From NCBI RefSeq assembly GCF_005768555.2, contig NZ_VCHX02000150.1, positions 4,796 through 68,795 on the forward strand: DNA of 64,000 nucleotides. The letters run 5' to 3'. The first letter of the stretch is position 1. The number at the start of each line of letters is the position of its first letter. A model generated the notes under the pieces. It was not told the DNA's origin. It was given only the letters and a program-made list of their open reading frames with translations, and searched no databases. The translations under genes and the position numbers were made by a program. Shown here piece after piece: positions 1 through 64,000 of the stretch. Origin of the DNA: Streptomyces sporangiiformans. Its GTDB lineage: Bacteria; Actinomycetota; Actinomycetes; Streptomycetales; Streptomycetaceae.

Positions 1-40
1 CTTGTTCGGGGACGCCCTTCGGCCGTATTCTGACCGTACA

Positions 41-58
41 GCGGATCACAAGATCCGC
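41..58. promoter_or_regulatory. Inverted repeat upstream of dehydrogenase/dehydratase pair
   Basis: Arms GCGGATC and GATCCGC are separated by ACAA and lie 25 bp upstream of the GTG start of the zinc dehydrogenase. The geometry suits a dimeric regulator, perhaps of the IclR or TetR type often linked to aromatic catabolism, but no regulator gene is visible beside it. It overlaps the likely promoter zone. Confidence 0.4.
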
Positions 59-82
59 GTAGTGGACCACTGGAGGTGTTGG

Positions 83-1084
83 GTGAAATCAGCTGTGCTG
101 ATAACCCCGGGCCGGATCGACACGGTCGAGGACTGGCCGGAGCCTGCCTGCGGCCCTCATGACGTCATCGTGGAGATGGACGGTGTCGGCCTGTGCGGCA
201 CCGACATCGCCGTGTTCCAGGGCAAGCGCCTCTCACCCGCGACTCCATGGGTCCCGGGCCACGAGGGCTTCGGCCGCATCGCCGCCGTGGGCAGCTCGGT
301 ACGGGGCCGGTCGGTCGGCCAGACCGTGGTCATCGAGCCCAACTACCCCTGCCTCAAGTGCACTGACTGCCTCACCGGACTGACCTCGGCCTGTCCCCAC
401 CGGGTCATCGTCGGTCTGAACGCACCCGGCGTCCTAGCCGAACGTGTCGCTGTTCCCGCGCACTTCGCCCACTCCGTGCCCGACGGCCTGAGCGGCGCCG
501 ACCTCGCGAGCGCCGAGCCGTACACCGTCGCCCGGTCCGCAGTACGGCGCAGCGGCGTGACGGCCGCGGACCGCTGCCTGATCATCGGGGCCGGAGCGCA
601 GGGACTGCTGGTCTGCCTCACCCTGACCCGCCTCGGCGTCCGGCCTGTCGTCACCGAACCTCACCCGCTCCGGCTCGCGCAGGCCCAACAGCTGGGCGCG
701 GTGGCCGACGACGGCCGCACGGGGTTCACGTATGTCTTCGAGACCTCGGGCCATGTACCGGCCCTGCGCCCGGCGGTGGACCGCGCGGCACCGGGCGCCA
801 CCGTGGTGCTGATCGGCCTCAGTCCGGCGCAGCTGCCACTCACCCTTGACGACGTGGTCCGGCGGCAGTTGGTGCTGCGAGGATCGATGATCTACGACCA
901 CCCCGGTGACTTCACCGAGGCGCTCGCCGAACTGGGCCAGGCACGGCCAGGAGCCGTGGTCCAGTCGCGGTACTCACTGGAAGAGGCCCAGCAGGCCTTC
1001 GCCGGCGCCGCCGAACGGGCGGGAAAGACCTGGATCAGTATCGGGAGCCGGGACCGGCAGGCGGACACGATCCGACATGCGTAA
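83..1084 (+). CDS. Zinc-dependent alcohol dehydrogenase (MDR superfamily)
   Basis: This is a 333-residue medium-chain dehydrogenase/reductase, probably oxidising a polyol or hydroxylated ring with NAD(P). The GTG start at 83 is preceded by GGAGGT; the reading frame is open upstream to the window edge but without conserved sequence. The catalytic zinc region GLCGTD lies near residue 36, GHEGFGR follows, and four clustered cysteines (PCLKCTDC then SAC) form the structural zinc lobe. A Rossmann motif GAGAQG is near residue 172. The stop overlaps the start of the dehydroshikimate dehydratase by 8 bp, so the two are translationally coupled. That neighbour makes a quinate/shikimate-related substrate plausible, but the family is too broad to prove it from sequence. 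Confidence 0.85.
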   Translation: MKSAVLITPGRIDTVEDWPEPACGPHDVIVEMDGVGLCGTDIAVFQGKRLSPATPWVPGHEGFGRIAAVGSSVRGRSVGQTVVIEPNYPCLKCTDCLTGLTSACPHRVIVGLNAPGVLAERVAVPAHFAHSVPDGLSGADLASAEPYTVARSAVRRSGVTAADRCLIIGAGAQGLLVCLTLTRLGVRPVVTEPHPLRLAQAQQLGAVADDGRTGFTYVFETSGHVPALRPAVDRAAPGATVVLIGLSPAQLPLTLDDVVRRQLVLRGSMIYDHPGDFTEALAELGQARPGAVVQSRYSLEEAQQAFAGAAERAGKTWISIGSRDRQADTIRHA

Positions 1085-1919
1085 ATCCATCGCCACGGTC
1101 TGCCTCGGCGGCTCGCTGCCCGAGAAGCTCTCCGCCGCCGCGCAGGCCGGCTTCCACGGTGTGGAGATCTTCGAGGACGATTTGCTCGCCGGCCAACTCC
1201 GCCCCGAGGAGATCCGTGACCGTGCGGCCGACCTCGGACTCGCCATCGACCTCTACCAGCCCTTCCGCGACTTCGAGGCCGTACCGGACGAGCAGCTTGC
1301 GCGCAATCTGCGGCGCGCGGAGCGGAAGTTCGATCTGATGCGGCGGCTCGGCACCGATCTGCTGCTGGTGTGCTCGAGCGTCTCCCCGGACGCCGTGGAC
1401 GACGACGCGCTGGCCGCAGAACAACTGCGGTCGCTCGCCGAGCGGGCCTCGGAGTGCGGCATCCGCATCGCGTACGAGGCGCTTGCGTGGGGGCGGCACG
1501 TCAACACGTACGACCATGCCTGGCGCATCGTCGAGCAGGCCGACCATCCGGCGCTCGGCACCTGCCTGGACAGTTTCCACATCCTCTCCCGCGGCTCCGA
1601 CCCGCGTGGCATCGAGGAGATCCCTGGCGAGAAAATCCTCTTCCTGCAGCTGGCCGACGCACCCGTGATGGCCATGGACGTGCTGCAGTGGAGCCGCCAT
1701 CACCGCTGCTTCCCCGGTCAGGGCGGCTTCGACCTGTCCACCCTGGTATGCCATGTGCTCAACGCCGGCTACGAGGGGCCCTTGTCCCTAGAGGTCTTCA
1801 ACGACGTGTTCCGCCAGGCGGACCCGGTCGGTACGGCGGTTGCCGGGCTGGGTTCCCTGATCGCTCTCGAGGAGGGCGCTCATGCGACAGCGGCGTCGCG
1901 CGCCCGGCCATGCCGATAG
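1077..1919 (+). CDS. qsuB: 3-dehydroshikimate dehydratase, single-domain (QsuB/QuiC N-terminal half)
   Basis: The 280-residue TIM-barrel protein closely resembles the N-terminal domain of QsuB/QuiC, which converts 3-dehydroshikimate to protocatechuate. The opening SIATVCL, the GVEIFE segment and the ALAWGRHVN and WSRHHRCFPGQG stretches are family hallmarks. Metal ligands are visible as Glu in AYEAL, Asp in TCLDSFHI, Gln in LFLQLAD and Glu in LSLEVFND. Family members of this type usually run to about 620 residues with a C-terminal dioxygenase-like domain; here the protein ends shortly after the barrel in an Ala/Arg tail with no recognisable second domain. It overlaps the dehydrogenase by 8 bp. 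It could be a natural single-domain form or a product of deletion against the convergent uronate dehydrogenase gene, 33 bp away. Confidence 0.85.
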   Translation: MRKSIATVCLGGSLPEKLSAAAQAGFHGVEIFEDDLLAGQLRPEEIRDRAADLGLAIDLYQPFRDFEAVPDEQLARNLRRAERKFDLMRRLGTDLLLVCSSVSPDAVDDDALAAEQLRSLAERASECGIRIAYEALAWGRHVNTYDHAWRIVEQADHPALGTCLDSFHILSRGSDPRGIEEIPGEKILFLQLADAPVMAMDVLQWSRHHRCFPGQGGFDLSTLVCHVLNAGYEGPLSLEVFNDVFRQADPVGTAVAGLGSLIALEEGAHATAASRARPCR

Positions 1920-1952
1920 GCGCGTTGGGGGTACTCGAAGTGTCAGCAGCGG

Positions 1953-2762
1953 TCAGTGCGGCCAGATCGGCGGCTTGGTCACGAAGTGGCCGCCCAGGCA
2001 GGCGTGGTCCGGGTTCTCCGGGTCCAGCTCGCCCTGCTCGGCGACGAGCTTCTCGGCGTACGGTTCCGAGTCGTCCTGCGGTTCGTAACCGAGCGCCCGG
2101 GCGGTCGAGAGGTCCCACCACACGCGGGTGTTGGCGGACGAGCCGTAGACGACGGTGTGCTGGACGTCCTCGGCGGTCAGGGCCGCGTGGAAGAGGCGGG
2201 CGCCGTCGCCGGGACTCATCCAGACCGACAGCATGCGCACGCTGGTGGGCTCCGGGAAGCAGGAGCCGATCCGGACGGAGACGGTCTCCATGCCGTGCTT
2301 GTCCCAGTAGAACTGCGCCAGGTCCTCGCCGAACGACTTCGACAGGCCGTAGAAGGTGTCGGGGCGGCGCGGGGTGTCGATCGGGATCAGGGGGTCGTCG
2401 CCCCGCGGGCGCGGTGTGAAGCCGACCGCGTGGTTGGAGGAGGCGAAGACGATGCGCTCGACGCCCTCTTCGCGCGCGGCTTCATACAGGTTGTACGTGC
2501 CCTCGATGTTCGCCTTGAGGATCTTGTCGAAGGAGGATTCCAGGGAGATGCCCGCGAGGTGGATGATCGCGTCGACGCCCCGTACGGCCTCGCGCAGGGC
2601 CTCCCTGTCGCCGAGGTCCGCGATGATCGCGTCCGGCTCCCCGTCGATCGGGCGCAGGTCGATCAGGCGCAACTCGTAGCCGTAGGCGGGCAGGAGTCCC
2701 CGCATCAGGGTGCCGAGGCCGCCGGCGGCGCCGGTGAGCAGAACGGTGCGGGGAGCGGGCAT
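1953..2762 (-). CDS. udh: Uronate dehydrogenase (NAD-dependent)
   Basis: This 269-residue short-chain epimerase/dehydratase-fold enzyme oxidises galacturonate or glucuronate to the aldarolactone, the first step of oxidative uronate catabolism. The NAD-binding TGAAGGLG is at residues 10-17, the family-typical FASSNHAVGF near 106-115, and the catalytic YGLSK at 138-142. RIGSC.PEPTS and VVYGSSAN also match characterised uronate dehydrogenases such as that of Agrobacterium. The ATG at 2762 was chosen over an in-frame start 75 nt upstream because the conserved N-terminus begins here. It diverges from the kdgD gene, so one promoter region with a tandem repeat probably controls both halves of the pathway. 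Confidence 0.9.
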   Translation of the reverse strand: MPAPRTVLLTGAAGGLGTLMRGLLPAYGYELRLIDLRPIDGEPDAIIADLGDREALREAVRGVDAIIHLAGISLESSFDKILKANIEGTYNLYEAAREEGVERIVFASSNHAVGFTPRPRGDDPLIPIDTPRRPDTFYGLSKSFGEDLAQFYWDKHGMETVSVRIGSCFPEPTSVRMLSVWMSPGDGARLFHAALTAEDVQHTVVYGSSANTRVWWDLSTARALGYEPQDDSEPYAEKLVAEQGELDPENPDHACLGGHFVTKPPIWPH

Positions 2763-2803
2763 CCTCGGGTCTCCTTGAATCGGCAGCCGTGTTCGTGTAC
2801 GGC

Positions 2804-2835
2804 ATTCACATCCATGGATATTCACATCCGTGGAC
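2804..2835. promoter_or_regulatory. Tandem 16-bp repeat, candidate operator of udh/kdgD
   Basis: ATTCACATCCATGGAT is followed immediately by ATTCACATCCGTGGAC, two mismatches in 16. The first copy contains the palindrome ATCCATGGAT. The pair lies 42 bp upstream of the uronate dehydrogenase start and within the divergent region shared with kdgD (start 3043), a good place for a uronate- or aldarate-responsive regulator. The regulator is unknown. Confidence 0.5.
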
Positions 2836-3042
2836 ACGCTAAGGATCGCCGACGGACTGCGTCAAGTGTCGTGCGAGGGCTCGCCCGAAGGTGGGAAATC
2901 CTCTGTTTTCTTGCCTCTGTATTGCGAGTTCGTCCGCTTGACCGGCCCTGAGGGGGCGCCTTAGCGTGGTTTCGTTCAGAAATATGGACATGGATCAGGG
3001 ACGTGCACGATTGGCGTGTACGTGCATGCCTAGGGAGAGCCC

Positions 3043-3984
3043 GTGACGTCAGCCCCCCTTGCCGCCCGCCTCAGTATCCCGAGCGGGCCGCTGTTCTTCC
3101 CCGTCACCGCGTACGGACCGGACGGAGCCGTCGACCTCGACGCGTACCGCGCGCACCTCCGGCGGGGTGTCGAGGCAGGGGCCGCCGCCGTCTTCGCGTG
3201 CTGCGGGACCGGGGAGTTCCACGCGCTCACGCCCGAGGAGTTCCAGGCGTGCGTACGTGCGGCCGTCGAGGTGACGGCGGGGCGCGTACCGGTGATCGCG
3301 GGCGCCGGGTACGGGACCGCGCTCGCCGTGCGGTACGCGAAACTCGCCGAGGAGGCCGGGGCGGACGGGCTGCTCGCCATGCCGCCGTATCTCGTTGTCG
3401 CCGGGCAGGAAGGGCTGCTGCGCCACTACACGGAGCTGGCCGGTGCCACCTCGCTCGACCTCATCGTCTACCAGCGCGACAACGCCGTGTTCACCCCCGA
3501 GACCGTCGTCTCGCTCGCCCGTGCCGAGGGGATCATCGGGTTCAAGGACGGGCTCGGGGACCTCGACCTGATGCAGCGCATCGTGAGCGCGGTGCGCTCC
3601 GAAGTCCCGGGAGACTTCCTCTACTTCAACGGGCTTCCCACCGCCGAACTCACCGGGCTCGCCTATCGCGGCATCGGCATCACGCTGTACTCGTCCGCCG
3701 TCTTCTGCTTCGCGCCGGAGCTCGCGCTCGCCTTCCACAAGGCGCTGAACTCCGGTGACGACGCCACCGTGAACCGGCTGCTCGACGGCTTCTACCGGCC
3801 GTTCGTCGAACTGCGCGCCCAGGGCCGCGGGTACGCTGTCTCACTCGTCAAGGCGGGGGTGCGGCTGCGGGGGCTGGATGTGGGTGAGGTGCGGCCGCCG
3901 CTGCACGAGCCGAGCGACGACCACGTCAAGCAGCTCGCCCGGCTGATCGAGCGGGGCGAGGCACTTCTCCAGGAGGACATGTGA
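3043..3984 (+). CDS. kdgD: 5-dehydro-4-deoxyglucarate dehydratase
   Basis: A DapA-family lyase of 313 residues that converts 5-keto-4-deoxyglucarate to 2-oxoglutarate semialdehyde, water and CO2, downstream of uronate dehydrogenase in pectin breakdown. The Schiff-base lysine is K168 in GIIGFKDG, the general-acid tyrosine Y143 in IVYQRD, and GTGEF is at 55-59. Opening text SGPLFFPVT and the FNGLPTAE segment are characteristic of KdgD rather than dihydrodipicolinate synthase. The start is a GTG behind TAGGGAGAG. Its stop overlaps the next gene by 4 bp. The semialdehyde dehydrogenase expected to finish the pathway is not in this window. Confidence 0.92.
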   Translation: MTSAPLAARLSIPSGPLFFPVTAYGPDGAVDLDAYRAHLRRGVEAGAAAVFACCGTGEFHALTPEEFQACVRAAVEVTAGRVPVIAGAGYGTALAVRYAKLAEEAGADGLLAMPPYLVVAGQEGLLRHYTELAGATSLDLIVYQRDNAVFTPETVVSLARAEGIIGFKDGLGDLDLMQRIVSAVRSEVPGDFLYFNGLPTAELTGLAYRGIGITLYSSAVFCFAPELALAFHKALNSGDDATVNRLLDGFYRPFVELRAQGRGYAVSLVKAGVRLRGLDVGEVRPPLHEPSDDHVKQLARLIERGEALLQEDM

Positions 3985-5168
3985 GCCGGTCGGCAGGGCC
4001 TGTGAAGGCGTCCACCTTCGTCTATCCGTGGGACGTCAACGGCGACCCCGGGGCCCCCGCGCGCATCGCCGGGCTCGGCGTGCGGCAGGCGACGCTCGCC
4101 TCCGCGTACCACTCCACGCGCGCGCTGACTCCCCGGCACCCGCGGCACCGGATCGTCACCGCCCGGCACGCGGCCGTGTACTACCCGGCCGGCCCGCGCT
4201 GGGACGGGCGTCGGCTGCGGCCGTACGCCGCCGGGGACTGGGCTCCCGAGGACGCGTACGGTGCGGCCGCCTCGGCCCTCGCCGAAGCCGGGCTCGACGT
4301 ACACACCTGGGTGGTGCTCGCGCACAACTCCCGTATGGGCGAGGAGTTTCCGGACACCTCCGTGGTCAACGCCTACGGTGACCGGTATCCGTGGGCTCCC
4401 TGCATCGCGCAGCCCGACACGCGCGCGTACCTCGTGGATCTCGCCGTCGAGGCGGCGGTGCGGCCCGGAGCCGGGGGTACGGAACTGGAGTCCCTCGGGT
4501 GGTACGGGCTCGTGCATCTCCACGCCCACGACAAGACGGCGGGCGTGGCGCTCGGCGACGCCGGGCAGTACCTGATGTCGCTCTGTTTCTGCCCGCCCTG
4601 CCGGGACGGCTGTACGGAACTGGGGCTGGACCCCGACGAGTTGGCGGCCGCGGTCCGGCGTGCCCTGGAGCCCGTGTGGCGGGGCGAGACGCCCGCCGAG
4701 GGCTGGGAAGCGGTGGAGAAGCTCCTGGGCGCCGAACTCGCGACGGCCACGCGCGCGTGGCGGGACTCCGTGGCGCGTTCACTCCAGTCGGAGGCGGTCA
4801 CGGCCGTGCGCGCGGCCGCGCCCGAGGGCTTCCAGATCCTGCTGCACGCGGACCCGGCCTCGTATCACTCCGGCGCCAACGCGGGGGTGGATCCCGAGCA
4901 CATCCTGTCCGTCGCCGACGGAGTGGTCGTGCCGTGCGCCGGAGGGCCGGGGCTGCTGACTCCCTTCGCCGAACGGGGAGTCGAGGGGAGTGTGCTGGCG
5001 GCCAACTTCCCCGTGGTGAGCGGGATGGGCGGCAGCCCCGGCACGCTCGCACAGGACGTGGCGCGGGCGGTCGACCTCGGGGCGACCGAAGTGCGGCTGT
5101 ATCACGCGGGGTTGGCGTCCGACGAGGACCTGTCGTTCGTGACACGGACGCTCGCAGCGGGGCGTTGA
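3981..5168 (+). CDS. Alanine-rich hypothetical protein of the kdgD unit
   Basis: I do not recognise a characterised family for this 395-residue protein; similar alanine-rich proteins are known only as hypotheticals in actinomycetes. The beginning (STFVYPWDVNGD) and the alternating hydrophobic strands and helices suggest a TIM-barrel, glycoside-hydrolase-like fold. A cysteine cluster CFCPPC followed by RDGC lies near residue 200 and could bind metal. No signal peptide is visible, so it should be cytoplasmic. It starts at GTG with an AGGAGG site and overlaps kdgD by 4 bp, so it is cotranslated with the aldarate dehydratase. A role in uronate or aldarate metabolism is inferred only from that coupling. 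Confidence 0.75.
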   Translation: MSRSAGPVKASTFVYPWDVNGDPGAPARIAGLGVRQATLASAYHSTRALTPRHPRHRIVTARHAAVYYPAGPRWDGRRLRPYAAGDWAPEDAYGAAASALAEAGLDVHTWVVLAHNSRMGEEFPDTSVVNAYGDRYPWAPCIAQPDTRAYLVDLAVEAAVRPGAGGTELESLGWYGLVHLHAHDKTAGVALGDAGQYLMSLCFCPPCRDGCTELGLDPDELAAAVRRALEPVWRGETPAEGWEAVEKLLGAELATATRAWRDSVARSLQSEAVTAVRAAAPEGFQILLHADPASYHSGANAGVDPEHILSVADGVVVPCAGGPGLLTPFAERGVEGSVLAANFPVVSGMGGSPGTLAQDVARAVDLGATEVRLYHAGLASDEDLSFVTRTLAAGR

Positions 5169-5413
5169 TTCGCGTACGCGCAGCGGTGTGTGAAGGACGC
5201 CGGCCAGGACGGTGAGCGGCATGCTGCCACCAGAGGTGGCCGAGCACGGACTGGACGACGTGATCGCGTCCACCTTGGGCGGGTGTGAGCCGGAGTAGAG
5301 CCACAGGGGGAGTGGGCCGGCCCTGACCCCGTATACCTGGGGCTCGTCGGCTCTGCTGCGGGGGGCCCGTCGGCCAACCCTCGCCCGTTCCTCGAACGGG
5401 CGTGCGCAGTCCG

Positions 5414-5428
5414 TATGCTCCGGGCATG
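5414..5428 (+). promoter_or_regulatory. Possible leaderless promoter of TPR protein
   Basis: A TATGCT -10 box is followed by six bases and then the ATG at 5426, the spacing expected when transcription begins at the start codon. No Shine-Dalgarno sequence precedes the ATG. A weak -35 (TCGAAC) lies about 16 bp upstream of the -10. Confidence 0.45.
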
Positions 5429-6256
5429 AAAATCTTTCGGCCGCGTGGCCGAAACGACGCCGGGCAGATGGCGAGGTCCCCGTTGGCCCAGGCCACGGCC
5501 CTGTACCAGGCCGGGCGCTATGCCGAGGCGGAGGCCGAGGCCCGCGCCGTGGCCGCGGCCCGGTCGCGGCCGCGCGACGACATATACGCACCGCTGGCGC
5601 TGAGCATCGCCGCGCTCGCGACGGGCGCCCAGGGCCGCCCCGCCGAATCCCTCGCCACATACGACGCACTGCTGCCGGTCTTCCGCAGGATCTTCGGCGC
5701 CGAACACCCGCAGACCCTGAAACTGGGCTCGGACCGCGCCCAGACGCTGATCGCGCTCGCCCGGCACGCCGAATGCGAGGCGGAGTGCGCGGCCGTCGTC
5801 CGGGCCGCGACCCGCGGCGCAGGGCCGGAGATGCCGCTCATAGGGGCGGCCGCCCGCAACGGACTGATCTACGCACTCAACGCGCAGGGCCGCCATGAGG
5901 AGGCCGAGGCGCTCGCCCGCGAGGCTCTCGCCGCCCGTCGCGAACCGGACCGGTTCGCCCTGGTCCTGAGGCTCGGCCTGGCCCGCAGCCTCAGCGGCCG
6001 GGCCCGCCACGAGGAGGCTCTCGCCGAGGCGGAGCGCGCCGACGAGCTGCGCCGCAACCTTTCCGAGGAGCAGTGCCGCCCGGAGACCGGCGCCGTCGAG
6101 CTGGCCGTGGCCACCGCCCTCCTGGGGCTGGGCCGCGGTGCCGAGGCCCGCACCCGGACCGTGGCCGCCCACGACGCCTGCCTGGCCGCCTTCGGCCCGG
6201 ACCACTACCGCACCGCCGAAGCCCGGGCGCTGCTCGACCGTATCGACGGCGCTTGA
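5426..6256 (+). CDS. Tetratricopeptide-repeat protein
   Basis: A 276-residue alanine-rich all-helical protein with about five TPR-like pairs, for example ALYQAGRYAEAEAEARAV near residue 29 and ALNAQGRHEEAEALARE in the middle. The repeat containing FGAEHPQTL and the last one with FGPDHYRTAEA resemble the TPR_10/TPR_12 repeats of actinobacterial signalling proteins. There is no enzymatic domain and no export signal, so it probably acts as a cytoplasmic scaffold. The start at 5426 is favoured over a GTG at 5402 because of the leaderless-type promoter. It stands alone and has no evident link to pectin metabolism. Confidence 0.75.
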   Translation: MKIFRPRGRNDAGQMARSPLAQATALYQAGRYAEAEAEARAVAAARSRPRDDIYAPLALSIAALATGAQGRPAESLATYDALLPVFRRIFGAEHPQTLKLGSDRAQTLIALARHAECEAECAAVVRAATRGAGPEMPLIGAAARNGLIYALNAQGRHEEAEALAREALAARREPDRFALVLRLGLARSLSGRARHEEALAEAERADELRRNLSEEQCRPETGAVELAVATALLGLGRGAEARTRTVAAHDACLAAFGPDHYRTAEARALLDRIDGA

Positions 6257-6320
6257 CCGGGCACGCCTCGGGCCCGCGAACACGGCCTGGCTCCCCGTGG
6301 CCTCAGCCCGCGTGGCGTCG

Positions 6321-7289
6321 TCAGATGGTGACGACGAGCTTGCCCCGGGGGTGGTCGTTCTCCAGGTGGCGGATGGCCGCGGGGGCCTCGGCGAGGGGGT
6401 ACGTGCGGTCGATGGGCGGTGTGATGCTGCCCTTCTCGGCGAGGTCCTTGAGGGTCAGGAGGTCCTCGCGGCGGGAGACGGAGATGAGGTTGCGGAGGTT
6501 CTGGGCGATGAAGGGGGAGAGCAGGACGGCCCGGAGACCGCGGCTCATACCTCCGAAGAAGCCGGTGCCGCCCTCGCCGCCGACGATGACGAGCGTTCCG
6601 CGCGGGGTGAGGGCGCGGCGGAGGAGGGGCAGCGGGCGGAGGCCCGCGTTGTCGACGATGACGTCGTAGCGGTGGGGGCCGTCGGTGATCTCCTCGCGGG
6701 TGTAGTCGATGACGTGGGTGGCGCCCTGGGAGCGGACGAAGTCCGCGCCGGTGGGGCCGCAGACGCCGGTGACCTCGGCGCCGTACATCGTGGCGAGCTG
6801 GACGGCGTACGCTCCCACGCCGCCGGAGGCGCCGATGACGAGGACACTCTGGCCGGGCCGCGGCCGGGCCTTGCCGCTCAAGGCCTGGAGGGCGGTCATC
6901 CCGGAGACGGGGAGGGCGGCGGCCTGTTCGAAGCTGAGGCCCGCGGGCTTGAGCGCGAGCCTCGCGGCCTTGGCGCACGCGTACTCGGCGAACGAGCCGT
7001 CGCAGTTGCCGAAGACCTCGTCACCCGGCTTGAAGTCGGTCACCTTCGCGCCGACCGCCTCGACGCGTCCGGCGCCGTCCCAGCCGCGGACGGGGTTCTT
7101 GGGCTTACGGAGTCCCAGGGCGACGCGGGCCACATAGGGGCGGCCCGTCATGAGGTGCCACACCTCGGGGCCGACACCGGCCGCGCGCACCTCGACGAGC
7201 ACCTCGTCGTCCCCGGGCACGGGGCGGTCGATGTCGCGCAGTTCCAGGAGGTCGGTGGATCCGTAGGCATCCTGAACGATCGCCTTCAT
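6321..7289 (-). CDS. NAD(P)-dependent alcohol dehydrogenase / quinone oxidoreductase-like
   Basis: A 322-residue zinc-free medium-chain reductase of the quinone-oxidoreductase type. It has an N-terminal GroES-like domain (residues 1-130, with GWDGAGRVEAVG and FGNCDGSFAEY) and a nucleotide-binding domain with GASGGVGAYAVQLA at 153-166 and a second glycine-rich VGGEGG. Catalytic zinc ligands are missing, as usual for this branch, which reduces enones or quinones with NADPH. The start at 7289 has a GGGGAG site; an in-frame GTG 30 nt upstream is less likely. It is divergent from the TIGR03086 gene and looks like ordinary chromosomal content. Substrate unknown. Confidence 0.85.
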   Translation of the reverse strand: MKAIVQDAYGSTDLLELRDIDRPVPGDDEVLVEVRAAGVGPEVWHLMTGRPYVARVALGLRKPKNPVRGWDGAGRVEAVGAKVTDFKPGDEVFGNCDGSFAEYACAKAARLALKPAGLSFEQAAALPVSGMTALQALSGKARPRPGQSVLVIGASGGVGAYAVQLATMYGAEVTGVCGPTGADFVRSQGATHVIDYTREEITDGPHRYDVIVDNAGLRPLPLLRRALTPRGTLVIVGGEGGTGFFGGMSRGLRAVLLSPFIAQNLRNLISVSRREDLLTLKDLAEKGSITPPIDRTYPLAEAPAAIRHLENDHPRGKLVVTI

Positions 7290-7460
7290 GGCGTGGCTCC
7301 CCTTCGCGGTCCCCGACACCGAGCGTCGCGGTTACCCAGAGCATCCCTGGCGGTCCGAACTCCTGACCAGCCTCCTGAGCATGATCTTGGGACCGGGAGC
7401 GATGAGTTTCCGTACGCCGGACGGTCTACCCCATGAAGACCCTGATCAGAGGAGCCGACC

Positions 7461-8054
7461 ATGGACGGTACGACACCCACGACCCTCGACCTGGGGCCGC
7501 AGGCCCTGATCGTGGCGCGCCTCGCGGAGGGGGTGGGTGAGGACCAGCTGGAGGCCCCGACGCCGTGCCCAGAGTACGCCGTGCACAACATGCTGGGGCA
7601 TCTCGTCGGACTCGCCACCGCCTTCCGGGATGCCGGGCGAAAGGACCTGGGGGCCACGACGGACACCAGCCCGACCGCCGCCGTGCCGGACGTCGGGCCC
7701 GGCTGGCGCGAGACCCTCCCACGGGTGCTCGACGAGCTCGCCGAGGCATGGCGGGATCCGGCGGCCTGGAGCGGTCAGACCCGGGCCGGCGGAGTGGCTC
7801 TGCCGGGCGCCGTCGCCGGTGCCGTCGCGGTCGATGAGCTCGTCATCCACGGGTGGGACCTCGCCCGGGCCACCGGTCAGGAGTACGAGCCCGATGCGGC
7901 AGCCCTGCGGGCGTCGTACGAGTTTCTGCTCGCCGCGGCCGAGGAGCCGTCCCGCGGGGACATCTTCGGGCCCGTCGTGCCCGTGGCGGATGACGCGCCG
8001 CTCCTTGACCGTACGGTCGGGCTCAGCGGCCGCGATCCCGGCTGGAAGCCCTAG
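7461..8054 (+). CDS. TIGR03086 family metal-binding protein (DinB/mycothiol-isomerase-like)
   Basis: A 197-residue protein of the TIGR03086 family, related to mycothiol-dependent maleylpyruvate isomerase and the DinB fold. It shows the typical EAPTPCPEYAVHNMLGHLVG N-terminal helix with the first metal-ligand histidine near residue 49, and DELVIHGWDLARATGQ near 128-143 carrying a second histidine. The family is expected to bind a divalent metal and perhaps use mycothiol, but most members lack a proven reaction. The start has GAGGAG 6 nt upstream. It stands alone, divergent from the oxidoreductase. Confidence 0.8.
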   Translation: MDGTTPTTLDLGPQALIVARLAEGVGEDQLEAPTPCPEYAVHNMLGHLVGLATAFRDAGRKDLGATTDTSPTAAVPDVGPGWRETLPRVLDELAEAWRDPAAWSGQTRAGGVALPGAVAGAVAVDELVIHGWDLARATGQEYEPDAAALRASYEFLLAAAEEPSRGDIFGPVVPVADDAPLLDRTVGLSGRDPGWKP

Positions 8055-8234
8055 TTCGCCAAGTTGCAGAGTGAAGGTCCAGCCGGACTCGCCCCGGGAA
8101 GCCGGCCTGTGCCTCTGCGAGGCCGACGTCGACCGGCATCGCGAAGGCGAACAGGTGCGCCTGACCCCCGGGGCGACTTCTTTTGCCAGAAGCGTTGACG
8201 AATCATGAGCGCGCTCTTACCTTCATCGCGTCGT

Positions 8235-8287
8235 ACTTCGTACGTCATATATGAGACGCGATACGCGAGATCCGATACGTGAGATCC
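8235..8287. promoter_or_regulatory. Candidate operator/promoter of the GntR gene
   Basis: Just upstream of the GntR start is a tandem repeat of 14 bp with one mismatch, GATACGCGAGATCC (8260-8273) and GATACGTGAGATCC (8274-8287). The AT-rich CGTCATATATGA stretch precedes it. FCD-type GntR proteins commonly autoregulate from such positions; the binding itself is inferred. Confidence 0.4.
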
Positions 8288-8298
8288 GAGAGGCGCGC

Positions 8299-8955
8299 AT
8301 GACCTCTGTGCCCACCCCGATCCCGTCCCGCACGCAATACGTGCTGGAGGGGATCAAGAACCGCATCCTCACCGGGCAGTTGACGCCCGGTCAGGCCCTG
8401 GTCGAGACGGAGCTGGCCGCACAGTTCGGGGTGTCCAAGACCCCGGTGCGCGAGGCCCTCAAGACCCTGGCCGGCACGGGGCTCGTCGTGATGAACCAGT
8501 ACAAGGGCGTCACGGTGCGCATGGTGGACGCGGACATGGCGCGCGAGGTGTACGACGTGCGGCTGCTCCTGGAGCCGGAGGCCCTGCGCCGCTCCGTGCG
8601 GCGCGGAGCCTCCCTCGACACGGCACGCGACGCGCTCGAACGCGCGGACTCCGCCACCGACACCGCGCAACGCTCCCTGGCCAACCGGGAGTTCCATCGC
8701 GCCCTGTACGTCCCCTGCGGCAACCCACTGCTCGGCCGGATGCTCGACGAAGTACGGGACCAGGCCGCTCTGGTCTCCGCGGTCGCCTGGGCCGCCAACC
8801 CTTCCTGGGAGCGCGAGGCCGCCGAACACCGGGAGATCCTGCGGCTCGCCCTCGACGGCGACTCGGACGGCGCGGCACGCGCCCTGCACTCGCACATCGC
8901 GTCGTTCGTCCAACGGGCCTTCCCCGAGGCCCAGGGAGAGGGTGACCAGGAATGA
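8299..8955 (+). CDS. GntR family transcriptional regulator (FadR/FCD type)
   Basis: A 218-residue regulator with an N-terminal winged helix-turn-helix (residues 10-72: VLEGIKNRILTGQLTPGQ, then FGVSKTPVREAL) and a C-terminal all-helical FCD domain. FCD ligands are visible as Asp in VYDVRLLLEPEAL, His in NREFHRAL and His in EAAEHREIL, where sugar acids and a metal normally bind. The ATG at 8299 is preferred to one at 8251 because family homology begins near it. The stop overlaps the DapA-type lyase by 4 bp. It therefore probably senses the substrate or product of the following lyase and dehydratase and represses them. Confidence 0.9.
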   Translation: MTSVPTPIPSRTQYVLEGIKNRILTGQLTPGQALVETELAAQFGVSKTPVREALKTLAGTGLVVMNQYKGVTVRMVDADMAREVYDVRLLLEPEALRRSVRRGASLDTARDALERADSATDTAQRSLANREFHRALYVPCGNPLLGRMLDEVRDQAALVSAVAWAANPSWEREAAEHREILRLALDGDSDGAARALHSHIASFVQRAFPEAQGEGDQE

Positions 8956-9863
8956 GCAGCGCGACGTTCGAGACGCAACGAGCGGCGCTGGCCGATGTGG
9001 TGGCGATCCCGGTGACGCCGTTCGCCGAGGACGGCGGCGTCGAACAGGACACCTACCGCGCCCTGCTGGGCCGCCTGCTGGAGGGCGGCGTACGCATCCT
9101 CACGCCGAACGGCAACACCGGCGAGTTCTACGCCCTGAACCCCGAAGAGCGTCGCCTGGTGACGGAACTGACCATCGACGAGGTGGGCGACCGGGCCGCC
9201 GTCCTGGTCGGTGTCGGGCACGACGTGCCGACCGCCGTCGCCGCCGCGCGGCACGCCCACGAGCGCGGGGCGCAGATGGTGATGGTCCATCAGCCCGTGC
9301 ACCCGTACGTCTCGCAGGGCGGCTGGGTCGACTATCACCGGGCCATCGCCGAGGCCGTGCCCGAGCTGGGCGTCGTCCCCTACATCCGCAATCCGCAGCT
9401 GGCCGGCACCCGGCTCGCCGAACTGGCCGACGACTGCCCGAACGTCATCGGCGTGAAGTACGCCGTGCCGGACGCGGCGCGCTTCGCCGCCTTCGCGCGC
9501 GACGCGGGGCTTGAGCGCTTCGTCTGGGTGGCCGGTCTCGCCGAGCCGTACGCGCCCTCGTACTTCTCGGCGGGCGCCACCGGTTTCACCTCGGGGCTCG
9601 TGAACGTCGCCCCGTCCGTTTCGCTGAACATGATCGAAGCGCTTCGATCCGGTGACTACGCGGCCGCCATGAAGGTGTGGGAGCAGATCCGCCGGTTCGA
9701 GGAGCTGCGCGCCGCGCACGGCTCCGCCAACAACGTGACCGTGGTCAAGGAGGCCCTGGCCTCGCTGGGCCTGTGCCGCCGCGAGGTCCGTCCGCCCAGC
9801 AGCGTGCTGCCCGAGGCCGAGCGCGCCGAGGTCGCCGCCATCGCCGCGGGGTGGTCCATGTGA
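8952..9863 (+). CDS. DapA-family lyase, probable 2-keto-3-deoxy-sugar-acid dehydratase/aldolase
   Basis: A 303-residue TIM barrel of the dihydrodipicolinate synthase superfamily. Schiff-base Lys169 is in VIGVKYAVPD, Tyr144 in VVPYIRNP, and the substrate carboxylate loop reads NGNTGEFY at 53-60. It is only distantly similar to kdgD at 3043. Co-translation with an IlvD/Edd dehydratase (4-bp overlap) under a GntR regulator matches the arrangement of 2-keto-3-deoxy-L-arabonate dehydratase with L-arabonate dehydratase. L-arabinose is a pectin side-chain sugar, which supports that reading. Pyruvate-releasing aldolase activity is the alternative. An 18-bp perfect palindrome lies inside the gene at 9632-9649. 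Confidence 0.85.
   Translation: MSSATFETQRAALADVVAIPVTPFAEDGGVEQDTYRALLGRLLEGGVRILTPNGNTGEFYALNPEERRLVTELTIDEVGDRAAVLVGVGHDVPTAVAAARHAHERGAQMVMVHQPVHPYVSQGGWVDYHRAIAEAVPELGVVPYIRNPQLAGTRLAELADDCPNVIGVKYAVPDAARFAAFARDAGLERFVWVAGLAEPYAPSYFSAGATGFTSGLVNVAPSVSLNMIEALRSGDYAAAMKVWEQIRRFEELRAAHGSANNVTVVKEALASLGLCRREVRPPSSVLPEAERAEVAAIAAGWSM
9632..9649. promoter_or_regulatory. 18-bp perfect palindrome, LacI-type operator sequence inside the lyase gene
   Basis: GATCGAAGC is followed directly by its reverse complement GCTTCGATC. The core CGAAGCGCTTCG also occurs at 11683-11694. LacI-family regulators of sugar use bind such centrally CG-stepped palindromes. The intragenic location makes function uncertain. 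Confidence 0.35.
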
Positions 9864-11632
9864 CCGAGAGAAGCGACCTACCCGGTACAGGCGAAAGTCC
9901 CGACGAAACCGCGGGCGGCGCAAGGGAGTTGCGCAGCCATCAGTGGTACGGCACCGAGGGACTGCGGTCCTTCAGCCACCGGGCCCGCACCCGTCAGCTC
10001 GGCTATCTCCCCGAGGAGCACCTGGGCAAGCCGGTCATCGCGATCCTCAACACGTGGAGTGACATCAACCCCTGTCACGTCCACCTGCGGGACCGTGCCC
10101 AGGCGGTCAAGCGCGGAGTCTGGCAGGCCGGAGGCTTCCCGCTGGAATTCCCGGTCTCCACCCTGTCCGAGACCTTCCAGAAGCCGACCCCGATGCTCTA
10201 CCGCAACATGCTCGCGATGGAGACCGAGGAGCTGCTGCGGTCCTACCCGGTCGACGGGGCCGTCCTCATGGGCGGCTGCGACAAGTCCACGCCCGCGTTA
10301 CTGATGGGCGCCGCCAGTGTCGATCTGCCGGCCGTCTTCGTGCCGGCCGGGCCCATGCTGCCGGGCCACTGGCGGAACGCCGTCCTGGGCTCCGGCACCG
10401 ACATGTGGAAGTACTGGGACGACAAGCGCGCCGGGCTCATCGGCGACTGCGAGATGGCAGAGCTGGAGAGCGGCCTCGCCCGGTCGCCGGGCCACTGCAT
10501 GACCATGGGGACGGCGTCGACGCTGACCGCGGCCGCCGAGGCCCTCGGCGTCACCGTGCCGGGCGCCTCGAGCATCCCGGCCGTCGACTCCGGGCACGAC
10601 CGGATGGCCGCCGCCTCCGGCCTCAGGATCGTCGAACTCGTCCGCAAGGACCGGAAGTTGTCCGCCCTCCTCACCCAGGAGGCCTTCGAGGACGCCGTGC
10701 TGACGGTCCTCGGGCTGGGCGGCTCCACGAACGCCGTGATCCATCTGATCGCCATGGCCGGCCGCGCCGGGATCCGGCTCACGCTCGACGACTTCGACCG
10801 CGTCGCGCGCACGGTGCCGGTGCTCGCCAACGTCCGGCCCGGCGGACAGACCTACCTGATGGAGGACTTCCACTTCGCGGGCGGTCTCCCCGGGTTCCTG
10901 TCCCGGCTCACCGACCTCCTCCACCTGGACCGGCCGACGGTGTCGCACGACACGATGCGCGAGCAACTCGACGGCGCGCTCGTCCACAACGACGACGTCA
11001 TCCGCACCCGTCAGAACCCGGTCGCGAGCGAGGGCGGAGTCGCCGTGCTGCGCGGCAACATTTGCCCCGACGGCGCCGTCATCAAGCACATCGCCGCCGA
11101 ACCGCACCTGCTCAAGCACACCGGGACCGCGGTCGTCTTCGACGACTACAAGACCATGCAGCGGACCATCAACGACCCGTCGCTCGGCATCACCGCCGAC
11201 AGTGTGCTGGTGCTGCGGAACTCGGGCCCCAAGGGCGGGCCGGGCATGCCCGAGTACGGCATGCTGCCCATCCCCGACCACCTGCTGAAGCAGGGCGTAC
11301 GGGACATGGTGCGGATCTCCGACGCCCGGATGAGCGGCACGAGTTACGGCGCCTGCGTGCTGCACGTGGCACCCGAGTCGTACGTCGGCGGGCCGCTCGC
11401 CCTGGTGCGCACCGGAGACACCATCACCCTCGACGTCGAGGCACGGGCCCTCCAGCTCAACGTGGACGACGAGGAGCTTCAGCGGCGCAGGGCGGCGTGG
11501 ACGCCGCCGCCCGAGCGGTACGAGCGCGGCTACGGAGCGCTCTACAGCGAACAGATCACGCAGGCCGACACCGGCTGTGACTTCGCCTTCCTGGCCAAAC
11601 CGGGCAAGGTGCCGGACCCGTACGCGGGCTGA
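9860..11632 (+). CDS. IlvD/Edd family sugar-acid dehydratase (L-arabonate dehydratase-like)
   Basis: A 590-residue Fe-S dehydratase of the IlvD/Edd family, acting on C5/C6 sugar acids to give 2-keto-3-deoxy acids. The NTWSDINPCH signature near residue 65 has the form typical of aldonate dehydratases. MGGCDKSTPALLMG carries the second cluster cysteine, SPGHCMTMGTAST the third, and RISDARMSGTSYG the C-terminal active-site loop. Length fits L-arabonate/xylonate dehydratases (about 580). The GTG start overlaps the DapA-type lyase by 4 bp. Together with that lyase it probably converts L-arabonate to 2-oxoglutarate semialdehyde, the same intermediate made by kdgD. The exact epimer cannot be read from sequence. 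Confidence 0.88.
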   Translation: MTERSDLPGTGESPDETAGGARELRSHQWYGTEGLRSFSHRARTRQLGYLPEEHLGKPVIAILNTWSDINPCHVHLRDRAQAVKRGVWQAGGFPLEFPVSTLSETFQKPTPMLYRNMLAMETEELLRSYPVDGAVLMGGCDKSTPALLMGAASVDLPAVFVPAGPMLPGHWRNAVLGSGTDMWKYWDDKRAGLIGDCEMAELESGLARSPGHCMTMGTASTLTAAAEALGVTVPGASSIPAVDSGHDRMAAASGLRIVELVRKDRKLSALLTQEAFEDAVLTVLGLGGSTNAVIHLIAMAGRAGIRLTLDDFDRVARTVPVLANVRPGGQTYLMEDFHFAGGLPGFLSRLTDLLHLDRPTVSHDTMREQLDGALVHNDDVIRTRQNPVASEGGVAVLRGNICPDGAVIKHIAAEPHLLKHTGTAVVFDDYKTMQRTINDPSLGITADSVLVLRNSGPKGGPGMPEYGMLPIPDHLLKQGVRDMVRISDARMSGTSYGACVLHVAPESYVGGPLALVRTGDTITLDVEARALQLNVDDEELQRRRAAWTPPPERYERGYGALYSEQITQADTGCDFAFLAKPGKVPDPYAG

Positions 11633-11682
11633 GGGGCGAGCGGCCCGCCGGGCCGCATGTCCGACATCCCGAACAACGGACG

Positions 11683-11694
11683 CGAAGCGCTTCG
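11683..11694. promoter_or_regulatory. LacI-type operator upstream of the ABC permease genes
   Basis: Perfect palindrome CGAAGCGCTTCG, 75 bp upstream of the first permease start in the 137-bp gap after the dehydratase gene. LacI-family repressors of carbohydrate importers in Streptomyces use palindromes with this AGCGCT core. No LacI gene lies in the window, so the regulator would act from elsewhere. Confidence 0.55.
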
Positions 11695-11769
11695 ACGAAC
11701 CGCGCACAGAGAGCACAGCACCAAGAGCGCACAGCACCACCCGCACACCCCCAAGAACGGAGAACAGTC

Positions 11770-12705
11770 ATGGCCCAAGCCGCAGCCGTGGCGAAAAAGC
11801 CCGCGCCACCCCGGCGGCGCCGTGGCTCAGCTACGCCGCGCAGGCTCCCGTATCTGCTGATCGCCCCGGCGGGACTGCTGATGCTGGGCTTCATCGCCTA
11901 CCCGGTGCTAAGCGTCTTCTACTACAGCCTGCAGAACTACAACCCCACCAAGCCATGGCGAAACGGCTACGCGGGCTTCGAGAACTTCGTGCACGCCTTC
12001 ACCGAGGACCCGCAGTTCTGGGACACGCTGGTCTTCAGCGCCAAGTGGGTCGTCGTCGAGGTCGGTCTGCAGCTGCTGTTCGGTCTGGCGCTCGCGCTGA
12101 TCGTCAACCAGACCTTCGTGGGCCGGTCGCTGGGCCGCGCCCTGGTGTTCTCGCCGTGGGCCGTCTCCGGAGTGCTCACCTCCGCGATCTGGGTGCTGCT
12201 CTACAACTCCCAGACAGGCATCACCCGTTACCTCGCCGACATGGGGATCGGGGAGTACGGCACCTCATGGCTGTCGGACACCTCGACCGTCTTCCCGGCG
12301 GCGGTGGTCGCCGACCTCTGGCGCGGCGTCCCCTTCTTCGCGATCCTCATCCTCGCCGACCTCCAGTCCGTCTCGAAGGACCTGTACGAGGCCGCCGAGG
12401 TCGACGGCGCCAGCCGCATCCGGCAGTTCCTCCACATCACCCTGCCGCACCTCAAGGACGCCATCATCCTGTCCACGCTGCTGCGCGCGGTGTGGGAGTT
12501 CAACAACGTCGACCTGCTCTACACCCTCACCGGCGGCGGACCCGCGGGCGAGACGACGACACTCCCGCTCTACATCGCCAACACCAGCGTCGACGCCCAC
12601 AACTTCGGCTACGCATCGGCCCTGACCACGGTCGCGTTCGTGATTCTGCTCTTCTTCTCGATGATCTATCTGCGGCTGAGCAAGTTCGGAGGTGACGACA
12701 AGTGA
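11770..12705 (+). CDS. Carbohydrate ABC transporter permease (MalF-like)
   Basis: A 311-residue inner-membrane protein with six predicted transmembrane segments, the first at about residues 35-55 after a basic N-terminus (KKPAPPRRRRG). The permease EAA loop is EAAEVDGASRIRQFLHITLPHL near residue 218. It pairs with the next gene as the two channel subunits of a CUT1-type importer. By context it should import pectin-derived oligo- or disaccharides captured by the lipoprotein encoded at 20653. No ATPase is encoded here; Streptomyces usually share a multipurpose MsiK-type ATPase. Start with GGAG 7 nt upstream; 4-bp overlap with the second permease. Confidence 0.92.
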   Translation: MAQAAAVAKKPAPPRRRRGSATPRRLPYLLIAPAGLLMLGFIAYPVLSVFYYSLQNYNPTKPWRNGYAGFENFVHAFTEDPQFWDTLVFSAKWVVVEVGLQLLFGLALALIVNQTFVGRSLGRALVFSPWAVSGVLTSAIWVLLYNSQTGITRYLADMGIGEYGTSWLSDTSTVFPAAVVADLWRGVPFFAILILADLQSVSKDLYEAAEVDGASRIRQFLHITLPHLKDAIILSTLLRAVWEFNNVDLLYTLTGGGPAGETTTLPLYIANTSVDAHNFGYASALTTVAFVILLFFSMIYLRLSKFGGDDK

Positions 12706-13601
12706 GCACCAAAACGGCCACGCCACCGGCGCCCGCTGTCCAGCACGAGGCCCCCGCGCCGCAGCGCCCCACCAAGAAGGCTCACCGCGCCTGGGACGAG
12801 GTCCCGCGCTGGCAGATCTACTTCCCCCTCGGGGCCTACCTGCTCTTCACCCTCATCCCCTTCTACTGGATCCTCCTCTTCGCCCTGCGCAAGCCCGGCT
12901 CGACCTCCCTCGTGCCCTGGCCCATGACCTTCGAGCACTTCGAGAAGGTGTGGACCCAGCGCAGCTTCGGGACCTACTTCGAGAACAGCGTCTACGTCGG
13001 CATCGCCACCCTGGTGATGACCACCGTCGTCGCGCTCGCCGGCGGCTACGCGCTCGCCCGCTTCAACTTCAGGATCAAGCGCGCCTTCATGCTGGCCCTG
13101 CTCTGCTCCCAGTTCGTGCCCGGCGCGCTGCTCCTGGTCCCGCTCTTCCAGATCTTCGCCGAACTCCAGATGATCAACTCGCTCGGCAGCGTCATCATCG
13201 CCGAGACGGTCTTCCAGCTGCCGCTGTCGATGATCCTGATCAGCGGCTTCATCCGGAACGTCCCGTACTCCCTCGAAGAGGCCGCCTGGGTCGACGGCTG
13301 CACCCGCTTCACCGCCTTCCGGGTCGTCGTCCTGCCCCTGCTGCGGCCCGGCCTGATCGCCGTCGGCTCCTTCGCCTTCGTGCACTCCTGGAACCACTTC
13401 CTGTTCGCCCTGATGTTCCTCAGCAACCAGGAGAAGCAGACGATCCCGGTCGGCCTCAACAGCCTGATGAGCGCCGACAGCGTCGACCTGGGCGCGCTCG
13501 CGGCGGGAGGCATCATCGCGGCCCTGCCCGTCGTGATCGTCTTCGCCTTCATCCAGAAGTGGCTCATCACGGGCTTCAGCGCCGGCGCGGTGAAGGGCTG
13601 A
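12702..13601 (+). CDS. Carbohydrate ABC transporter permease (MalG-like)
   Basis: A 299-residue membrane protein with six transmembrane segments. The EAA loop reads EEAAWVDGCTRFTAFRVVVLPLL and the C-terminal FIQKWLITGFSAGAVKG is typical of MalG-type subunits. It forms the channel with the MalF-like protein, with which it overlaps by 4 bp (GTGA). A PL1 pectate lyase gene begins 14 bp after its stop, so importer and secreted lyase are probably in one transcript. Substrate assignment to pectin oligomers is inferred from the operon. Confidence 0.92.
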   Translation: MSTKTATPPAPAVQHEAPAPQRPTKKAHRAWDEVPRWQIYFPLGAYLLFTLIPFYWILLFALRKPGSTSLVPWPMTFEHFEKVWTQRSFGTYFENSVYVGIATLVMTTVVALAGGYALARFNFRIKRAFMLALLCSQFVPGALLLVPLFQIFAELQMINSLGSVIIAETVFQLPLSMILISGFIRNVPYSLEEAAWVDGCTRFTAFRVVVLPLLRPGLIAVGSFAFVHSWNHFLFALMFLSNQEKQTIPVGLNSLMSADSVDLGALAAGGIIAALPVVIVFAFIQKWLITGFSAGAVKG

Positions 13602-13615
13602 GAGGGATGAGAGGG

Positions 13616-14974
13616 ATGAGAGACACAGTGAAGAACACACTCGGACAGCTGCGTACCGTCCTGCCGCGTACGGACACCGGGCGCCGACTGCTCCAAGTCA
13701 CTCTCACCTGCGGGCTGTTGGCGGCCCTGGGCGCACCGGCGAACGCGGAGGCCCGCGACATCAGCCGCGACACCCTGGCGCCGGACGACGGCTGGGCGGC
13801 CGCCGACGGTGGTACCACGGGGGGTTCCACCGCCGACGGCGCCCACGTCTTCACCGTACGCAACCGGGCCGAGCTGGTCCGCGCGCTCGACGGCGGCAGC
13901 GCGACCCCGAAGATCATCAAGGTCGCGGGAACGATCGACGCCAACACCGACGACGAAGGCGCGCGGCTGGACTGCGACGACTACGCCAAGGACGGGTACA
14001 GCCTGAAGAAGTACCTGGCCGCGTACGACCCGCGGACCGGGGGCTCCGCCAAGCCCTCGGGCCCGCAGGAGGCGGCCCGCCAGGCCTCGGCCGCCGCCCA
14101 GGCCGCCCGGGTCGAGCTGGCCGTCGGCTCCAACACCACCATCGTCGGGCTCGGTTCGAACGCCGTCCTCAAGGGCGCCAGCCTCCAGGTCGGCAACGCG
14201 GACAACGTCATCGTCCGCAACCTCGAACTCCGCGACGCCTACGACTGCTTCCCCGCCTGGCAGCCCAACACCGGCGGCCTCGGCGACTGGAAGACCGCCT
14301 ACGACACCCTCTGGCTGCGCGGTGCCACGCATGTGTGGATCGACCACGTCACGGCCTCGGACAAGGGCCACCCGGACGAGGACGAGCCCACCTACTTCGG
14401 CCGCAACTACCTGCGTCACGACGGCCTGCTGGACATCACAGGCGGCTCCGACCTGGTGACCGTCTCCTGGAGCCGGTTCGCCGACCACGACAAGGCCATG
14501 CTCATCGGCAACGGGGACACGGCCACCGGCGACCGCGGCAAACTCCGCGTCACCCTGCACCACAACGAGTTCGAGTCCGTCGTACAGCGCGCCCCGCGCG
14601 TCCGCTTCGGACAGGTGCACGTCTACAACAACCGGTACGTCGTCCCCGAGGACGCCCACGACTACCGCTACTCGCTCGGCATCTCCACGGAGTCAGCCGT
14701 CCACGCCGAGAACAACGCCTTCACCACGCCCGGCCACATCGAGGTCGCCGACCTCGTGAAGAGCTGGAACGGCACGGCCCTGCACCAGAGCGGGACGCTC
14801 TTCAACGGCTTCCCCGTCGACCTGCTTGCCATCTACAACGCCTACAACTCCGGCAGCGAACGCGACCTGACCGCCGACGTCGGCTGGACGCCGGCGCTGC
14901 ACGGCGAGATCGACAGCGCCCGGCAGGCCGACCGCGACGTGGAGCGCGGCGCGGGAGCGGGGAGGATCCGATGA
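13616..14974 (+). CDS. Secreted pectate lyase, PL1 family
   Basis: A 452-residue exported lyase cleaving de-esterified homogalacturonan by beta-elimination. A Sec-type signal peptide precedes an AxA-like ANAEA site near residue 40. The mature right-handed beta-helix shows GSNTTIVGLGSNA, WIDHVTASD, HDGLLDI with calcium-binding acids, and the PL1 catalytic arginine in RAPRVRFGQV. Two ATGs (13607, 13616) and a GTG (13628) are possible starts in a repeated GAGGGATGA sequence; 13616 is an arbitrary compromise. It follows the importer by 14 bp and overlaps the oxidoreductase gene by 4 bp. It is paralogous to the lyase at 23082. Confidence 0.9.
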   Translation: MRDTVKNTLGQLRTVLPRTDTGRRLLQVTLTCGLLAALGAPANAEARDISRDTLAPDDGWAAADGGTTGGSTADGAHVFTVRNRAELVRALDGGSATPKIIKVAGTIDANTDDEGARLDCDDYAKDGYSLKKYLAAYDPRTGGSAKPSGPQEAARQASAAAQAARVELAVGSNTTIVGLGSNAVLKGASLQVGNADNVIVRNLELRDAYDCFPAWQPNTGGLGDWKTAYDTLWLRGATHVWIDHVTASDKGHPDEDEPTYFGRNYLRHDGLLDITGGSDLVTVSWSRFADHDKAMLIGNGDTATGDRGKLRVTLHHNEFESVVQRAPRVRFGQVHVYNNRYVVPEDAHDYRYSLGISTESAVHAENNAFTTPGHIEVADLVKSWNGTALHQSGTLFNGFPVDLLAIYNAYNSGSERDLTADVGWTPALHGEIDSARQADRDVERGAGAGRIR

Positions 14975-16122
14975 CAACACCTGTGCCTGTGCCGATCGTC
15001 CTCGCGGGCGCCCGCGGCCACGGTCGCTGGCACCTGCAGAACATCCGCCGCCTCCAGGACAAGGGCCTTGTGCACCTCGCGGGGATCTGCGAGCTGACGC
15101 CGCTCACCGAGGAGGAGCTCGGCGGGCAACGCCTGGAGCAGTCCGCCGACTTCGGGAGCCTGCTCGACTCCACCGGTGCCGCGATCGCCGTGATCTGCAC
15201 GCCGATCCCCACGCACACGGACCTGGCGCTGACCGCCGCCGCCAAGGGCGTGCACCTGCTGCTGGAGAAGCCGCCCGCGCCCTCGTACGCCGATTTCCGC
15301 CGCATGGCCGACGGGGTCGCGGACGCCGGGATCGCATGCCAGATCGGGTTCCAGTCGCTCGGCTCGCACGCCCTGCCCGCGATCCGGGACCTCGTCGCGC
15401 AGGGCGCGATCGGCGAGGTAACGGGCATCGGGGCGGGCGGAGCCTGGGCGCGCGCCGAGGAGTACTACCGCCGCGCCCCCTGGGCGGGACGGCGCACCCT
15501 GAACGGCGCCGACGTCGTCGACGGCGCGCTGACCAACCCCCTCGCGCACGCCGTCGCCACCGCCCTGGCGCTCGACGGCGCCACCCGCGCCGAGGACGTC
15601 AGCGTCATCGAGACCGAGCTGCTGCGCGCCAACGACATCGAGTCCGACGACACCTCGTGCGTCCGCGTCACCACCGCGGCCGGCGGCCGGGTCACCGTCG
15701 CCGCGACCCTGTGCGCAGAACGGCCCGACGAGCCGTACGTCCTCGTGCACGGCACCAGCGGCCGGATCACCTTCTGGTACAAGCAGGACCGCGTCCTCGT
15801 CCAGCGGTCGGGCCACGGACCCGTGGAGACCGACCACGGCAGGACCGGCCTGCTGGAGAACCTCGTCGAGCACCTCGAAGGACGCGCCGAACTGCTGGTC
15901 ACCCCCGACTCGACGGGCGCTTTCATGCGGGTCGTCGAGGCGATCCGGCAGGCCCCGGACCCGGTCGCCCTGCCCGAGGACGACTGGTACCTCATGGCCG
16001 ACGAGAACCGCAGGGTCGTCCGCGGCATCGACGCACTCGTCACGTCCGCCGCCGAGACCCTCTCCCTCTACTCCGAGCTGGGCGCCTCCTGGGCGCTACC
16101 GAAAGAGGTGAGCACCTGGTGA
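14971..16122 (+). CDS. Gfo/Idh/MocA family oxidoreductase
   Basis: A 383-residue NAD(P)-dependent sugar oxidoreductase. The Rossmann motif near the N-terminus is modified (LAGARGHGRWH). ICTPIPTHTDLA and LLLEKPPAPS near residue 90 are the family's nucleotide-site signatures. ADVVDGALTNPLAHAVATAL replaces the usual GG.D.G.H catalytic segment and keeps the histidine. No export signal, so it works on imported sugar derivatives in the cytoplasm. It overlaps both neighbours by 4 bp, with the DUF6807 gene after it, a pair often found together in sugar-degradation loci. The substrate is not known. Confidence 0.88.
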   Translation: MTTPVPVPIVLAGARGHGRWHLQNIRRLQDKGLVHLAGICELTPLTEEELGGQRLEQSADFGSLLDSTGAAIAVICTPIPTHTDLALTAAAKGVHLLLEKPPAPSYADFRRMADGVADAGIACQIGFQSLGSHALPAIRDLVAQGAIGEVTGIGAGGAWARAEEYYRRAPWAGRRTLNGADVVDGALTNPLAHAVATALALDGATRAEDVSVIETELLRANDIESDDTSCVRVTTAAGGRVTVAATLCAERPDEPYVLVHGTSGRITFWYKQDRVLVQRSGHGPVETDHGRTGLLENLVEHLEGRAELLVTPDSTGAFMRVVEAIRQAPDPVALPEDDWYLMADENRRVVRGIDALVTSAAETLSLYSELGASWALPKEVSTW

Positions 16123-16958
16123 ACGACTCCCTGGTCCTGCGTATCGCGGGCCGCCCGGTCGGCCGTTACATCACCCGGCCCGAGCTCCCGCCCCGCCTCT
16201 CGCCACGCCCGTATCTGCACCCCGTCACCACCCTGGCCGGTACGTCGGTCACCGAGCTGAGCCCGGCCGACCACACACACCACCTCGGCGTCGGTGTCGC
16301 CGTTCCCGACGTCGAGGGGCACAACTTCTGGGGCGGGCGCACCTTCGTCCGCGACCAGGGCCCCACCGAGCTCGACAACCACGGAGCCCAGCGGCACTCC
16401 GCCTTCCAGCTGTGCGACCCCGACGGCTTCGTGGAGGAGCTGCGCTGGGTGGCCGCGGGCGGCGAGCTGCTGCGCGAGCGGCGTACGGTCGCGGCCAGCG
16501 AACTCACCGACTGCGCCTGGGCGTTGGACTTCACCTTCTCGCTCACCAACACGACGTCCGGCCCTCTGTCGATCGGCAGCCCGGCGACGAACGGACGCCC
16601 CGGCGCGGCCTACGGGGGCTTCTTCTGGCGCGCCCGCAAGGAGGCCGTGGCGCCCGCCGTGTTCACCCTCGACACCGAGGGCGAGGAGGCGGCGCACGGC
16701 GTGTGCGCCGACTGGGTGGCACTCGCCGGCGCCACCTGGACCCTCGTGTTCGCCGGCGCCACCGAACAGACCCGGCAGGACCCGTGGTTCGTGCGCACCG
16801 CCGAGTATCCGGGCGTCGGCTCGTCCCTCGCCCACGAGCAGCGGCTGGAGATCGCGGCCGGGGACACGGTCGTACGCCGGATCATCACGGTCGTCGCCGA
16901 CGGCCGCCTCGAGAGGGACGAGGCGTCGGCGCTCGTCCGCAAGGCGGTGAGCACATGA
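16119..16958 (+). CDS. DUF6807 (PmoA-like) family protein
   Basis: A 279-residue cytoplasmic beta-rich protein of the PmoA/DUF6807 family, of unknown activity. Landmarks are RPYLHPVTTLAG near residue 29, DHTHHLGVGVAVPDVEG near 51-67 with paired histidines, NFWGGRTF, and GGFFWRARK in the C-terminal half. The family is found with Gfo/Idh oxidoreductases and glycoside hydrolases in sugar loci, as here. Four-base overlaps on both sides tie it to the oxidoreductase and the GH43 gene. Galactose-mutarotase-like folding is a reasonable guess from the strand pattern; a catalytic role is not established. Confidence 0.8.
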   Translation: MNDSLVLRIAGRPVGRYITRPELPPRLSPRPYLHPVTTLAGTSVTELSPADHTHHLGVGVAVPDVEGHNFWGGRTFVRDQGPTELDNHGAQRHSAFQLCDPDGFVEELRWVAAGGELLRERRTVAASELTDCAWALDFTFSLTNTTSGPLSIGSPATNGRPGAAYGGFFWRARKEAVAPAVFTLDTEGEEAAHGVCADWVALAGATWTLVFAGATEQTRQDPWFVRTAEYPGVGSSLAHEQRLEIAAGDTVVRRIITVVADGRLERDEASALVRKAVST

Positions 16959-18514
16959 GCACGGTGACCGAGGGGGCCGCCGCCTTCAGCTCCGACCTCG
17001 GGGACGGGACCTACCGCAACCCGGTCCTCGACGCCGACTGGTCCGACCCCGACCTCATCCGCGTCGGCGACGACTTCTACCTCACCGCCTCCAGCTTCGG
17101 CCGCGCCCCGGGCCTGCCGCTGCTGCACTCCCGCGACCTGGTCAACTGGACGCTGGTCGGGCATGCGCTGCCCCTCCTGGAACCCGCGAAGGAGTTCAGG
17201 ACGCCCCGTCACGACTGCGGAGTGTGGGCGCCGTCCCTGCGTCATCACGACGACCGGTTCTGGATCTTCTGGGGCGACCCCGACCACGGCATCTACCAGG
17301 TCAACGCCCCGGAGATCCGCGGCCCCTGGACCCGCCCGCACCTGGTCAAGGAGGGCAAGGGACTCATCGACCCGTGCCCGCTGTGGGACGACGAGACCGG
17401 CGAGGCGTACCTCGTGCACGCCTGGGCCAAGTCCCGCTCCGGCGTCAAGAACCGGCTCACCGGGCATTGCATGCGCCCCGACGCCACCGGTCTGCTCGAC
17501 GAGGGCAAGGTGATCGTCGACGGCGACCGCATCCCCGGCTGGTTCACGCTCGAAGGGCCGAAGCTGTACCGGCACGACGGCTGGTTCTGGATCTTCGCCC
17601 CCGCCGGGAGCGTGGAGACGGGCTGGCAGGGCGTCTTCCGCTCACGCGGGTTCTTCGGGCCGTACGAGGAGCGGGTCGCGCTGGAGCAGGGCCACACCGA
17701 CGTCAACGGCCCCCACCAGGGCGGCTGGGTCCGCACCCCGTCCGGCGAGGACTGGTTCGTCCACTTCCAGGAGCGGGGCGCCTACGGGCGGGTCGTCCAC
17801 CTCCAGCCGATGCGCTGGGGGGCGGACGGCTGGCCCGTGCTGGGCGACGAGGGCGTCCCCGTCGACGTACACCAGAAGCCGGACCTGCCGCGTCAGCCGC
17901 TGTCCGCGCCCGCCACCGACGACGACTTCCCCGGCGGGCGGTTCGGGCGGCAGTGGCAGTGGACCGCCAACCCGCAGGACGGCTGGGCCACCCAGCATGC
18001 CGCCGACGGGCTGCGGCTGACCTGCGTACGGACGGCAGACGCGCACGATCTGCGCAAGCTGCCGAACGTGCTCACACAACGGCTGCCCGGAACGCCCGCC
18101 ACCGTCGAGGTCGACCTCACCCTTTCCGGAGAGGAGCCCGGCGCGCGGGGCGGACTCGCCGTCCTCGGCGACGCGTTCAGCTGGATCGGGCTCCAGCGGG
18201 GCGCCGACGGCACGGTGCATCTCGTGCACCGGTTCGCCGAATCCGTCGCCGAGCGGGAGCGGGATGCCGCCCACCCGCGCGAAGCGCCGGACGGCCGGGC
18301 CCGGCTGCGGATCGAGATCGGCGCCGGGGCACGCTGCCGCTTCCATGCCGATGTCGGCGACGGCTTTCAGCCCTCAGGCCCGGTCTTCGCCGCCACGCCC
18401 TGGCGCTGGGTCGGCGCCCTGCTCGGCCTGTTCGCACTCGCGCCGAACGGCGGGGGACACGCCGGCGCGGCCACGTTCACGCAGTTCCGCATCACCGCAC
18501 GACCGACTTCCTGA
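16955..18514 (+). CDS. Glycoside hydrolase family 43 protein (intracellular)
   Basis: A 519-residue GH43 enzyme with an N-terminal five-bladed propeller (residues about 20-320) and a C-terminal beta-sandwich (about 330-519), the layout of beta-xylosidases and arabinofuranosidases. The catalytic base is the Asp in DADWSDPDLI, the pKa-tuning Asp is in GLIDPCP, and the acid is the Glu in FTLEGPKLY. It lacks a signal peptide and so should act on imported oligosaccharides, probably arabinose- or galactose-bearing pectin fragments. It overlaps the DUF6807 gene by 4 bp and ends the six-gene coupled run that starts with the permeases. A 19-bp tandem duplication spans its stop codon. Confidence 0.9.
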   Translation: MSTVTEGAAAFSSDLGDGTYRNPVLDADWSDPDLIRVGDDFYLTASSFGRAPGLPLLHSRDLVNWTLVGHALPLLEPAKEFRTPRHDCGVWAPSLRHHDDRFWIFWGDPDHGIYQVNAPEIRGPWTRPHLVKEGKGLIDPCPLWDDETGEAYLVHAWAKSRSGVKNRLTGHCMRPDATGLLDEGKVIVDGDRIPGWFTLEGPKLYRHDGWFWIFAPAGSVETGWQGVFRSRGFFGPYEERVALEQGHTDVNGPHQGGWVRTPSGEDWFVHFQERGAYGRVVHLQPMRWGADGWPVLGDEGVPVDVHQKPDLPRQPLSAPATDDDFPGGRFGRQWQWTANPQDGWATQHAADGLRLTCVRTADAHDLRKLPNVLTQRLPGTPATVEVDLTLSGEEPGARGGLAVLGDAFSWIGLQRGADGTVHLVHRFAESVAERERDAAHPREAPDGRARLRIEIGAGARCRFHADVGDGFQPSGPVFAATPWRWVGALLGLFALAPNGGGHAGAATFTQFRITARPTS

Positions 18515-18534
18515 AGCGCGACCGACTTCCTGAA
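18497..18534. repeat. 19-bp tandem duplication over the GH43 stop codon
   Basis: GCACGACCGACTTCCTGAA is followed directly by GCGCGACCGACTTCCTGAA, one mismatch. The first copy contains the functional TGA. It looks like a slippage duplication; the coding part ends in the first copy. Confidence 0.6.
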
Positions 18535-18567
18535 CCCAGTACACCCGTAAGCCTGTTGGGAGCCGCA

Positions 18568-20574
18568 ATGACGCACCTCCGTAGCAAGCGCTTGCCAGGA
18601 TCCGGGCCGAGACCGGGCCGGACCCTGGTCGCGGTCGTCGCCCTGGCGGCCTCGCTGGTGCTGGGAGCCCTCACCCCCGCCGAAGCGGCCGAGCCCGAAG
18701 GCGCCCCGGCCGCCTCGGGATCGCACGGAAAATGGAGCGCCGAGCCGCACGGCTTCGCCTCCCTCGACGGCGGTACGACCGGTGGCGCCGGCGGCAAGGT
18801 GGTGACCGTCACCGACCGGGCGGCCCTGCTCAAGTACGCGGCCGCCGAGGAGCCGTACGTCATCCGGGTCGCCGGATCGATCGACGTCGAGCCGTTCGGG
18901 TCCGACATCACGGTCACCTCGAACAAGACGATCATCGGCGTCGGCGACACCGGCGAGATCGTCCACGGGGAGCTGCACCTGAACCCCGGCACCAGCAACG
19001 TGATCATCCGCAATCTGACGATCCGGGACTCGTACGTCGAGGGCGACTGGGACGGCAAGACCACGGACTTCGACGCCATCCAGATGGATTCCGTCGACCA
19101 CGTCTGGATCGACCACAACCGGTTCACGCACATGGGCGACGGGCTGCTCGACGTCCGCAAGGACAGCCAGTACATCACCGTCTCCTACAACCAGTTCACC
19201 CAGCACAACAAGGCGTTCGGGATCGGCTGGACGGCCGACGTCAAGACGCAGATCACCATCGACCACAACTGGTTCAGCGGCACCAAGCAGCGCAATCCGT
19301 CCGCCGACAACTGCGCCTACGCGCACCTCTACAACAACTACCTGTCGGCGCAGGTTGCGGACGGCGACCCGGTGTGGACGTACGGGAACTGGTCGCGCGG
19401 CAAGACCAAGATGGTCATCGAGAACAGCTACTACAAGGACGTCCAGCACCCCTACCAGGCCGACGCCACCGCGGAGTTGGTGGAGCGCGGGTCGATCCTG
19501 AGGAACACGACCGGACGCCACGACGAGTGGGGCGCCGCCTTCGATCCCCGGGAGTTCTACGACTACCGGCTGGACCCGGCCGCCGCCGTGCCCGCCCTGG
19601 TCACCCGTTTCTCCGGGCCCCAGCGGAACCTCGGCACGGACACCGTGCTGAACGTGCCCGCCGACTACCCGACCGTCCAGGCCGCCGTGGACGCCGTGCC
19701 CGACGGCAACGACGGCACCGTCACGATCCGCATCGCGCCCGGCACGTACCGCGCCAAGGTCTTCATCCCCGCGACCAAGCCGAACCTGGTGCTGCGGGGA
19801 ACGGGACGGGACCGCTCGGACACCGTCATCGTCCACGACACGCCCGCCGCGTACGGCGGCTCCACCGGGAGCGCCACGGTGCGGATCGCCGCGAACGACG
19901 TCACGGCGCGCAACCTCACCTTCAGCAACGACTTCGACGAGGCAGCGCACGAGCTGAACGGCGAGCAGGCCCTCGCCATGAAGACGACCGGCGACCGGAT
20001 CGTCTTCGAGGACACGGCCTTCCTGGGCAACCAGGACACCCTCATGACCGACAGCCCCAAGCTGGATGTGATCAGCCGGGTCTACCTCCGCGACTCCTAC
20101 ATCGAAGGCGACGTCGACTTCATCTACGGGCGCGCGACCACCGTCATCGAGCACTCCGTCATCAAGGCCCTCAGCCGCGGTTCGACGACCAACAACGGCT
20201 ACATCACGGCCGCTTCGACCTGGAAGGACAATCCGTACGGCTTCCTGATCACGAAGTCGAAGGTCGTCAGCGACGCCCCCGCCGCAACCTTCCATCTCGG
20301 CCGGCCCTGGCACCCGGGCGGCGAGCCGAACGCCATCGCCCAAGTCCTCTTCCGTGACACCGAGTTGCCCGCCGCGATCAAGTCCTCGCCGTGGACCGAC
20401 ATGAGCGGCTTCTCGTGGAAGGACGCCCGCTTCACCGAGTACCGCACCTACGGGCCCGGAGCCGCCGTCACCGCCGACCGGCCGCAGCTGCCGGCCGCGG
20501 ACGCGGCCACCCGCACGGTCGCCGACTACCTGGCGGGCCAGGACGGTTGGGCGCCGCACACCGACCGCCGCTGA
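18568..20574 (+). CDS. Secreted bifunctional pectate lyase (PL1) - pectinesterase (CE8) fusion
   Basis: A 668-residue exported protein with two catalytic modules. After a signal peptide (LVAVVALAASLVLGALTPAEA) comes a compact PL1 beta-helix (about residues 50-345) with WIDHNRFTHMGDGLLDV and QRNPSADN, resembling short actinobacterial pectate lyases. A CE8 pectinesterase follows (about 365-660), with NGEQALAMK, FLGNQDTL, the catalytic Asp in YIEGDVDFIYGR and RPWHPGG. The esterase removes methyl groups so that the fused lyase can cut the chain. GGGAG precedes the ATG. A LacI-type palindrome (18584-18595) lies in codons 6-9. The frame is continuous through both modules, so this is a true fusion and not two genes. 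Confidence 0.92.
   Translation: MTHLRSKRLPGSGPRPGRTLVAVVALAASLVLGALTPAEAAEPEGAPAASGSHGKWSAEPHGFASLDGGTTGGAGGKVVTVTDRAALLKYAAAEEPYVIRVAGSIDVEPFGSDITVTSNKTIIGVGDTGEIVHGELHLNPGTSNVIIRNLTIRDSYVEGDWDGKTTDFDAIQMDSVDHVWIDHNRFTHMGDGLLDVRKDSQYITVSYNQFTQHNKAFGIGWTADVKTQITIDHNWFSGTKQRNPSADNCAYAHLYNNYLSAQVADGDPVWTYGNWSRGKTKMVIENSYYKDVQHPYQADATAELVERGSILRNTTGRHDEWGAAFDPREFYDYRLDPAAAVPALVTRFSGPQRNLGTDTVLNVPADYPTVQAAVDAVPDGNDGTVTIRIAPGTYRAKVFIPATKPNLVLRGTGRDRSDTVIVHDTPAAYGGSTGSATVRIAANDVTARNLTFSNDFDEAAHELNGEQALAMKTTGDRIVFEDTAFLGNQDTLMTDSPKLDVISRVYLRDSYIEGDVDFIYGRATTVIEHSVIKALSRGSTTNNGYITAASTWKDNPYGFLITKSKVVSDAPAATFHLGRPWHPGGEPNAIAQVLFRDTELPAAIKSSPWTDMSGFSWKDARFTEYRTYGPGAAVTADRPQLPAADAATRTVADYLAGQDGWAPHTDRR
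18584..18595. promoter_or_regulatory. LacI-type palindrome at the 5' end of the PL1-CE8 gene
   Basis: Perfect palindrome GCAAGCGCTTGC, 16 bp after the first base of the start codon. It shares the AGCGCT core with 11683-11694. A repressor bound here would block early elongation. Confidence 0.4.
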
Positions 20575-20652
20575 GTCCGCTCGGCGGCCGAAGAACCCCC
20601 CAGCAAACCGCACAGAAACCCTCGCTGGATCCATCAAGAAGAGAGCCGTTCA

Positions 20653-22002
20653 ATGAAGATCAGCATTCGCAGAAGCAGGCGCGCCGCCATGGCCGTCGCC
20701 CTGGGATCCGTCCTCGCGCTGACCGCCACCGCCTGTGGGGACGACGGCAGCGGGGCGGGCGGTGACAAGGGCTCCGAGGGCAGCGGCAAGGGCGAGATCG
20801 TCTTCTGGGACAACAACGGCGGTGTCCGCACCGACATCTGGAAGAAGATCATCGCCGACTTCGAGGAGGCGAACCCGGACATCCAGGTCAAGTACGTCCC
20901 GATCGCGGCCACCGAGTACCAGTCCAAGGTCGACAACTCCATCCAGGCGGGCGGCCTGCCGGACGTCGGCGGCGTCGGCGCGGCGATGCTCGCCGGGATC
21001 GCCGCCCAGAACGCGCTGGAGCCGCTGGACGACCGCCTCGCCAAGTCCTCCCTCAGCAGCAAGCTCAACAAGGACATGGTCGCGTCGTTGAAGGCCGCGG
21101 GCGGCGGCGACGAGACGCTGTACTCGATCCCGACCTCCGCGAACAACGGCGTGCTCTACTACCGCACCGACCTGTTCAAGAAGGCCGGCCTGGACGAGCC
21201 GACCACCTGGGACAAGTTCTACAAGGCCGCGGAAAAGCTCACCAACAAGGGCAAGAACGAGTTCGGCTACACCATCCGCGGCGGCGCCGGCTCCATCGCC
21301 CAGGCGCTGGACGCGATGTACGGGCAGTCCGGCATCACGTCGTTCTGGGACTCCAGCGGTGAGAAGACCACGGTCAACGACCCGAAGAACGTGAAGGCCC
21401 TGGAGAAGTACGTGGGCCTCTACAAGAAGGTCACCCCGGCCGCCGACCTCAACAACGACTTCACCAAGATGGTCGCCCAGTGGGACTCCGGCACCATCGG
21501 CATGCTCAACCACAACCTGGGCTCCTACCAGGACCACGTGAAGGCGCTCGGCGTCGACAAGTTCCGGGGCATCCCGCAGCCCGCCGGGGCCGACGGCAAG
21601 CGGGTCCAGGTCTCCAACCCGGTCGACGGGCTCGGCGTGTTCAAGAGCTCCAAGAACAAGGACGCCGCCTGGAAGTTCATCGAGTTCGCCGTCTCGCAGG
21701 CGGAGAACTCCAAGTTCAACGAGTCGGCGGGCCAGGTCCCGGCGAACACCGAGGCCGCCAAGGACGCATGGGTCTCCAAGGCCGAGCCGACCAAGCTGGC
21801 CGCCGCGGCGCTGAGCGACGGCTCCACCACGATCGTCCAACTGCCGTACTACCTGCCCGACTGGAACACCATCTCGAAGACCGACAACGAGCCGGCCTTC
21901 CAGAAGGTCATGAACGGGTCGACGAGCGCCAAGGACTTCCTGGACACGCTGGCCGACCAGCTGAACAAGGCCCAGGCGGAGTGGAACGAGCAGAAGGGCT
22001 GA
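20653..22002 (+). CDS. ABC transporter sugar-binding lipoprotein
   Basis: A 449-residue extracellular solute-binding protein of family 1. A basic N-terminus (RRSRRAAM) and hydrophobic stretch lead to the lipobox LTATAC, so Cys28 should be lipidated and anchored outside the membrane. The mature protein starts with a Gly/Ser-rich linker, then EIVFWDNNGG and a long periplasmic-binding-protein fold with YSIPTSANNGVLYYRTDLF, typical of CUT1 importers. It probably delivers pectin oligosaccharides to the permeases at 11770 and 12702, although 7 kb of enzyme genes separate them. It has its own gap and strong terminator, allowing higher expression than the permeases. Confidence 0.9.
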   Translation: MKISIRRSRRAAMAVALGSVLALTATACGDDGSGAGGDKGSEGSGKGEIVFWDNNGGVRTDIWKKIIADFEEANPDIQVKYVPIAATEYQSKVDNSIQAGGLPDVGGVGAAMLAGIAAQNALEPLDDRLAKSSLSSKLNKDMVASLKAAGGGDETLYSIPTSANNGVLYYRTDLFKKAGLDEPTTWDKFYKAAEKLTNKGKNEFGYTIRGGAGSIAQALDAMYGQSGITSFWDSSGEKTTVNDPKNVKALEKYVGLYKKVTPAADLNNDFTKMVAQWDSGTIGMLNHNLGSYQDHVKALGVDKFRGIPQPAGADGKRVQVSNPVDGLGVFKSSKNKDAAWKFIEFAVSQAENSKFNESAGQVPANTEAAKDAWVSKAEPTKLAAAALSDGSTTIVQLPYYLPDWNTISKTDNEPAFQKVMNGSTSAKDFLDTLADQLNKAQAEWNEQKG

Positions 22003-22039
22003 TGCCGGTCCACTGACCCCGACTCGCGCCTCCTGACCG

Positions 22040-22080
22040 AGGGCCGGCGGCGGATCACCTGGTGCCCGCCCGCCGGCCCT
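22040..22080 (+). terminator. Hairpin terminator after the binding-protein gene
   Basis: Perfect 11-bp arms AGGGCCGGCGG and CCGCCGGCCCT with a 19-nt loop, 38 bp after the stop. No U-tract follows, as is common in Streptomyces. Confidence 0.7.
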
Positions 22081-22156
22081 CCAGCCCTCCACGCCCGAAA
22101 GCAAAGGTAATTGCCCTCTCATCATCTGATTTTGCTGCCCTGAAAGGCACACCGAC

Positions 22157-22966
22157 GTGTCCCTCACCCGCAGACAGATCACCACCGCGGCCCTCGCCGC
22201 CGTCCCCCTCGCCGTCGCCGCGACGGCACCCGCGGCCGCCTCCCCGTCTTCCCCGCAAGGAGGCCGACGCGTGCGCACCCTCTACATCGCCGGTGATTCC
22301 ACCGCAGCCCAGAAGTACGCCGACGCGGCCCCCGAGACGGGCTGGGGCATGGCGCTCCCGTTCTTCCTGAGCAAGGGCGTGTCCGTCGCCAACCACGCCG
22401 TGAACGGCCGGAGTTCGAAGAGTTTCATCGACGAAGGACGCCTCGACGTCATCCTCGAAGCCATCCGGCCCGGCGACCTCCTCCTCATCCAGTTCGGCCA
22501 CAACGACTCCAAGTCCGCCGACCCCACGCGCTACACCGAGCCCTGGACGACGTACCAGGACCACCTGCGCCAGTACATCGACGGCGCCCGCGCCCGGGGT
22601 ACCCGCCCGGTGCTCGCCACCTCCGTCGAGCGCAGGAAGTTCGACGCCGACGGGAATGCCGTGGGCACCCACGGCGACTATCCGGCTTCGATGCGCGCCC
22701 TCGCCTCCGCCGAGGAGGTGGCGCTCCTCGACACGCAGGCTCTGTCCATCGCCCTCTGGCAGAAGCTGGGCTTCGAGGAGACAAAGAAGTACTTCAACTG
22801 GACGGCGACCGAGCAGGACAACACGCACTTCAACCCTCCGGGTGCGATCGCCGTGGCCCGGCTGGTCGCCGTTGAGCTGTTGCACCGGAGGGTGCTCGCG
22901 CCGCGGGATGTGCGCCGCCTGGACGACGAGATTCCGGAGTCCTGGATCTCTTGGCCGAATGCGTAG
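22157..22966 (+). CDS. Rhamnogalacturonan acetylesterase (CE12, SGNH hydrolase)
   Basis: A 269-residue exported esterase that removes acetyl groups from rhamnogalacturonan I. A Tat-like signal (LTRRQITTAALAA) ends at an Ala-rich site near residue 32. Block I is YIAGDSTAA with the nucleophile serine, block II has NHAVNGRSSKSF, block III is FGHNDSK with the oxyanion Asn, and the C-terminal Asp-x-x-His is DNTHFNPPG. The length and the ETGWGM segment fit CE12. GTG start. It opens the side-chain pathway for the PL4 and PL9/PL11-type enzymes and stands between the binding protein and a PL1 lyase. Confidence 0.9.
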   Translation: MSLTRRQITTAALAAVPLAVAATAPAAASPSSPQGGRRVRTLYIAGDSTAAQKYADAAPETGWGMALPFFLSKGVSVANHAVNGRSSKSFIDEGRLDVILEAIRPGDLLLIQFGHNDSKSADPTRYTEPWTTYQDHLRQYIDGARARGTRPVLATSVERRKFDADGNAVGTHGDYPASMRALASAEEVALLDTQALSIALWQKLGFEETKKYFNWTATEQDNTHFNPPGAIAVARLVAVELLHRRVLAPRDVRRLDDEIPESWISWPNA

Positions 22967-23007
22967 GCGCTTCGCCGTAAGGCCGGTTTGAAGCTGCGGG
23001 TCCGGTG

Positions 23008-23046
23008 TGGCTGGTCGCGCAGTTCCCCGCGCCCCTGAAGGGGCGC
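23008..23046. repeat. Dispersed Streptomyces intergenic repeat, copy 1
   Basis: TGGCTGGTCGCGCAGTTCCC leads into CGCGCCCCTGAAGGGGCGC, with a small GCCCCT/AGGGGC hairpin. Near-identical copies lie at 27832 and 27913. This element is recurrent between genes in Streptomyces genomes (from general knowledge). Confidence 0.65.
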
Positions 23047-23081
23047 AGCACCTCTCTTTCGTTTGAAAGGAACCCGCACTC

Positions 23082-24398
23082 ATGCGTCTTCGTATCTGGC
23101 ATGCCCATGCCATGACATCGGCCATCGGCTGCACCGCCCTCGTTCTCGCCGTCACCGGCACCACTGCCCAGGCCCATGCCGAGGCCCGCGACCTCGGCCG
23201 GCAGACGCTCGCCGCGAACGACGGCTGGGGGTCGGAGGGCAACGGCACCACCGGTGGTTCGGCCGCCGACGCCGAGCACGTCTACACGGTCACCACCTGG
23301 GCCGAGTTCAAGGCCGCGCTGAAGGCCGGGGGCGACGCCCCGAAGATCGTCCAGATCAAGGGCGTCATCGACCCGGTAGCGGAGGGCTGTGCGTCCTTCG
23401 AGGCAGCGGGGTACGACTTCGACGCGTATCTCGAGAAGTACTCGCCGGAGAACTGGGGCCTGGACAAGGACCTCTCCGGGGAGCCTGCCGACAGCCCCGA
23501 GGGGCTGCGCGCGGCCTCCGCCGCCAACCAGGACAAGGCCATCAAGGCGAACGTCCCCGCCAACACCACCATCGTCGGCGTCGGCAAGAACTCCGGGATC
23601 CGGGGCGGCAGCCTGCAGATCAAGGGCGTCGACAACGTCATCCTCCGCAACCTCACCATCGAGGCCCCGCTCGACTGCTTCCCCCAGTGGGACCCGACCG
23701 ACGGCGCCACGGGCGCCTGGAACTCCGAGTACGACGCGGTCGTCGTCTACGGCTCCACCCATGTGTGGGTCGACCACAACACCCTGACCGACGGCCGCTA
23801 CCCCGACAGCACGCTGCCGAAGTACTTCGGTGAGATCTACCAGCAGCACGACGGCCTGCTCGACATCGTGCGCGGCGCCAACCACGTCACCGCGTCCTGG
23901 AACTCCTTCGAGGACCACGACAAGACGCTGATGATCGGCAACAGCGACAGCGCCGGCTCGACCGACGCCGGCAAGCTCAAGGTCACGCTGCACCACAACC
24001 GCTTCGACGGCATCGTGGAGCGCGCGCCCCGCGTCCGCTTCGGGCAGGTCGACGCGTACAACAACCACTTCGTGGTCACCAAGGACCAGTCGTACTCCTA
24101 CACGTTCGGCATCGGCGCCTCCTCGCAGCTGTACGCCGAGAAGAACGCCTTCTCACTGCCGGCCGGAGTCAGCCCCGCCAAGACCCTGAAGAAGTGGAGC
24201 GAGGCACCGCTCACCGCCCAGAACAACTACGTCAACGGCAAGCAGGTCGACCTCATCGCCGTCCACAACGCCGAGATTCCGGGGGAGACCCTCCAGTCCG
24301 GCGCCGGATGGACGCCGACCCTGCGCACGAAGGTCGACTCGCCGCGGGCCGTGCCGGGGATCGTCACCGGGCAGGCGGGCGCCGGGAAGGTCTGCTGA
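23082..24398 (+). CDS. Secreted pectate lyase, PL1 family (second copy)
   Basis: A 438-residue PL1 lyase with a signal peptide ending near AQAHA (residue 36). Like the lyase at 13616 it begins EARDLGRQTLA..DGWGS and carries an insertion with cysteines before the helix. PL1 landmarks are NTTIVGVGKNSG, WVDHNTLTDGR, QQHDGLLDIVRGA, HDKTLMIGN and the catalytic arginine region RAPRVRFGQVDAYNN. Calcium ligands are the acidic residues in the DAVVVYG and DHNT segments. Good AAGGAA site before ATG. It is followed two bases after its stop by the CE8 gene, forming a secreted-enzyme operon up to 27706. Confidence 0.92.
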   Translation: MRLRIWHAHAMTSAIGCTALVLAVTGTTAQAHAEARDLGRQTLAANDGWGSEGNGTTGGSAADAEHVYTVTTWAEFKAALKAGGDAPKIVQIKGVIDPVAEGCASFEAAGYDFDAYLEKYSPENWGLDKDLSGEPADSPEGLRAASAANQDKAIKANVPANTTIVGVGKNSGIRGGSLQIKGVDNVILRNLTIEAPLDCFPQWDPTDGATGAWNSEYDAVVVYGSTHVWVDHNTLTDGRYPDSTLPKYFGEIYQQHDGLLDIVRGANHVTASWNSFEDHDKTLMIGNSDSAGSTDAGKLKVTLHHNRFDGIVERAPRVRFGQVDAYNNHFVVTKDQSYSYTFGIGASSQLYAEKNAFSLPAGVSPAKTLKKWSEAPLTAQNNYVNGKQVDLIAVHNAEIPGETLQSGAGWTPTLRTKVDSPRAVPGIVTGQAGAGKVC

Positions 24399-24400
24399 CC

Positions 24401-25510
24401 ATGACCGGACCAGACGTGAGCAGACGGTCGTTCGTCGTCGCGAGCGCCGGGGCCGCGCTCGGCCTCGGGCTCTCGGGCCACGCCCACGCGCAGGGGCGTT
24501 CGCCCTTCGGCCGGTACGGCTCGCCGTCGGCGCGGCTGACCGAGCGGACCTTGTACGTCCACCCCGGCGGCCTCGGGGACCACACCACGGTGCAGGCCGC
24601 CGTGAACGCCGCGACCACGAATGGGTACACCCTGGTCATCGCCCCGGGCACGTACCGCGAGACGGTCGCCGTCGGCGCCGCCCGAACGGAGATGACGTGG
24701 ATCGGCGCCTCGGACAACGCGCGCGACGTCGTGATCGTGTACGACAACGCGGCCGGCACCCCCAAGCCGGGCGGCGGCACCTACGGAACCACCGGCTCGG
24801 CCACCACCCTCGTCCAGGCCGGCGGGTTCACCGCCCGGCACCTCACCTTCGCCAACGACTGGCTGCGCGCCGACCACCCCGAGATCAGCGGCACCCAGGC
24901 CGTGGCGATCAAGGTGCAGGGCGACCGCTCGGCGTTCCACCACTGCCGGTTCCTGGGCCACCAGGACACGCTGTACGCCGACTCCATGGCGCTCGGCACC
25001 TTCGCCCGGCAGTACTTCGCGCACTGCTATGTCGAGGGTGACGTGGACTTCGTGTTCGGGCGGGCCACCGCCGTGTACGAGCACTGCCACTTCCACACCC
25101 TGAACCGCACGGACCTGTCCGGAGCCCCGTACGGCTTCGTCTTCGCGCCGTCGACCGCGGGCGCCAACCCGCGCGGCTATCTGGTCGCGAGGAGCCGCGT
25201 CACGAGCGAGGCCCCGGACGCCCACTACAAGCTGGCCCGCCCCTGGGTGCCCAGCTCCGACACCACCGCCCGCCCGATGCTCACCGTGCGCGAGACCCGC
25301 CTCGGCACCGGGATCGACGCGGTGGCGCCCTACACCAACATGTCGTCCTCCTATCCCTGGCAGGACCAGCGGTTCGCCGAGTACCGGAACACCGGACCGG
25401 GCGCCGCGATCAGCGTCCCGGAGAACCGGCCCCAACTCACCGACGCGGAAGCCGAGTCCCACACCCGCGCGGTGTACCTCGGCGACTGGGCGCCATGGAA
25501 GGAGTGCTGA
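24401..25510 (+). CDS. Secreted pectinesterase (CE8), Tat-exported
   Basis: A 369-residue pectin methylesterase. The N-terminal SRRSFVVASAGAALGLGLSG is a Tat signal, cut near AHAQG. The beta-helix carries the CE8 signatures GTQAVAIKVQGDR, FLGHQDTLYAD (first catalytic Asp region), YVEGDVDFVFGRA (nucleophile Asp) and LARPWVP (Arg). It demethylates pectin to galacturonan for the neighbouring PL1 enzyme, releasing methanol. The ATG at 24401 is two bases after the lyase stop. It shares recognisable paralogy with the next gene, pointing to a tandem duplication. Confidence 0.92.
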   Translation: MTGPDVSRRSFVVASAGAALGLGLSGHAHAQGRSPFGRYGSPSARLTERTLYVHPGGLGDHTTVQAAVNAATTNGYTLVIAPGTYRETVAVGAARTEMTWIGASDNARDVVIVYDNAAGTPKPGGGTYGTTGSATTLVQAGGFTARHLTFANDWLRADHPEISGTQAVAIKVQGDRSAFHHCRFLGHQDTLYADSMALGTFARQYFAHCYVEGDVDFVFGRATAVYEHCHFHTLNRTDLSGAPYGFVFAPSTAGANPRGYLVARSRVTSEAPDAHYKLARPWVPSSDTTARPMLTVRETRLGTGIDAVAPYTNMSSSYPWQDQRFAEYRNTGPGAAISVPENRPQLTDAEAESHTRAVYLGDWAPWKEC

Positions 25511-25512
25511 CA

Positions 25513-26544
25513 TTGCGCCGACGCACCCTGCTCACCGGGATCGCCGGCGGCCTCGTGGCCGTCGGCACCACCCCCGCCTTCGCGGACGCCCGCCGCCGCG
25601 TCCTGCACGTGCGCCCCGGCGACCTGGTCCAGGACGCGGTGGACGCGGCGGACGGCGGCGGCTGGACGATCGTCGTGCACCCGGGGACGTACCGCGAAGT
25701 CGTCAACATCCCTGCCGACAAGCGTGACTTGACGCTGCGCGGTGCCACCCGGGACCCGCGTGACGCCGTCATCGTGTACGACAACGCGAGCGGTACGAAG
25801 AAACCCGACGGCACGACCTACGGCACCGCGGGCTCCGCCACCTTCACCTCGGCGGCGCCCGGCCTGACCGTGCGCGGGCTGACCCTTGCCAACGACTGGC
25901 TGCGCGCCGACCACCCGGAGATCACGGGGACGCAGGCCGTGGCCGCGTACGTCACCGGGGACCGCTCGCTCTTCGAGGGCGTGCGGCTCCTGGCCCACCA
26001 GGACACGCTGTTCGCGGACACCACCGCGCTGGAGGCCTTCGACCGGCAGTACTACCGGGACTGCTACATCGAGGGTGACGTCGACTTCGTCTTCGGGCGG
26101 GCCCGGGCGGTGTTCGAGCGGTGCCATTTCCACACCCTCGACCGGGAGGTGAGCTTCAAGCCCGAGGGCATGGTGTTCGCCCCGGCCACGGCGCGCGCCA
26201 ATCCGTACGGCTTCCTGGCTGTCCGTTCCCGGATCACCTCCGGGGCCGAGGACGCGGCGTACAAGATCGCACGCCCGTGGGTGCCGTCCTACGAGACGAC
26301 CGCCTGGCCCTCGCTGGTCGTCAGGGACACCTGGATGGGTCCGGGCATCGACGCGGTGACGCCGTACACCAACATGCGCGAGGCGTACCCCTGGCAGACC
26401 ATGCGCTTCAGGGAGTACGCCAACCACGGCCCCGGCGCGGTGATCTCGGTGCCCGAGAACCGGCCGCAGCTGACGGCGGAGGAGGCCGCCGTGCACACCC
26501 GGCGGACCTACCTCGGGGACTGGAGGCCGTATGCCCGCCCGTGA
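25513..26544 (+). CDS. Secreted pectinesterase (CE8), tandem paralogue
   Basis: A 343-residue CE8 enzyme with a Tat signal LRRRTLLTGIAGGLVAVG and a cleavage site near AFADA. Signatures are GTQAVAAYVTGDR, LLAHQDTLFAD, YIEGDVDFVFGRA and IARPWVPS. I chose the TTG at 25513 because an AAGGAG sequence sits 9 nt upstream; an ATG at 25495 would overlap the previous gene by 16 bp. It shares GTYRE, VIVYDNA and NDWLRADHPEI with its neighbour, so the pair arose by duplication. Its own 3' end overlaps the next esterase gene by 14 bp. Confidence 0.9.
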   Translation: MRRRTLLTGIAGGLVAVGTTPAFADARRRVLHVRPGDLVQDAVDAADGGGWTIVVHPGTYREVVNIPADKRDLTLRGATRDPRDAVIVYDNASGTKKPDGTTYGTAGSATFTSAAPGLTVRGLTLANDWLRADHPEITGTQAVAAYVTGDRSLFEGVRLLAHQDTLFADTTALEAFDRQYYRDCYIEGDVDFVFGRARAVFERCHFHTLDREVSFKPEGMVFAPATARANPYGFLAVRSRITSGAEDAAYKIARPWVPSYETTAWPSLVVRDTWMGPGIDAVTPYTNMREAYPWQTMRFREYANHGPGAVISVPENRPQLTAEEAAVHTRRTYLGDWRPYARP

Positions 26545-27706
26545 CCCGGCGATGGGGCGGCGGGCGTTCGTGGTGGGGTCCGGGGCGGCGGCGCTGTTCA
26601 CCGCGGCCGGGCCCGCCGGGGCGGCGGCGTCGGAGCCGGTGATCGTGGACGGTCCGCTGCCCGACTTCCATCCACTCCTCAAGGACGAACTCCGCTTCCC
26701 GCTCGCCTGGGGCACCTCCCCGATCCGGGACTTCCGGGCCTGGCGGCGGGCCGCCCGCGCGAAGGTCGAGGAACACCTCCTCGTCGAGCGGGACGACACG
26801 TCGTACGAGCCCGAGTTCGGCGAACAGCGCACCGAACTCGGCGACTACACGGGGGAGTTGGCGACCTTCTCGGTCACCCGGTACGGGCGGGTGCGCGGCG
26901 CCCTTCTCACCCCGCACGGCACCGGTCCCTTCCCGGCCGTGCTCCTGCTCCACGACCACGGCGCGAAGTTCGACATAGGAAAGGAGAAGCTGGTCAGGCC
27001 CTGGTACGACGGCGAGACACGACTCGCCTCCGCCCAGGCCTGGGCCGACCGGTACTTCAGCGGGCGGTTCCTCGGCGACGAACTGGCTCGGCGGGGATAC
27101 GTCGTCCTCGCCGTGGACGCGCTCGGCTGGGGTGACCGGGGGCCGATCACCTACGAGCAGCAGCAGGCCCTCGCGAGCAACTTCTACAATCTGGGCTCGT
27201 CGCTCGCCGGGCTCATGGCTCGCGAGGACGTGCGCGCCGCCGGCTTTCTGGCCGGGCTCGACCGGGTGGACCGGCGCCGGGTCGCGGCCGTCGGGTTCTC
27301 CATGGGCGCCTTCCGGGCCTGGCAGACCGCCGCGCTCAGCGACCATGTCGCGGCTGCGGCGAGCGTGTGCTGGATGACCGGGCTCAAGGAGGTGATGGTG
27401 CCCGGCAACAACATCCTGCGCGGCCAGTCCTCCTACTGCATGCTCCATCCCGGGCTCGCCCGGTACCTCGACTTCCCCGATGTGGCGAGTATCGCCGCGC
27501 CCAGGCCGATGCTCTTCTTCCACGGCGCTGAGGACACCCTCTTTCCTGCCGAGGGCGTCCGGGTGGCGTACGACAAGCTCCGCGACGTCTGGCGCTCCCG
27601 TCGCGCCGAGGAACGGTTGCACACCAAGGTGTGGCCGGACCTGGGCCATGTGTGCACCGCACCCATGCAGGACGAGCTCTTCACATGGCTCGACACCGTC
27701 CTGTGA
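26531..27706 (+). CDS. Exported alpha/beta hydrolase (dienelactone-hydrolase-like esterase)
   Basis: A 391-residue alpha/beta-hydrolase with a Tat signal (MGRRAFVVGSGAAALF). The nucleophile elbow is VGFSMGA near residue 258, LLLHDHG forms the oxyanion-side strand, and the C-terminal FHGAEDTLFP and LGHVC supply the acid and histidine. Proteins of this size and type in pectin loci include acetylesterases and the CE19 pectin methylesterases; I infer an esterase acting on pectin but cannot pick the bond. It overlaps the CE8 gene by 14 bp and ends the secreted-enzyme operon. Confidence 0.82.
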   Translation: MPARDPAMGRRAFVVGSGAAALFTAAGPAGAAASEPVIVDGPLPDFHPLLKDELRFPLAWGTSPIRDFRAWRRAARAKVEEHLLVERDDTSYEPEFGEQRTELGDYTGELATFSVTRYGRVRGALLTPHGTGPFPAVLLLHDHGAKFDIGKEKLVRPWYDGETRLASAQAWADRYFSGRFLGDELARRGYVVLAVDALGWGDRGPITYEQQQALASNFYNLGSSLAGLMAREDVRAAGFLAGLDRVDRRRVAAVGFSMGAFRAWQTAALSDHVAAAASVCWMTGLKEVMVPGNNILRGQSSYCMLHPGLARYLDFPDVASIAAPRPMLFFHGAEDTLFPAEGVRVAYDKLRDVWRSRRAEERLHTKVWPDLGHVCTAPMQDELFTWLDTVL

Positions 27707-27831
27707 ACCCCTGGGTGGGCGGGGGAGGGGGTTCCTTTCCCCAACCCCACCCCTTCCCGAAACAGGGGGCTGCGCCCCCAGACCCCCCAACCTCGGTCGT
27801 GTTTCGGCTGCGGGCCGATTGCGGCTGGTCG

Positions 27832-27950
27832 CGCAGTTCCCCGGGCCCCTGGGGGCTGGGGGCTGCGCCCCCGGGCCCCCATTCCCGGTCGTGTTCGGCT
27901 GCAGGCCCGCCGTGGCTGGTCGCGCAGTTCCCCGCGCCCCTGAAGGGGCC
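27832..27950. repeat. Dispersed Streptomyces intergenic repeat, two further copies
   Basis: The 296-bp gap 27707-28002 holds no gene. It contains two copies (27832-27866, 27913-27950) of the GGCTGGTCGCGCAGTTCCCC element seen at 23008, each preceded by a similar CGGTCGTGTTTCGGCTGCGG-type leader and GGGGGCTGCGCCCC stretches. The local arrangement looks like a partial tandem duplication. Confidence 0.65.
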
Positions 27951-28002
27951 CCCGACCCACCCACCAACCGCCAGCGATCCCACCCCAACCACCGGAGGCA
28001 CC

Positions 28003-29136
28003 ATGCGTCGCAGTCGTAGTCGTACTCGTACCGTCCTCACCGCTCTCGCCACCCTCGCCGCGGCCGGTGGCCTCGGTACCCTCGCCGGCACCACCCCCGC
28101 TCACGCGGCCACCGTCGTCGTCGGCACCTCCGCCGAGTTGACCAGTGCCATCAAGAACGCCACCGCCGGCACCACCATCCAGATCCGCGGCGGTACGTAC
28201 TACCCGACGGCCACCCTTCAGTCCACCGCCAACGGCACGTCCGCCAGTCGCATCCAGCTCCAGCCGTACGAGTCCGAGACCGTGAAGATCGACGGATCGA
28301 ACCTCCCCGACGGCGACTGGATCTTCAAGCTGACCGCCGACTACTGGACCGTCTCGCGCATCACCTTCCAGAACTCCCCGGACAGCGCGGTGGTCTGCCA
28401 GTCGTGCGCCTCCACGGTCTGGGACAACATCAAGACGATCAACGGCGGCGACTCGGGCTTCACGCTTACCGGCGACAGCACCACGAACAACACCGTCCGC
28501 AACATCGACTCGTACGGCCACTACGACCGGGCCAATCACGGCGAGAACGCGGACGGCATAGCCATCAAGTTCGGCTCCGGCTCCGGCAACCTGGTCACCG
28601 GCGCCCGCCTCTACAACAACTCGGACGACGGGCTCGACTTCTGGTCGTTCTCGTCCCCGGTCACCATCGAGCACACCTGGGCCATGGGCAACGGCAAGAA
28701 CCGCTGGTCGGACTCGGCGTTCGCCGGCGACGGCAACGGCTACAAGCTGGGCGGCGACGGCGAGGTCGTGGCGCACGTCGTCAACAACTCGGCGGCCTGG
28801 GACAACGCCGGCAACGGCTTCACCGAGAACAGCAACAAGGGGGCGATCGTCATCAACCGGACGACGGCCTACGCCAACGCCAAGTGGGGCTACTACTTCG
28901 CCACCGGCGCCGCCAGGCTCGGCAAGAACCTGGCGGTGCGGGGCGGCTCCGGGCTGGTGAACAAGGGCTCGTCGGTGGTCTCGTCCGGCAACAACTGGGA
29001 CTCGGGCATCTCCACGCCCGCCTTCCGGTCCACGGACGCGACGAGCACGTACAACGCCCGGCAGTCGAACGGCGCGCTGCCCGTGACCACGTTCCTGACC
29101 ACGGGCAGCACGACCATCGGCGCGACGATGGACTGA
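28003..29136 (+). CDS. Secreted right-handed beta-helix lyase, PL9-like pectate lyase
   Basis: A 377-residue exported protein: Sec signal (TVLTALATLAAAGGLGTLAG, site near AHAAT) and a single parallel beta-helix. PL9 (PelL/PelX-like) character is shown by GGTYYPTATL, NGGDSGFTLTGDSTTNN, the calcium-binding ENADGIAIKFGSGSGN, YNNSDDGLDFW and NGKNRW. PL9 enzymes use a lysine as base; AIKFGSGSG is the candidate region. It should cut polygalacturonate or rhamnogalacturonan. CCGGAGG site precedes the ATG. It converges with the GH43 gene, stops 10 bp apart. A close paralogue lies at 31623. Confidence 0.85.
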   Translation: MRRSRSRTRTVLTALATLAAAGGLGTLAGTTPAHAATVVVGTSAELTSAIKNATAGTTIQIRGGTYYPTATLQSTANGTSASRIQLQPYESETVKIDGSNLPDGDWIFKLTADYWTVSRITFQNSPDSAVVCQSCASTVWDNIKTINGGDSGFTLTGDSTTNNTVRNIDSYGHYDRANHGENADGIAIKFGSGSGNLVTGARLYNNSDDGLDFWSFSSPVTIEHTWAMGNGKNRWSDSAFAGDGNGYKLGGDGEVVAHVVNNSAAWDNAGNGFTENSNKGAIVINRTTAYANAKWGYYFATGAARLGKNLAVRGGSGLVNKGSSVVSSGNNWDSGISTPAFRSTDATSTYNARQSNGALPVTTFLTTGSTTIGATMD

Positions 29137-29145
29137 GCCGGGGGG

Positions 29146-31401
29146 CTACCGCCGTACGGGCTTGATCGACTCCAGGGTCGGCACCACCGGCAGAATCGTG
29201 CCGTCGGCCGCGAACCGCATGCGGTCGATGGTGGTCTCGCGGTGTGTGCCGTCCCCGCCCGCCTTACCGGGCCCGTTCAGCGCGAACCGGTGGTAGACCA
29301 TGTACCAGTCGTCCGTGCCGGGGGCGTTCACCACCGAATGGTGGCCGGTGGCAAGGATGCCGTACTCCGGGCGCTTGGACAGGATCGTGCCCTTCTTGGT
29401 CCACGGGCCGAGCGGGGACGGTCCGGTGGCGTAGGCGACGTGGTAGTTCTCGCTGCGCGTGTCGTCCTCGGACCACATGTAGTAGTACGTGCCCTGACGC
29501 TTGATCACGAAGGCACCCTCACGGAAGTTGTCCGGGGTGATGTCCTTCACCTCGGTCGCGTCGAACGACACCATGTCGTCGTTCAGAGGCACCACGTATC
29601 CGTGGCCGTTGCCCCAGTACAGGTACGACTTGCCGTCGTCGTCCGTGAAGACCGACGGGTCGATCATCTGCCCCTTGAACTGGCCTCCCTTGGCGACCAG
29701 CGGCTTGCCCAGCGCGTCCTTGAAGGGACCGGCGGGGGAGTCCGCGACGGCCACGCCGATCTGCTGCTCGGCACAGAAGTAGAAGTAGTACTTCCCGTCG
29801 CGTTCCGCGATCGCCGGGGCCCAGGCGTTCTTGTCGGCCCAGGACACATCGGGTCCGAGGTCGAGGATCTCGCCGTGGTCCTTCCAGTGCACGAGGTCCT
29901 TCGACGAGAAGGCCTTGAACTTCGTGCCGCTCCAGCCGGGGAAGCCGTCCGTCGTCGGGTAGATCCAGTAACGGCCGTCCATGTACTTGACGTCCGGGTC
30001 GGCGTAGAGACCGGGCAGGACGGGGCTGCGGGTCGGCACCGCCTCCACCGTCCATCTGCGGGTCGTCCCGTCGGCGGCCGTCACGGTGTACGTCTGCGGC
30101 TTGCGGAAGTCACGGCGCGTACCGGAGGGCGGGCTGACCTTGGCTCCCGTGCCGACCGACAGCCGGGGAGCGAGACGGGCCAGGTCGGCGTCCGGCTTCA
30201 TCGGCAGTACGACCTTCGAGGCGGCCTCGGTGACGACGGCGTACCCCTTCTGGTCCTTGGCCGTCGCGTCCACGACCGAGGTGCCGCTGACCGGATACGC
30301 GGCCAGCAGCCGGTCGTACTCCGCCTGCGTCACCGGCATGACGGTGCCGTGCCGCGGGCTCGCGGGCAGCTGGTAGTTCTTCGACATCGTCCACTTGCCC
30401 GAGTCGAGGTCGGTTGTCTCGAAGGGGACGTAGCCGCGGCCGCCGTACTCGTCGATGAACAGGTACCACTTGTTCTCGGTGTTCGACTTGAAGACCGTCG
30501 GGCCCTCGCCCCGGTCGATCGAGCCGCTGCCGATGCAGTCGGACACGAAGTCGTACGAGGTGTCGGTGAGCGAGGTCGACTTCTCCCCGGTGATGAACTT
30601 CGAGCACGGGCTGCTGGAGCTGGGGTCCCGCTCGTCCTTGGTGTAGCGGTAGTAGGTCCCGTCGTGCTTCACGACCGTCGAGTCGATGACGGAGTAGCCC
30701 GGGTCGTCCCAGACCTTCGGTTCGCTGAAGGTACGGAAGTCCTTCGTGGTCGCGTACAGCATCTTGTTGTACGTCGAGCCCGTGTGGTCCGGGTCGTCGT
30801 CGGCGTACAGCTTCGAGGCCCAGAAGACGACGAACTCGCCGAGCGTGTCGTCCCAGTAGGCCTCGGGCGCCCAGGTGTTGCCCGCGTTGTCGGGGGAGAC
30901 CTTCACCAGGCGCTGGTCGGTCCAGTTCACCAGGTCCGTGGACTCCCAGACCATGATGGACTTGCTGCCGTGGCGCTGGACCTGGTCCCAACTGCCGCTG
31001 GAGTTCTGGTACATCCTCAGGTCGGTCGCGATCATGTAGAACTTGTCGCCCTTGGGGGAGCGGATCACGAACGGGTCGCGCAGGCCCTTCTCACCGATGG
31101 TGGAGGTGAGGACCGGCTTACCGGCGTTCAACTCCCGCCAGTGCAGCGGGTCGTTGCCGCGGCTGAGGGCGTAGCGGATCTGCTCGCCGTCGGCGGTGCC
31201 CTCGCCGGTGAAGTAGGCGAAGAGGTAGCCGGCGTACTTCGACTTGGCCTTCTGCGTGGCCGCCTGGTCGGCCTGGTCGGCCTGGTTCACGGGTGGGGCT
31301 CCGGTTTGTGCGGGACTCGAGGGGGCTGCCAGCAGGCTCAGGAAGAGGGCCAACAGCGCGGACAGAGACATCAGGAGGGTGCGGGCGGTGCGGGGTCGCA
31401 T
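29146..31401 (-). CDS. Secreted double-domain GH43 protein
   Basis: A 751-residue exported protein with a signal peptide (LLMSLSALLALFLSLLAAPSSPAQ). The N-terminal propeller (about 55-370) resembles the GH43-like domain with GLRDPFVIRSPKGDKFYMIA, WAPEAYWDD and GEGPTVFKS. A small beta domain with YTVTAADGTTRRW (about 390-450) follows, then a second propeller (about 460-745) with YADPDVKYMDGRYW, MIDPSVFTDDDG and the acid Glu in FREGAFVIKRQG. Arabinan or galactan side chains of pectin are likely substrates. Both propellers keep DP-type base residues, so both may be active. AGGA precedes the start. It lies between the two PL9 genes on the opposite strand. Confidence 0.87.
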   Translation of the reverse strand: MRPRTARTLLMSLSALLALFLSLLAAPSSPAQTGAPPVNQADQADQAATQKAKSKYAGYLFAYFTGEGTADGEQIRYALSRGNDPLHWRELNAGKPVLTSTIGEKGLRDPFVIRSPKGDKFYMIATDLRMYQNSSGSWDQVQRHGSKSIMVWESTDLVNWTDQRLVKVSPDNAGNTWAPEAYWDDTLGEFVVFWASKLYADDDPDHTGSTYNKMLYATTKDFRTFSEPKVWDDPGYSVIDSTVVKHDGTYYRYTKDERDPSSSSPCSKFITGEKSTSLTDTSYDFVSDCIGSGSIDRGEGPTVFKSNTENKWYLFIDEYGGRGYVPFETTDLDSGKWTMSKNYQLPASPRHGTVMPVTQAEYDRLLAAYPVSGTSVVDATAKDQKGYAVVTEAASKVVLPMKPDADLARLAPRLSVGTGAKVSPPSGTRRDFRKPQTYTVTAADGTTRRWTVEAVPTRSPVLPGLYADPDVKYMDGRYWIYPTTDGFPGWSGTKFKAFSSKDLVHWKDHGEILDLGPDVSWADKNAWAPAIAERDGKYYFYFCAEQQIGVAVADSPAGPFKDALGKPLVAKGGQFKGQMIDPSVFTDDDGKSYLYWGNGHGYVVPLNDDMVSFDATEVKDITPDNFREGAFVIKRQGTYYYMWSEDDTRSENYHVAYATGPSPLGPWTKKGTILSKRPEYGILATGHHSVVNAPGTDDWYMVYHRFALNGPGKAGGDGTHRETTIDRMRFAADGTILPVVPTLESIKPVRR

Positions 31402-31622
31402 GACACATCCTGTGGGGGTCTGATGGATTCTGTTGGGTGGATGACCTTGGGAGTGTCACCAGCGGGATTGGGCACGTCAATCAGTGCGACGGGGACCGGG
31501 ACGAGCGAAAGTTTCGATTCGTTTCGCGTGCGGGCGGCAACCCTTCCGGCCATGGCGGCGACCAGGGACAAGAGACGGGCCCGGCCCGCCTCTTGTCCCC
31601 CTCCCTAGGAAAGGAACGCCCC

Positions 31623-32774
31623 GTGCGTCAGAGTCTTGGACGCCACCGCAGGACCCGAACCCTCTCCATCGCGGCCGGGGTGGCCGTCGCCGCCGGGGCG
31701 GGTGGCGTGTACCTCGGACTTCTGCCCGACGGAGCCAGCGCCGCCACCACGGTCACCGTGTCCACCACCGCGCAGCTGGAGTCCGCGGTCAAGAACGCCG
31801 CGGCCGGCACCACCATCCAGGTGCGCGGTGGCACGTACTACCCCGCGAAGACACTCAAGTCGGAGGCCAACGGCACCGGTTCGGCCCGGATCACGCTGCA
31901 GGCCGCCGCCGGTGCGAAGGTGAGGATCGACGGCTCGAAGCTGCCCGAAGGCTCCTGGCTGGCCGGGATCCACGGTGACTACTGGACCGTCCAGAACATC
32001 ACCTGGCAGAACTCGCCGGCCCAGGGCTTCGTCGCCACCTCCTCCGTGGGCGGCCTCTTCAAGAACCTCGTCACCGCGAACAACGGCGACTCCGGCTTCT
32101 CTCTGCGCGGCGACGGCACCACGAACAACCTCGTGCAGAACCTGGACAGTTACGGCAACTACGACCCCGCGGGCCACGGTCAGAACGCCGACGGGATCGC
32201 CGTCAAGTTCGGCTCCGGCTCCGGCAACAAGATCACCGGTGCCCGTCTCTACAACAACTCGGATGACGGCCTCGACTTCTGGCAGTTCTCCAGCCCGGTC
32301 ACCGTCGAGCACTCCTGGGCGTACGGAAACGGCAAGAACCGCTGGAACGACCCGGCCTTCGAGGGCAACGGCAACGGCTTCAAGCTCGGCGGCGGAGGCG
32401 CCTCGGTCGCCCATGTCGTCAACAACAACGCGGCCTGGGACAACAACCAGCACGGCTTCACCGAGAACTCCAACACCGGTGCCATGAGCCTGAACCGCAA
32501 CACCGCGTACGCCAACACCGGTTCCGGCTTCTACTTCGCCACCGGCAAGGCCCGCCTCGCGAAGAATCTCGCGGTGGGCAACAAGGACAGCCGGTCCAAG
32601 CTCGGCAGGTCCACCGTCTCCGTGGGCAACAACTGGGACCAGGGCATCGCCACCCCCGCCTTCAAGTCCACGAACGCGTCCACCGCGCAGGGCGCACGCC
32701 GCTCGAACGGCTCGCTGCCCGCCACGACCTTCCTGACGACCGGCTCCACCACCATCGGTTCGACGATGAACTGA
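31623..32774 (+). CDS. Secreted PL9-like pectate lyase (paralogue)
   Basis: A 383-residue paralogue of the lyase at 28003 with the same landmarks: GGTYYPAKTL, NNGDSGFSLRGDGTTNN, QNADGIAVKFGSGSGN, YNNSDDGLDFW and a closing TTFLTTGSTTIGSTM. The N-terminus (RTRTLSIAAGVAVAAGAG) is a signal peptide with a site near ASAAT. GTG start behind AAGGAACG. A hairpin terminator follows. The two copies flank the inverted GH43 gene, suggesting duplication with later insertion or inversion. It is the last intact pectin gene before the island. Confidence 0.87.
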   Translation: MRQSLGRHRRTRTLSIAAGVAVAAGAGGVYLGLLPDGASAATTVTVSTTAQLESAVKNAAAGTTIQVRGGTYYPAKTLKSEANGTGSARITLQAAAGAKVRIDGSKLPEGSWLAGIHGDYWTVQNITWQNSPAQGFVATSSVGGLFKNLVTANNGDSGFSLRGDGTTNNLVQNLDSYGNYDPAGHGQNADGIAVKFGSGSGNKITGARLYNNSDDGLDFWQFSSPVTVEHSWAYGNGKNRWNDPAFEGNGNGFKLGGGGASVAHVVNNNAAWDNNQHGFTENSNTGAMSLNRNTAYANTGSGFYFATGKARLAKNLAVGNKDSRSKLGRSTVSVGNNWDQGIATPAFKSTNASTAQGARRSNGSLPATTFLTTGSTTIGSTMN

Positions 32775-32803
32775 CCCGCACAGGGGAGAGCGAAGGCATA
32801 CGA

Positions 32804-32844
32804 GAACGCCTCGCCGGCTGAGCTCCAGTCCGGCGGGGGCGTTC
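32804..32844 (+). terminator. Hairpin terminator after the second PL9 gene
   Basis: Arms GAACGCCTCGCCGG and CCGGCGGGGGCGTTC around a 12-nt loop, 30 bp after the stop, followed by CTCTTG. It marks the left end of the pectin block. Confidence 0.7.
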
Positions 32845-32869
32845 CTCTTGCTGGCCCGCATGGGGGGAT

Positions 32870-33052
32870 TCAGGCCAGCAGATCAATCTCCGCGATCGTC
32901 TCCTTCTTGCCGCCGCGGGCCACCCAGCGGCGCGAGCCGAGCCATACGGCGACGAAAACGCCCAGGATGATGCAGAAGGCGTACGCCCTCAGTGGGACCG
33001 GGCCCAGGTACGGGACTCCGGTCGAAGGGCTGGGCAGTGCGGCGAGTTCCAT
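32870..33052 (-). pseudogene. lgt: Truncated lgt (prolipoprotein diacylglyceryl transferase), N-terminal 57-60 residues
   Basis: The 60-residue frame MELAALPSPSTG..LGPVPLRAYAFCIILGVFVAVWLGSRRW is the start of actinobacterial Lgt: the first periplasmic loop and first transmembrane helix. Homology ends after ARGGKKETIAEID; the rest of the roughly 300-residue enzyme, with its catalytic His and Arg, is absent. A CTAA-N5-TTAG palindrome sits 22 bp upstream of its ATG, so the promoter seems preserved. The break is near 32.87 kb, next to the last pectin gene, and marks one edge of the island. A short functional peptide is unlikely. Confidence 0.8.
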
Positions 33053-33070
33053 ACCTGCACTCTAGGAGGT

Positions 33071-33529
33071 TCAGCTAAGTAGCTTAGTAAATGGTTGGTC
33101 GTGCTCGGGTGTGGAAGCAGGCGCCTGAGCTGCGGCTGCGGTGCGCCGCGAGCGACGCAGCGAGAGTGCCAGGCCGACGAGAACGGGTGCCGCCAGCAGC
33201 ACCTCGGGCCATACGCCGAGCCACTGGGAGAGGGTGAGTCCCGAAGAGAGTGGTACCCGCTCCACCAGATGGCCGGCACGCCAGGTCCCCAGCCGGTCCA
33301 TGACCTGTCCGTCCGGGGCGACGATGCCGAAGATCCCGCCCGCGGCGAAGGCGGACCGGACGCGCCGTCCGCGCACCGCCAGGATCAGCAGAGCCGGGCC
33401 GAGCGGGCCAGGAACCACCGTCCGACCGGCGGGAACGAGGCATAGAGAAGCAGTCCACCGGCGGATAGCCGCCGCCCAGGACCGGAGCGTGGCCGCTCTG
33501 GGACGGGCCACGCGCGGTGTACCGGTCAT
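33071..33529 (-). CDS. Hypothetical membrane protein (second gene of CPICNK operon)
   Basis: A 152-residue basic protein I do not recognise. Hydrophobic stretches near residues 45-53 and a convincing transmembrane helix WLGVWPEVLLAAPVLVGLALSLRRSRR near the C-terminus, followed by an Ala/Gln-rich tail. The start ATG shares one base with the stop of the upstream gene (TGATG), so they are translationally coupled. The final codons run into the CTAA-N5-TTAG palindrome at 33074, so the gene ends inside the operator of the lgt fragment. Function unknown. Confidence 0.6.
   Translation of the reverse strand: MTGTPRVARPRAATLRSWAAAIRRWTASLCLVPAGRTVVPGPLGPALLILAVRGRRVRSAFAAGGIFGIVAPDGQVMDRLGTWRAGHLVERVPLSSGLTLSQWLGVWPEVLLAAPVLVGLALSLRRSRRTAAAAQAPASTPEHDQPFTKLLS
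33074..33088. promoter_or_regulatory. CTAA-N5-TTAG palindrome, site A
   Basis: GCTAA-GTAGC-TTAGT; the inner CTAAG-TAG-CTTAG is a perfect palindrome. It lies 22 bp upstream of the truncated lgt. Confidence 0.65.
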
Positions 33530-33984
33530 CACGAAGGGACTACGCAGACGTTCGCGGTGCGCAGTCGCCGGACCAGCGCATGGACGAGCAGGGCTACCGA
33601 CGCCACAGCGAGCACCGGCTGCACCGGCGCGAAGAATGTCAGGGCGCCACTGACTCCGATGGCCAGCACCACGAGTTTGTTGCAGATCGGGCAGCCGACA
33701 GCGAAGGCGGACAGCAGTCCGGCGCCGAGGGCACGAACAGTGCGGGGACGCTCGGGCGGCGCGGTCTCGGAGGCTTCGGCCGGACCGATGCGCACGTATG
33801 TGGCCACCAGGAGCCCTTCCAGCAAGGAACTGACCAGCCATACGGGGTAGTTCCACCACAGCACCGGAGTCATCCGCGTGTAGAAGGGAGTCGGCACCAC
33901 ACCCGTCGGGACGCCGATGACGAGTGCGGCGATCACCGTGACCGCTGCTGCTACGACCCATCTGCGGGCGGGCCAGGTGCGCAT
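33529..33984 (-). CDS. Small polytopic membrane protein with CPICNK motif
   Basis: A 151-residue protein with about four transmembrane segments (near residues 9-30, 43-62, 85-105, 115-135). The membrane-embedded AVGCPICNKLVV motif near residue 95 is a CxxC pair in a hydrophobic context, suggesting thiol-redox or metal handling. The family is seen in actinobacteria as a hypothetical membrane protein; I cannot name a function. The ATG at 33984 has a GAGGAG site and is preferred to an earlier GTG. It is the first gene of a two-gene operon with palindrome B 100 bp upstream. Confidence 0.7.
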   Translation of the reverse strand: MRTWPARRWVVAAAVTVIAALVIGVPTGVVPTPFYTRMTPVLWWNYPVWLVSSLLEGLLVATYVRIGPAEASETAPPERPRTVRALGAGLLSAFAVGCPICNKLVVLAIGVSGALTFFAPVQPVLAVASVALLVHALVRRLRTANVCVVPS

Positions 33985-34083
33985 GGGTCTGCTCCTCGCA
34001 ATCGGGTCGCCGACCGAACGGCGAGGCAAACGGGGGATGCCTGATAAGGGCCTCCGGTCGGCGGCTGACGGCCATGCTAAGTC

Positions 34084-34098
34084 ACTAATTGGTTTAGT
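34084..34098. promoter_or_regulatory. CTAA-N5-TTAG palindrome, site B
   Basis: ACTAA-TTGGT-TTAGT, 100 bp upstream of the CPICNK membrane-protein gene. A second CTAAG half-site lies 7 bp to its left (34077-34081). Confidence 0.65.
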
Positions 34099-34113
34099 AA
34101 CAACGGGGGCTGA

Positions 34114-34371
34114 TCAGTGGTGAGTCCGAGGTTCGACGACGCGGTGGCCGTGGGTAAGGCCGGTCATGCGTCGCTGGTAGGAGCGTGTGTCGATCCGTCC
34201 GTGCAGCAGCAGGCCGGCACACCACCGCTCCTCATCCTCGAGCGCCGCGCGCCTGCCCTTGATGCGGGCCAGGGGAGGGCACCGGCTCTGGTGTGTGCTG
34301 ACCAGCCGGGCTATGTCGTAGTAGATGGCGGCGAGAAGCAGGCCGCCGATCAGTATCGCTATCGCGCCCAT
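34114..34371 (-). CDS. Small membrane protein with SHOCT-like C-terminus
   Basis: An 85-residue protein with one N-terminal transmembrane helix (AIAILIGGLLLAAIYYDIARL) and a cytoplasmic tail. The stretch EERWCAGLLLHGRIDTRSYQRRMTGL near residues 46-71 resembles the short helical oligomerisation module (SHOCT) found at the end of many actinobacterial membrane proteins. It begins 16 bp after the stop of the DUF2933-like gene, so both form an operon behind palindrome C. Function unknown. Confidence 0.65.
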   Translation of the reverse strand: MGAIAILIGGLLLAAIYYDIARLVSTHQSRCPPLARIKGRRAALEDEERWCAGLLLHGRIDTRSYQRRMTGLTHGHRVVEPRTHH

Positions 34372-34387
34372 GGGGCCAAGGCCCAGT

Positions 34388-34594
34388 TCACAAGGTTTCG
34401 CGTGTGTCCTTCTGTGCGGCGCGCAGCTCGGCGACTTCCTTGCGCAGCTCGTGCAGCTCGGAGTGCACCACGGGTGAGTCGATCGAGTTGCCTCGCCGGG
34501 ATGCGTGCAGCCCTCCGCGCGTCATGAACCACATCATCAGGCCCATGCCGATCGGGCAGGCCAGGAGGAGTAGTGGATACAGAAACTGAGGCAT
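34388..34594 (-). CDS. Small one-helix membrane protein, DUF2933-like
   Basis: A 68-residue protein: one transmembrane helix FLYPLLLLACPIGMGLMMWFMTRGG, then a charged coiled-coil-like tail SELHELRKEVAELRAAQKD. The CPIGMGLMMWFM segment is Met-rich with a cysteine, like small proteins encoded beside copper-handling genes in actinobacteria, and resembles DUF2933. A strong GGGAGG site is present. Palindrome C lies 49 bp upstream. A metal-sensing or chaperone partner role is inferred only from composition and neighbours. Confidence 0.7.
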   Translation of the reverse strand: MPQFLYPLLLLACPIGMGLMMWFMTRGGLHASRRGNSIDSPVVHSELHELRKEVAELRAAQKDTRETL

Positions 34595-34642
34595 GGGGGC
34601 CTCCCGGTGGACTGCGGGACACTCGTCGAACTCCCTCTATCT

Positions 34643-34657
34643 ACTAAGCAGTTTAGA
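34643..34657. promoter_or_regulatory. CTAA-N5-TTAG palindrome, site C
   Basis: ACTAA-GCAGT-TTAGA, 49 bp upstream of the DUF2933-like gene on the minus strand. The gap 34595-35006 contains no gene I can support, only this site and site D. Confidence 0.65.
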
Positions 34658-34825
34658 TCAATGGGAACGTTGATGCCAGTCCGGGCGTACTCGATCGCAA
34701 AATGTGATCGACCTGTTCCCGTGGGTGGCTCTGGAGGGGTGGGCCTCGTTGGCTACGGCGCGGCCCATGGGGTCGACGGCTGGATGCTCGCGTGCGGGTC
34801 GGAGGCGATGCGCTTGCCTATATCT

Positions 34826-34840
34826 ACTAATATGTTTAGT
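34826..34840. promoter_or_regulatory. CTAA-N5-TTAG palindrome, site D
   Basis: ACTAA-TATGT-TTAGT, followed at once by another TTAGT half-site (34842-34846). It faces the DegT fragment that starts at 35007. Confidence 0.65.
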
Positions 34841-35006
34841 GTTTAGTTCGGTAGTCGACGCTCGATCTCCAGCGGCCGCCTTCTATCCGCCCGCTGTGTA
34901 CCCGCCCTCAAAGGGCGGCACCGGTCACCGGTTGGGAGCTAGTCATCCCGCATGACTCTCCTTGCCTGAAGTCTCGGGGTGACTGCATCGAGTGGAAAGG
35001 GGAGCC

Positions 35007-35468
35007 GTGCGGTCAGGAGAGTCTCCACGTCCATCGCCGTCGGCCGGCGTCGCCCTCGAAGGTTTGATGCGTGAGCGGCTCGGCCGTGAGTGTGTGTATG
35101 TCCCGTCGTGCAGGCTGGCCGTGTACCTGTCACTACGCCGCTGGTGCGCTCCTGGCGGAACCGTGCTGATGTCGCCGGTCAACGACGACGTGATGGTGTT
35201 CGTCGTACTGGCAGCCGGGCTGCGTCCCGTTATGGCGCCGATGCCCCCTCGGGATGGGAACATCGACATCCGCGCGGTGCCGGAATCGACCTGGCGCAGC
35301 GTGGGCGCGGTGCTGACGACCAACGTCTACGGCATGCCGGACGACGTGGACGAACTGCGCACTCGGTGCGACCGCATGGGCATCCCCCTCCTTGAGGACG
35401 CGGTACACGCGATCGGTACGACGGTGGGAGACCGCCCGATCGGCACCTTCGGAACAGCTGCGTGGGGA
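35007..35468 (+). pseudogene. Truncated DegT/DnrJ/EryC1-type aminotransferase
   Basis: The first ~155 residues of a PLP-dependent sugar-aminotransferase-like protein are preserved: YVPSCRLAVYLSLRRW, GTVLMSPVNDDVMVFVVLAAGLRPVM, VGAVLTTNVYGMPDDVDELR and IPLLEDAVHAIGT with the Asp that pairs with PLP. Homology stops at DRPIGTFGTAA, just before the PLP-lysine segment, and unrelated residues follow to a stop at 35567. Without the lysine it cannot be a transaminase. GTG start with AAAGGGGAG upstream. Palindrome D lies 167 bp upstream. It is one of several decayed genes in the island. Confidence 0.7.
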
Positions 35469-35656
35469 TCACCCAGTCCGATCCCGCCTGCGCGCGTTGA
35501 TCGTTGTGTCCATTTTGTTCGCCCTTGGTGCCGGACGCGACGCGGCTTCGTGTATTCGGGTCCGTAGTGAGCCCAGTCCGTGGCGATGCCGTGTCGGGCG
35601 CACCGCGCTCCCGCTACCAGGAACACCGCCCTCGTGCGGTCAGCGACGACCGCCTG

Positions 35657-36553
35657 TCACGCGACCATCATCAGTAGCATCGCCGACATGGTGCCGCCCA
35701 TTCCGATATGAGCCGCCAGCGCCGCGTCCGGCGCGGCCCCGACTTTGCGGCGCCGACCGTGGCCCGGCCGCTCCGACGTCCGGGCCCTGTCCCACACCGA
35801 GAGCGTCAGTGATGCGAGGAAGACAACCACGGTGTCCGGCATGGCGAGTAGCCAGCGCCCCAGGCTGAATCCGGAGGCGGCGTTCCGGCCATCCCTGCGG
35901 GTACCCCGTACCCTCGCCCACACGGATGCGCCGATCGACAGCAGGAAGTACACGGCGAGGGCCGCGATCACGTACCGCCACAGAGAGGTGGAACCAGAGG
36001 AGGCACCGGCATCTGCCGCGGCCTGAGTCATGCCCGGCATGTCCATCCCTGGCATGGAGTGCATCCCCTCCATGGAGCCCATTCCCTCCATCGACTCCAT
36101 GCCGGCCATTTGATGTGAGTGCGTGTCCGTCGTGCTCGCTGTGTTCTCCATGCCCGGCATATGCGCCATGGAGTGCCCGCCGCCCAGGGCGAGCACCGGT
36201 CCGGACGACGTACTCGTCATGGCGAGCGTCATGATCACCATGCCGAAGCTGCCGACGATGAGGTGCACCCAGTGACGGCCGTGCTTCCACCCGCACTCGC
36301 GCGTGTGCTTGACGGCCATGGCGATGCCCCCGAGCCCGAGGAGGCCGAATGCCACTGACCACCACATGCCGTAGCCCGCGTACCAGCCCACCGTCGCAGG
36401 CAGGGACATGGCGGCCATGCACAGGCCCATCAGCAGGTCGCCGCCCGCAGCGAACCGGGTCTCACCGCTCGTGGTCACCATCCGGACCGCGCTGACGGCG
36501 GCCACCAGGGCGGCGACCACCGCCACGGCCCAACTGAGCGCCAGCATTCCCAT
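35657..36553 (-). CDS. DUF5134 membrane protein with Met/His-rich loop
   Basis: A 298-residue polytopic protein with about five or six transmembrane helices (LSWAVAVVAALVAAVSAV first). DUF5134 is a family of unknown role. Between helices is an extracellular-type loop packed with metal-binding residues: HSMAHMPGMEN, HSHQMAGMESMEGMGSMEGM, HSMPGMDMPGM. Repeated MxxM and HSM motifs are typical of copper(I) ligands. I infer copper or silver handling at the membrane. ATG at 36553 with GAAGGTGAAG upstream. A variant palindrome E lies 95 bp upstream. It is convergent with the DegT fragment. Confidence 0.8.
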   Translation of the reverse strand: MGMLALSWAVAVVAALVAAVSAVRMVTTSGETRFAAGGDLLMGLCMAAMSLPATVGWYAGYGMWWSVAFGLLGLGGIAMAVKHTRECGWKHGRHWVHLIVGSFGMVIMTLAMTSTSSGPVLALGGGHSMAHMPGMENTASTTDTHSHQMAGMESMEGMGSMEGMHSMPGMDMPGMTQAAADAGASSGSTSLWRYVIAALAVYFLLSIGASVWARVRGTRRDGRNAASGFSLGRWLLAMPDTVVVFLASLTLSVWDRARTSERPGHGRRRKVGAAPDAALAAHIGMGGTMSAMLLMMVA

Positions 36554-36647
36554 CTTCACCTTCTCGATCGTCCGAGCATGGCGGGTCTGCACTGCCGACG
36601 CCGCCTCGTCGTACGGAGTGCCCCGGGGCGCCGCGTGGGCACTAACT

Positions 36648-36662
36648 TCTAGTGCCCTTAGT
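36648..36662. promoter_or_regulatory. Variant CTAA-N5-TTAG palindrome, site E
   Basis: TCTAG-TGCCC-TTAGT, one base off the consensus, 95 bp upstream of the DUF5134 gene. An extra ACTAA half-site begins at 36641. Confidence 0.5.
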
Positions 36663-36740
36663 ACGTGTTGTGAACGGGGGGTGTTCAGGTGGCCGGTGGG
36701 TTTTCGTGCGCGCCGGGTCCGTCTGGGGTCCGGAGCTGTC

Positions 36741-37113
36741 TCAGCCGAAGTCGCTGACCTGGTCGAGCGTCGTAGGACGGGTGGCTTCCCACTGTTGCGC
36801 ACTCACCAGACGGGTCCGCTCCGCCAGTCGGCGCAGGACAGCCACGGCGCCGTCATCGAGGAGCGCACCGCTGTACCCGACATAGGCGACCACTCCAGGT
36901 GTTGGCTCCCAGGCCAGCACACCGTTGCCGCCGAGCTCCGAGCTGTGCCGTGCCGCCCAGTTCTCCAGCGCGGTGGGGCAGGCGTGGTCGAGGCGGTGTA
37001 CCCCGGACAGGTTGACCTCGACGGGGCGTTCTGGGGCAGTGCCTCCAGGCTGTCGAGGATCTTCGGCAGCCGCAGGAAGGTGGCGTTGCCCGTCAGGTGT
37101 GCCTGGATGGGGC
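36741..37113 (-). pseudogene. SulP-type STAS domain remnant, frameshifted
   Basis: The minus strand reads LTGNATFLRLPKILDSLEALPQNAP in one frame and then, after a one-base loss near 37018, VEVNLSGVHRLDHACPTALENWAARHSSE.., VLAWEPTPGVVAYVGY and a stop at 36741. This is the look of a C-terminal STAS domain of a SulP anion transporter. The membrane part is missing upstream. The frameshift and missing 5' end make it a remnant. Assignment to SulP rests on recognition of the STAS pattern only. Confidence 0.45.
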
Positions 37114-37195
37114 CAGCGCTTGCCTCAGAACGCCGTCGTCGGAGCGTGCGAGGGCGCGGGGCGGCTGGAAGTACGGCAGCCGTCCGGCAGGGCAC

Positions 37196-37602
37196 TTGCC
37201 CGCAGGCTCCTCAGTAGCGGAAGACCTGAATGACGGCCGGCGAGACGCCTGAGGCGGGTCTCGGTCCGCTGTGCGCGTTTCTGTCCGGCGACGAGGCCGA
37301 CGATGCCGCGGCCACGTTGATGTCCGTGGCCTGGGCGCCGCGTGAAGGGGCGTTCGAGGTGTGTTCGTCGGCCCGCTGCCGATCGCGGGTCAGGAAGTGC
37401 TTGGACGTCTCCTCAGTGGAGTGCGTGTCATCGCACACCAGGGCTTCGCCCCGAGGCGCCGCCGTCTCCTGCTTGCCTGGTGACACTTGCGTTCAGCTCC
37501 TGATCGTATGTCGTTCCGTGCGGCGTGGGGCTGCCGTAGCGGACACACGGGGATGCTCCACTAAGTGCGTTAGTGTATTAATCGTAGTCGGCGTCCGGAC
37601 GG
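37196..37602. other. Gap without a supported gene; holds palindrome F
   Basis: An open frame on the minus strand (37211-37486) has no recognisable domain and poor composition, so I do not call it. The region may be further remnant of the STAS-domain gene. Palindrome F near its right end suggests that a gene once read leftward from here. Confidence 0.4.
37560..37574. promoter_or_regulatory. CTAA-N5-TTAG palindrome, site F
   Basis: ACTAA-GTGCG-TTAGT; arms extend to CACTAA and TTAGTG. It is 74 bp upstream of an uncertain minus-strand frame and of the SulP remnant. Confidence 0.65.
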
Positions 37603-37860
37603 TTACGGTGAGATTTCACCCTCACGGGGATCGGGTTGAGGGGATGGCGCCGTCGGCTCTTCCTGCCTGCGCTGGCGCCTCTCTCTCCACATCACCTCCG
37701 CGGTCAGAATCACCACGAGGGCGACGACCAGCGCCATCGTGATGATGCTGATGATGGAGATCCCCGACAGGAACCCGTTTTCCTTGTCTTTCACGTCTGA
37801 CGCGACATGTATGACGCCGCTGATGCTGCTCGGGGCGTAGGTGTCGCTGTATCCGGTCAT
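37603..37860 (-). CDS. Small hypothetical membrane protein
   Basis: An 85-residue protein: a polar N-terminal half (MTGYSDTYAPSSISGVIHVASDVKDKENG), one transmembrane helix SIISIITMALVVALVVILTAEVMW near residues 36-58, and a basic, proline-rich tail. I know no family for it. It is called because it has a start with GGAGG-like context, a clear helix and palindrome G 56 bp upstream, matching the other small membrane genes of the island. Confidence 0.55.
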   Translation of the reverse strand: MTGYSDTYAPSSISGVIHVASDVKDKENGFLSGISIISIITMALVVALVVILTAEVMWRERRQRRQEEPTAPSPQPDPREGEISP

Positions 37861-37915
37861 ATCCCCTCCGGTTCCCCCGCTTTGAGGTGTGCGACGCCTA
37901 CGTTACCCGAGTGTC

Positions 37916-37930
37916 TCTAAGGGCCTTAGT
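37916..37930. promoter_or_regulatory. CTAA-N5-TTAG palindrome, site G
   Basis: TCTAA-GGGCC-TTAGT; CTAAGG-G-CCTTAG is a perfect palindrome. It is 56 bp upstream of the 85-residue membrane-protein gene on the minus strand. Confidence 0.65.
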
Positions 37931-37956
37931 AGCTGGCTTGTTTTCGCTCGCGCTTC

Positions 37957-38688
37957 TCAGTGACCGTGTCCGTCCTCCGTGTGGCCGACCTCGGCGTCCG
38001 TTGACGCGCTCGTCTCTGGTGCCGCGGATTCGGTGTCCGGAGCCGGGGACTCCTCTGTGGTGGCGTGCTCATCAGACGTCTCCGTACCGTCGCCGTGGCT
38101 GTGTCCACTCTCGCCGCAGGGCTCGTCCAGCCCGTCGGCCACCGCCCGCAGGCCGAAGAAGCTGACGGCTGCGGTGAGGAGGACGGCCAGCCCCATGGGG
38201 CCGAAGATGCGGCGCCAGGAGGACTGGGCGTCCTTGAGTACGAAGGCGATGAAGGAGACCGTTATCCCCAGGGGGACGAGCACGGCACCCCGGTCCGGGA
38301 AGTCCTCGAAGTGCTGCAGGCCGCCGCTGAGCATGCCGATGCCGAACGAGAGCAGCAGTGAAGCAGCGATGACAAGGATCGCGCGCCGCAGCGCGGGCCG
38401 GTCGGTGGCGAGAAGGAACTCGTTGACCACGGTCGCGGCCAAGAAGACCAGCACACCGATGACGGCGATCTTCGTGTACCGGGCCGGATCCAGCGGGTGG
38501 TGGACCACGGCGCCGCTGATGAGGCCTGCCCCGACGAAGTACAGCACGTATCCGATGTAGCGGCCCGCGAGTGGAGCCGGCTTGCGGGCGCGGCGGCGGC
38601 CGCGTCCGCGGCGGGCGGCGGCTCGGCCGCCCCCGGGGTGCTGCGGGGGTGCGGAGGAAGGAGCGGGGCGGTCGGTGACGAGAGACAA
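37957..38688 (-). CDS. Membrane protein with His-rich acidic C-terminal tail
   Basis: A 243-residue protein with an Arg-rich N-terminus (RRGRGRRRARK) and about five transmembrane helices between residues 45 and 180. The tail (about 185-243) is acidic with histidine clusters, SGHSHGDGTETSDEH and ending GHTEDGHGH, as in zinc, nickel or copper proteins. The family is unknown to me. The TTG at 38688 is the only reasonable start but lacks a good ribosome site, so the N-terminus is uncertain. It follows a DUF6153-type gene by 200 bp in the same direction, and both carry His-rich segments. Confidence 0.65.
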   Translation of the reverse strand: MSLVTDRPAPSSAPPQHPGGGRAAARRGRGRRRARKPAPLAGRYIGYVLYFVGAGLISGAVVHHPLDPARYTKIAVIGVLVFLAATVVNEFLLATDRPALRRAILVIAASLLLSFGIGMLSGGLQHFEDFPDRGAVLVPLGITVSFIAFVLKDAQSSWRRIFGPMGLAVLLTAAVSFFGLRAVADGLDEPCGESGHSHGDGTETSDEHATTEESPAPDTESAAPETSASTDAEVGHTEDGHGH

Positions 38689-38890
38689 AACAGGGCCTTT
38701 CGGCGGCTCGAAGGTCAGGAAGGAGGTGATGGCCGGCGGAAGCAGGCGCGGTCAAACGCCCGGCCGGAGGGAGGCGGGCATGGGGGCGTCGCGGTCTCAC
38801 CGGGCAGGGGGTACGACACCCTTCGCGGAGCTGGCACATGCATCAGCGACCGGAGAAGCGACGGGGCGACGCTTACCGCGCCCCACCTGT

Positions 38891-39304
38891 CTAAATGCGC
38901 AGGACGGACGATAGGGGAGGGGGATTGCCGGCCGGGCCGGCGATGACGGCCTGGGCGCCGGAGCATGGCAACGAGCAGCAGCGCTCGGTCACTTCGAATG
39001 GTGAGATGCCGGGCGGAGGCACGTCGGGCGCGTCATTCGGCTGGCCTGGTGCGCAGCCGTCCGCGGAGTCCGCGGACTCGCCGTCCTCGCGCTCATGCTG
39101 ATCGTGGTCGGCCGAAGGCTCCGGTTCGCCCACGCGAAGCGATGCGGTAACGCCCGCTTCGAGATGCCCGGCGGCACTTTCGCCATGCAGCCCATGGGCG
39201 AAGAGCAGCCCGAACAGGAGCGATGCGAGCCACAGCAGACGGGTCAGCTGCGGAGCCCGCGTACGGGCTCGCGGCGGGGCTGAGACCGTCCGTTCCGTGG
39301 GCAC
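38891..39304 (-). CDS. DUF6153-type small secreted/membrane protein (copy 1)
   Basis: A 137-residue protein with an N-terminal signal-anchor (RLLWLASLLFGLLFAHGL), a polar middle rich in His, Asp and Glu (ADHDQHEREDGE) and cysteines (DGCAPGQ, RCCSLPCSG), and the short conserved C-terminus SSVLRI. The last residues match the LRI ending of DUF6153 proteins elsewhere in the window. The family has no assigned function; His/Cys content suggests extracytoplasmic metal binding. GTG start without a ribosome site: a TATGAT box lies exactly six bases upstream, indicating a leaderless mRNA. Confidence 0.7.
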   Translation of the reverse strand: MPTERTVSAPPRARTRAPQLTRLLWLASLLFGLLFAHGLHGESAAGHLEAGVTASLRVGEPEPSADHDQHEREDGESADSADGCAPGQPNDAPDVPPPGISPFEVTERCCSLPCSGAQAVIAGPAGNPPPLSSVLRI

Positions 39305-39316
39305 GGCGTGATCATA
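39302..39316 (-). promoter_or_regulatory. Leaderless promoter of DUF6153 copy 1
   Basis: On the minus strand TATGAT, six bases (CACGCC), then the GTG start. The same geometry precedes copies 2 and 3. Confidence 0.6.
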
Positions 39317-39602
39317 GCCAGTTCGGACGATGATGTGCCGTCAACTGCCGACCGGACACCGTGGACCGAGTGGCACGTCGGAGCGTCCTCCCCGGCATGG
39401 TCCGGCATCAGCCTTGGGCCACCTCATGCCCCTCCCGGGACTGCAGGTGCCCGTGTGGTGGGCGCAGGCTGCGGGTCGGTCTGCGCGCCAGGCGAGCTTG
39501 ATCAGCAGGTTCTTTGCCTCGTCGGCGACCTGGGTGTCGGCGACCACGTCGTAGCGGGCGGCCACGATCTGGCTGCGTGAGGAGAAATCGCGGCGCCCGC
39601 CA
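39305..39602. other. Gap without a supported gene
   Basis: Apart from the leaderless promoter at its left edge I see no convincing gene. A 93-residue minus-strand frame (39341-39622) has an ordered start (SFGGRRDFSSRSQIVAARYD) but no recognised family, and may be another fragment. Confidence 0.4.
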
Positions 39603-39938
39603 AAGGAGACGATCAAGGCCACCTACACCGCGGCCGAGGCCCAGACCCGTATCACCGAGGCTGTCACCGGCATCGGCGAGGAGATGGGCGATGTGGGTCT
39701 GGCCATGCAGCGCGCCCAGGACAAGACCGAACAGCTGCAGGCCCGCGCCGGTGCACTGGATGAACTGCTCGCCTCCGGCACGCTGGAGGACGCCACCCTC
39801 CCGGCCGGACGCGACGACATCCAGGCCGAACTCGAGCGCGTCACCGCAGGCAGTGACGTGGACAAGGAACTGGCCATGATGAAGGCGCAGCTCCCGGCGG
39901 CTTCCACCCCGCCGGCCGTGGAGGGCGGCGGGGCCAGG
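39603..39938 (+). pseudogene. PspA/IM30 family protein, C-terminal fragment
   Basis: About 110 residues match the C-terminal coiled coil of actinobacterial phage-shock PspA proteins: KETIKATYTAAEAQTRITEAVTG, EEMGDVGLAMQRAQDKTEQLQARAGALDELLASGTL and DVDKELAMMKAQLPA. The N-terminal membrane-binding half is absent and there is no proper start. Downstream it runs directly into the murJ fragment on the other strand. It is part of a block of three unrelated gene fragments. Confidence 0.65.
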
Positions 39939-39952
39939 CCAGGCACCGCCGG

Positions 39953-40430
39953 AGTACGCGACTTGGTTCACCAGGACCAGCAGCACAGTCCACACGGCGG
40001 CGCGCACCGGCCGCCCGAGACCCGAGCCGCGCCAGTCGAACCGCGGCCGCCACCTGACCCCGGCCGCTCGCAGCGACGGCAACAGCGTCAGCGCCTGGAC
40101 GGTGATGTCCGCCGTGCTGCCCAGGCCGAGCAGGAGCAACTGGCCGTCCGTGACCTCGCCCGCCGTGCTGGCGGTGCTGGCGATCACCGGGTACAGCCCG
40201 AACACCGCGATCACGATGACGTTGTTGAGTACCGGGGTCCACATTATCGCCCCGAACCGGTCGCGGGCGATCTGCGGCAGACAGTAGCGGGCGAGCGCGA
40301 GGGTCAGGTCGCGCTGGGCGCCCGTGTAGTCGGTGTACGCGGAGACGATCCAGGGCGCGGCGAGGACAGCGAGCGTCGTGATCGTGGTCAGGGCGATCAG
40401 GCACAGCGTGAGCAGGCGGTCGGTGTACAC
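39953..40430 (-). pseudogene. murJ: murJ (lipid II flippase) internal fragment with deletion
   Basis: The minus strand encodes middle transmembrane helices of a MviN/MurJ flippase: LLTLCLIALTTITTLAVLAAPWIVSAY, DLTLALARYCLPQI, RFGAIMWTPVLNNVIVIAVFGLYPVIA and RPRFDWRGSGLGRPVRAAVWTVLLVLVNQ. Between LPQI and ARDRFG about 15-20 residues expected from intact relatives are missing. Both termini are lost: the 5' end abuts the FemAB fragment and the 3' end abuts the PspA fragment. It cannot make a working flippase. Confidence 0.7.
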
Positions 40431-40446
40431 GGCCCCGCCGTCCGCG

Positions 40447-41284
40447 TGCTCCGGAATGCGGCGGTACTTCGCCTACCTGCCGGAAGGGCCGGTGGTGGAC
40501 TGGGCGGATCCGCGGCTGCCGCAGCTGCTTCAGCCGCTGCTGGAGCACCTGAAGTCGGTCGGCGCCTTCGCGGTGCGGATGGGGCCGCCGCGCCGTACCG
40601 CCGCTGGAATGCTGCGACGCTCAAGGAGGCGGTCGGTCCCGGTCGCCGCGTCGGGGACGTGCCGCCGGACCTCGTCGACCCGGTCGGCGCCGCCGTCGCG
40701 GACCGGCTGCGGGCGGCCGGATGGCGGCGCTGCGGCGAGGAGGGAGACTCCGGCGACGCGCAGCCCCGCTATTTCTTCGAGGTGCCGCTCGCCGGCCGCA
40801 GCCTCGACGACCTGTGGGCGGGGCTGAACCAGGAGTGGCGGCGCAACATAAAGAAGGCGGCGAAGGCCGATGTCGAGCCCTGCATCGGGACAGCCGACTA
40901 TCTGCCGGAGTTCTATCGGCTGCTGCAACTCACCGAGCGACGCGACGGATTCCGGCTCGGACGCTCGCTGGACTACTTCCAGCGCCAGTACCGCGAGCTC
41001 AACGTGTGCGCGGCGAGCACCTCCCCGTCCGCGAGGTGCGGCCGAGCAACGCCCTGCAGTGGCGGATGCTCCGGGACGCGCACGCGCTGGGTGCCAAGGT
41101 GTACGACATGCGGAACGTGCCCGACGTACTCGATCCGCAAGAACGGACGTTCGGCCTGATGCGCTGGAAACTCGGCACGGGAGGCCAGGTCGTCGAGACG
41201 CTCGGCGAGTGGGAGCTGGCGCTTGAGGACGCCGTCAACAAGACCCTGCACCGTGCCATGCAGAAGTATCTGGCACGGCGCTGA
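40447..41284 (+). pseudogene. FemAB-family peptidoglycan bridge transferase, frameshifted and internally deleted
   Basis: Three frames together spell a FemX/FemAB-like GNAT-fold protein. Frame one gives RRYFAYLPEGPVVDWADP and LLEHLKSVGAFAVRMGPP. Frame two, after about 40590, gives WNAATLKEAVGPG to NQEWRRNIKKAAKADV and SLDYFQRQYREL. Frame three, after about 41030, gives EVRPSNALQWRMLRDAHALGAKVYDMR to a natural end NKTLHRAMQKYLARR. About 100 residues are missing at the second junction and the N-terminus is absent. Intact relatives add amino acids to lipid II from aminoacyl-tRNA. Not functional here. Confidence 0.75.
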
Positions 41285-41333
41285 GGGCAGCCCCGGGGCG
41301 TGCGGATCGGTCATGGGGAAACAGCCCCGAAGT

Positions 41334-41348
41334 GCTAAGTAATTTAGT
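41334..41348. promoter_or_regulatory. CTAA-N5-TTAG palindrome, site H
   Basis: GCTAA-GTAAT-TTAGT, upstream of the methyltransferase gene and 50 bp after the FemAB fragment. Confidence 0.65.
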
Positions 41349-41534
41349 AGGGTGATGTTCCCTCGATGGGTGATTGGGGAGCCCGGGGGTGCGAAAGAGG
41401 TGCGCCCGGCGGTCGGGCGGCTGTCCGAGAGGCGCTGCGCCAGCAGCTCGGCACCCGCGCGCGAGGTGCTGGTCCCGTCCGACAGGCAGTACGCCGGTGA
41501 CACCGAGAGTGGAGACGACCTGGGGGGATGCCTG

Positions 41535-42305
41535 ATGAGGGCAGCAGGCAGGAGAACGTCAGTACTGAAGTCGGGGGTCAAGCGGCTCTTGGGACGTGCT
41601 GGATTCGACATCGTGCGCAGTACCAACAACCTGGGTGGCGTCGACGACTTCCTCCCGTTCGAGGCAACGGTGCAGGCTGCACGGGCGGCCGGTCTGTCGG
41701 TCGGTGACTACATCGACGAGGTCATGAACGGGACCCCTGGCGCCACCCAGTCCACCATCGATGAACTACGCGTTCTCGGCGTCTTCGCTGCCAACCCGAA
41801 CACGGCGCTGGAGATCGGTCCCGGGTCCGGACGTTACCTCGAGAAGACGCTGAAGGAGTGTTCACCAGACCGCTACGAGATCTACGAGACGGCAGCGCCC
41901 TGGGCCAACTACCTGGTGGACACATTCAACGTGGTCGCCCAACCGACCGCAGGATGCAGTCTCGCCCCGACACCCGACGGCAGCATCGACCTCGTTCAGG
42001 CCCATAAGGTCTTCAACACCGTGACCTTCCTCTACGCCTCCCGCTACTTCTTCGAGATGGCACGTGTCACGCGACCCGGGGGTCGGATCGTCTTCGATGT
42101 GATGACCGAGACCTGCCTGGACCCGGCCGCGGTACGCGCCTGGGCCACGCAGGGTGGCGCGGGGCACGACTCCTACCCAGCCGCCATGCCGCGCCGGACA
42201 TGCGTGGACCTCTTCGCGACCCTCGGCTGCAGCCTGGAGGCCGGCTTCCTGGCGCCCATGGGCGTCGCCTCCACGGAGGTGCTTGTCTTCCGAAAAGTGG
42301 CTTGA
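41535..42305 (+). CDS. Class I SAM-dependent methyltransferase
   Basis: A 256-residue methyltransferase with the SAM-binding motif ALEIGPGSGRYLE near residue 88, the acidic loop EIYETA after strand two, DGSIDLVQAHKVFNT near motif IV and EMARVTRPGGRIVFDVMTE as the post-I helix and strand. The N-terminal helix region (VKRLLGRAGFDIVR) resembles sugar- or glycopeptide-associated methyltransferases. Substrate unknown. The ATG at 41535 follows GGGGGATGCC; the open frame begins at 41352, so a longer form cannot be excluded. Palindrome H lies upstream. Confidence 0.75.
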   Translation: MRAAGRRTSVLKSGVKRLLGRAGFDIVRSTNNLGGVDDFLPFEATVQAARAAGLSVGDYIDEVMNGTPGATQSTIDELRVLGVFAANPNTALEIGPGSGRYLEKTLKECSPDRYEIYETAAPWANYLVDTFNVVAQPTAGCSLAPTPDGSIDLVQAHKVFNTVTFLYASRYFFEMARVTRPGGRIVFDVMTETCLDPAAVRAWATQGGAGHDSYPAAMPRRTCVDLFATLGCSLEAGFLAPMGVASTEVLVFRKVA

Positions 42306-42325
42306 CCCTCAGAAGGCTTCCGCTT

Positions 42326-42439
42326 GAACGCGATGTGTTCGTGCGGGAGGCAGTGGTAGAGCTGGCCGAACATGCGGTTGAACAGGTCGCGCTGGGCGGC
42401 TGCGTGCCAGTCGCCGACCTCGCGTCGGCGCCGGTAGTG
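42326..42439 (-). mobile_element. IS110-type transposase C-terminal remnant
   Basis: About 38 residues read HYRRRREVGDWHAAAQRDLFNRMFGQLYHCL, resembling the last helices of IS110-family transposases (pattern GD.H.AA.R.L.NR..G.LY.CL). The rest of the element is not visible. It records a past insertion. Confidence 0.4.
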
Positions 42440-42804
42440 GGCCCCGGCCCCGGGTGAATGGCGCACGGCGGAGAAGGCCCAGAGATAACCGGCGTGGTTA
42501 GTCTTTGGTTGCCACGGGTGCGCCCTTCTCCCGCGCCGTCGCCCGGCCCAAAAGCCAGCGGTGTAACGGAAGGCGAGCGTCAGCCTTCGGATCCGCCCCG
42601 GCTGCCGGCCGTCGAAGGCTGTCGACGGTGTGCAGATAGGTCCGGACCACTGCGTAGACGTAAGGACCCGGGATCGTATGGGCAGAGTGCGCCCCAGTCG
42701 CAGTCATTTGCCACCTGGCCTGTCCTTGCCCCGCCGCGAGTCGATGGCCGGCCACGTCGCCGATGTCGCAGCCGAGACGAACCTCTCCAGTAGCGATCTC
42801 GCCG
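42440..42804. other. Gap without a supported gene
   Basis: No coding feature stands out on either strand. A TTAGT half-site (42488-42492) is present but has no CTAA partner at the right spacing. Confidence 0.4.
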
Positions 42805-42807
42805 GGA

Positions 42808-42990
42808 TGAGGATCCAGTTGCTGGCCGACGCCGCCGCTGCCCTGCTGGTACTGCTCGTGGCGGTCACGCTGTCGGTGTACAAGCCGAGGGGCCTGACCC
42901 GTTACGGATGGCGCAAGCAGCACGAGCCGCGAGTCCAGAAGCGGCCCGCAGCCCGAGGCGATCAAGCAGCAGGTCTGACCGTCTCCTGAT
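42808..42990 (+). pseudogene. Remnant of small membrane protein
   Basis: The frame reads MRIQLLADAAAALLVLLVAVTLSVYKPRGLTRYGWRKQHEPR, a last transmembrane helix with a basic cytoplasmic tail as found at the end of longer actinobacterial membrane proteins. No earlier helices are present in frame. It is probably the 3' end of a lost gene; a genuine 60-residue protein is the alternative. Confidence 0.35.
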
Positions 42991-43252
42991 ACCAGGACAA
43001 GAGAAACGCGCCTGGCCGCCAATCGCCGAGGCCTGTCTTCCAGAGGCCGTCGACAGGGCGAACCTCGCCTGGAGCGGTACGAGGAAATGGTGGGCGGGGC
43101 TCAGGCAGGTGCCGCTTCGATCAGCGAGAACGCGGAGGGGAGGGCAGCGGAGTGGTGGCGAGGGAGAAACCGGTGCGCTCACACAGGTCCTCGAAGTCCA
43201 CGTGGAAGGCGTGCCTGTCGGTCTTCGAAGCTGCGGTCAAGAAGCACTGGGG

Positions 43253-44122
43253 TCAAGATGCAAGCGGCGCCAGCTCGGAGAAGGTCTTGCCGCCGTCACG
43301 CGATTCATACACGCCCTTCATCGTCGCCGCGAGGACATGGTCGGCGTTCACAGCGGTCAGCGCCTGGGGCTGCCCGCCAGGCACGGCCGCGAGCTCCTTC
43401 CACGTCTTGCCGCCGTCCGCGCTGCTGCTCAGCTTCCCGGACGTGCCGATGCCGAAGAGGGACTTCTCTGAGGGCCAGGACACAAACGCCTGCACCGGCT
43501 CGGCACCCTTGCCGAAGGTCCGGCCGCCATCAGTGCTGGTGACGACGCCCTCCGCCGTGGTGGCCAGCAGTTTGTCCCCGGAGGGGTTCACCGCAAGGTC
43601 GAGGGCCTCCAGCGTCGCCCGGTCGTCCCAGCTCTTGAGGTCGCTGCTGACGCGGATCCGGCCGCCCTCGTATCCGTAGACCGTCCCCTTGACCGAGACC
43701 AGCGAATGGAAGTCGGCGTCCCCCTCCAGTGACCGGGAAGTCCACGTACGGCCTGCGTCCTTGCTCTCGATCAGGCCGAGGTTCCCCGGCCGGCCGCTGC
43801 CCTCGGCACCGTGGCCGCTGGCGATGAAAGTGTTCTCGCCGGTCACCGTGAAGCCCATGAAGTCGTCCTTGCGGTCGCCGACGAGCTTCGGCTTCCCGCC
43901 CTTGGCCACGGTGTAAAGGCCGTCGTGGGTGGCGACGTACACGCGACCGTCAGCAGGGTCCACACCCAGGCCGTGTACGTGGGACAGCATCCTCGGCGAC
44001 TCCGACGTCTCCGCTGCCGAGCCCGCCTCGGTGGCGCCGCCTCCGCAGGCGGCGAGGACCAAGGCGGCGATCGAGGCGCCCGCGATGGCGAGCAGGGGGC
44101 GGACGGCCGGGCGTGCGGTCAC
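43253..44122 (-). CDS. Lipoprotein of the F510_1955 glycosylhydrolase-like / sialidase-propeller family
   Basis: A 289-residue secreted lipoprotein with lipobox LVLAAC near residue 26. The mature part is a beta-propeller with Asp-box (BNR) repeats: SKDAGRTW, STDGGRTF, SADGGKTW and SRDGGKTF. SHVHGLGVDPADGRVYVATHDGLY near residue 47 is the conserved opening of the F510_1955 family, often found next to copper-related genes in actinobacteria. True hydrolase activity is unproven; a binding or scaffold role is equally likely. The GTG start has GGAAC upstream. The C40 peptidase gene lies 33 bp upstream in the same direction. Confidence 0.82.
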   Translation of the reverse strand: MTARPAVRPLLAIAGASIAALVLAACGGGATEAGSAAETSESPRMLSHVHGLGVDPADGRVYVATHDGLYTVAKGGKPKLVGDRKDDFMGFTVTGENTFIASGHGAEGSGRPGNLGLIESKDAGRTWTSRSLEGDADFHSLVSVKGTVYGYEGGRIRVSSDLKSWDDRATLEALDLAVNPSGDKLLATTAEGVVTSTDGGRTFGKGAEPVQAFVSWPSEKSLFGIGTSGKLSSSADGGKTWKELAAVPGGQPQALTAVNADHVLAATMKGVYESRDGGKTFSELAPLAS

Positions 44123-44154
44123 GGAAGTTCCTTGGGCGGTACGGGTGTTGGCGC

Positions 44155-45180
44155 TCAAGGCCTGCTGGCGGCGAAGAACGGCATGGAGTCCAGCGGGACG
44201 ATCTCGATGTTCTTGCCGGTGCGCGGCGCGTGGATGGCCTTGCCGTTGCCGACGTACATGCCGTTGTGCTGATTGTCGTTGTACCAGTAGATGATGTCGC
44301 CGGGCTGCAGGTCCGACTTGGCCACCTTGCGGCCGGCGTCGTACTGCTGCTTGACGGTGCGCGGAAGCGAGACGCCCGCCGCGCGCCAGGAGGCGCCGGT
44401 CAGACCCGAGCAGTCGTAGGAGTTGGGTCCGGTGGCGCCCCACTCGTAGGGCTTGCCGAGCTGCGCGTACGCGAAGTCGAGTGCGGCCTTGGCGCGGCCG
44501 CTGGCCGGGCCGTTGTACGTCGCCGGGGAGTCGCTGACGCCCGCGGCGGTGTCCTCGCGTTCCTGGGCGGCCTCCATCCTGGCGCGCTGCGCGGCCGTCA
44601 AACTGTTGAGGAGCTTGCGGGCCTTCGCGAGCTTGTCCTGGACCTCATTCTTCGTCTGGGCCGCCTTGGTGCGCGTCTCCTCCAGGACCTGCAGACGCTT
44701 CTGGGCGGCCCTGCGCTCCTGCGTGAGCTCGCGCTGCTTGGCCTGCATCGCCCGCAGAGCCTCGGCCTGCCGGCTGCTCGTACGGTCGAGCATCTCGGCC
44801 TGGTCGAGGTAGTCGTCCGGGTCGCCGGACAGGAAGAGCTGCACGCTCGGGTCGACGCCGCCGCTGCGGTACTGCGCGGCCGCCAACGGGCCTATCGCAT
44901 CCCGCAGTTCGTTGATCTCCTGCTGCTTACGGGCCAGGCGGTCCTGCGCGCTGTCGGCCTCGCGCTGCAGTTTCTTCTGCTTCTCCCGGATGGCGTTGTA
45001 CTCCTCGGTGGGCGCCTCGGCCTCCTCGTAGAGCCGCTCCACTTCCTTGCGCACCTCGTCGATCGTGGGCTTGGGGGCGGCCTGGCTCTGCGTCGGCAGG
45101 AGGCTGACGGCACCGGCGGCCATGCCGAGCGTGGCGATCCGGGCGCGGCTGGGCGGCTTCGGCCGACGGTGCGATCCCAT
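44155..45180 (-). CDS. Secreted NlpC/P60 (C40) peptidoglycan hydrolase
   Basis: A 341-residue exported endopeptidase. A signal peptide (IATLGMAAGAVSLLPTQSQA) is followed by a long coiled coil (about 40-215: EVRKEVERLYEEAEAPTEEY onward) and a C-terminal NlpC/P60 domain. The catalytic cysteine is in SYDCSGLTGASWRAAG, the histidine in QHNGMYVGNGKAIHAP. The architecture is that of RipA-type D,L-endopeptidases used in cell separation and envelope remodelling. GAGGAG precedes the start. A CTAA-type half-site (ACTAAGT on the minus strand) lies about 150 bp upstream. NGMYVG replaces the more usual HVGIYVG. Confidence 0.88.
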   Translation of the reverse strand: MGSHRRPKPPSRARIATLGMAAGAVSLLPTQSQAAPKPTIDEVRKEVERLYEEAEAPTEEYNAIREKQKKLQREADSAQDRLARKQQEINELRDAIGPLAAAQYRSGGVDPSVQLFLSGDPDDYLDQAEMLDRTSSRQAEALRAMQAKQRELTQERRAAQKRLQVLEETRTKAAQTKNEVQDKLAKARKLLNSLTAAQRARMEAAQEREDTAAGVSDSPATYNGPASGRAKAALDFAYAQLGKPYEWGATGPNSYDCSGLTGASWRAAGVSLPRTVKQQYDAGRKVAKSDLQPGDIIYWYNDNQHNGMYVGNGKAIHAPRTGKNIEIVPLDSMPFFAASRP

Positions 45181-45325
45181 CGTGGAGTGACTCCTCTGCG
45201 CGTCTGTGGACCGAGCGACGGACTCTGGTCGTCGGGCGACACCAGTCAGCTTCGGCGCTGTCCCCATGGATCCGACACTGGGCGCGAGCCTTGGCCCGCG
45301 CCCAGCGTCGCATTCATCGAGCAAG

Positions 45326-45338
45326 TTAGAACTTAGTA
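45326..45338. promoter_or_regulatory. Degenerate CTAA/TTAG site I
   Basis: TTAGAACTTAGTA on the plus strand gives a clean ACTAAGT half-site on the minus strand, about 150 bp upstream of the C40 peptidase. The second arm is not in the N5 register, so it is a weak match. Confidence 0.35.
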
Positions 45339-45404
45339 GCTTCGTATTATGCATCGCAAGTGAACCGAGTCACAGCGGCCTCATGCGGAGCTGTCTGTAC
45401 GGCG

Positions 45405-46316
45405 TCAGCCGAGACCTGGCGGGCAGGCGACCAGTAGCGGCAGCAGTGGCATCGTCACGACCACGGCGGCCGCAGAACCCCACAGAACGGGGTGCGGGGC
45501 CTTGCGGGGGCCGAGTACTCGCTTCAGGCGGATCAGGACGTTCTGGCCGCCTGCCGCCAGCGCACCCTTCGGAGTGCGGGCCGCCGCCATCTCGTACATC
45601 GCCGTGGCCAGCACCTCGTGGGAGTGGCTGCGCAGCGCGCGGTCGTCCGCGATCATCTCCAGCAGGAGCGCCGTCTGCTCACGGGCATGGCGGGCCAGCG
45701 GCAGCCACCGGAACACCGAGTGGAACGCTTCCACGGCGGCCAGGAACAGGTGGTGGCGGCCTGCGATGTGAGCCTGCTCGTGCTCCAGCACGGCGGCGAG
45801 CTGCTCGGGCGTCAGCTCGCGCACGGCCGCGTCGCTGATCACGATCCGGGGATCACGGCCGGGCAGACAGTAGGCGGCGGGGACGTCGTACGGCAGGACG
45901 GTGGCGCTGAGCCGGGCCGAATGGCGGCCCACCAGGTCGACAGCTGTCCGGTGCTCTGTCCGCACCCGACGGGCTCGTACGACATGGAAGGCGAAGCTGG
46001 CGACCAGGGCGATCCCGATCGCGGCAGGGACGCCGACGGCGAGCCGGTCCGCGGTGTCCGGGTCGGGCTGAGCCGTGCCCACGTCCACTCCGCAACTGTG
46101 CAGCAGGCCTACCAGGCCTGCGTGCAGGTGCTCGGCCGGCATGGCCAGGCTGTACGCGGCGAGCGCGGCCCCGATCGAGAAGGAGACCGCCAAGGCGTGC
46201 CACGCCGCTGCCGCCAGCGCTGGAGCCCGGTGCGACCAGCTACCGCGCAGCATGAGGTGCGGGGCGACGAACCCCACCGCAGCCGTGTAGCCGACCAGGG
46301 CCGGAGCCGCGTTCAC
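45405..46316 (-). CDS. M56 family membrane metallopeptidase (BlaR-like)
   Basis: A 303-residue polytopic membrane protease. Helices lie near residues 5-25, 33-60 and 95-115. The cytoplasmic zinc site is AVLEHEQAHIAGRHH near residue 178 (HExxH), and EMIADDRALRSHSHEV gives the third ligand. It lacks the extracellular penicillin-binding domain of BlaR1, so the signal is not obviously a beta-lactam. In this family the protease cleaves or inactivates the partner BlaI repressor. It overlaps the blaI-like gene by 4 bp (GTGA), confirming the sensor-repressor pair. Confidence 0.88.
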   Translation of the reverse strand: MNAAPALVGYTAAVGFVAPHLMLRGSWSHRAPALAAAAWHALAVSFSIGAALAAYSLAMPAEHLHAGLVGLLHSCGVDVGTAQPDPDTADRLAVGVPAAIGIALVASFAFHVVRARRVRTEHRTAVDLVGRHSARLSATVLPYDVPAAYCLPGRDPRIVISDAAVRELTPEQLAAVLEHEQAHIAGRHHLFLAAVEAFHSVFRWLPLARHAREQTALLLEMIADDRALRSHSHEVLATAMYEMAAARTPKGALAAGGQNVLIRLKRVLGPRKAPHPVLWGSAAAVVVTMPLLPLLVACPPGLG

Positions 46317-46687
46317 GACTCGGCCTTGGCCTGTCGTCCCACGTTTCGCAGGGCCCTGCGCAGGGCGGCCTGTTCTTCACCGGACATGTTCTCGACGAAG
46401 TGGACCAGCGCGGCCGGGCGGTCCTTGCTTTCACCCAAACCGTCCTCCATGAGCGCGGCGGAGTACGCCTCGCGGCTGCGCACCGGTGTGTACAACCAGG
46501 CGCGCCCCTGCTTGCCCCGCAGCAGCCAGCCCTTGGAATACAGGATGTTCGTGACGGTCATCACCGTGGTGTACGCGACGGGACGGGTCTTGTTGATGTC
46601 ATCCACGACCTCACGCACCGTCGCCGGACGGTTCCACGTCCAGAGACGATCCATGATCTCCGCCTCGAGATCCCCCAGCCGTCGCAT
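46313..46687 (-). CDS. BlaI/MecI/CopY family transcriptional repressor
   Basis: A 124-residue winged-helix repressor: LGDLEAEIMDRLW at the N-terminus, REVVDDINKTRPVAYTTVMTVTNILYSKGWL as recognition helix and wing, and a C-terminal dimerisation helix with AALVHFVENMSGEEQAALRRALR. Family members bind palindromes with TAC/GTA arms and are removed by the M56 protease. It is the only DNA-binding regulator in the island and so the first candidate for the CTAA-N5-TTAG sites. However, its own upstream region (46688-46770) shows no full copy of that palindrome, only TAGTA-type half-sites. Confidence 0.9.
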   Translation of the reverse strand: MRRLGDLEAEIMDRLWTWNRPATVREVVDDINKTRPVAYTTVMTVTNILYSKGWLLRGKQGRAWLYTPVRSREAYSAALMEDGLGESKDRPAALVHFVENMSGEEQAALRRALRNVGRQAKAES

Positions 46688-46758
46688 CGCCCTTACTTCC
46701 TTTCACCACCGAGTACGCAAGTCCATAGTAGACGGCCGCTCAGTCGATGATCTATGCC

Positions 46759-46773
46759 TACGATGAGGCCGTG
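46759..46773 (+). promoter_or_regulatory. Leaderless promoter of DUF6153 copy 2
   Basis: TACGAT, six bases (GAGGCC), then the GTG at 46771. It supports 46771 over the earlier in-frame ATG at 46747. Confidence 0.5.
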
Positions 46774-47187
46774 ACCCGCTTCGGACAGTTCGCTCAACCG
46801 CACTCGACGGTGCGGTCCTGTGGGCTGCTCGTATGTGCTCTGCTGCTGGGCCTCCTCGGCATGCATGGCCTCGGGCCGGTTCCCGAGGCCGCCCCCGCCT
46901 CGGGGCACGACCGGATGGTGTCTGCCGTGTACACGGGCGTGGACGTCATGGCGTCGATGCCGGGTGCGTGTGATCATGGCGAGGGCGGTTGTCAGGGTCA
47001 TACGGACCATGCCGATCCGACCTGTGCTTCGGCGTCCCTGGCCGGAGGCCCCGTGGTGGCACCGGTGTTCCTGCCCGATATGGCGGCCTGCGTCGGCGCG
47101 GCGGATGTGCCCGCTTCGTCGGTCGTTGATCTCGACGGCGGCCGCGCTCCGCCCTCACTCTCCGAACTTCAGCTCCTGCGGATATAG
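46771..47187 (+). CDS. DUF6153 family protein (copy 2), upstream of DUF305
   Basis: A 138-residue protein with a signal-anchor helix (LLVCALLLGLLGMHGLG), a central metal-ligand-rich stretch (CDHGEGGCQGHTDHADPTCA) and the family ending RAPPSLSELQLLRI. This copy is the clearest DUF6153 member. The His/Cys pattern suggests an extracytoplasmic copper or zinc binder. The DUF305 lipoprotein gene follows 88 bp later, an arrangement I know from other Streptomyces. It is divergent from the BlaI/M56 pair, so that regulator may control it. Leaderless GTG start. Confidence 0.78.
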   Translation: MTRFGQFAQPHSTVRSCGLLVCALLLGLLGMHGLGPVPEAAPASGHDRMVSAVYTGVDVMASMPGACDHGEGGCQGHTDHADPTCASASLAGGPVVAPVFLPDMAACVGAADVPASSVVDLDGGRAPPSLSELQLLRI

Positions 47188-47275
47188 AGCGCCCCACGCG
47201 TCGCCGTACGCCCACAGGGAGGCGGCGCCGCGTCTCGGTATGCCCTTCACGAATCCGAATGCAGGAGATCAACTC

Positions 47276-47905
47276 ATGACCGCACACCGCAAGCTCATCC
47301 GCCGTACCGGTCTCGCCGCCACCGCGGGAGTGGCAGCCCTCGTGCTCGCCGCCTGTGGCGGCGGAGGGCACGACATGGGGTCCATGGGCTCCGACTCGAG
47401 CCCGTCCACGCCCGCCTCGGCCAAGGCCGGCAACCACAACGACGCAGACGTCTCCTTCGCGACGGACATGATCCAGCACCACCGTCAGGCCGTCGAGATG
47501 GCCGACCTGGCCGCCAGCCGGGCCTCCTCACAGGAGGTCAAGGACCTCGCCACGAAGATCGAGGGGGCGCAGGACCCGGAGATCAAGACGATGTCCGGCT
47601 GGCTCACCTCGTGGGACGAGGAGGTGCCCGCTGACATGTCCGGCATGGAGGGCCACGACATGTCGTCCGGCATGCCCGGCATGATGAGCAGTGAGGACAT
47701 GGACAAGCTGGAGGAGGCCTCCGGCGCCGAGTTCGACAAGATGTTCCTCGAGATGATGGTCAAGCACCACGAGGGCGCCATCACGATGGCCAAGACCGAG
47801 AAGGCCAACGGCGAGTACGGTCCCGCCGTGAAGCTCGCGGACGACGTGATCACGGCGCAGACCGCCGAGATCGAGCAGATGAACAAGATGCTGGGCAAGA
47901 GCTGA
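47276..47905 (+). CDS. DUF305 copper-associated lipoprotein
   Basis: A 209-residue lipoprotein (lipobox LVLAAC near residue 26) with a ferritin-like DUF305 four-helix domain. Its two signature motifs are MIQHHRQAVEMADL and MMVKHHEGAITMAK. Met/His-rich segments HDMGSMGS after the lipid anchor and MSGMEGHDMSSGMPGMM in the loop add likely copper(I) ligands. DUF305 proteins are found in copper and silver resistance loci. ATG with AGGAGATC upstream. A strong hairpin follows. Its pairing with DUF6153 suggests that the two handle the same metal outside the membrane. Confidence 0.9.
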   Translation: MTAHRKLIRRTGLAATAGVAALVLAACGGGGHDMGSMGSDSSPSTPASAKAGNHNDADVSFATDMIQHHRQAVEMADLAASRASSQEVKDLATKIEGAQDPEIKTMSGWLTSWDEEVPADMSGMEGHDMSSGMPGMMSSEDMDKLEEASGAEFDKMFLEMMVKHHEGAITMAKTEKANGEYGPAVKLADDVITAQTAEIEQMNKMLGKS

Positions 47906-47916
47906 CGCGACGACAG

Positions 47917-47964
47917 AAACGGTGGCCGGGGCGGTGCGCACTGCCGTCCGGCCACCCCGTTTTT
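47917..47964 (+). terminator. Intrinsic terminator after DUF305
   Basis: AAACGGTGGCCGG pairs with CCGGCCACCCCGTTT and is followed by a T run (TTTTT), a rare classical rho-independent signal in this GC-rich DNA. Confidence 0.8.
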
Positions 47965-48127
47965 CTGGTCTCCAGGGCCGTCGCGCGGGGTCGAACAAGG
48001 CGTTTGCGAACGATGAAGTCCCCAGCCATTTGGCGGGGTTGATCCGATCGGGTGCCCCCTCGCCGTTATGTGGCTGGGTTCACGCGATGTTCTCCTGAGA
48101 CGGCATGCCAGAGCTTCGCGATCAGGT

Positions 48128-48142
48128 TAGGATCACAGCGTG
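48128..48142 (+). promoter_or_regulatory. Leaderless promoter of DUF6153 copy 3
   Basis: TAGGAT, six bases (CACAGC), then the GTG start at 48140; nearly the same sequence as on the minus strand at 39316-39302. Confidence 0.55.
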
Positions 48143-48637
48143 ATTACGGTCTTGTCTCCTTCTCGTACGCCGAGGAGCCGCTCATCAGCGGCTCTGTGGC
48201 GTGCGCTGGGGCTGGGCCTGTTTCTCTTCGGCCTGCTGTATACGCACGCCGCCAGCCCTGACACCACGGCGACTCACCTCGCCTCCGACAAGGGCGTCTC
48301 GACGTCGGACGTTCATTCCGGGCCCACTGCCGAACATGAAAACGTTGCTAGTGCCACCTCGGCACACGAAAACGTTGTGAGTGTCACGTCGGCGCAGCCG
48401 GCGAGCGAGCAGCCGGAGGGCCATCACGACGGCCACGGTCAGCAGCACGCCGATGCGGACTGTGCGATGGGGCAGCCTTCGCAGGGTCCCGCTGTAACGG
48501 AGCCCTGCGCGTCTCCGCTGAGCTCGGAGAACGGCGACGGGGCGGCTGGCTCCGCGCCCGCCCGTCATGCCGCCGCGGCACGGGACTTCGCGGTCCCGAG
48601 AACGCAAGCAGCGGACTCCGCGGTTCTTCGTATCTAG
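48140..48637 (+). CDS. DUF6153-type protein (copy 3)
   Basis: A 165-residue protein with a signal-anchor (ALGLGLFLFGLLYTHAA), a low-complexity middle with a duplicated block (AEHENVASATSA then AHENVVSVTSA), a His-rich stretch EGHHDGHGQQHADADC and a terminal SAVLRI matching copy 1. Probably an extracytoplasmic metal-binding protein, by composition. It starts at a leaderless-type GTG. It stands between the DUF305 terminator and copy 4, all in the same direction. Confidence 0.65.
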   Translation: MITVLSPSRTPRSRSSAALWRALGLGLFLFGLLYTHAASPDTTATHLASDKGVSTSDVHSGPTAEHENVASATSAHENVVSVTSAQPASEQPEGHHDGHGQQHADADCAMGQPSQGPAVTEPCASPLSSENGDGAAGSAPARHAAAARDFAVPRTQAADSAVLRI

Positions 48638-48864
48638 GTCAGCGCCTTCCGAACCGGTCGACCCTTCCCGGGATTCATGGACTCGGCCTGCACAAGGTCG
48701 CGTCACGCCTCCCGGCGACCGGTCCATGGCGTCTGACCTCCTGCGCACAGCGCCCCACAGCGTGGCGTCGGGAGGGTCGACGGCTCTCTTCCCTCACCCC
48801 CCACTGATCCCTGCCTCGAACGGGAGAGTTCCCGTACGGGCAGTGACCGCCGCGCGGAGGACCT

Positions 48865-49293
48865 GTGCCGCCCACCCCTGCCCTTTCCTGTGCCTATGAC
48901 TCATGCGTACGTCCGCTCCGGAAGAGCCGACTCGTCCGGGGCACGCTGTACGCCCTGCTGTGCATGCTGCTGGTGTGCCTCGGCGATCAACGCCATGCGC
49001 CGGAGTCGCCCGCTCGATTGGCCGCAGCGTCGAGTGAAACCCCCCAACCCGCGGAGGGCTCCGACGGCGAGAATCTCGACCCGTCCGAGTCTCCCGACCG
49101 TTGCCACGGTCCCCGCCTCGCGCAGGCGGTCTCCCCACAGTCGAACGCTCGGGTCCCGCCGCCCGCTGTCACTGCGCTGACGCTGACGGACACCACAGCA
49201 ACTCCCGTGCGCCAGTCCCCTGGCGCCGCCCGAAGACTGCTGCCCAGCGGCGGCCGGTCCGTGCTCACCGCCATCTGCACGTGGCGCATATAG
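48865..49293 (+). CDS. DUF6153-like protein (copy 4), upstream of cysteine-synthase-like gene
   Basis: A 142-residue protein with a hydrophobic helix ([17 protein letters not shown]) near residue 27, a polar middle with few histidines and a C-terminus ending CTWRI. Size, layout and position match the other DUF6153-type genes, but the central His cluster is weak, so membership is tentative. GTG start with GGAGG four bases upstream, unlike the leaderless copies. The cysteine-synthase-like gene begins 107 bp after its stop, suggesting a common transcript. Confidence 0.5.
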
Positions 49294-49400
49294 GAGCCAC
49301 CCCGCGGGTCGGCCCTGGTCGCCCCGCCGCGCGTCGCGCCCTGGCCGCCGCGCGAGATGAGCATCCGCACGCGTCCCTACCGATACGAGAGCGAAAACCA

Positions 49401-50552
49401 ATGCACTCCATGACCAAGAGTGACCTCACTCCCGCCGGCTCCGGCTCCGCCCTACGGGGGCTTGTCGGCAACACCCCGGTACTGCACGTCTCCCAGCCCT
49501 TCACCGAGCCGGACCGCGGCTTCTGGGCCAAGCTGGAGGGCTTCAATCCCGGCGGCATCAAGGACCGTCCGGGCCTGCACATGGTTGAGCGCGCCCGCGC
49601 CCGCGGCGAACTCCAGCCGGGCGCCAGGATCATCGAGTCGACCAGCGGCACCCTCGGTCTGGGGCTCGCACTGGCCGGAATGGTCTACGGGCACCCCGTC
49701 ACACTGGTCACCGACCCGGGGCTCGAAATGTCCATGACCCGACTGCTGAACGCATACGGAGCTCAGGTCAATCTCGTCTCCGAACCGCACCCCACCGGTG
49801 GCTGGCAGCAGGCCCGCCGCGACCGGGTCGCCCAGCTGATGGAGCAGCACCCCGGCTCGTGGTGCCCGGACCAGTACAACAATCCTGACAACACCACCGC
49901 GTACACGCCGCTCGCCCTCGAACTGGCCACGGAACTTGGCCACATCGACGTACTGGTGTGCAGCGTGGGCACCGGCGGACACTCCGCCGGAGTCTCCCGC
50001 GTACTCCAACAGCTCTACCCGGACCTCAAACTGGTCGGCGTCGACACCATCGGGTCGACCATCTTCGGCCAGCCGGCCCGCCCCCGCCTGATGCGGGGTC
50101 TGGGCTCCAGCATCTACCCGCGCAACGTCGCCTACGACAACTTCAGCGAGGTGCACTGGGTCGCCCCGGCGGAGGCGGTGTGGACCTGCCGCCAGCTGGC
50201 CGCCTCCCACTACGCCACCGGCGGCTGGAGCGTCGGCGCGGTGGCGATGGTCGCCGGCTGGCTGGCCCGCACCCTGCCCGCGAACACCCGGATCGCGGCG
50301 ATCTTCCCCGACGGCCCGCAGCGCTACCTCGGCACGGTCTACGACGACGACTACTGCGCCGCCCACGGCCTGCTCGACTCCCCACCCGCGCCCGAACCGG
50401 AGGTGATCGGCCGCCTGGACGAGAAGGAGGTCACCCGCTGGACCCGGTGCACCACCGTGGTCGACCCGCTCACCCTGAACAGCGAAGAGCAGAACACCGA
50501 CGTCCTGGAACTTGCCGGCGCCGCCGAGGCCGGCTCCGAGGAGACGGCCTGA
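49401..50552 (+). CDS. PLP-dependent cysteine synthase family protein, probable cysteine desulfhydrase (Cds1-like)
   Basis: A 383-residue fold-type II PLP enzyme. The PLP lysine is K54 in [12 protein letters not shown], the substrate loop is [11 protein letters not shown] at 80-90 and the phosphate cradle [10 protein letters not shown] near 185-194. The canonical TSGNTG is changed to TSGTLG. The overall look resembles actinobacterial Cds1 proteins, which break cysteine to H2S, pyruvate and ammonia, more than biosynthetic CysK. The stop overlaps the MFS gene by one base, and serA follows, so serine/cysteine flux is the theme. Sulfide made here could trap copper; that role is inferred. A biosynthetic role is the alternative. 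Confidence 0.8.
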
Positions 50553-51850
50553 TGAAGAGCACCCTCGCGCAGGTTCGTACCTACGAGCGCAGCGTCCAGC
50601 TGTTGATGGTGAATCAGTTCACCATCAACCTCGGCTTCTACATGTTGATGCCGTACCTGGCCGCGTATCTGGCAGGTCCCGTGGGCCTTGCGGGCTGGAC
50701 CGTCGGGCTGATCCTCGGCGTCCGCAACTTCAGCCAGCAGGGCATGTTCCTTCTCGGCGGAACGCTGGCCGACCGACTCGGCTACAAGCCCATGATCATC
50801 GCTGGGCTGGTGCTGCGCATCGTCGGCTTCGCGACCCTCGGGTTGGTGGAGTCCGTACCCGCCCTGCTCGCCGCTTCTGCGGCGACGGGGCTGGCCGGGG
50901 CGCTGTTCAATCCCGCCGTACGAGCCTATGTCGCGGCGGACGCCGGTGAACGCCGAGTCGAGGCATTCGCCCTGTTCAACATCTTCTACCAGGCTGGGAT
51001 CCTGCTCGGCCCGCTGGTGGGCATGCTGTTGACCGGCGTGAGTTTCCGCGTCACGTGCCTGGTCGCGGCCGGGATCTTCGCTCTGCTGAGCATCGTTCAG
51101 ATCCAGGCCCTGCCCGCCCGCCGGGGCGACGACGCCAAGCGCGGGCAGGACCAGGAGGGCGTGCTGTCCCAGTGGCGGGGCATCGTGTCCAACCGGCCGT
51201 TCCTGCTGTTCTCGGTTGCCATGATCGGCTTCTACGTCATGCAGTTCCAGGTCTATCTCGCCCTGCCGCTGGAGGTACGCCGCCTTGGTGGCGAGGGGAC
51301 TTTCGGCACGGCGGCGGTGGCGGTGCTGTTCGCCGTCTCGGGCTTGAGCACCATCCTCTTCCAGACCAGGGTGACCGCTTGGTGCAAGGCCCGCATGGAA
51401 CCGGGCCGCGCACTGACCTGGGGGCTGCTGACCATGGGGCTGGGGTTTGTTCCGCTCTTGGTGGCCACCGCGGTTCCGGTACCGGATGGCGGGGTGGGGC
51501 TGTGGCTGCTCGCGGCCGTGCCACCGGCGCTGTCCGCGCTGCTCCTCGCGATCGGCACGATGGTCGCGTATCCCTTCGAGATGGACACCATCGTCCGCCT
51601 CTCCGGTGATCGCCTCGTCGCCACTCACTACGGCCTGTACAACACCATCTGCGGCATCGGCATCACCCTCGGAAACCTGCTGACGGGTGCGGCGCTCGAC
51701 GCCGCCCGAGCGGCCGGGATGTCCGCGCTGCCGTGGGTGGCGCTGTTCGCACTCGGCCTCGCCTGCGCGGCCGCCCTCCACGGCCTGCACCGCACCGGCC
51801 GGCTCGCATCACCTGCGCGCGACAGGCAGCGAGAGCCCGCGACCGCATAA
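50552..51850 (+). CDS. MFS transporter (MdtH-like exporter)
   Basis: A 432-residue major facilitator protein with 12 predicted transmembrane segments. Motif A is in GGTLADRLGYKPMI between helices 2 and 3, and the N-terminal QLLMVNQFTINLGFYMLMPYLAAYL matches MdtH/YajR-like drug exporters. It overlaps the cysteine-synthase-like gene by one base, so its substrate is probably made or influenced by that enzyme: cysteine, a thiol or a related amino acid. A general multidrug role cannot be excluded. Confidence 0.88.
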   Translation: MKSTLAQVRTYERSVQLLMVNQFTINLGFYMLMPYLAAYLAGPVGLAGWTVGLILGVRNFSQQGMFLLGGTLADRLGYKPMIIAGLVLRIVGFATLGLVESVPALLAASAATGLAGALFNPAVRAYVAADAGERRVEAFALFNIFYQAGILLGPLVGMLLTGVSFRVTCLVAAGIFALLSIVQIQALPARRGDDAKRGQDQEGVLSQWRGIVSNRPFLLFSVAMIGFYVMQFQVYLALPLEVRRLGGEGTFGTAAVAVLFAVSGLSTILFQTRVTAWCKARMEPGRALTWGLLTMGLGFVPLLVATAVPVPDGGVGLWLLAAVPPALSALLLAIGTMVAYPFEMDTIVRLSGDRLVATHYGLYNTICGIGITLGNLLTGAALDAARAAGMSALPWVALFALGLACAAALHGLHRTGRLASPARDRQREPATA

Positions 51851-52115
51851 CACCACGTCCTGTGCCGGAGGGGGCGGACGAGTTCGCTTCTGTCCCCTCC
51901 GGCCGAGCACGCCCACGTCGATCGTCGGGCACGTGCGCCCACGGACACAGACACGCGCGCACTACGCCGCTCCGCCCTCTGCGCCGGCGCGGCGAGTCAC
52001 GTCTCAACGCCGGCCGCACTCCTCCGGCACCCGCAGAACCCCATCGCAAGTCGCCACCGCCTTCGGCCGCCGAGACGGCCGCCCGCCAAGCAATAGGTAA
52101 GGACTGAAGACCACC

Positions 52116-53708
52116 GTGAGCCCCAAACCCGCCGTACTGATCGCTGAAGAGCTGTCGCCCGCCACCGTCGAAGCCCTGGGCCCGGACTTCGAGATCCGGC
52201 ACTGCAATGGCGCCGACCGAGCCGAGCTCATTCCGGCGATCGCCGACGTCGACGCGATCCTCGTGCGCAGCGCGACCAAGGTCGACGCCGAGGCCATCGC
52301 CGCGGCCAGGAAACTGAAAGTCGTCGCCCGCGCCGGCGTCGGCCTGGACAACGTCGACGTAACCGCCGCCACCAAGGCCGGCGTGATGGTCGTCAACGCC
52401 CCCACGTCCAACATCGTCACGGCCGCCGAGCTCGCCTGCGGCCTGCTGATCGCCACGGCCCGCAACATCCCGCAGGCCGACACCGCCCTGAAGAACGGCG
52501 AGTGGAAGCGCAGCAAGTACACGGGCGTGGAGTTGAGCGAGAAGACCCTCGGCGTCGTCGGGCTCGGCCGCATCGGTGTCCTGGTCGCCCAGCGCATGTC
52601 CGCCTTCGGCATGAAGATCGTCGCCTACGACCCATACGTACGGCCCGCCCTGGCGGCGCAGATGGGCGTCAAGCTGCTCTCACTGGACGAGCTGCTCGAG
52701 CTCTCCGACTTCATCACCGTGCACCTGCCCAAGACCCCTGAGACGCTGGGCCTGATCGGCGAGGAGGCGCTGCACAAGGTCCAGCCACACGTCCGGATCG
52801 TCAACGCCGCGCGCGGCGGGATCGTCGACGAGCAGGCGCTGTTCAACGCGCTGAAGGAAGGCCGGGTCGCGGGCGCGGGCCTGGACGTGTACGCGCAGGA
52901 GCCCTGCACGGACTCCCCGCTCTTCCACTTCGACCAGGTCGTGTGCACCCCGCACCTGGGCGCCTCCACGGACGAGGCCCAGGAGAAGGCGGGTGTCGCC
53001 GTCGCCCGTTCCGTCCGGCTCGCGCTCGCGGGCGAGCTGGTCCCCGACGCGGTCAACGTGCAAAGCGGCGTCATCGCGGAAGACGTACGGTCCTGGCTGC
53101 CGCTCGCCGAGAAGCTCGGCCGGATCTTCACCGCCCTGGCGGGCGAGGCCGCCGTACGGCTCGACCTCGAGGTGTACGGCGAGATCACCCAGCACGACGT
53201 CAAGGTCCTCGAACTCTCCGCGCTCAAGGGCGCCTTCGAGGACGTTGTCGACGAGACCGTGTCCTACGTGAACGCCCCACTCTTCGCGCAGGAGCGCGGC
53301 GTCGAGGTCCGCCACGCCACCAACTCCAAGTCCCCCGACCACCGCAACATGGTGACCGTCCGCGGCACACTCGCAGATGGCGAGGAGCTCTCGGTCTCCG
53401 GCACCCTTGTCGGCCCCAAGCACATCCAGAAAATCGTGTCGGTGGGTGAGTACGACATCGACCTGGCGATGGCCGACCACTTGGTTTTCCTGCGCTACGC
53501 CGACCGCCCCGGTGTCATTGGCACCGTCGGCCGTGTTCTCGGCGAGGCGCGCCTCAACATCGCAGGCATGCAGGTCTCCAGGGCTGCCCTCGGCGGTGAG
53601 GCTCTGGTGGTCCTGGACGTCGACAACAACGTCCCGACCGACGTTCTCAGCGAGATCGCCCAGGAGATCGGCGCCACCTCGGCCCGTTCGGTCAGCCTCG
53701 AGGGCTGA
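52116..53708 (+). CDS. serA: D-3-phosphoglycerate dehydrogenase
   Basis: A full-length 530-residue SerA that commits 3-phosphoglycerate to serine synthesis. Substrate-binding RSATKVD and AGVGLDNVD lie near residues 50-80, the NAD motif VGLGRIGVLVAQRM near 150, catalytic Arg in NAARGGIVDE, Glu in QEP and His in TPHLGAST. The intervening domain (about 325-450) and the C-terminal ACT domain (LRYADRPGVIGTVGRVLG) are both present, so serine feedback is possible. GTG start. A serA next to a cysteine enzyme in an accessory region is probably an extra copy serving that cassette. 265 bp separate it from the MFS gene. Confidence 0.92.
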   Translation: MSPKPAVLIAEELSPATVEALGPDFEIRHCNGADRAELIPAIADVDAILVRSATKVDAEAIAAARKLKVVARAGVGLDNVDVTAATKAGVMVVNAPTSNIVTAAELACGLLIATARNIPQADTALKNGEWKRSKYTGVELSEKTLGVVGLGRIGVLVAQRMSAFGMKIVAYDPYVRPALAAQMGVKLLSLDELLELSDFITVHLPKTPETLGLIGEEALHKVQPHVRIVNAARGGIVDEQALFNALKEGRVAGAGLDVYAQEPCTDSPLFHFDQVVCTPHLGASTDEAQEKAGVAVARSVRLALAGELVPDAVNVQSGVIAEDVRSWLPLAEKLGRIFTALAGEAAVRLDLEVYGEITQHDVKVLELSALKGAFEDVVDETVSYVNAPLFAQERGVEVRHATNSKSPDHRNMVTVRGTLADGEELSVSGTLVGPKHIQKIVSVGEYDIDLAMADHLVFLRYADRPGVIGTVGRVLGEARLNIAGMQVSRAALGGEALVVLDVDNNVPTDVLSEIAQEIGATSARSVSLEG

Positions 53709-53728
53709 CCGACAGCACAACCGTACGG

Positions 53729-53772
53729 ACTCGGGCGCGGTGCACCGCCGCGGCGGTCAGCCGGGCCCGAGT
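53729..53772 (+). terminator. Possible hairpin terminator after serA
   Basis: ACTCGGGC and GCCCGAGT pair around a 28-base loop that itself contains GCGGTGCACCGC. It starts 21 bp after the stop. No T run. Confidence 0.4.
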
Positions 53773-54305
53773 GCTGTACAGCGGGTCCAGCGGGAATGCG
53801 CGAAGGCGGACAGCCGGCCTGTGTTCAGAGCCGTAGGCCCCGGCCTGCGGACCGCCGCAGCCGCTTTCCGCCAGGCGCGGGTCCCGCGGGGCGATGCTGA
53901 TTGCCGCCGAGGCACCCGGCGGAACGACCGCGCTGTGCCCGCGCCTGCGGGCGGGAAGCGGCTGCGGCGGCCGTGTCTCGGGCGTAGTCGTCGGCCAGGC
54001 GTGGTTGGTCGGCGGTGTTGCGGGCGCTGACCAGGGACTGGCTCAGCTGTTGCAGCGCAGGCGCTCAGCAAGACCGGCGCCTGCCGGGCGGTGGCCGACG
54101 GCGCCCAGCGGTCCCGGACATCGGCGTAGCGCGCGTCACGACGGCGGCGAGCGGGGCACGGAATCCCCGGCATGAGGGAGCGGGCCGCACTGTATGGGGG
54201 AAGCGTCAGAGTCGGACCGCGCCCCGGCGGCGGCTGGAGCGACGCCGTCCTCCCTCGTGCGCCGGACCCCACCTCGGAACTGCCGCGAACAGCGTGCAGC
54301 TCGTC
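53773..54305. other. Gap without a supported gene
   Basis: All frames in this stretch have shadow-like composition (Arg/Pro/Ala-rich) and no recognised domain. It probably contains decayed sequence, since a broken response regulator follows. Confidence 0.4.
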
Positions 54306-54570
54306 ATGACGACCGTGCTCATCGTCGGCGACCAGCGACTGCACCGGCCTGGGCTTCCGCATGCTGCTGGAGAGCACGCCCGGCACCGAGGTCGTCGGCG
54401 AGGCCACCCACGGCGCAGAGGCCGTCCGCCAGGCAGCCGAACCACGCCTCGACGTGGTCCGCCCTACGCCGCACTGCGCAGCGGAGCCACCGGCTTCTTC
54501 CTCAAGGGCGCCCTCCCGGACGAACTGCTCACCGGGATCCGCCACCTGGCTGATCCCCGGCCTGGCCGAC
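54306..54570 (+). pseudogene. NarL-type response regulator, fragment with frameshifts
   Basis: The pieces MTTVLIVGDQRL, then in another frame RMLLESTPGTEVVGEATHGAEAVRQAAEPRLDVV, then LRSGATGFFLKGALPDELLTGIRHLA, are the receiver domain of a NarL/FixJ regulator. A stretch around the phospho-acceptor Asp is deleted between the second and third pieces, and the HTH domain is missing. Not functional. Confidence 0.6.
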
Positions 54571-55659
54571 CCAGGAAGCCGCGCAGCAACGTGGAAGCCC
54601 TCTACTCCTCCACGGCGTTCCGGGCACACAACGCGCCCAGATGCCGCACGCCACGGCGCGGACGACGCGGTACTGGCGAAACTTGACGGAGACCGCGCTC
54701 ACCAGGCGTAACACCGCGCAGGGAACTCGGAGACCTGCCGCGCCAGCACGTACACCCCCGGCAGCAGCACCCTTCCTGCGCCCGTGGCGCAGGAGCCGGA
54801 CCTCTCGTGCAGCTGCTTGATCCAGGGGTCGCGGCCGACGTGGCCGCCGGCAGCCGTCCGCGGGAACGGAAGTCGGCGACGGGCGGGCGGGCGGCGGCAG
54901 CGAGATGCCGAACAGCGATCTGTCCCGACCTGTCCATCTGCACTCCTCGCCCACCACCGGCGATCGTGACCGAGGTTACCGCCAAACAACTAACTGACTT
55001 AGTTCGCTAGGAGATAAAGTGTGCCGCCCAGCCGAGGAATCGGCTCGGCGGCGAGACAGAACGGCACCGCCGCCCTCGGTCACCCCGGAGAACAGGAGCT
55101 GTTGTGCCCATCGCGCAGTGCTCGGCCCGCCCCGCGCCATGTCGCCGCCAACTCCGGTCGCCTGGGGAGCGCCTTCACCGCTCTGTCACCAGGGGCAGAT
55201 AGTGGCGGACCGGCGGGACGGCCACCGAGGAGCCCGGGCCGGGCCGACGCGCACGGGTAGCCCGTCGCGATCGATCCCTCACAGCCCGGTGTCAGGTGGT
55301 CATCGACATTCGGGATCTCCGGCGAACTTCTCCGCCGGTGTGGGAGGGGCAGCTGGCGCGAGGGCGGAACCGGATCGGAAGTGCTGTCGTCGGCGCTCCG
55401 CGGCCCGCGGCCCGCGGCCCGGCTCCGGCGGCCAGGGTCTCCGCTTGGCGGAACCGGCGGCCGGGCCTGTCCCTCGGTGCGCCGCCGCCCTGCTGGTAGG
55501 AACCGCCGACCCGAAGGTGCGGCAGGCGGCGGCTCCGGACCCTGACCGGTGACGGAGCTGACGGAATCACCACCAACCTCATCCTTTTCATCAGCCGGCA
55601 AGCGGCCCTCGTACGGACCCTGCCCGCGGCACGCGACAGTCACAGACTGAGGAGAACCA
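54571..55659. other. Long gap with palindrome J and GCGGCCC triplication
   Basis: I find no gene I can support. Several frames are open but lack recognisable domains, including a minus-strand one ending near 54602. Palindrome J (54989-55003) suggests a once-regulated promoter. A 7-bp unit GCGGCCC is repeated three times in tandem near 55400-55421. The 3' end provides the leader of the VanW gene. Confidence 0.4.
54989..55003. promoter_or_regulatory. CTAA-N5-TTAG palindrome, site J
   Basis: ACTAA-CTGAC-TTAGT; arms extend to AACTAA and TTAGTT. No intact gene starts close by; VanW begins 657 bp downstream. Confidence 0.65.
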
Positions 55660-57399
55660 GTGAGTCGCTCATCCCTTCTCGACCCACCAGCCGACAGCAC
55701 GTCGGCCGATCGTCGCCGAATAGGCCGCCGGGTCGCGCTCATCGCGGGAGCCGCGGTTGTAGGTTTCGGCGGGCTGTATCTGGTGGGCCTGCTGGCCTCC
55801 GGTGACGACATCCCAGCAGGCACCAGGGTGAGCGGTGTGGACATCGGGGGCCTTGGTCGCTCGCAGGCACGGGAGAAACTGAACAGCAGCCTGGGCGGGG
55901 CTTGGTCGGAGCCGGTGAAGGTACGCCTCGCCGACAGTGACGGCACCGTCGACGTGGCCGGCATATCTCTGGACAGTGAGGAGACCGTCGCCCGTGCCGC
56001 GCAAGCAGGGTCCGACCCGTTCACCGTGATCGGCCGCCTGTTCACGAGCGGTGACCGCGAGGTCGAACCGGTGATCCGCGCGGACGAGGCGAAAGCCCGC
56101 GCGTCACTGGCCGAGAAGGCGAAGACGTACGACCGGAAGGCACGGGAAGGTGACGTCACCTTCCATGCGGGCGAGCCGGTGCCGACGCGACCGGTCACCG
56201 GGCGGTCCCTGGACGTGGACGGCGCGGTCGAGGCCCTGGCCTCGTCGGTCCCGGGCCAGGGGAAGGAGCCGGTCCGGCTGCCGGTCCGCACGATCCAACC
56301 CCAGGTCGGCGCAGCGGAAGTGAACCGCGCGATGAAGCAGTTCGCCACCCCCGCGATGTCGGCGCCCGTCACACTCACCGCGGACGGCCGGGAGATCGAG
56401 ATCAGTCCGGCGACGCTCGGCAAGCACCTCACCATGAAGCCGGACGGGAAGAAGCGGCTGACACCCGAACTCGACAGCAAAGGGCTCCTGGCCGATCCCG
56501 CGCTGGCCAGCCCGCTCGCGCTGGCCACCGACGAGGCGGTCAACGCGAAGCTGCGCCTGGACGGCGGGCGGGTGGCGGTGGCCTCGGACGGCAAGACCGG
56601 ACAGGAGGTCACGGCCCAGGCGCTCAAGAAGGCCGTACTGCCGCTGCTGACCCGCACCGGGGCGGCCCGCACCGGAGCGGTGGCCACCGCGAAGGTAGAG
56701 CCCAAGCTGACCCGTGACAACGTGGGCCGCCTGGGCATCAAGGAGAAGATGTCGAGCTTCACGGTCGACTTCGAACCCGTTCCCTACCGCGTCACGAACA
56801 TCGGCCGTGCAGCGGAGCTGATCGACGGGTCGGTCGTGCTGCCCGGCGAGACGTGGAGCCTGAATGGCACCGTGGGCGAGCGGACCGAGGCCAACGGGTT
56901 CGTGGAAGGCATCATCATCAACAACAACCAGTTCGAGAAGGCGGCCGGAGGCGGCGTCTCCACGGTCGCCACCACGGTCTTCAACGCCATCTTCTTCGCC
57001 GGAGTCAAGCCGGTGGAGTACGGGGCGCACTCGTTCTACATCGAGCGCTACCCGGAGGGCCGTGAGGCGACCGTGGCCTGGGGCAGCCTCGACCTGAAGT
57101 TCAGGAACGACTCGGGCAACGCCCTCTACATCGACGCCGAGGCCACGGACACCTCCGTCACGGTCACCTTCCTCGGCACCAAGAAGTACGACTCTGTGGA
57201 AGCGGTCAAGGGCCCGCGCACCAACGTGAAGCAGCCGGGAACCCGCGAGGGAGCATCTGGAGAGAAGTGCGTGCCGCAGACCCCGCTCGAAGGCTTCGAC
57301 GTCGCGGTCGACAGAGTCTTCAAGAACGACGGCAAAGAAGTCGAGCGGGAGACCTACAAGACCCGCTACGTGCCCCGCGACGAAGTCACCTGCGACTGA
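55660..57399 (+). CDS. VanW family membrane-anchored protein
   Basis: A 579-residue protein with a cytoplasmic basic start (DRRRIGRR), one transmembrane helix (VALIAGAAVVGFGGLYLVGLLA) and an extracytoplasmic part. Two PG_binding_4/YoaR-like domains lie at about 60-330, and a VanW domain with PGETWSLNGTVGERTEANGF and GGGVSTVATTVFNAIFFAGV follows at about 390-510. VanW proteins accompany glycopeptide-resistance genes and are common in actinobacterial envelopes; activity is not established. A C-terminal cysteine pair (EKCVPQ..VTCD) may form a disulfide. GAGGAG precedes the GTG. It fits the island's envelope theme. Confidence 0.88.
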   Translation: MSRSSLLDPPADSTSADRRRIGRRVALIAGAAVVGFGGLYLVGLLASGDDIPAGTRVSGVDIGGLGRSQAREKLNSSLGGAWSEPVKVRLADSDGTVDVAGISLDSEETVARAAQAGSDPFTVIGRLFTSGDREVEPVIRADEAKARASLAEKAKTYDRKAREGDVTFHAGEPVPTRPVTGRSLDVDGAVEALASSVPGQGKEPVRLPVRTIQPQVGAAEVNRAMKQFATPAMSAPVTLTADGREIEISPATLGKHLTMKPDGKKRLTPELDSKGLLADPALASPLALATDEAVNAKLRLDGGRVAVASDGKTGQEVTAQALKKAVLPLLTRTGAARTGAVATAKVEPKLTRDNVGRLGIKEKMSSFTVDFEPVPYRVTNIGRAAELIDGSVVLPGETWSLNGTVGERTEANGFVEGIIINNNQFEKAAGGGVSTVATTVFNAIFFAGVKPVEYGAHSFYIERYPEGREATVAWGSLDLKFRNDSGNALYIDAEATDTSVTVTFLGTKKYDSVEAVKGPRTNVKQPGTREGASGEKCVPQTPLEGFDVAVDRVFKNDGKEVERETYKTRYVPRDEVTCD

Positions 57400-57753
57400 G
57401 CGACCGCCGGATGACGAGCGCCGGACCCTGCGGCGCACCCCTGGACGGGGGCCGGCCGACAGGGCCTCGTGCACCGTGGTCGTCGACTGCTGGTCAACGG
57501 GATCGCTGGTCTGCGGTGCCCGCCGGTAGGTATGCGGCTGAGCGCGGTGGGGTTCCCAGTCGGCAACCCGGGCGGGCGGGTCGGCCCGCAGGCGGGCGTG
57601 CGCCTCGGGGATGCCTGGCAGTTATTCGGAGGCGAGGGTAGTGAGGAACAGCGCCCGGTTGAACCCCTCCTGGGCCTCGCGGATCTCGTCGTCCCACCGT
57701 CGAGGACGGCTGGCTGTGGCACACGGCCCTCGGGCGTACGTTCCCGCCGTTGG
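57400..57753. other. Gap with unrecognised remnants
   Basis: No complete gene. The minus strand has a short ordered piece DDEIREAQEGFNRALFLTT ending in a stop, and PEAHARLRADP nearby, which look like ends of small lost genes but cannot be named. Confidence 0.3.
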
Positions 57754-58434
57754 TCAAACCGGCTCGACGGCCTTCGGCGGAGTGCGCTTGCGTCGCCCCC
57801 GCCGCGCGATGGCGAGGGTAAGCACCATCATGGTGACGATGGCAGCGATCGAGACAAGAAACGCTGGCGAAGTGGGGGATGATGCTGTGGCTCCGGCGGT
57901 CACGTATGCGGCGGTGCCAGGCAGTACACCGAGCGCGGTCGCGGCGGTGAAGGACCACGGGCGCACTCCGGAGAAGGCAGCGGCGAAATTGACCCCTTGG
58001 AACGGCACGCCGGGCACGATGCGGAGCAGCAGCACGCTGACGAAGCCCTGATCGGTGAGGCGGCGGTCGAGGGCAGCGAGGAGCTTCCTCTTCAACAGTG
58101 GCTGAAGCGCTTCCCGGCCGAGGCTGCGGCCGAGCCCGAAGGCGAGCACCGCGCCGAGAGTGGTCCCGATCACAGCCAGCGCCAGCCCCTCGGGAATGCC
58201 GAAAATGGCCCCGGCGGCGGCGTTGAGTACCGGCTTCGGAAAGAAGGCGAGGGTGCCCAGCGCGAATACCACGGCGAAGGCCGGTCCGGCCCAGATCCCG
58301 GGCACCATGGATGTGAAGCCTTGGGAGAGTAGCCGCTCCGGGTTCCACACCAACAGGGAACAGGCAGCACCCACGAGCAGCACGATGAGCAGCGTGAGGC
58401 GGGCTCTTGGCTGCAGCTTCGGTATCTTCTTCAT
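57754..58434 (-). CDS. TVP38/TMEM64 (VTT domain) membrane protein
   Basis: A 226-residue polytopic protein of the VTT/DedA-like family. A basic N-terminus and first helix (LTLLIVLLVGAACSLLVW) are followed by the signature FFPKPVLNAAAGAIFGIPEGLALAVIGTTLGAVLAFGLGRSLGR and RIVPGVPFQGVNFAAAFSGVR, including the re-entrant helix prolines. Relatives act in lipid scrambling or membrane homeostasis. It ends in a basic tail (RRGRRKR). The start ATG has AAGGAAGATG context. No palindrome is seen upstream. Its role in the island is unknown. Confidence 0.85.
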   Translation of the reverse strand: MKKIPKLQPRARLTLLIVLLVGAACSLLVWNPERLLSQGFTSMVPGIWAGPAFAVVFALGTLAFFPKPVLNAAAGAIFGIPEGLALAVIGTTLGAVLAFGLGRSLGREALQPLLKRKLLAALDRRLTDQGFVSVLLLRIVPGVPFQGVNFAAAFSGVRPWSFTAATALGVLPGTAAYVTAGATASSPTSPAFLVSIAAIVTMMVLTLAIARRGRRKRTPPKAVEPV

Positions 58435-58660
58435 CTTCCTTGTCCGGTACGGGGTGGCATGGCATGCGGTGACGGAGGATGCCGGCCGTTCCGGGCCTCT
58501 GCGCGGAAGGTCCGCAACGGCATTGGCGTGACCGACGGGATCAGGGCCGGTCGGGAATGCCCTGCATCTGTTTGACCTCGGAGGACTGGTTCTTCACCAC
58601 CTCGTGGGCGAGCTCCTTGGCAACAACATTACGGCCGTTTCTTCTGCTCGTTCGCCATCT
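58435..58660. other. Gap before a secreted-protein remnant
   Basis: No gene is supported. It leads into the C-terminal remnant described next, whose missing 5' part may be decayed here. Confidence 0.3.
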
Positions 58661-59007
58661 CGATCACACGCGGCCGACCTGCCAGCGATGGCCTGGCCGC
58701 CAAGGGCACGGACTTCTACCGCATCGGCATATCCGGCGCAGGCCGCTTCCAGGCCGCTGCCCTCAAGCTCCAGAAGATCGACGACCGCCATGGCGGCGCG
58801 CAGATGGTGGATGCCGCAGGCCGTTTCATCGATCACGTCGAGGCTCCCGCACGGCGCTGCACCTACGGGAGCAACCTGCAGACCCACCTGTACTGCGCCT
58901 CGGGTGAGATGGCCACGAGCGCGGGCTGGTTCGCGTTCGACGCGGGCCGGCAGAAGATCGCGCTGCGGGTAGCGGTCTGCCTGGTGGAACCGCGGGCCGT
59001 CAGATAG
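58661..59007 (+). pseudogene. C-terminal remnant of a hypothetical protein with a Cys pair
   Basis: A continuous frame of about 115 codons ends at 59007 and reads DGLAAKGTDFYRIGISGAGRFQAAALKLQK, then CTYGSNLQTHLYCASGEMAT, then GRQKIALRVAVCLVEPRAVR. The spaced cysteines suggest an extracytoplasmic disulfide. No start, ribosome site or signal peptide is present in frame, so the 5' end has been lost. I do not recognise the family. Confidence 0.4.
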
Positions 59008-59024
59008 GGCCAGGCGGTACTGAA

Positions 59025-59051
59025 CTACTAAGTTTCTACGCAGTGTAGTAA
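59025..59051. promoter_or_regulatory. Composite BlaI-like site K at the GNAT promoter
   Basis: CTACTAAG is followed by CTAC-GCAGT-GTAG (59036-59048), a perfect CTAC-N5-GTAG palindrome. The spacing equals that of the CTAA-N5-TTAG sites, and CTAC/GTAG arms are those expected for BlaI/MecI-type repressors. It ends 11 bp before the GTG start at 59062. Confidence 0.55.
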
Positions 59052-59061
59052 TTTCTTCTAC

Positions 59062-59838
59062 GTGGACGCCGACACGCGCTCAGCCGCGTACCCGAGCCCT
59101 GCCCGACTCGCCCCGGGCCAGATCCCGGCCGGGCCTCCGAGCCCGGTGACGAGAGACATCCGACCCCCGGCGCACGGCGGCCTTCGAATACGGTCCATGG
59201 GTCCTGACGACCTCCCATACGTGGTGGCCGAGCACTTGAGGCATTTTCCGGACGGCTTCTTCGCCCGCCTTGGGTCGAAGTTCCTGACCGCGTACAACCG
59301 GACCTACCTCACCTGTCCGGACGCGCGCGCCTACATCGCAGAGATGGGCGGGCAGCCGGTGGGCTTCCTCGTCGGTGCGACCGACCCGGCGGCGCACCGC
59401 CGCCATGTGCTGCGCGACTACGGGCGCGGGCTGCTGTTCCGCGCCCTCGGCAGCCTGTGTCTGCGGCCCCGCCTCGCGCTGCACTTCCTACGTACTCGGC
59501 TGGTGCGCTACGGCCGCAAGTTGATACCGAGCCGGGCGGCCCCGCAGAGTCCAGCTGCCGGGCCCTCTGGCGTCACCGCTGTTCTGGACTACGTCGTCGT
59601 GGCCGAGCACGCCCGTGGCCGTGGCACAGGGGCTCGGTTGATCGCGCGGTTCGTGAAGGAGGCCACCGATGTGGGCTGCGCGCGTGTCACTCTCGTCACC
59701 ACCGCCCAGGGCGGGGCGGGGCCGTATTACGACCGGCTCGGCTGGCGGCATCAGGGAGAGATCCGCACGCCCGAGGGCCGCGTCCTCCTCACGTACGACC
59801 TCCCGCTGAACGAGGGCACGACGTCTGAGCGACACTGA
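59062..59838 (+). CDS. GNAT family N-acetyltransferase
   Basis: A 258-residue acetyltransferase with an N-terminal Pro-rich extension (about 35 residues). The GNAT core includes RSMGPDDLPYVVAEHLRHFPDGFFARLG, YIAEMGGQPVGFLVG (strand 4), and the acetyl-CoA loop ARGRGTGARLIARF near residue 194, then LVTTAQGGAGPYYDRLGW. A separate helical segment with many arginines (LRPRLALHFLRTRLVRYGRK) lies between the halves. Substrate unknown. The GTG start has no ribosome site and site K overlaps its promoter, suggesting tight regulation. Confidence 0.82.
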   Translation: MDADTRSAAYPSPARLAPGQIPAGPPSPVTRDIRPPAHGGLRIRSMGPDDLPYVVAEHLRHFPDGFFARLGSKFLTAYNRTYLTCPDARAYIAEMGGQPVGFLVGATDPAAHRRHVLRDYGRGLLFRALGSLCLRPRLALHFLRTRLVRYGRKLIPSRAAPQSPAAGPSGVTAVLDYVVVAEHARGRGTGARLIARFVKEATDVGCARVTLVTTAQGGAGPYYDRLGWRHQGEIRTPEGRVLLTYDLPLNEGTTSERH

Positions 59839-59972
59839 GGCACCGGTCTCGGCCGACCAGCCCCGACCAATCAGATCATCCCCGTACCGGATCGCGGCCG
59901 TGCCCGGCACGGGTGTCCCGGAAGCACTCCAGGAGATTTTGCTTGACCAGCCACGCACCGGAGACGGAGCGC

Positions 59973-60869
59973 ATGCGCGACGCGGCCCACCTCCACCACT
60001 CGAGCAGGGACATGGCGCCATCAGCCCGCGCGGGCGGGCGGCGCCGGAAGCTCGCCCTCGGCAGCCTTGTGTTGTTCTCCACGACGGCGCTTCTGGCCAG
60101 CGGCTGCTCGTCGTCGTCGGCGTCGGGGGCCGCCCCGTCCACTCCGGGTGCCGGCAGCTCCGACGGGGCCTCGGCGCGGCCCTCCGCGACTCCCAGCCCG
60201 CCCCCCACCCCTTCGCCCACACCGTCCCTGGACGCCGCCGTCAAAGAGATCACGGACGCCCAGTGGTCCCGCATGGTGGCGGCGGGACTGTGGCGCAAGG
60301 GCTGTCCCGACATCCGCGGCCAGCTGCGCCGTGTGGAGATGAACTACGTGGGCTTCGACGGCAAGGTGCACCGCGGTGTCCTCGTGGTCAACGCCGATGT
60401 GACGGTCAGCGTCGTCCGCATCTTCACGCAACTGTTCGAGGGGGGCTTCCCTGTCCGCCGTATGGAGCCGATGGAGGCCTACGGCGGAGACCTGAACGCG
60501 AGCCTGCGCGCCGACAACACCTCCGCGTTCAACTGTCGGCGCGCCGACCAGATCAACGCCCCGTTCAAGGAGTCCCCGCACGCCAACGGCCGCGCGATCG
60601 ACATCAACCCGCTCGAGAACCCGTGGAAGGACCTGCGTACCAAGAGCTGGTCGCCGAGTTCCAAGTACGCCGCGCGCACCGAGGGAAAGGGCAAGATCCT
60701 CAAGGGGGGCCTGGTCTGGAGGGCGTTCACGGGGGAGGGATGGGTCTGGCAGGACATCAAGGTGCCCGACTACATGCATTTCGACACCGGGTACCCGTCC
60801 AAGCCGTTCAAGAGCCCGTCGGCCATCCCGTCCGGCTCCACGGCTGAGGAGTCAACCCCCGCGGGGTGA
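59973..60869 (+). CDS. M15 family D-alanyl-D-alanine carboxypeptidase-like lipoprotein
   Basis: A 298-residue exported protein with an atypical N-terminus, then a hydrophobic stretch and lipobox LLASGC near residue 46. A long Ser/Pro-rich linker follows, then an M15 (VanY/peptidase_M15_4) domain. The zinc motif is SPHANGRAIDINP with His and Asp ligands, and the C-terminal YMHFDTGYP gives the last histidine. It should trim peptidoglycan stem peptides. ATG 59973 has a GGAG site; an internal ATG at 60012 is possible. Its stop lies at the point where the truncated PL4 gene ends on the other strand, so this gene marks the right edge of the island. Confidence 0.85.
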   Translation: MRDAAHLHHSSRDMAPSARAGGRRRKLALGSLVLFSTTALLASGCSSSSASGAAPSTPGAGSSDGASARPSATPSPPPTPSPTPSLDAAVKEITDAQWSRMVAAGLWRKGCPDIRGQLRRVEMNYVGFDGKVHRGVLVVNADVTVSVVRIFTQLFEGGFPVRRMEPMEAYGGDLNASLRADNTSAFNCRRADQINAPFKESPHANGRAIDINPLENPWKDLRTKSWSPSSKYAARTEGKGKILKGGLVWRAFTGEGWVWQDIKVPDYMHFDTGYPSKPFKSPSAIPSGSTAEESTPAG

Positions 60870-61522
60870 GTGGGGTTGGAGCGGACCATCCACAGGCCGA
60901 CCGAACCGGTCTTGTAGCCGATGTAGTCGTAGTCGATGCCCCGTTCGCCCGAGTAGTGCTTGGAGCGGGTCTGGCCGTTCGACCGCTTCCAGACGTCACC
61001 GGCCTCGATGACCTTGTCGGACGCCTCCACCCAGGAGTCGGGGCCCTCGTTGGGGAAGATCCCGGCCTTGATACGGGCGATGTAACGGGTCGCCGTGAAC
61101 GACGTGTCGGCCTTGTTCGTCCACATGTAGACGTTGTTCTGGCCCTTGCGTGCCGCGTAGTAGTGCTTCAGCGTGCCGTGCACCACGGAGACCAGGATCG
61201 TCGCCCCGGACTGCTTGATGCGCACGGTCGACGCGCCGAGCCCCGACTCCACATGCGAGTGTTTGCCGCCGTGTCCCTCGTACTCCTTGCCCTTGTAGAC
61301 CAGCGACGTCAGGTCGCCGGTCGACTTGGAGACCTTGAAGACGAGGGAGGCGCCCGTGTCGATCACGTGGTTGGCCCCGTCGTCGGTGTGACCGAAGGTC
61401 GCGGCCGACGCCGAGGAGAGCAGCCCGGTGCCGGCAGCCACGGCCGCGCCGGAGCCGGCCACGCCCACGGCGGACGCGGCCAGCAACCGGCGACGGGTCA
61501 GGTGCTTTTTGTGCGTGCTCAA
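60870..61522 (-). pseudogene. Rhamnogalacturonan lyase (PL4), 3'-truncated
   Basis: The first ~215 residues of a Tat-exported PL4 lyase are intact: signal LTRRRLLAASAVGVAGSG, then FGHTDDGANHVIDTGASLVFKV, SLVYKGKEYEGHGGKHSHVESGLGAS, VVHGTLKHYYAARKGQNNVYMWTNKA and RGIDYDYIGYKTGSVGLWMVRSNP. Family members run to about 550-650 residues; homology ends at SNPTHPAG near 60875. The open frame continues to 60770 but only as antisense of the M15 gene. The catalytic Lys and His expected further on are missing, so activity is unlikely. The break matches the right border of the island. Confidence 0.8.
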
Positions 61523-61552
61523 GTGCGGTGCTCCAGGTGCTGTGGCGCGCGC

Positions 61553-62380
61553 TTACTTGTACGTGATGTCGGAGGTCTTGTAGTTGCAGTGCGTGCCGTC
61601 GGCGTCCTTGCCGGCGGTCTGCGGCTCCTTGCCGGTGTTGTTGCCGATGTACTTCTGGCACGGCACGATCTTCTTGCTGCTGTCGCCGATGATCGTGATG
61701 CTCCGCAGAGCCGCCGAGTCGCCGTAGTTCTGGTTGATGCCCACCAGACGTGAACCGGGTGCCGTCACCTCGATGGTGTTGAAGATCGAGGTGCGCTTGT
61801 ACTGCGTCGAGCAGTTGCCGCAGGACCGGTAGAGGGTCTTGAAGTCCTGGGCCGCGAACTTCGAGACGACGAGCTTGCCGCCGCCGTTGTGCTGGAAGAC
61901 CTTGTCCGAGGCCTTCCGAGCCCCGCCGCCCGACACGGTGTAGGTGGCCGAGTTTCCGCCCTTGAACGTGGCGGCGTCCTCACCGACGTCCTCCCACCAG
62001 ACGTTCTGCAGCGTGCAGCTGCCCGAGCAGTGGATGCCGTCGGCGCCGGGCTTGCCGATGACGACGTTCTTCAGCGTCGCGCCGTCCGCGAGCTTGAAGA
62101 TCGGGTCCTGGCCCTCTTCCTGACCGTCACCGGCCAGGTCTCCGCTGCCGTAGTAGCGCTTCATCCCGCCGTCCTTGACGCCGGAAACCGGGATCGTCTT
62201 GGTGACGGGCTCACTGCCGTTGGGGGTCGGCCAGCTGGCGGCGGCGCTCGCCGACGACATGCTGGTGCCGACGAAGACCGCGGCTCCGGTCATGGTTAAC
62301 GCGGCCAGGCCGCTGAGCACAGCGCGCTTGCGGTTGATCGTGCGGCGGTGGCGTGCGCTCTGTTCCGATCCTGAAGTCAT
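61553..62380 (-). CDS. Secreted pectate lyase, PL3 family
   Basis: A 275-residue exported PL3 lyase. After a signal peptide (VLSGLAALTMTGAAVFVGTSMSSASAA) comes the small beta-helix with PIFKLADGATLKNVVIG, GADGIHCSGSCTLQNVWWEDVGEDAATFKG (calcium-binding acids and cysteines), VFQHNGGGKLVVSKF and YRSCGNCSTQ. The catalytic lysine/arginine pair lies in the KASDKVFQHN region by family comparison. Several cysteines suggest disulfides. The ATG at 62380 has GGAAACGGG upstream. It is followed 30 bp later by the broken PL4 gene, so the two were one operon. Confidence 0.92.
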   Translation of the reverse strand: MTSGSEQSARHRRTINRKRAVLSGLAALTMTGAAVFVGTSMSSASAAASWPTPNGSEPVTKTIPVSGVKDGGMKRYYGSGDLAGDGQEEGQDPIFKLADGATLKNVVIGKPGADGIHCSGSCTLQNVWWEDVGEDAATFKGGNSATYTVSGGGARKASDKVFQHNGGGKLVVSKFAAQDFKTLYRSCGNCSTQYKRTSIFNTIEVTAPGSRLVGINQNYGDSAALRSITIIGDSSKKIVPCQKYIGNNTGKEPQTAGKDADGTHCNYKTSDITYK

Positions 62381-62469
62381 GTCCCGTTTCCTTGAGGTGG
62401 GGAGAGAGCCTTGCGTCTCCCTGGTCGCCACCCGGCAGGAGGGGGTTGCCGCCCCCCGGAACTTTTTTT

Positions 62470-62482
62470 GCGAAGCGCTCGT
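62470..62482. promoter_or_regulatory. Imperfect LacI-type site upstream of PL3
   Basis: GCGAAGCGCTCG shares the GAAGCGCT core with the palindrome at 11683-11694 and lies 90 bp upstream of the PL3 start, next to a T run. One arm is degenerate. Confidence 0.35.
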
Positions 62483-62492
62483 TGACGCGTCT

Positions 62493-63338
62493 CTACGAGT
62501 CGCCGTCGTCGGTGTCCTGGCTCCCGAAATCGCCGGTCACACCCAGCTGTCGGCCGTCGGCCCGGGCGGTGGCCGCATAGCGGTCGCCCCTGGCGTCGCG
62601 GCCGCCGCGATCGTGGTCGTACTGCCCGGCGAACACGAACTCGCCGGCCGGGACCGTACGGTCCGGCTTGAGCACCCAGGTGTAGACGACGAAGCCGTCG
62701 CGCTCGCCGACCGTCAGCACGAAGTCGTCCTCGGGCAGCGAGCGCCAGGCGCCCGTCGAGGTGACCCCGCCGGTCTGCTTGATCCGCAACTCGACGTTGA
62801 GCGAGGTCAGTTGCTTGTCGGTCTTCACGGTCACATTGCTCTGCGCCCAGAAGTCGTTGCTGTGCGGGTCGACCGAGCCGTCCGACCACAGCGGGCCGTC
62901 CTCGACACCGGCGTCCGCGGGCGGAGTGACGGCCGGCTCAGGCGGCCTGACCGTGCGGGACGGGGACGCGGTCGGTTTGCCGGGACGTGAGGTGGGGGTC
63001 GGATCCGGCGGGATCGGTGCGCGGCTCGACCGCTCCGGCGACGGCTCGGGAGTCGGTGTGACCGCGACGCTCTGCTGGGCCGGCTCGTCGTCCTTCAGGG
63101 CGGACGCGGCGGCGTAGCCACCCACCGCGAGCATGCCCGCGACCGCGGCCGTGGCGCCGACTACACGGGCCCAGCCGAGCACCACCTGCGGCTGTCGGGA
63201 GGGGCGCCGGGCCCCTTCGGGTGCGGCCATGCCCCGCTCGACACGGGCCAGGATGCGCGCGCGGTCGGGCTCGTGCGCCCCGGCCGCCGCACGCAGCCGG
63301 TCGCTGAGCTCCTCGTGTACGTCCCGGTGCCCGGTCAT
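62493..63338 (-). CDS. Predicted membrane anti-sigma-like protein
   Basis: A 281-residue protein: cytoplasmic N-terminus of about 60 residues (HEELSDRLRAAAGAHEPDRARILARVERGM), one transmembrane helix (VVGATAAVAGMLAVGGYAAA), a Pro/Ser/Thr-rich extracellular stalk and a C-terminal beta domain (about 170-260, with NVTVKTDKQLTSLNVELRIKQTGG and FVFAGQYDHDRGG). The 4-bp overlap with the sigma gene and the layout fit a sigma partner that senses something outside the cell. No canonical zinc anti-sigma motif (HxxxCxxC) is present. The outer domain could bind polysaccharide, given the neighbouring pectin genes; that is speculation. Confidence 0.7.
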   Translation of the reverse strand: MTGHRDVHEELSDRLRAAAGAHEPDRARILARVERGMAAPEGARRPSRQPQVVLGWARVVGATAAVAGMLAVGGYAAASALKDDEPAQQSVAVTPTPEPSPERSSRAPIPPDPTPTSRPGKPTASPSRTVRPPEPAVTPPADAGVEDGPLWSDGSVDPHSNDFWAQSNVTVKTDKQLTSLNVELRIKQTGGVTSTGAWRSLPEDDFVLTVGERDGFVVYTWVLKPDRTVPAGEFVFAGQYDHDRGGRDARGDRYAATARADGRQLGVTGDFGSQDTDDGDS

Positions 63339-63901
63339 GGGTTCCTCCCTCCGGCCCCACCGGTGCGCAGCACCGCCGCGTGCAGGTGGCTCGGGGCGTT
63401 CTCCGCCCCCAGCAACCGCAGCAACTCGGCCATTCCCTTCGACGTCTGGCTCTTTACCGTACCCACCGAGACGCCGAGGGCGAGCGCGGTGTCCTTTTCC
63501 GACAGGTCGAAGGCGTGCCGGAGCACCACACACGCCCGCTTGCGGAACGGCAGGGTGCGCAGCGCGTCCTGGACATCGACGACAGCCGGGATGTCCGGGT
63601 TCTCGCTGCTCTCGTCGCGCTGCGACCAGAACAGGGTGATGCGTCGACGCTCGCGCACCGCGCTGCGGATGCGGCTGCGCGCCAGATTGGCGACCACCCC
63701 TCGCGCGTACGCCACCGGATGGTCCGCCGCGCGTACCCGGTCCCAGCGGTGCCACAGCGCGAGCAGCGCGTCCGCCGCCAGATCGTCGGCGGCGTCCGAC
63801 TCCCCGGTCAACAGATGGGCCAGTCGCGCCAGCTCGGCATAGTGCCGCTCGAAGAAGTCGTGGAACTCCGCGGAGGCGGCGTCGTCGACGACAGTGCCCA
63901 C
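63335..63901 (-). CDS. ECF-type RNA polymerase sigma factor (SigE family)
   Basis: A 188-residue sigma-70-like factor. Region 2 (about 15-80) contains FERHYAELARLAHLLTGESDAADDLAADALLALWHRWDRV, and region 4 (about 120-170) contains LRTLPFRKRACVVLRHAFDLSEKDTALALGVSVGTVKSQTSKGM with the helix-turn-helix. GTG start with GGAGAGG upstream. The product should be held inactive by the overlapping membrane protein. It faces the window edge with a 99-bp leader, where I see no obvious autoregulatory promoter. Confidence 0.88.
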   Translation of the reverse strand: MGTVVDDAASAEFHDFFERHYAELARLAHLLTGESDAADDLAADALLALWHRWDRVRAADHPVAYARGVVANLARSRIRSAVRERRRITLFWSQRDESSENPDIPAVVDVQDALRTLPFRKRACVVLRHAFDLSEKDTALALGVSVGTVKSQTSKGMAELLRLLGAENAPSHLHAAVLRTGGAGGRNP

Positions 63902-64000
63902 GGGCGACCTCTCCCCTTGTGATTCCCGGGCAGTACAGTTACTGCCTGCGCTGTTGCTGCGTAGTGCGTATACGGGCCCCGTGTGTCACCCGTGAAGAAA

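Follow-up and report, generated by a model that had tools for sequence, protein, structure and literature searches.

What binds the CTAA-N5-TTAG palindromes that recur across one island of this Streptomyces DNA, and which genes do they serve? The window, by which we mean the whole stretch of 64,000 nucleotides analysed, contains nine matches at up to one mismatch, eight of them exact and one (36649) with a single change, the same number that a preliminary description had given. They span 33,075-55,002, and a CTAC-N5-GTAG site (CTACGCAGTGTAG) follows at 59,036. The motif is missing from 1-33 kb and 60-64 kb of the window even when one mismatch is allowed, extending the earlier statement that no exact copy lies there. 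As to coordinates, 59036 had been placed correctly, while the nine CTAA-N5-TTAG sites had each been set one base too far left; their true 1-based starts are 33075, 34085, 34644, 34827, 36649, 37561, 37917, 41335 and 54990. That first list was also incomplete, as it missed the variant at 45332, the half-sites at 34077 and 59028 and the degenerate site in the blaI promoter (46714-46730).

Could the cluster have arisen by chance in DNA of lower G+C content? Parts of the island are indeed slightly A+T-richer (65.6-66.6% G+C at 34-38 kb). However, 100 shuffled versions of the window yielded a mean of 1.34 matches and a maximum of 4, and none of the 100 attained nine. With the CTAA and TTAG arms fixed and spacings of 0-24 scanned, spacing 5 returned eight copies, spacing 12 two, spacing 13 one and all others none; from the 14 CTAA and 15 TTAG in the window, ~0.003 exact spaced copies would be expected. 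Together with the conservation of orthologous sites (see below), this refutes a chance origin, to which we assign a negligible probability. The 10.36-Mb genome contains ten exact copies, eight of them in the window, and eight copies of the reversed pattern. One exact copy (C272:125695) has a further BlaI gene 3.4 kb away, whose product shares 87% identity with that of the island. The genomic site C344:70779 was counted as background because it scored below 12 bits with our matrix and had no other 12-bit site in the surrounding 14 kb fetched. Sites with two mismatches also occur on contigs C204 and C317 of the same genome.

Predicted operator sites in the window and the proposed repressor-protease pair
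Feature	Position	Strand	Details
Operator	33075..33087	-	Exact; upstream of lgt fragment (start 33052); same position by lgt in L064; followed by TAGAGT -10-like element
Operator (34085-34097) with extra CTAA half-site (34077)	34077..34097	-	Upstream of small membrane protein 33529-33984; L064 10744 upstream of orthologue
Operator	34644..34656	-	Exact; upstream of membrane protein 34388-34594, DUF2933-like by a sub-threshold Pfam match; a related gene from a different family also has a site (L121 10327)
Operator	34827..34839	.	Exact; target either DegT fragment 34992 (+) or a minus-strand transcript; TAGATAT follows on minus strand
Operator, one change	36649..36661	-	Upstream of DUF5134 gene 35657-36592; counterparts in L076, L077, L078, L080, L081, L082
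Operator	37561..37573	-	Exact; upstream of ORF 37211-37486 (no Pfam family matched)
Operator	37917..37929	-	Exact; upstream of small membrane protein 37603-37860; L031 6593 upstream of 60% orthologue
Operator	41335..41347	+	Exact; upstream of methyltransferase gene; same 17-mer before pFRL4 methyltransferase (L092 20612)
Variant operator	45332..45344	-	Upstream of NlpC/P60 (C40) gene 44155-45180; same 17-mer in pFRL4 (L092 30113)
Membrane M48/M56-type metalloprotease	45405..46316	-	HEQAH motif; 303 aa; adjoins/overlaps blaI
BlaI/MecI/CopY-family repressor, proposed binder	46313..46687	-	PF03965 (Penicillinase_R) 86.8 bits, cut-off 22.6
Degenerate operator TACTAT-N5-TGCGTA	46714..46730	-	Overlaps blaI -10 region; kept in nine other blaI promoters
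Operator	54990..55002	+	Exact; upstream of ORF 55019 and VanW gene 55783-57399; pFRL4 7702 ~500 bp upstream of VanW
CTAA half-site (59028) with CTAC-N5-GTAG operator (59036)	59028..59048	+	Upstream of GNAT gene 59221-59838; pFRL4 10130/10138 upstream of GNAT-M15

Judging from sequence comparison, the sites are very probably operators of the BlaI-family repressor encoded on the island itself, the best-supported binder. The closest solved structure to this protein is 2g9w (88 bits), which we take to be mycobacterial BlaI, Rv1846c. The neighbouring metalloprotease exceeded the cut-off of the M48 profile (36.9 versus 20.3 bits) and stayed below that of M56 (24 versus 31 bits). BlaR1-type beta-lactam sensing was rejected, as a domain search of the protease found no C-terminal beta-lactam-binding sensor domain. 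With respect to autoregulation, the blaI promoter offers only a degenerate site, conserved but overlapping the -10 region, and this degeneracy counts against the proposed binder.

To follow the sites beyond the window, we inspected 40 loci chosen by BlaI similarity, namely the best-ranked matches in listed order with the window's own match left out (L034-L064), six hand-picked lower-ranked matches (L065-L070) and three paralogues from the same genome (L031-L033). After a post-hoc split, made once the site results were available, into 33 island-type and seven housekeeping-type loci, 27 of the 33 were found to carry at least one site at ≥14 bits, with the same 5-base spacing and before the same kinds of gene. 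Such a site was absent from L032 (the 78% paralogue), L042, L053 and L056-L058. Exact sites numbered 14 against 0.185 expected in the 31 island-type loci for which genome totals were available (G108 and G115 left out), and one against 0.053 in the seven housekeeping-type loci. At ≥15 bits, the 33 loci returned 37 matches at spacing 5, as compared to 1, 2, 0, 0 and 0 at spacings 2, 3, 4, 6 and 7, six for the reversed matrix, and 15 at spacing 8, the last reflecting the inner CTA repeat of CTACTAA. Arm spacings other than 5 were rejected from these scans of the window and the 33 loci. In hold-out Streptomyces loci a site was absent from three of six, and two loci from other families (BlaI identity 51-56%) had three and two sites. 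The case is built on strong sites and their location, not on overall abundance, since a loose threshold of 9.5 bits gave 83 matches in the 40 loci versus 82 for the reversed matrix, and backwards controls were no rarer than the motif, either at two mismatches in G000 (29 versus 14) or in the genome table of a motif-first search (about 69 versus 27).

Streptomyces linear plasmids also bear such sites. In pFRL4, 47 kb harbor 12 sites at ≥14 bits, 11 of which fall between annotated genes, and the reversed matrix returned none. Of the 20 sites that the motif-first search gave outside G000, 10 had a BlaI homologue among the matches listed no more than 10 kb away; ~0.06 would be expected, taking round figures of 8.6 Mb for a genome and ~1.35 BlaI homologues in each. 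Eight of the 20 had no BlaI among the matches listed within 12 kb, five of these being on contigs without BlaI among those matches; the three perfect TACTAA-N5-TTAGTA sites had no BlaI in the stretches examined around them. As they share several loci, the motif-first and BlaI-first tests are not independent.

Might another regulator occupy the sites, with the island BlaI only travelling along? TetR- and SigE-type genes are present in the same pFRL4 region, suggesting a TetR- or sigma-type protein of related islands as one candidate. A chromosomal housekeeping BlaI is another: in five of the seven housekeeping-type loci a motif match precedes an M23 endopeptidase gene, and a sixth has a match at the edge of its stretch, implying that BlaI paralogues may share sites. 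Yet sites persist in several loci, among them L037, L049, L050, L052 and L054, that resemble the window in BlaI and the protease only, and of the 29 window genes to which this comparison was limited, blaI alone encodes a DNA-binding protein. We therefore consider a different binder improbable and retain the island BlaI.

Given that the palindromes cluster on an island also bearing gene fragments, they could alternatively be mobile-element, recombination or terminator-like repeats. Inspecting the window sites revealed constant arms and spacing around varying centres and flanks, and the sites stand upstream of genes, a place that they keep before orthologues even where the order of a locus or plasmid differs. 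Among 38 pairs picked by hand, many of them homologous, TAnnnT followed the site toward the gene 22 times and on the far side eight times. Other -10-like patterns gave gene-side and far-side counts of 33 versus 36 (TAG...), 4 versus 0 and 4 versus 2 (two rarer ones) in these 38 pairs. Position and conservation largely refute the repeat reading, which we hold to be very improbable. Directly observed are the motif, how rare it is and where it lies, as well as its conservation and its linkage to BlaI.

With respect to target genes, every NlpC/P60 gene matched in L031-L070 (13 of 13) had a ≥15-bit site at most ~170 bp upstream, but only one of four NlpC matches, two of them partial, had a site in eight later hold-out loci. 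Six of eight DUF5134 homologues outside the window were preceded by a ≥12-bit site at or just before the 5' end, the sites of the other two being weaker; L118 contains a DUF5134 gene without a site. Within the window, neither the DUF305 nor the DUF6153 gene has a site of its own. The sites do in general sit upstream of the genes originally listed, but not every target named convinces: 34827 may serve the minus strand instead of the DegT fragment. As to the suggestion of one regulator controlling a metal/envelope regulon, the recurrence of sites upstream of orthologues in other genomes supports it, and the comparison with relatives advised in the preliminary description came out for the island BlaI candidate. 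The evidence favors one regulator and an envelope regulon including metal-related genes, which, as far as sequence can tell, is a real regulon belonging to a known regulator family.

We infer DNA binding, repression, proteolysis and a signal as follows. A BlaI dimer would occupy TACTAAG-N3-CTTAGTA just upstream of, or overlapping, the promoter -10 and block transcription. On an envelope signal (metal or wall stress), the overlapping membrane metalloprotease would cut BlaI, and this cleavage would jointly induce the scattered operons. The induced set would comprise DUF5134 and DUF2933-like proteins (metal-associated membrane proteins), the NlpC/P60-F510_1955 pair, lgt, VanW, GNAT-M15 and the methyltransferase. 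More tentatively, the island may represent a regulon that moves among actinobacteria, in part by way of linear plasmids. In it, a sensorless BlaI-metalloprotease pair would couple a signal from the envelope, probably damage by copper or a related metal, to metal-binding lipoproteins, membrane proteins and peptidoglycan remodelling enzymes recruited via the 17-base operator, with chromosomal BlaI paralogues using the same code for a cell-wall hydrolase. TACTAAG-N3-CTTAGTA is the likely binding code of a little-studied Streptomyces BlaI clade. It would place DUF5134, DUF2933-like, F510_1955 and small membrane proteins of obscure function under a single regulator and link them with wall enzymes, making a common inducer testable by a single reporter.

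Repression of several promoters by BlaI-type proteins is known. The refined operator and regulon were not found in the open-access literature searched, and to that extent the earlier label 'undescribed' stands; it does not extend to the geometry. For BlaI_0696 of Clostridium thermocellum, a published DAP-seq motif has inverted GTCTAT repeats separated by five bases (CTAT-N5-ATAG), and EMSA showed a modest preference (PMC8457756), a likeness that we count in favor of the island BlaI. This protein shares with the island the BlaI family, the CTAW-N5-WTAG geometry and a regulon with blaR1-type genes, but its fourth arm base is T instead of A, its targets are three operons with two dyads each, as opposed to many more, mostly single sites on the island, and a beta-lactam response was proposed (PMC8457756). 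Staphylococcal BlaI-BlaR1 and MecI-MecR1 likewise pair a repressor with a membrane metalloprotease, which is reported to destroy the repressor (PMC7593790, PMC9834060); the island protease, in contrast, is a 303-aa protein in which no beta-lactam sensor domain was found, and no beta-lactamase was seen among the targets examined. Mycobacterial BlaI (Rv1846c), the closest solved structure, has the AYTTVM stretch of the island BlaI and, reportedly, more than one target promoter (PMC12565901), with target genes that differ from the island set. Likeness to the CopY copper repressor consists of nearby metal-related genes and a weak TIGR02698 match, whose 27.2 bits, against an equivalog cut-off of 121.95, led us to reject CopY identity for the island BlaI.

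The preliminary description had counted eight exact copies of CTAA-N5-TTAG and one with a single change in the window, a tally that our scan reproduced (none of 100 shuffles held nine matches), with each true start one base further right; the tenth site it proposed, with CTAC-N5-GTAG arms, is likewise present. When the spacing between CTAA and TTAG arms was varied from 0 to 24, eight copies fell at spacing 5, two at 12, one at 13 and none elsewhere. The window has 14 CTAA and 15 TTAG tetramers in all, and eight of each belong to the exact palindromes. In the full 10.36-Mb genome the exact motif occurs 10 times, eight of them in the window, and the backwards pattern eight times, while 100 other genomes of the genus carry 0 to 11 each. 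One outside copy, on contig C272, is located 3.4 kb from a BlaI gene whose product is 87% identical to the island BlaI. The cluster is real and local. Allowing up to two mismatches to TACTAA-N5-TTAGTA returned 14 sites in this genome, 12 of which are accounted for by the window (nine), the second BlaI gene (two) and the stretch upstream of a second DUF5134 gene (one), versus 29 for the backwards pattern, so overall abundance is no argument and only placement counts. Close tandem pairs of CTAA-N5-TTAG, 20-35 bp apart and mostly CTAAC-N3-GTTAG, occur in six other genomes of the genus (G013, G016, G032, G033, G035, G084) and look like sites of another system.

Coordinates of genes and sites (window positions unless a contig or locus is named)
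Feature	Position	Strand	Remark
Gene fragments	32870-41300		lgt (60 aa), DegT, MurJ and FemA/B-like parts, adjoining intact predicted operators
DUF5134 gene	35657-36592
Site before methyltransferase gene	41335		identical over 17 bases to the pFRL4 methyltransferase site
NlpC/P60 gene	44155-45180	-
NlpC/P60 site, variant	45332		17-base identity with the site before the pFRL4 C40 gene
blaI	46313-46687	-	PF03965, 86.8 bits
Cysteine synthase-like (PLP-dependent) and MFS transporter genes	49401-51850		accompany BlaI in L036, L044, L046, L053 and L092 (pFRL4)
CTAC-N5-GTAG site	59036
Extra half-sites, 8 bp off	34077, 59028		also at promoters in L034, L046, L049
Exact copies outside the window	C272:125695, C344:70779
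Match pairs 218 bp apart	L098:9751/9969, L099:9719/9937		no BlaI within ~10 kb

The island blaI gene, whose product is a repressor of the BlaI/MecI/CopY family, overlaps that of a 303-aa membrane metalloprotease with an HEQAH motif, which differs from BlaR1 in that no beta-lactam sensor domain was found in it. Of the 121 genomes of the genus, the window's own among them, 118 contain a BlaI homologue (E up to 1e-20). The closest solved structure, 2g9w (88 bits), is recorded only as a ‘conserved hypothetical protein’; we take it to be a mycobacterial BlaI. Both proteins share AYTTVM, presumably positioned in the DNA-reading helix.

We fetched 40 BlaI loci (38 of ~20 kb, two shorter), comprising the 31 best matches in order (L034-L064), three own-genome paralogues (L031-L033) and six lower-ranked, hand-picked loci. 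Using a matrix built from the window sites, and a split into 33 island-type and seven housekeeping-type loci made after inspection of the results, a site of at least 14 bits was detected in 27 of the 33 island-type loci, with none in L032, L042, L053 and L056-L058. Exact sites numbered 14 against 0.185 expected in the 31 island-type loci with a genome total, and one against 0.053 in the seven housekeeping-type loci, where the expectation follows from the total for the genome concerned. With the threshold raised to 15 bits, the island-type loci yielded 37 matches at spacing 5, against 1, 2, 0, 0 and 0 at spacings 2, 3, 4, 6 and 7 and six with the reversed matrix; the 15 matches at spacing 8 are due to the CTA repeat inside CTACTAA. 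At a loose 9.5-bit threshold, the 40 loci showed no excess over the reversed matrix (83 matches versus 82). In five housekeeping loci (L065, L067-L070) an M23 endopeptidase gene beyond clpC is preceded by the motif, which is 6-9 kb away from a BlaI of 52-55% identity and in two of the loci forms pairs 92 bp apart; the chromosomal BlaI may share the motif code to control a wall hydrolase, the conserved gene order meaning that these are not independent cases.

Six hold-out Streptomyces loci (BlaI identity 70-91%), whose genomes were not part of the first BlaI sample, divided evenly: three carried sites of at least 15 bits and three lacked any of at least 14 bits. In two loci representing other families of the class (BlaI 51-56%), three (L121) and two (L122) sites were present. 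Two of the three in L121 precede DUF2933-like and DUF305 genes; in L122, one precedes an F510_1955-like gene and the other lies between the DUF305 and BlaI genes. Across these eight loci, neither the reversed matrix nor spacings 3, 4, 6 and 7 gave any match of at least 15 bits.

The converse, motif-first search for CTAA-N5-TTAGTA in 120 other genomes, which has several loci in common with the BlaI-first test, returned 20 sites (all 121 genomes: 27, versus about 69, counted from a table, for the backwards pattern). Measured against the BlaI homologues listed, ten of the 20 were no more than 10 kb from one (~0.06 expected) and two more within 12 kb, three of these 12 being housekeeping-type; the remaining eight were near none of those listed, five being on contigs without a listed homologue and three far from one. 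The perfect 17-mer TACTAA-N5-TTAGTA is present in three of 392 genomes, with no BlaI in the stretches fetched (one of 5.2 kb, the others ~10 kb each side). Of the two 218-bp match pairs, that in L098 precedes an ORF that by eye resembles a secreted CAP/SCP-domain protein.

The preliminary description had proposed scanning upstream of orthologues. NlpC/P60 genes matched in L031-L070 all bore a site of at least 15 bits (13 of 13), at most about 170 bp upstream; in the eight later loci, one of four matches did, two of the four being partial. For six of eight DUF5134 homologues outside the window, a site of at least 12 bits precedes the 5' end of the matched frame or abuts it; the seventh, encoded in the window's own genome, is preceded at 67 bp by a two-mismatch site, and the eighth has one of 11.6 bits. 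A ninth, from hold-out locus L118, lacks any of at least 14 bits. L064 has counterparts of the lgt fragment and of the 33.5-kb membrane protein, both with sites, and L031 has one of the 37.6-kb membrane protein, likewise with a site. The window's DUF305 and DUF6153 genes lack sites of their own, and no site of at least 12 bits precedes the cysteine synthase-like and MFS genes in the window or on pFRL4.

A linear plasmid of Streptomyces sp. F2, pFRL4, repeats much of the island's content in fuller form: both encode VanW, GNAT, M15, MurJ, FemA/B, methyltransferase, C40, M56, BlaI, DUF305 and DUF6153, and pFRL4 further encodes a multicopper oxidase and ResB/CcsB. Its MurJ and FemA/B genes are annotated full-length, versus fragments in the window. 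A 47-kb stretch of pFRL4 contains 12 sites of at least 14 bits (reversed matrix: none), 11 intergenic by annotation and one 25 bp inside the annotated ResB start; in eight site-gene pairs the distance ranges from ~30 bp (lipoprotein) to 340 bp (M23) and 504 bp (VanW). Sites also occur on pFRL3, pFRL6 and an S. longwoodensis plasmid.

Clostridium thermocellum BlaI_0696 is reported to have a motif of GTCTAT repeats five bases apart, obtained in an independent experiment and matching the window sites in geometry, with a modest EMSA preference (PMC8457756). The regulon had been called likely undescribed: the open-access literature searched yielded no description of a TACTAAG-N3-CTTAGTA operator or regulon, but the repressor family is known and a motif of the same geometry published. 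Judged by sequence comparison, the CTAA-N5-TTAG sites, as predicted operators, mark a genuine regulon whose repressor belongs to a known family. The operator is newly derived, and the mixture of metal-related and wall genes is an interesting combination.

Across 38 site-gene pairs, hand-chosen and many of them homologous, the consensus reads TACTAAG-N3-CTTAGTA. TAnnnT comes after the site on its gene-facing flank in 22 pairs and on the opposite flank in eight, a bias that fits repression via promoter blocking; of three other -10-like patterns, one showed no bias and two were too rare to judge. By analogy with the family, as described in PMC7593790, BlaI bound at the sites would block the promoters, the membrane metalloprotease would cleave BlaI, and an inducing signal would relieve repression. 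Autoregulation of blaI is plausible, if not secure: its promoter carries CTACTATG-N4-TGCGTA, overlapping the -10, and this element is kept in nine other loci (L031, L034-L038, L047, L092, L094).
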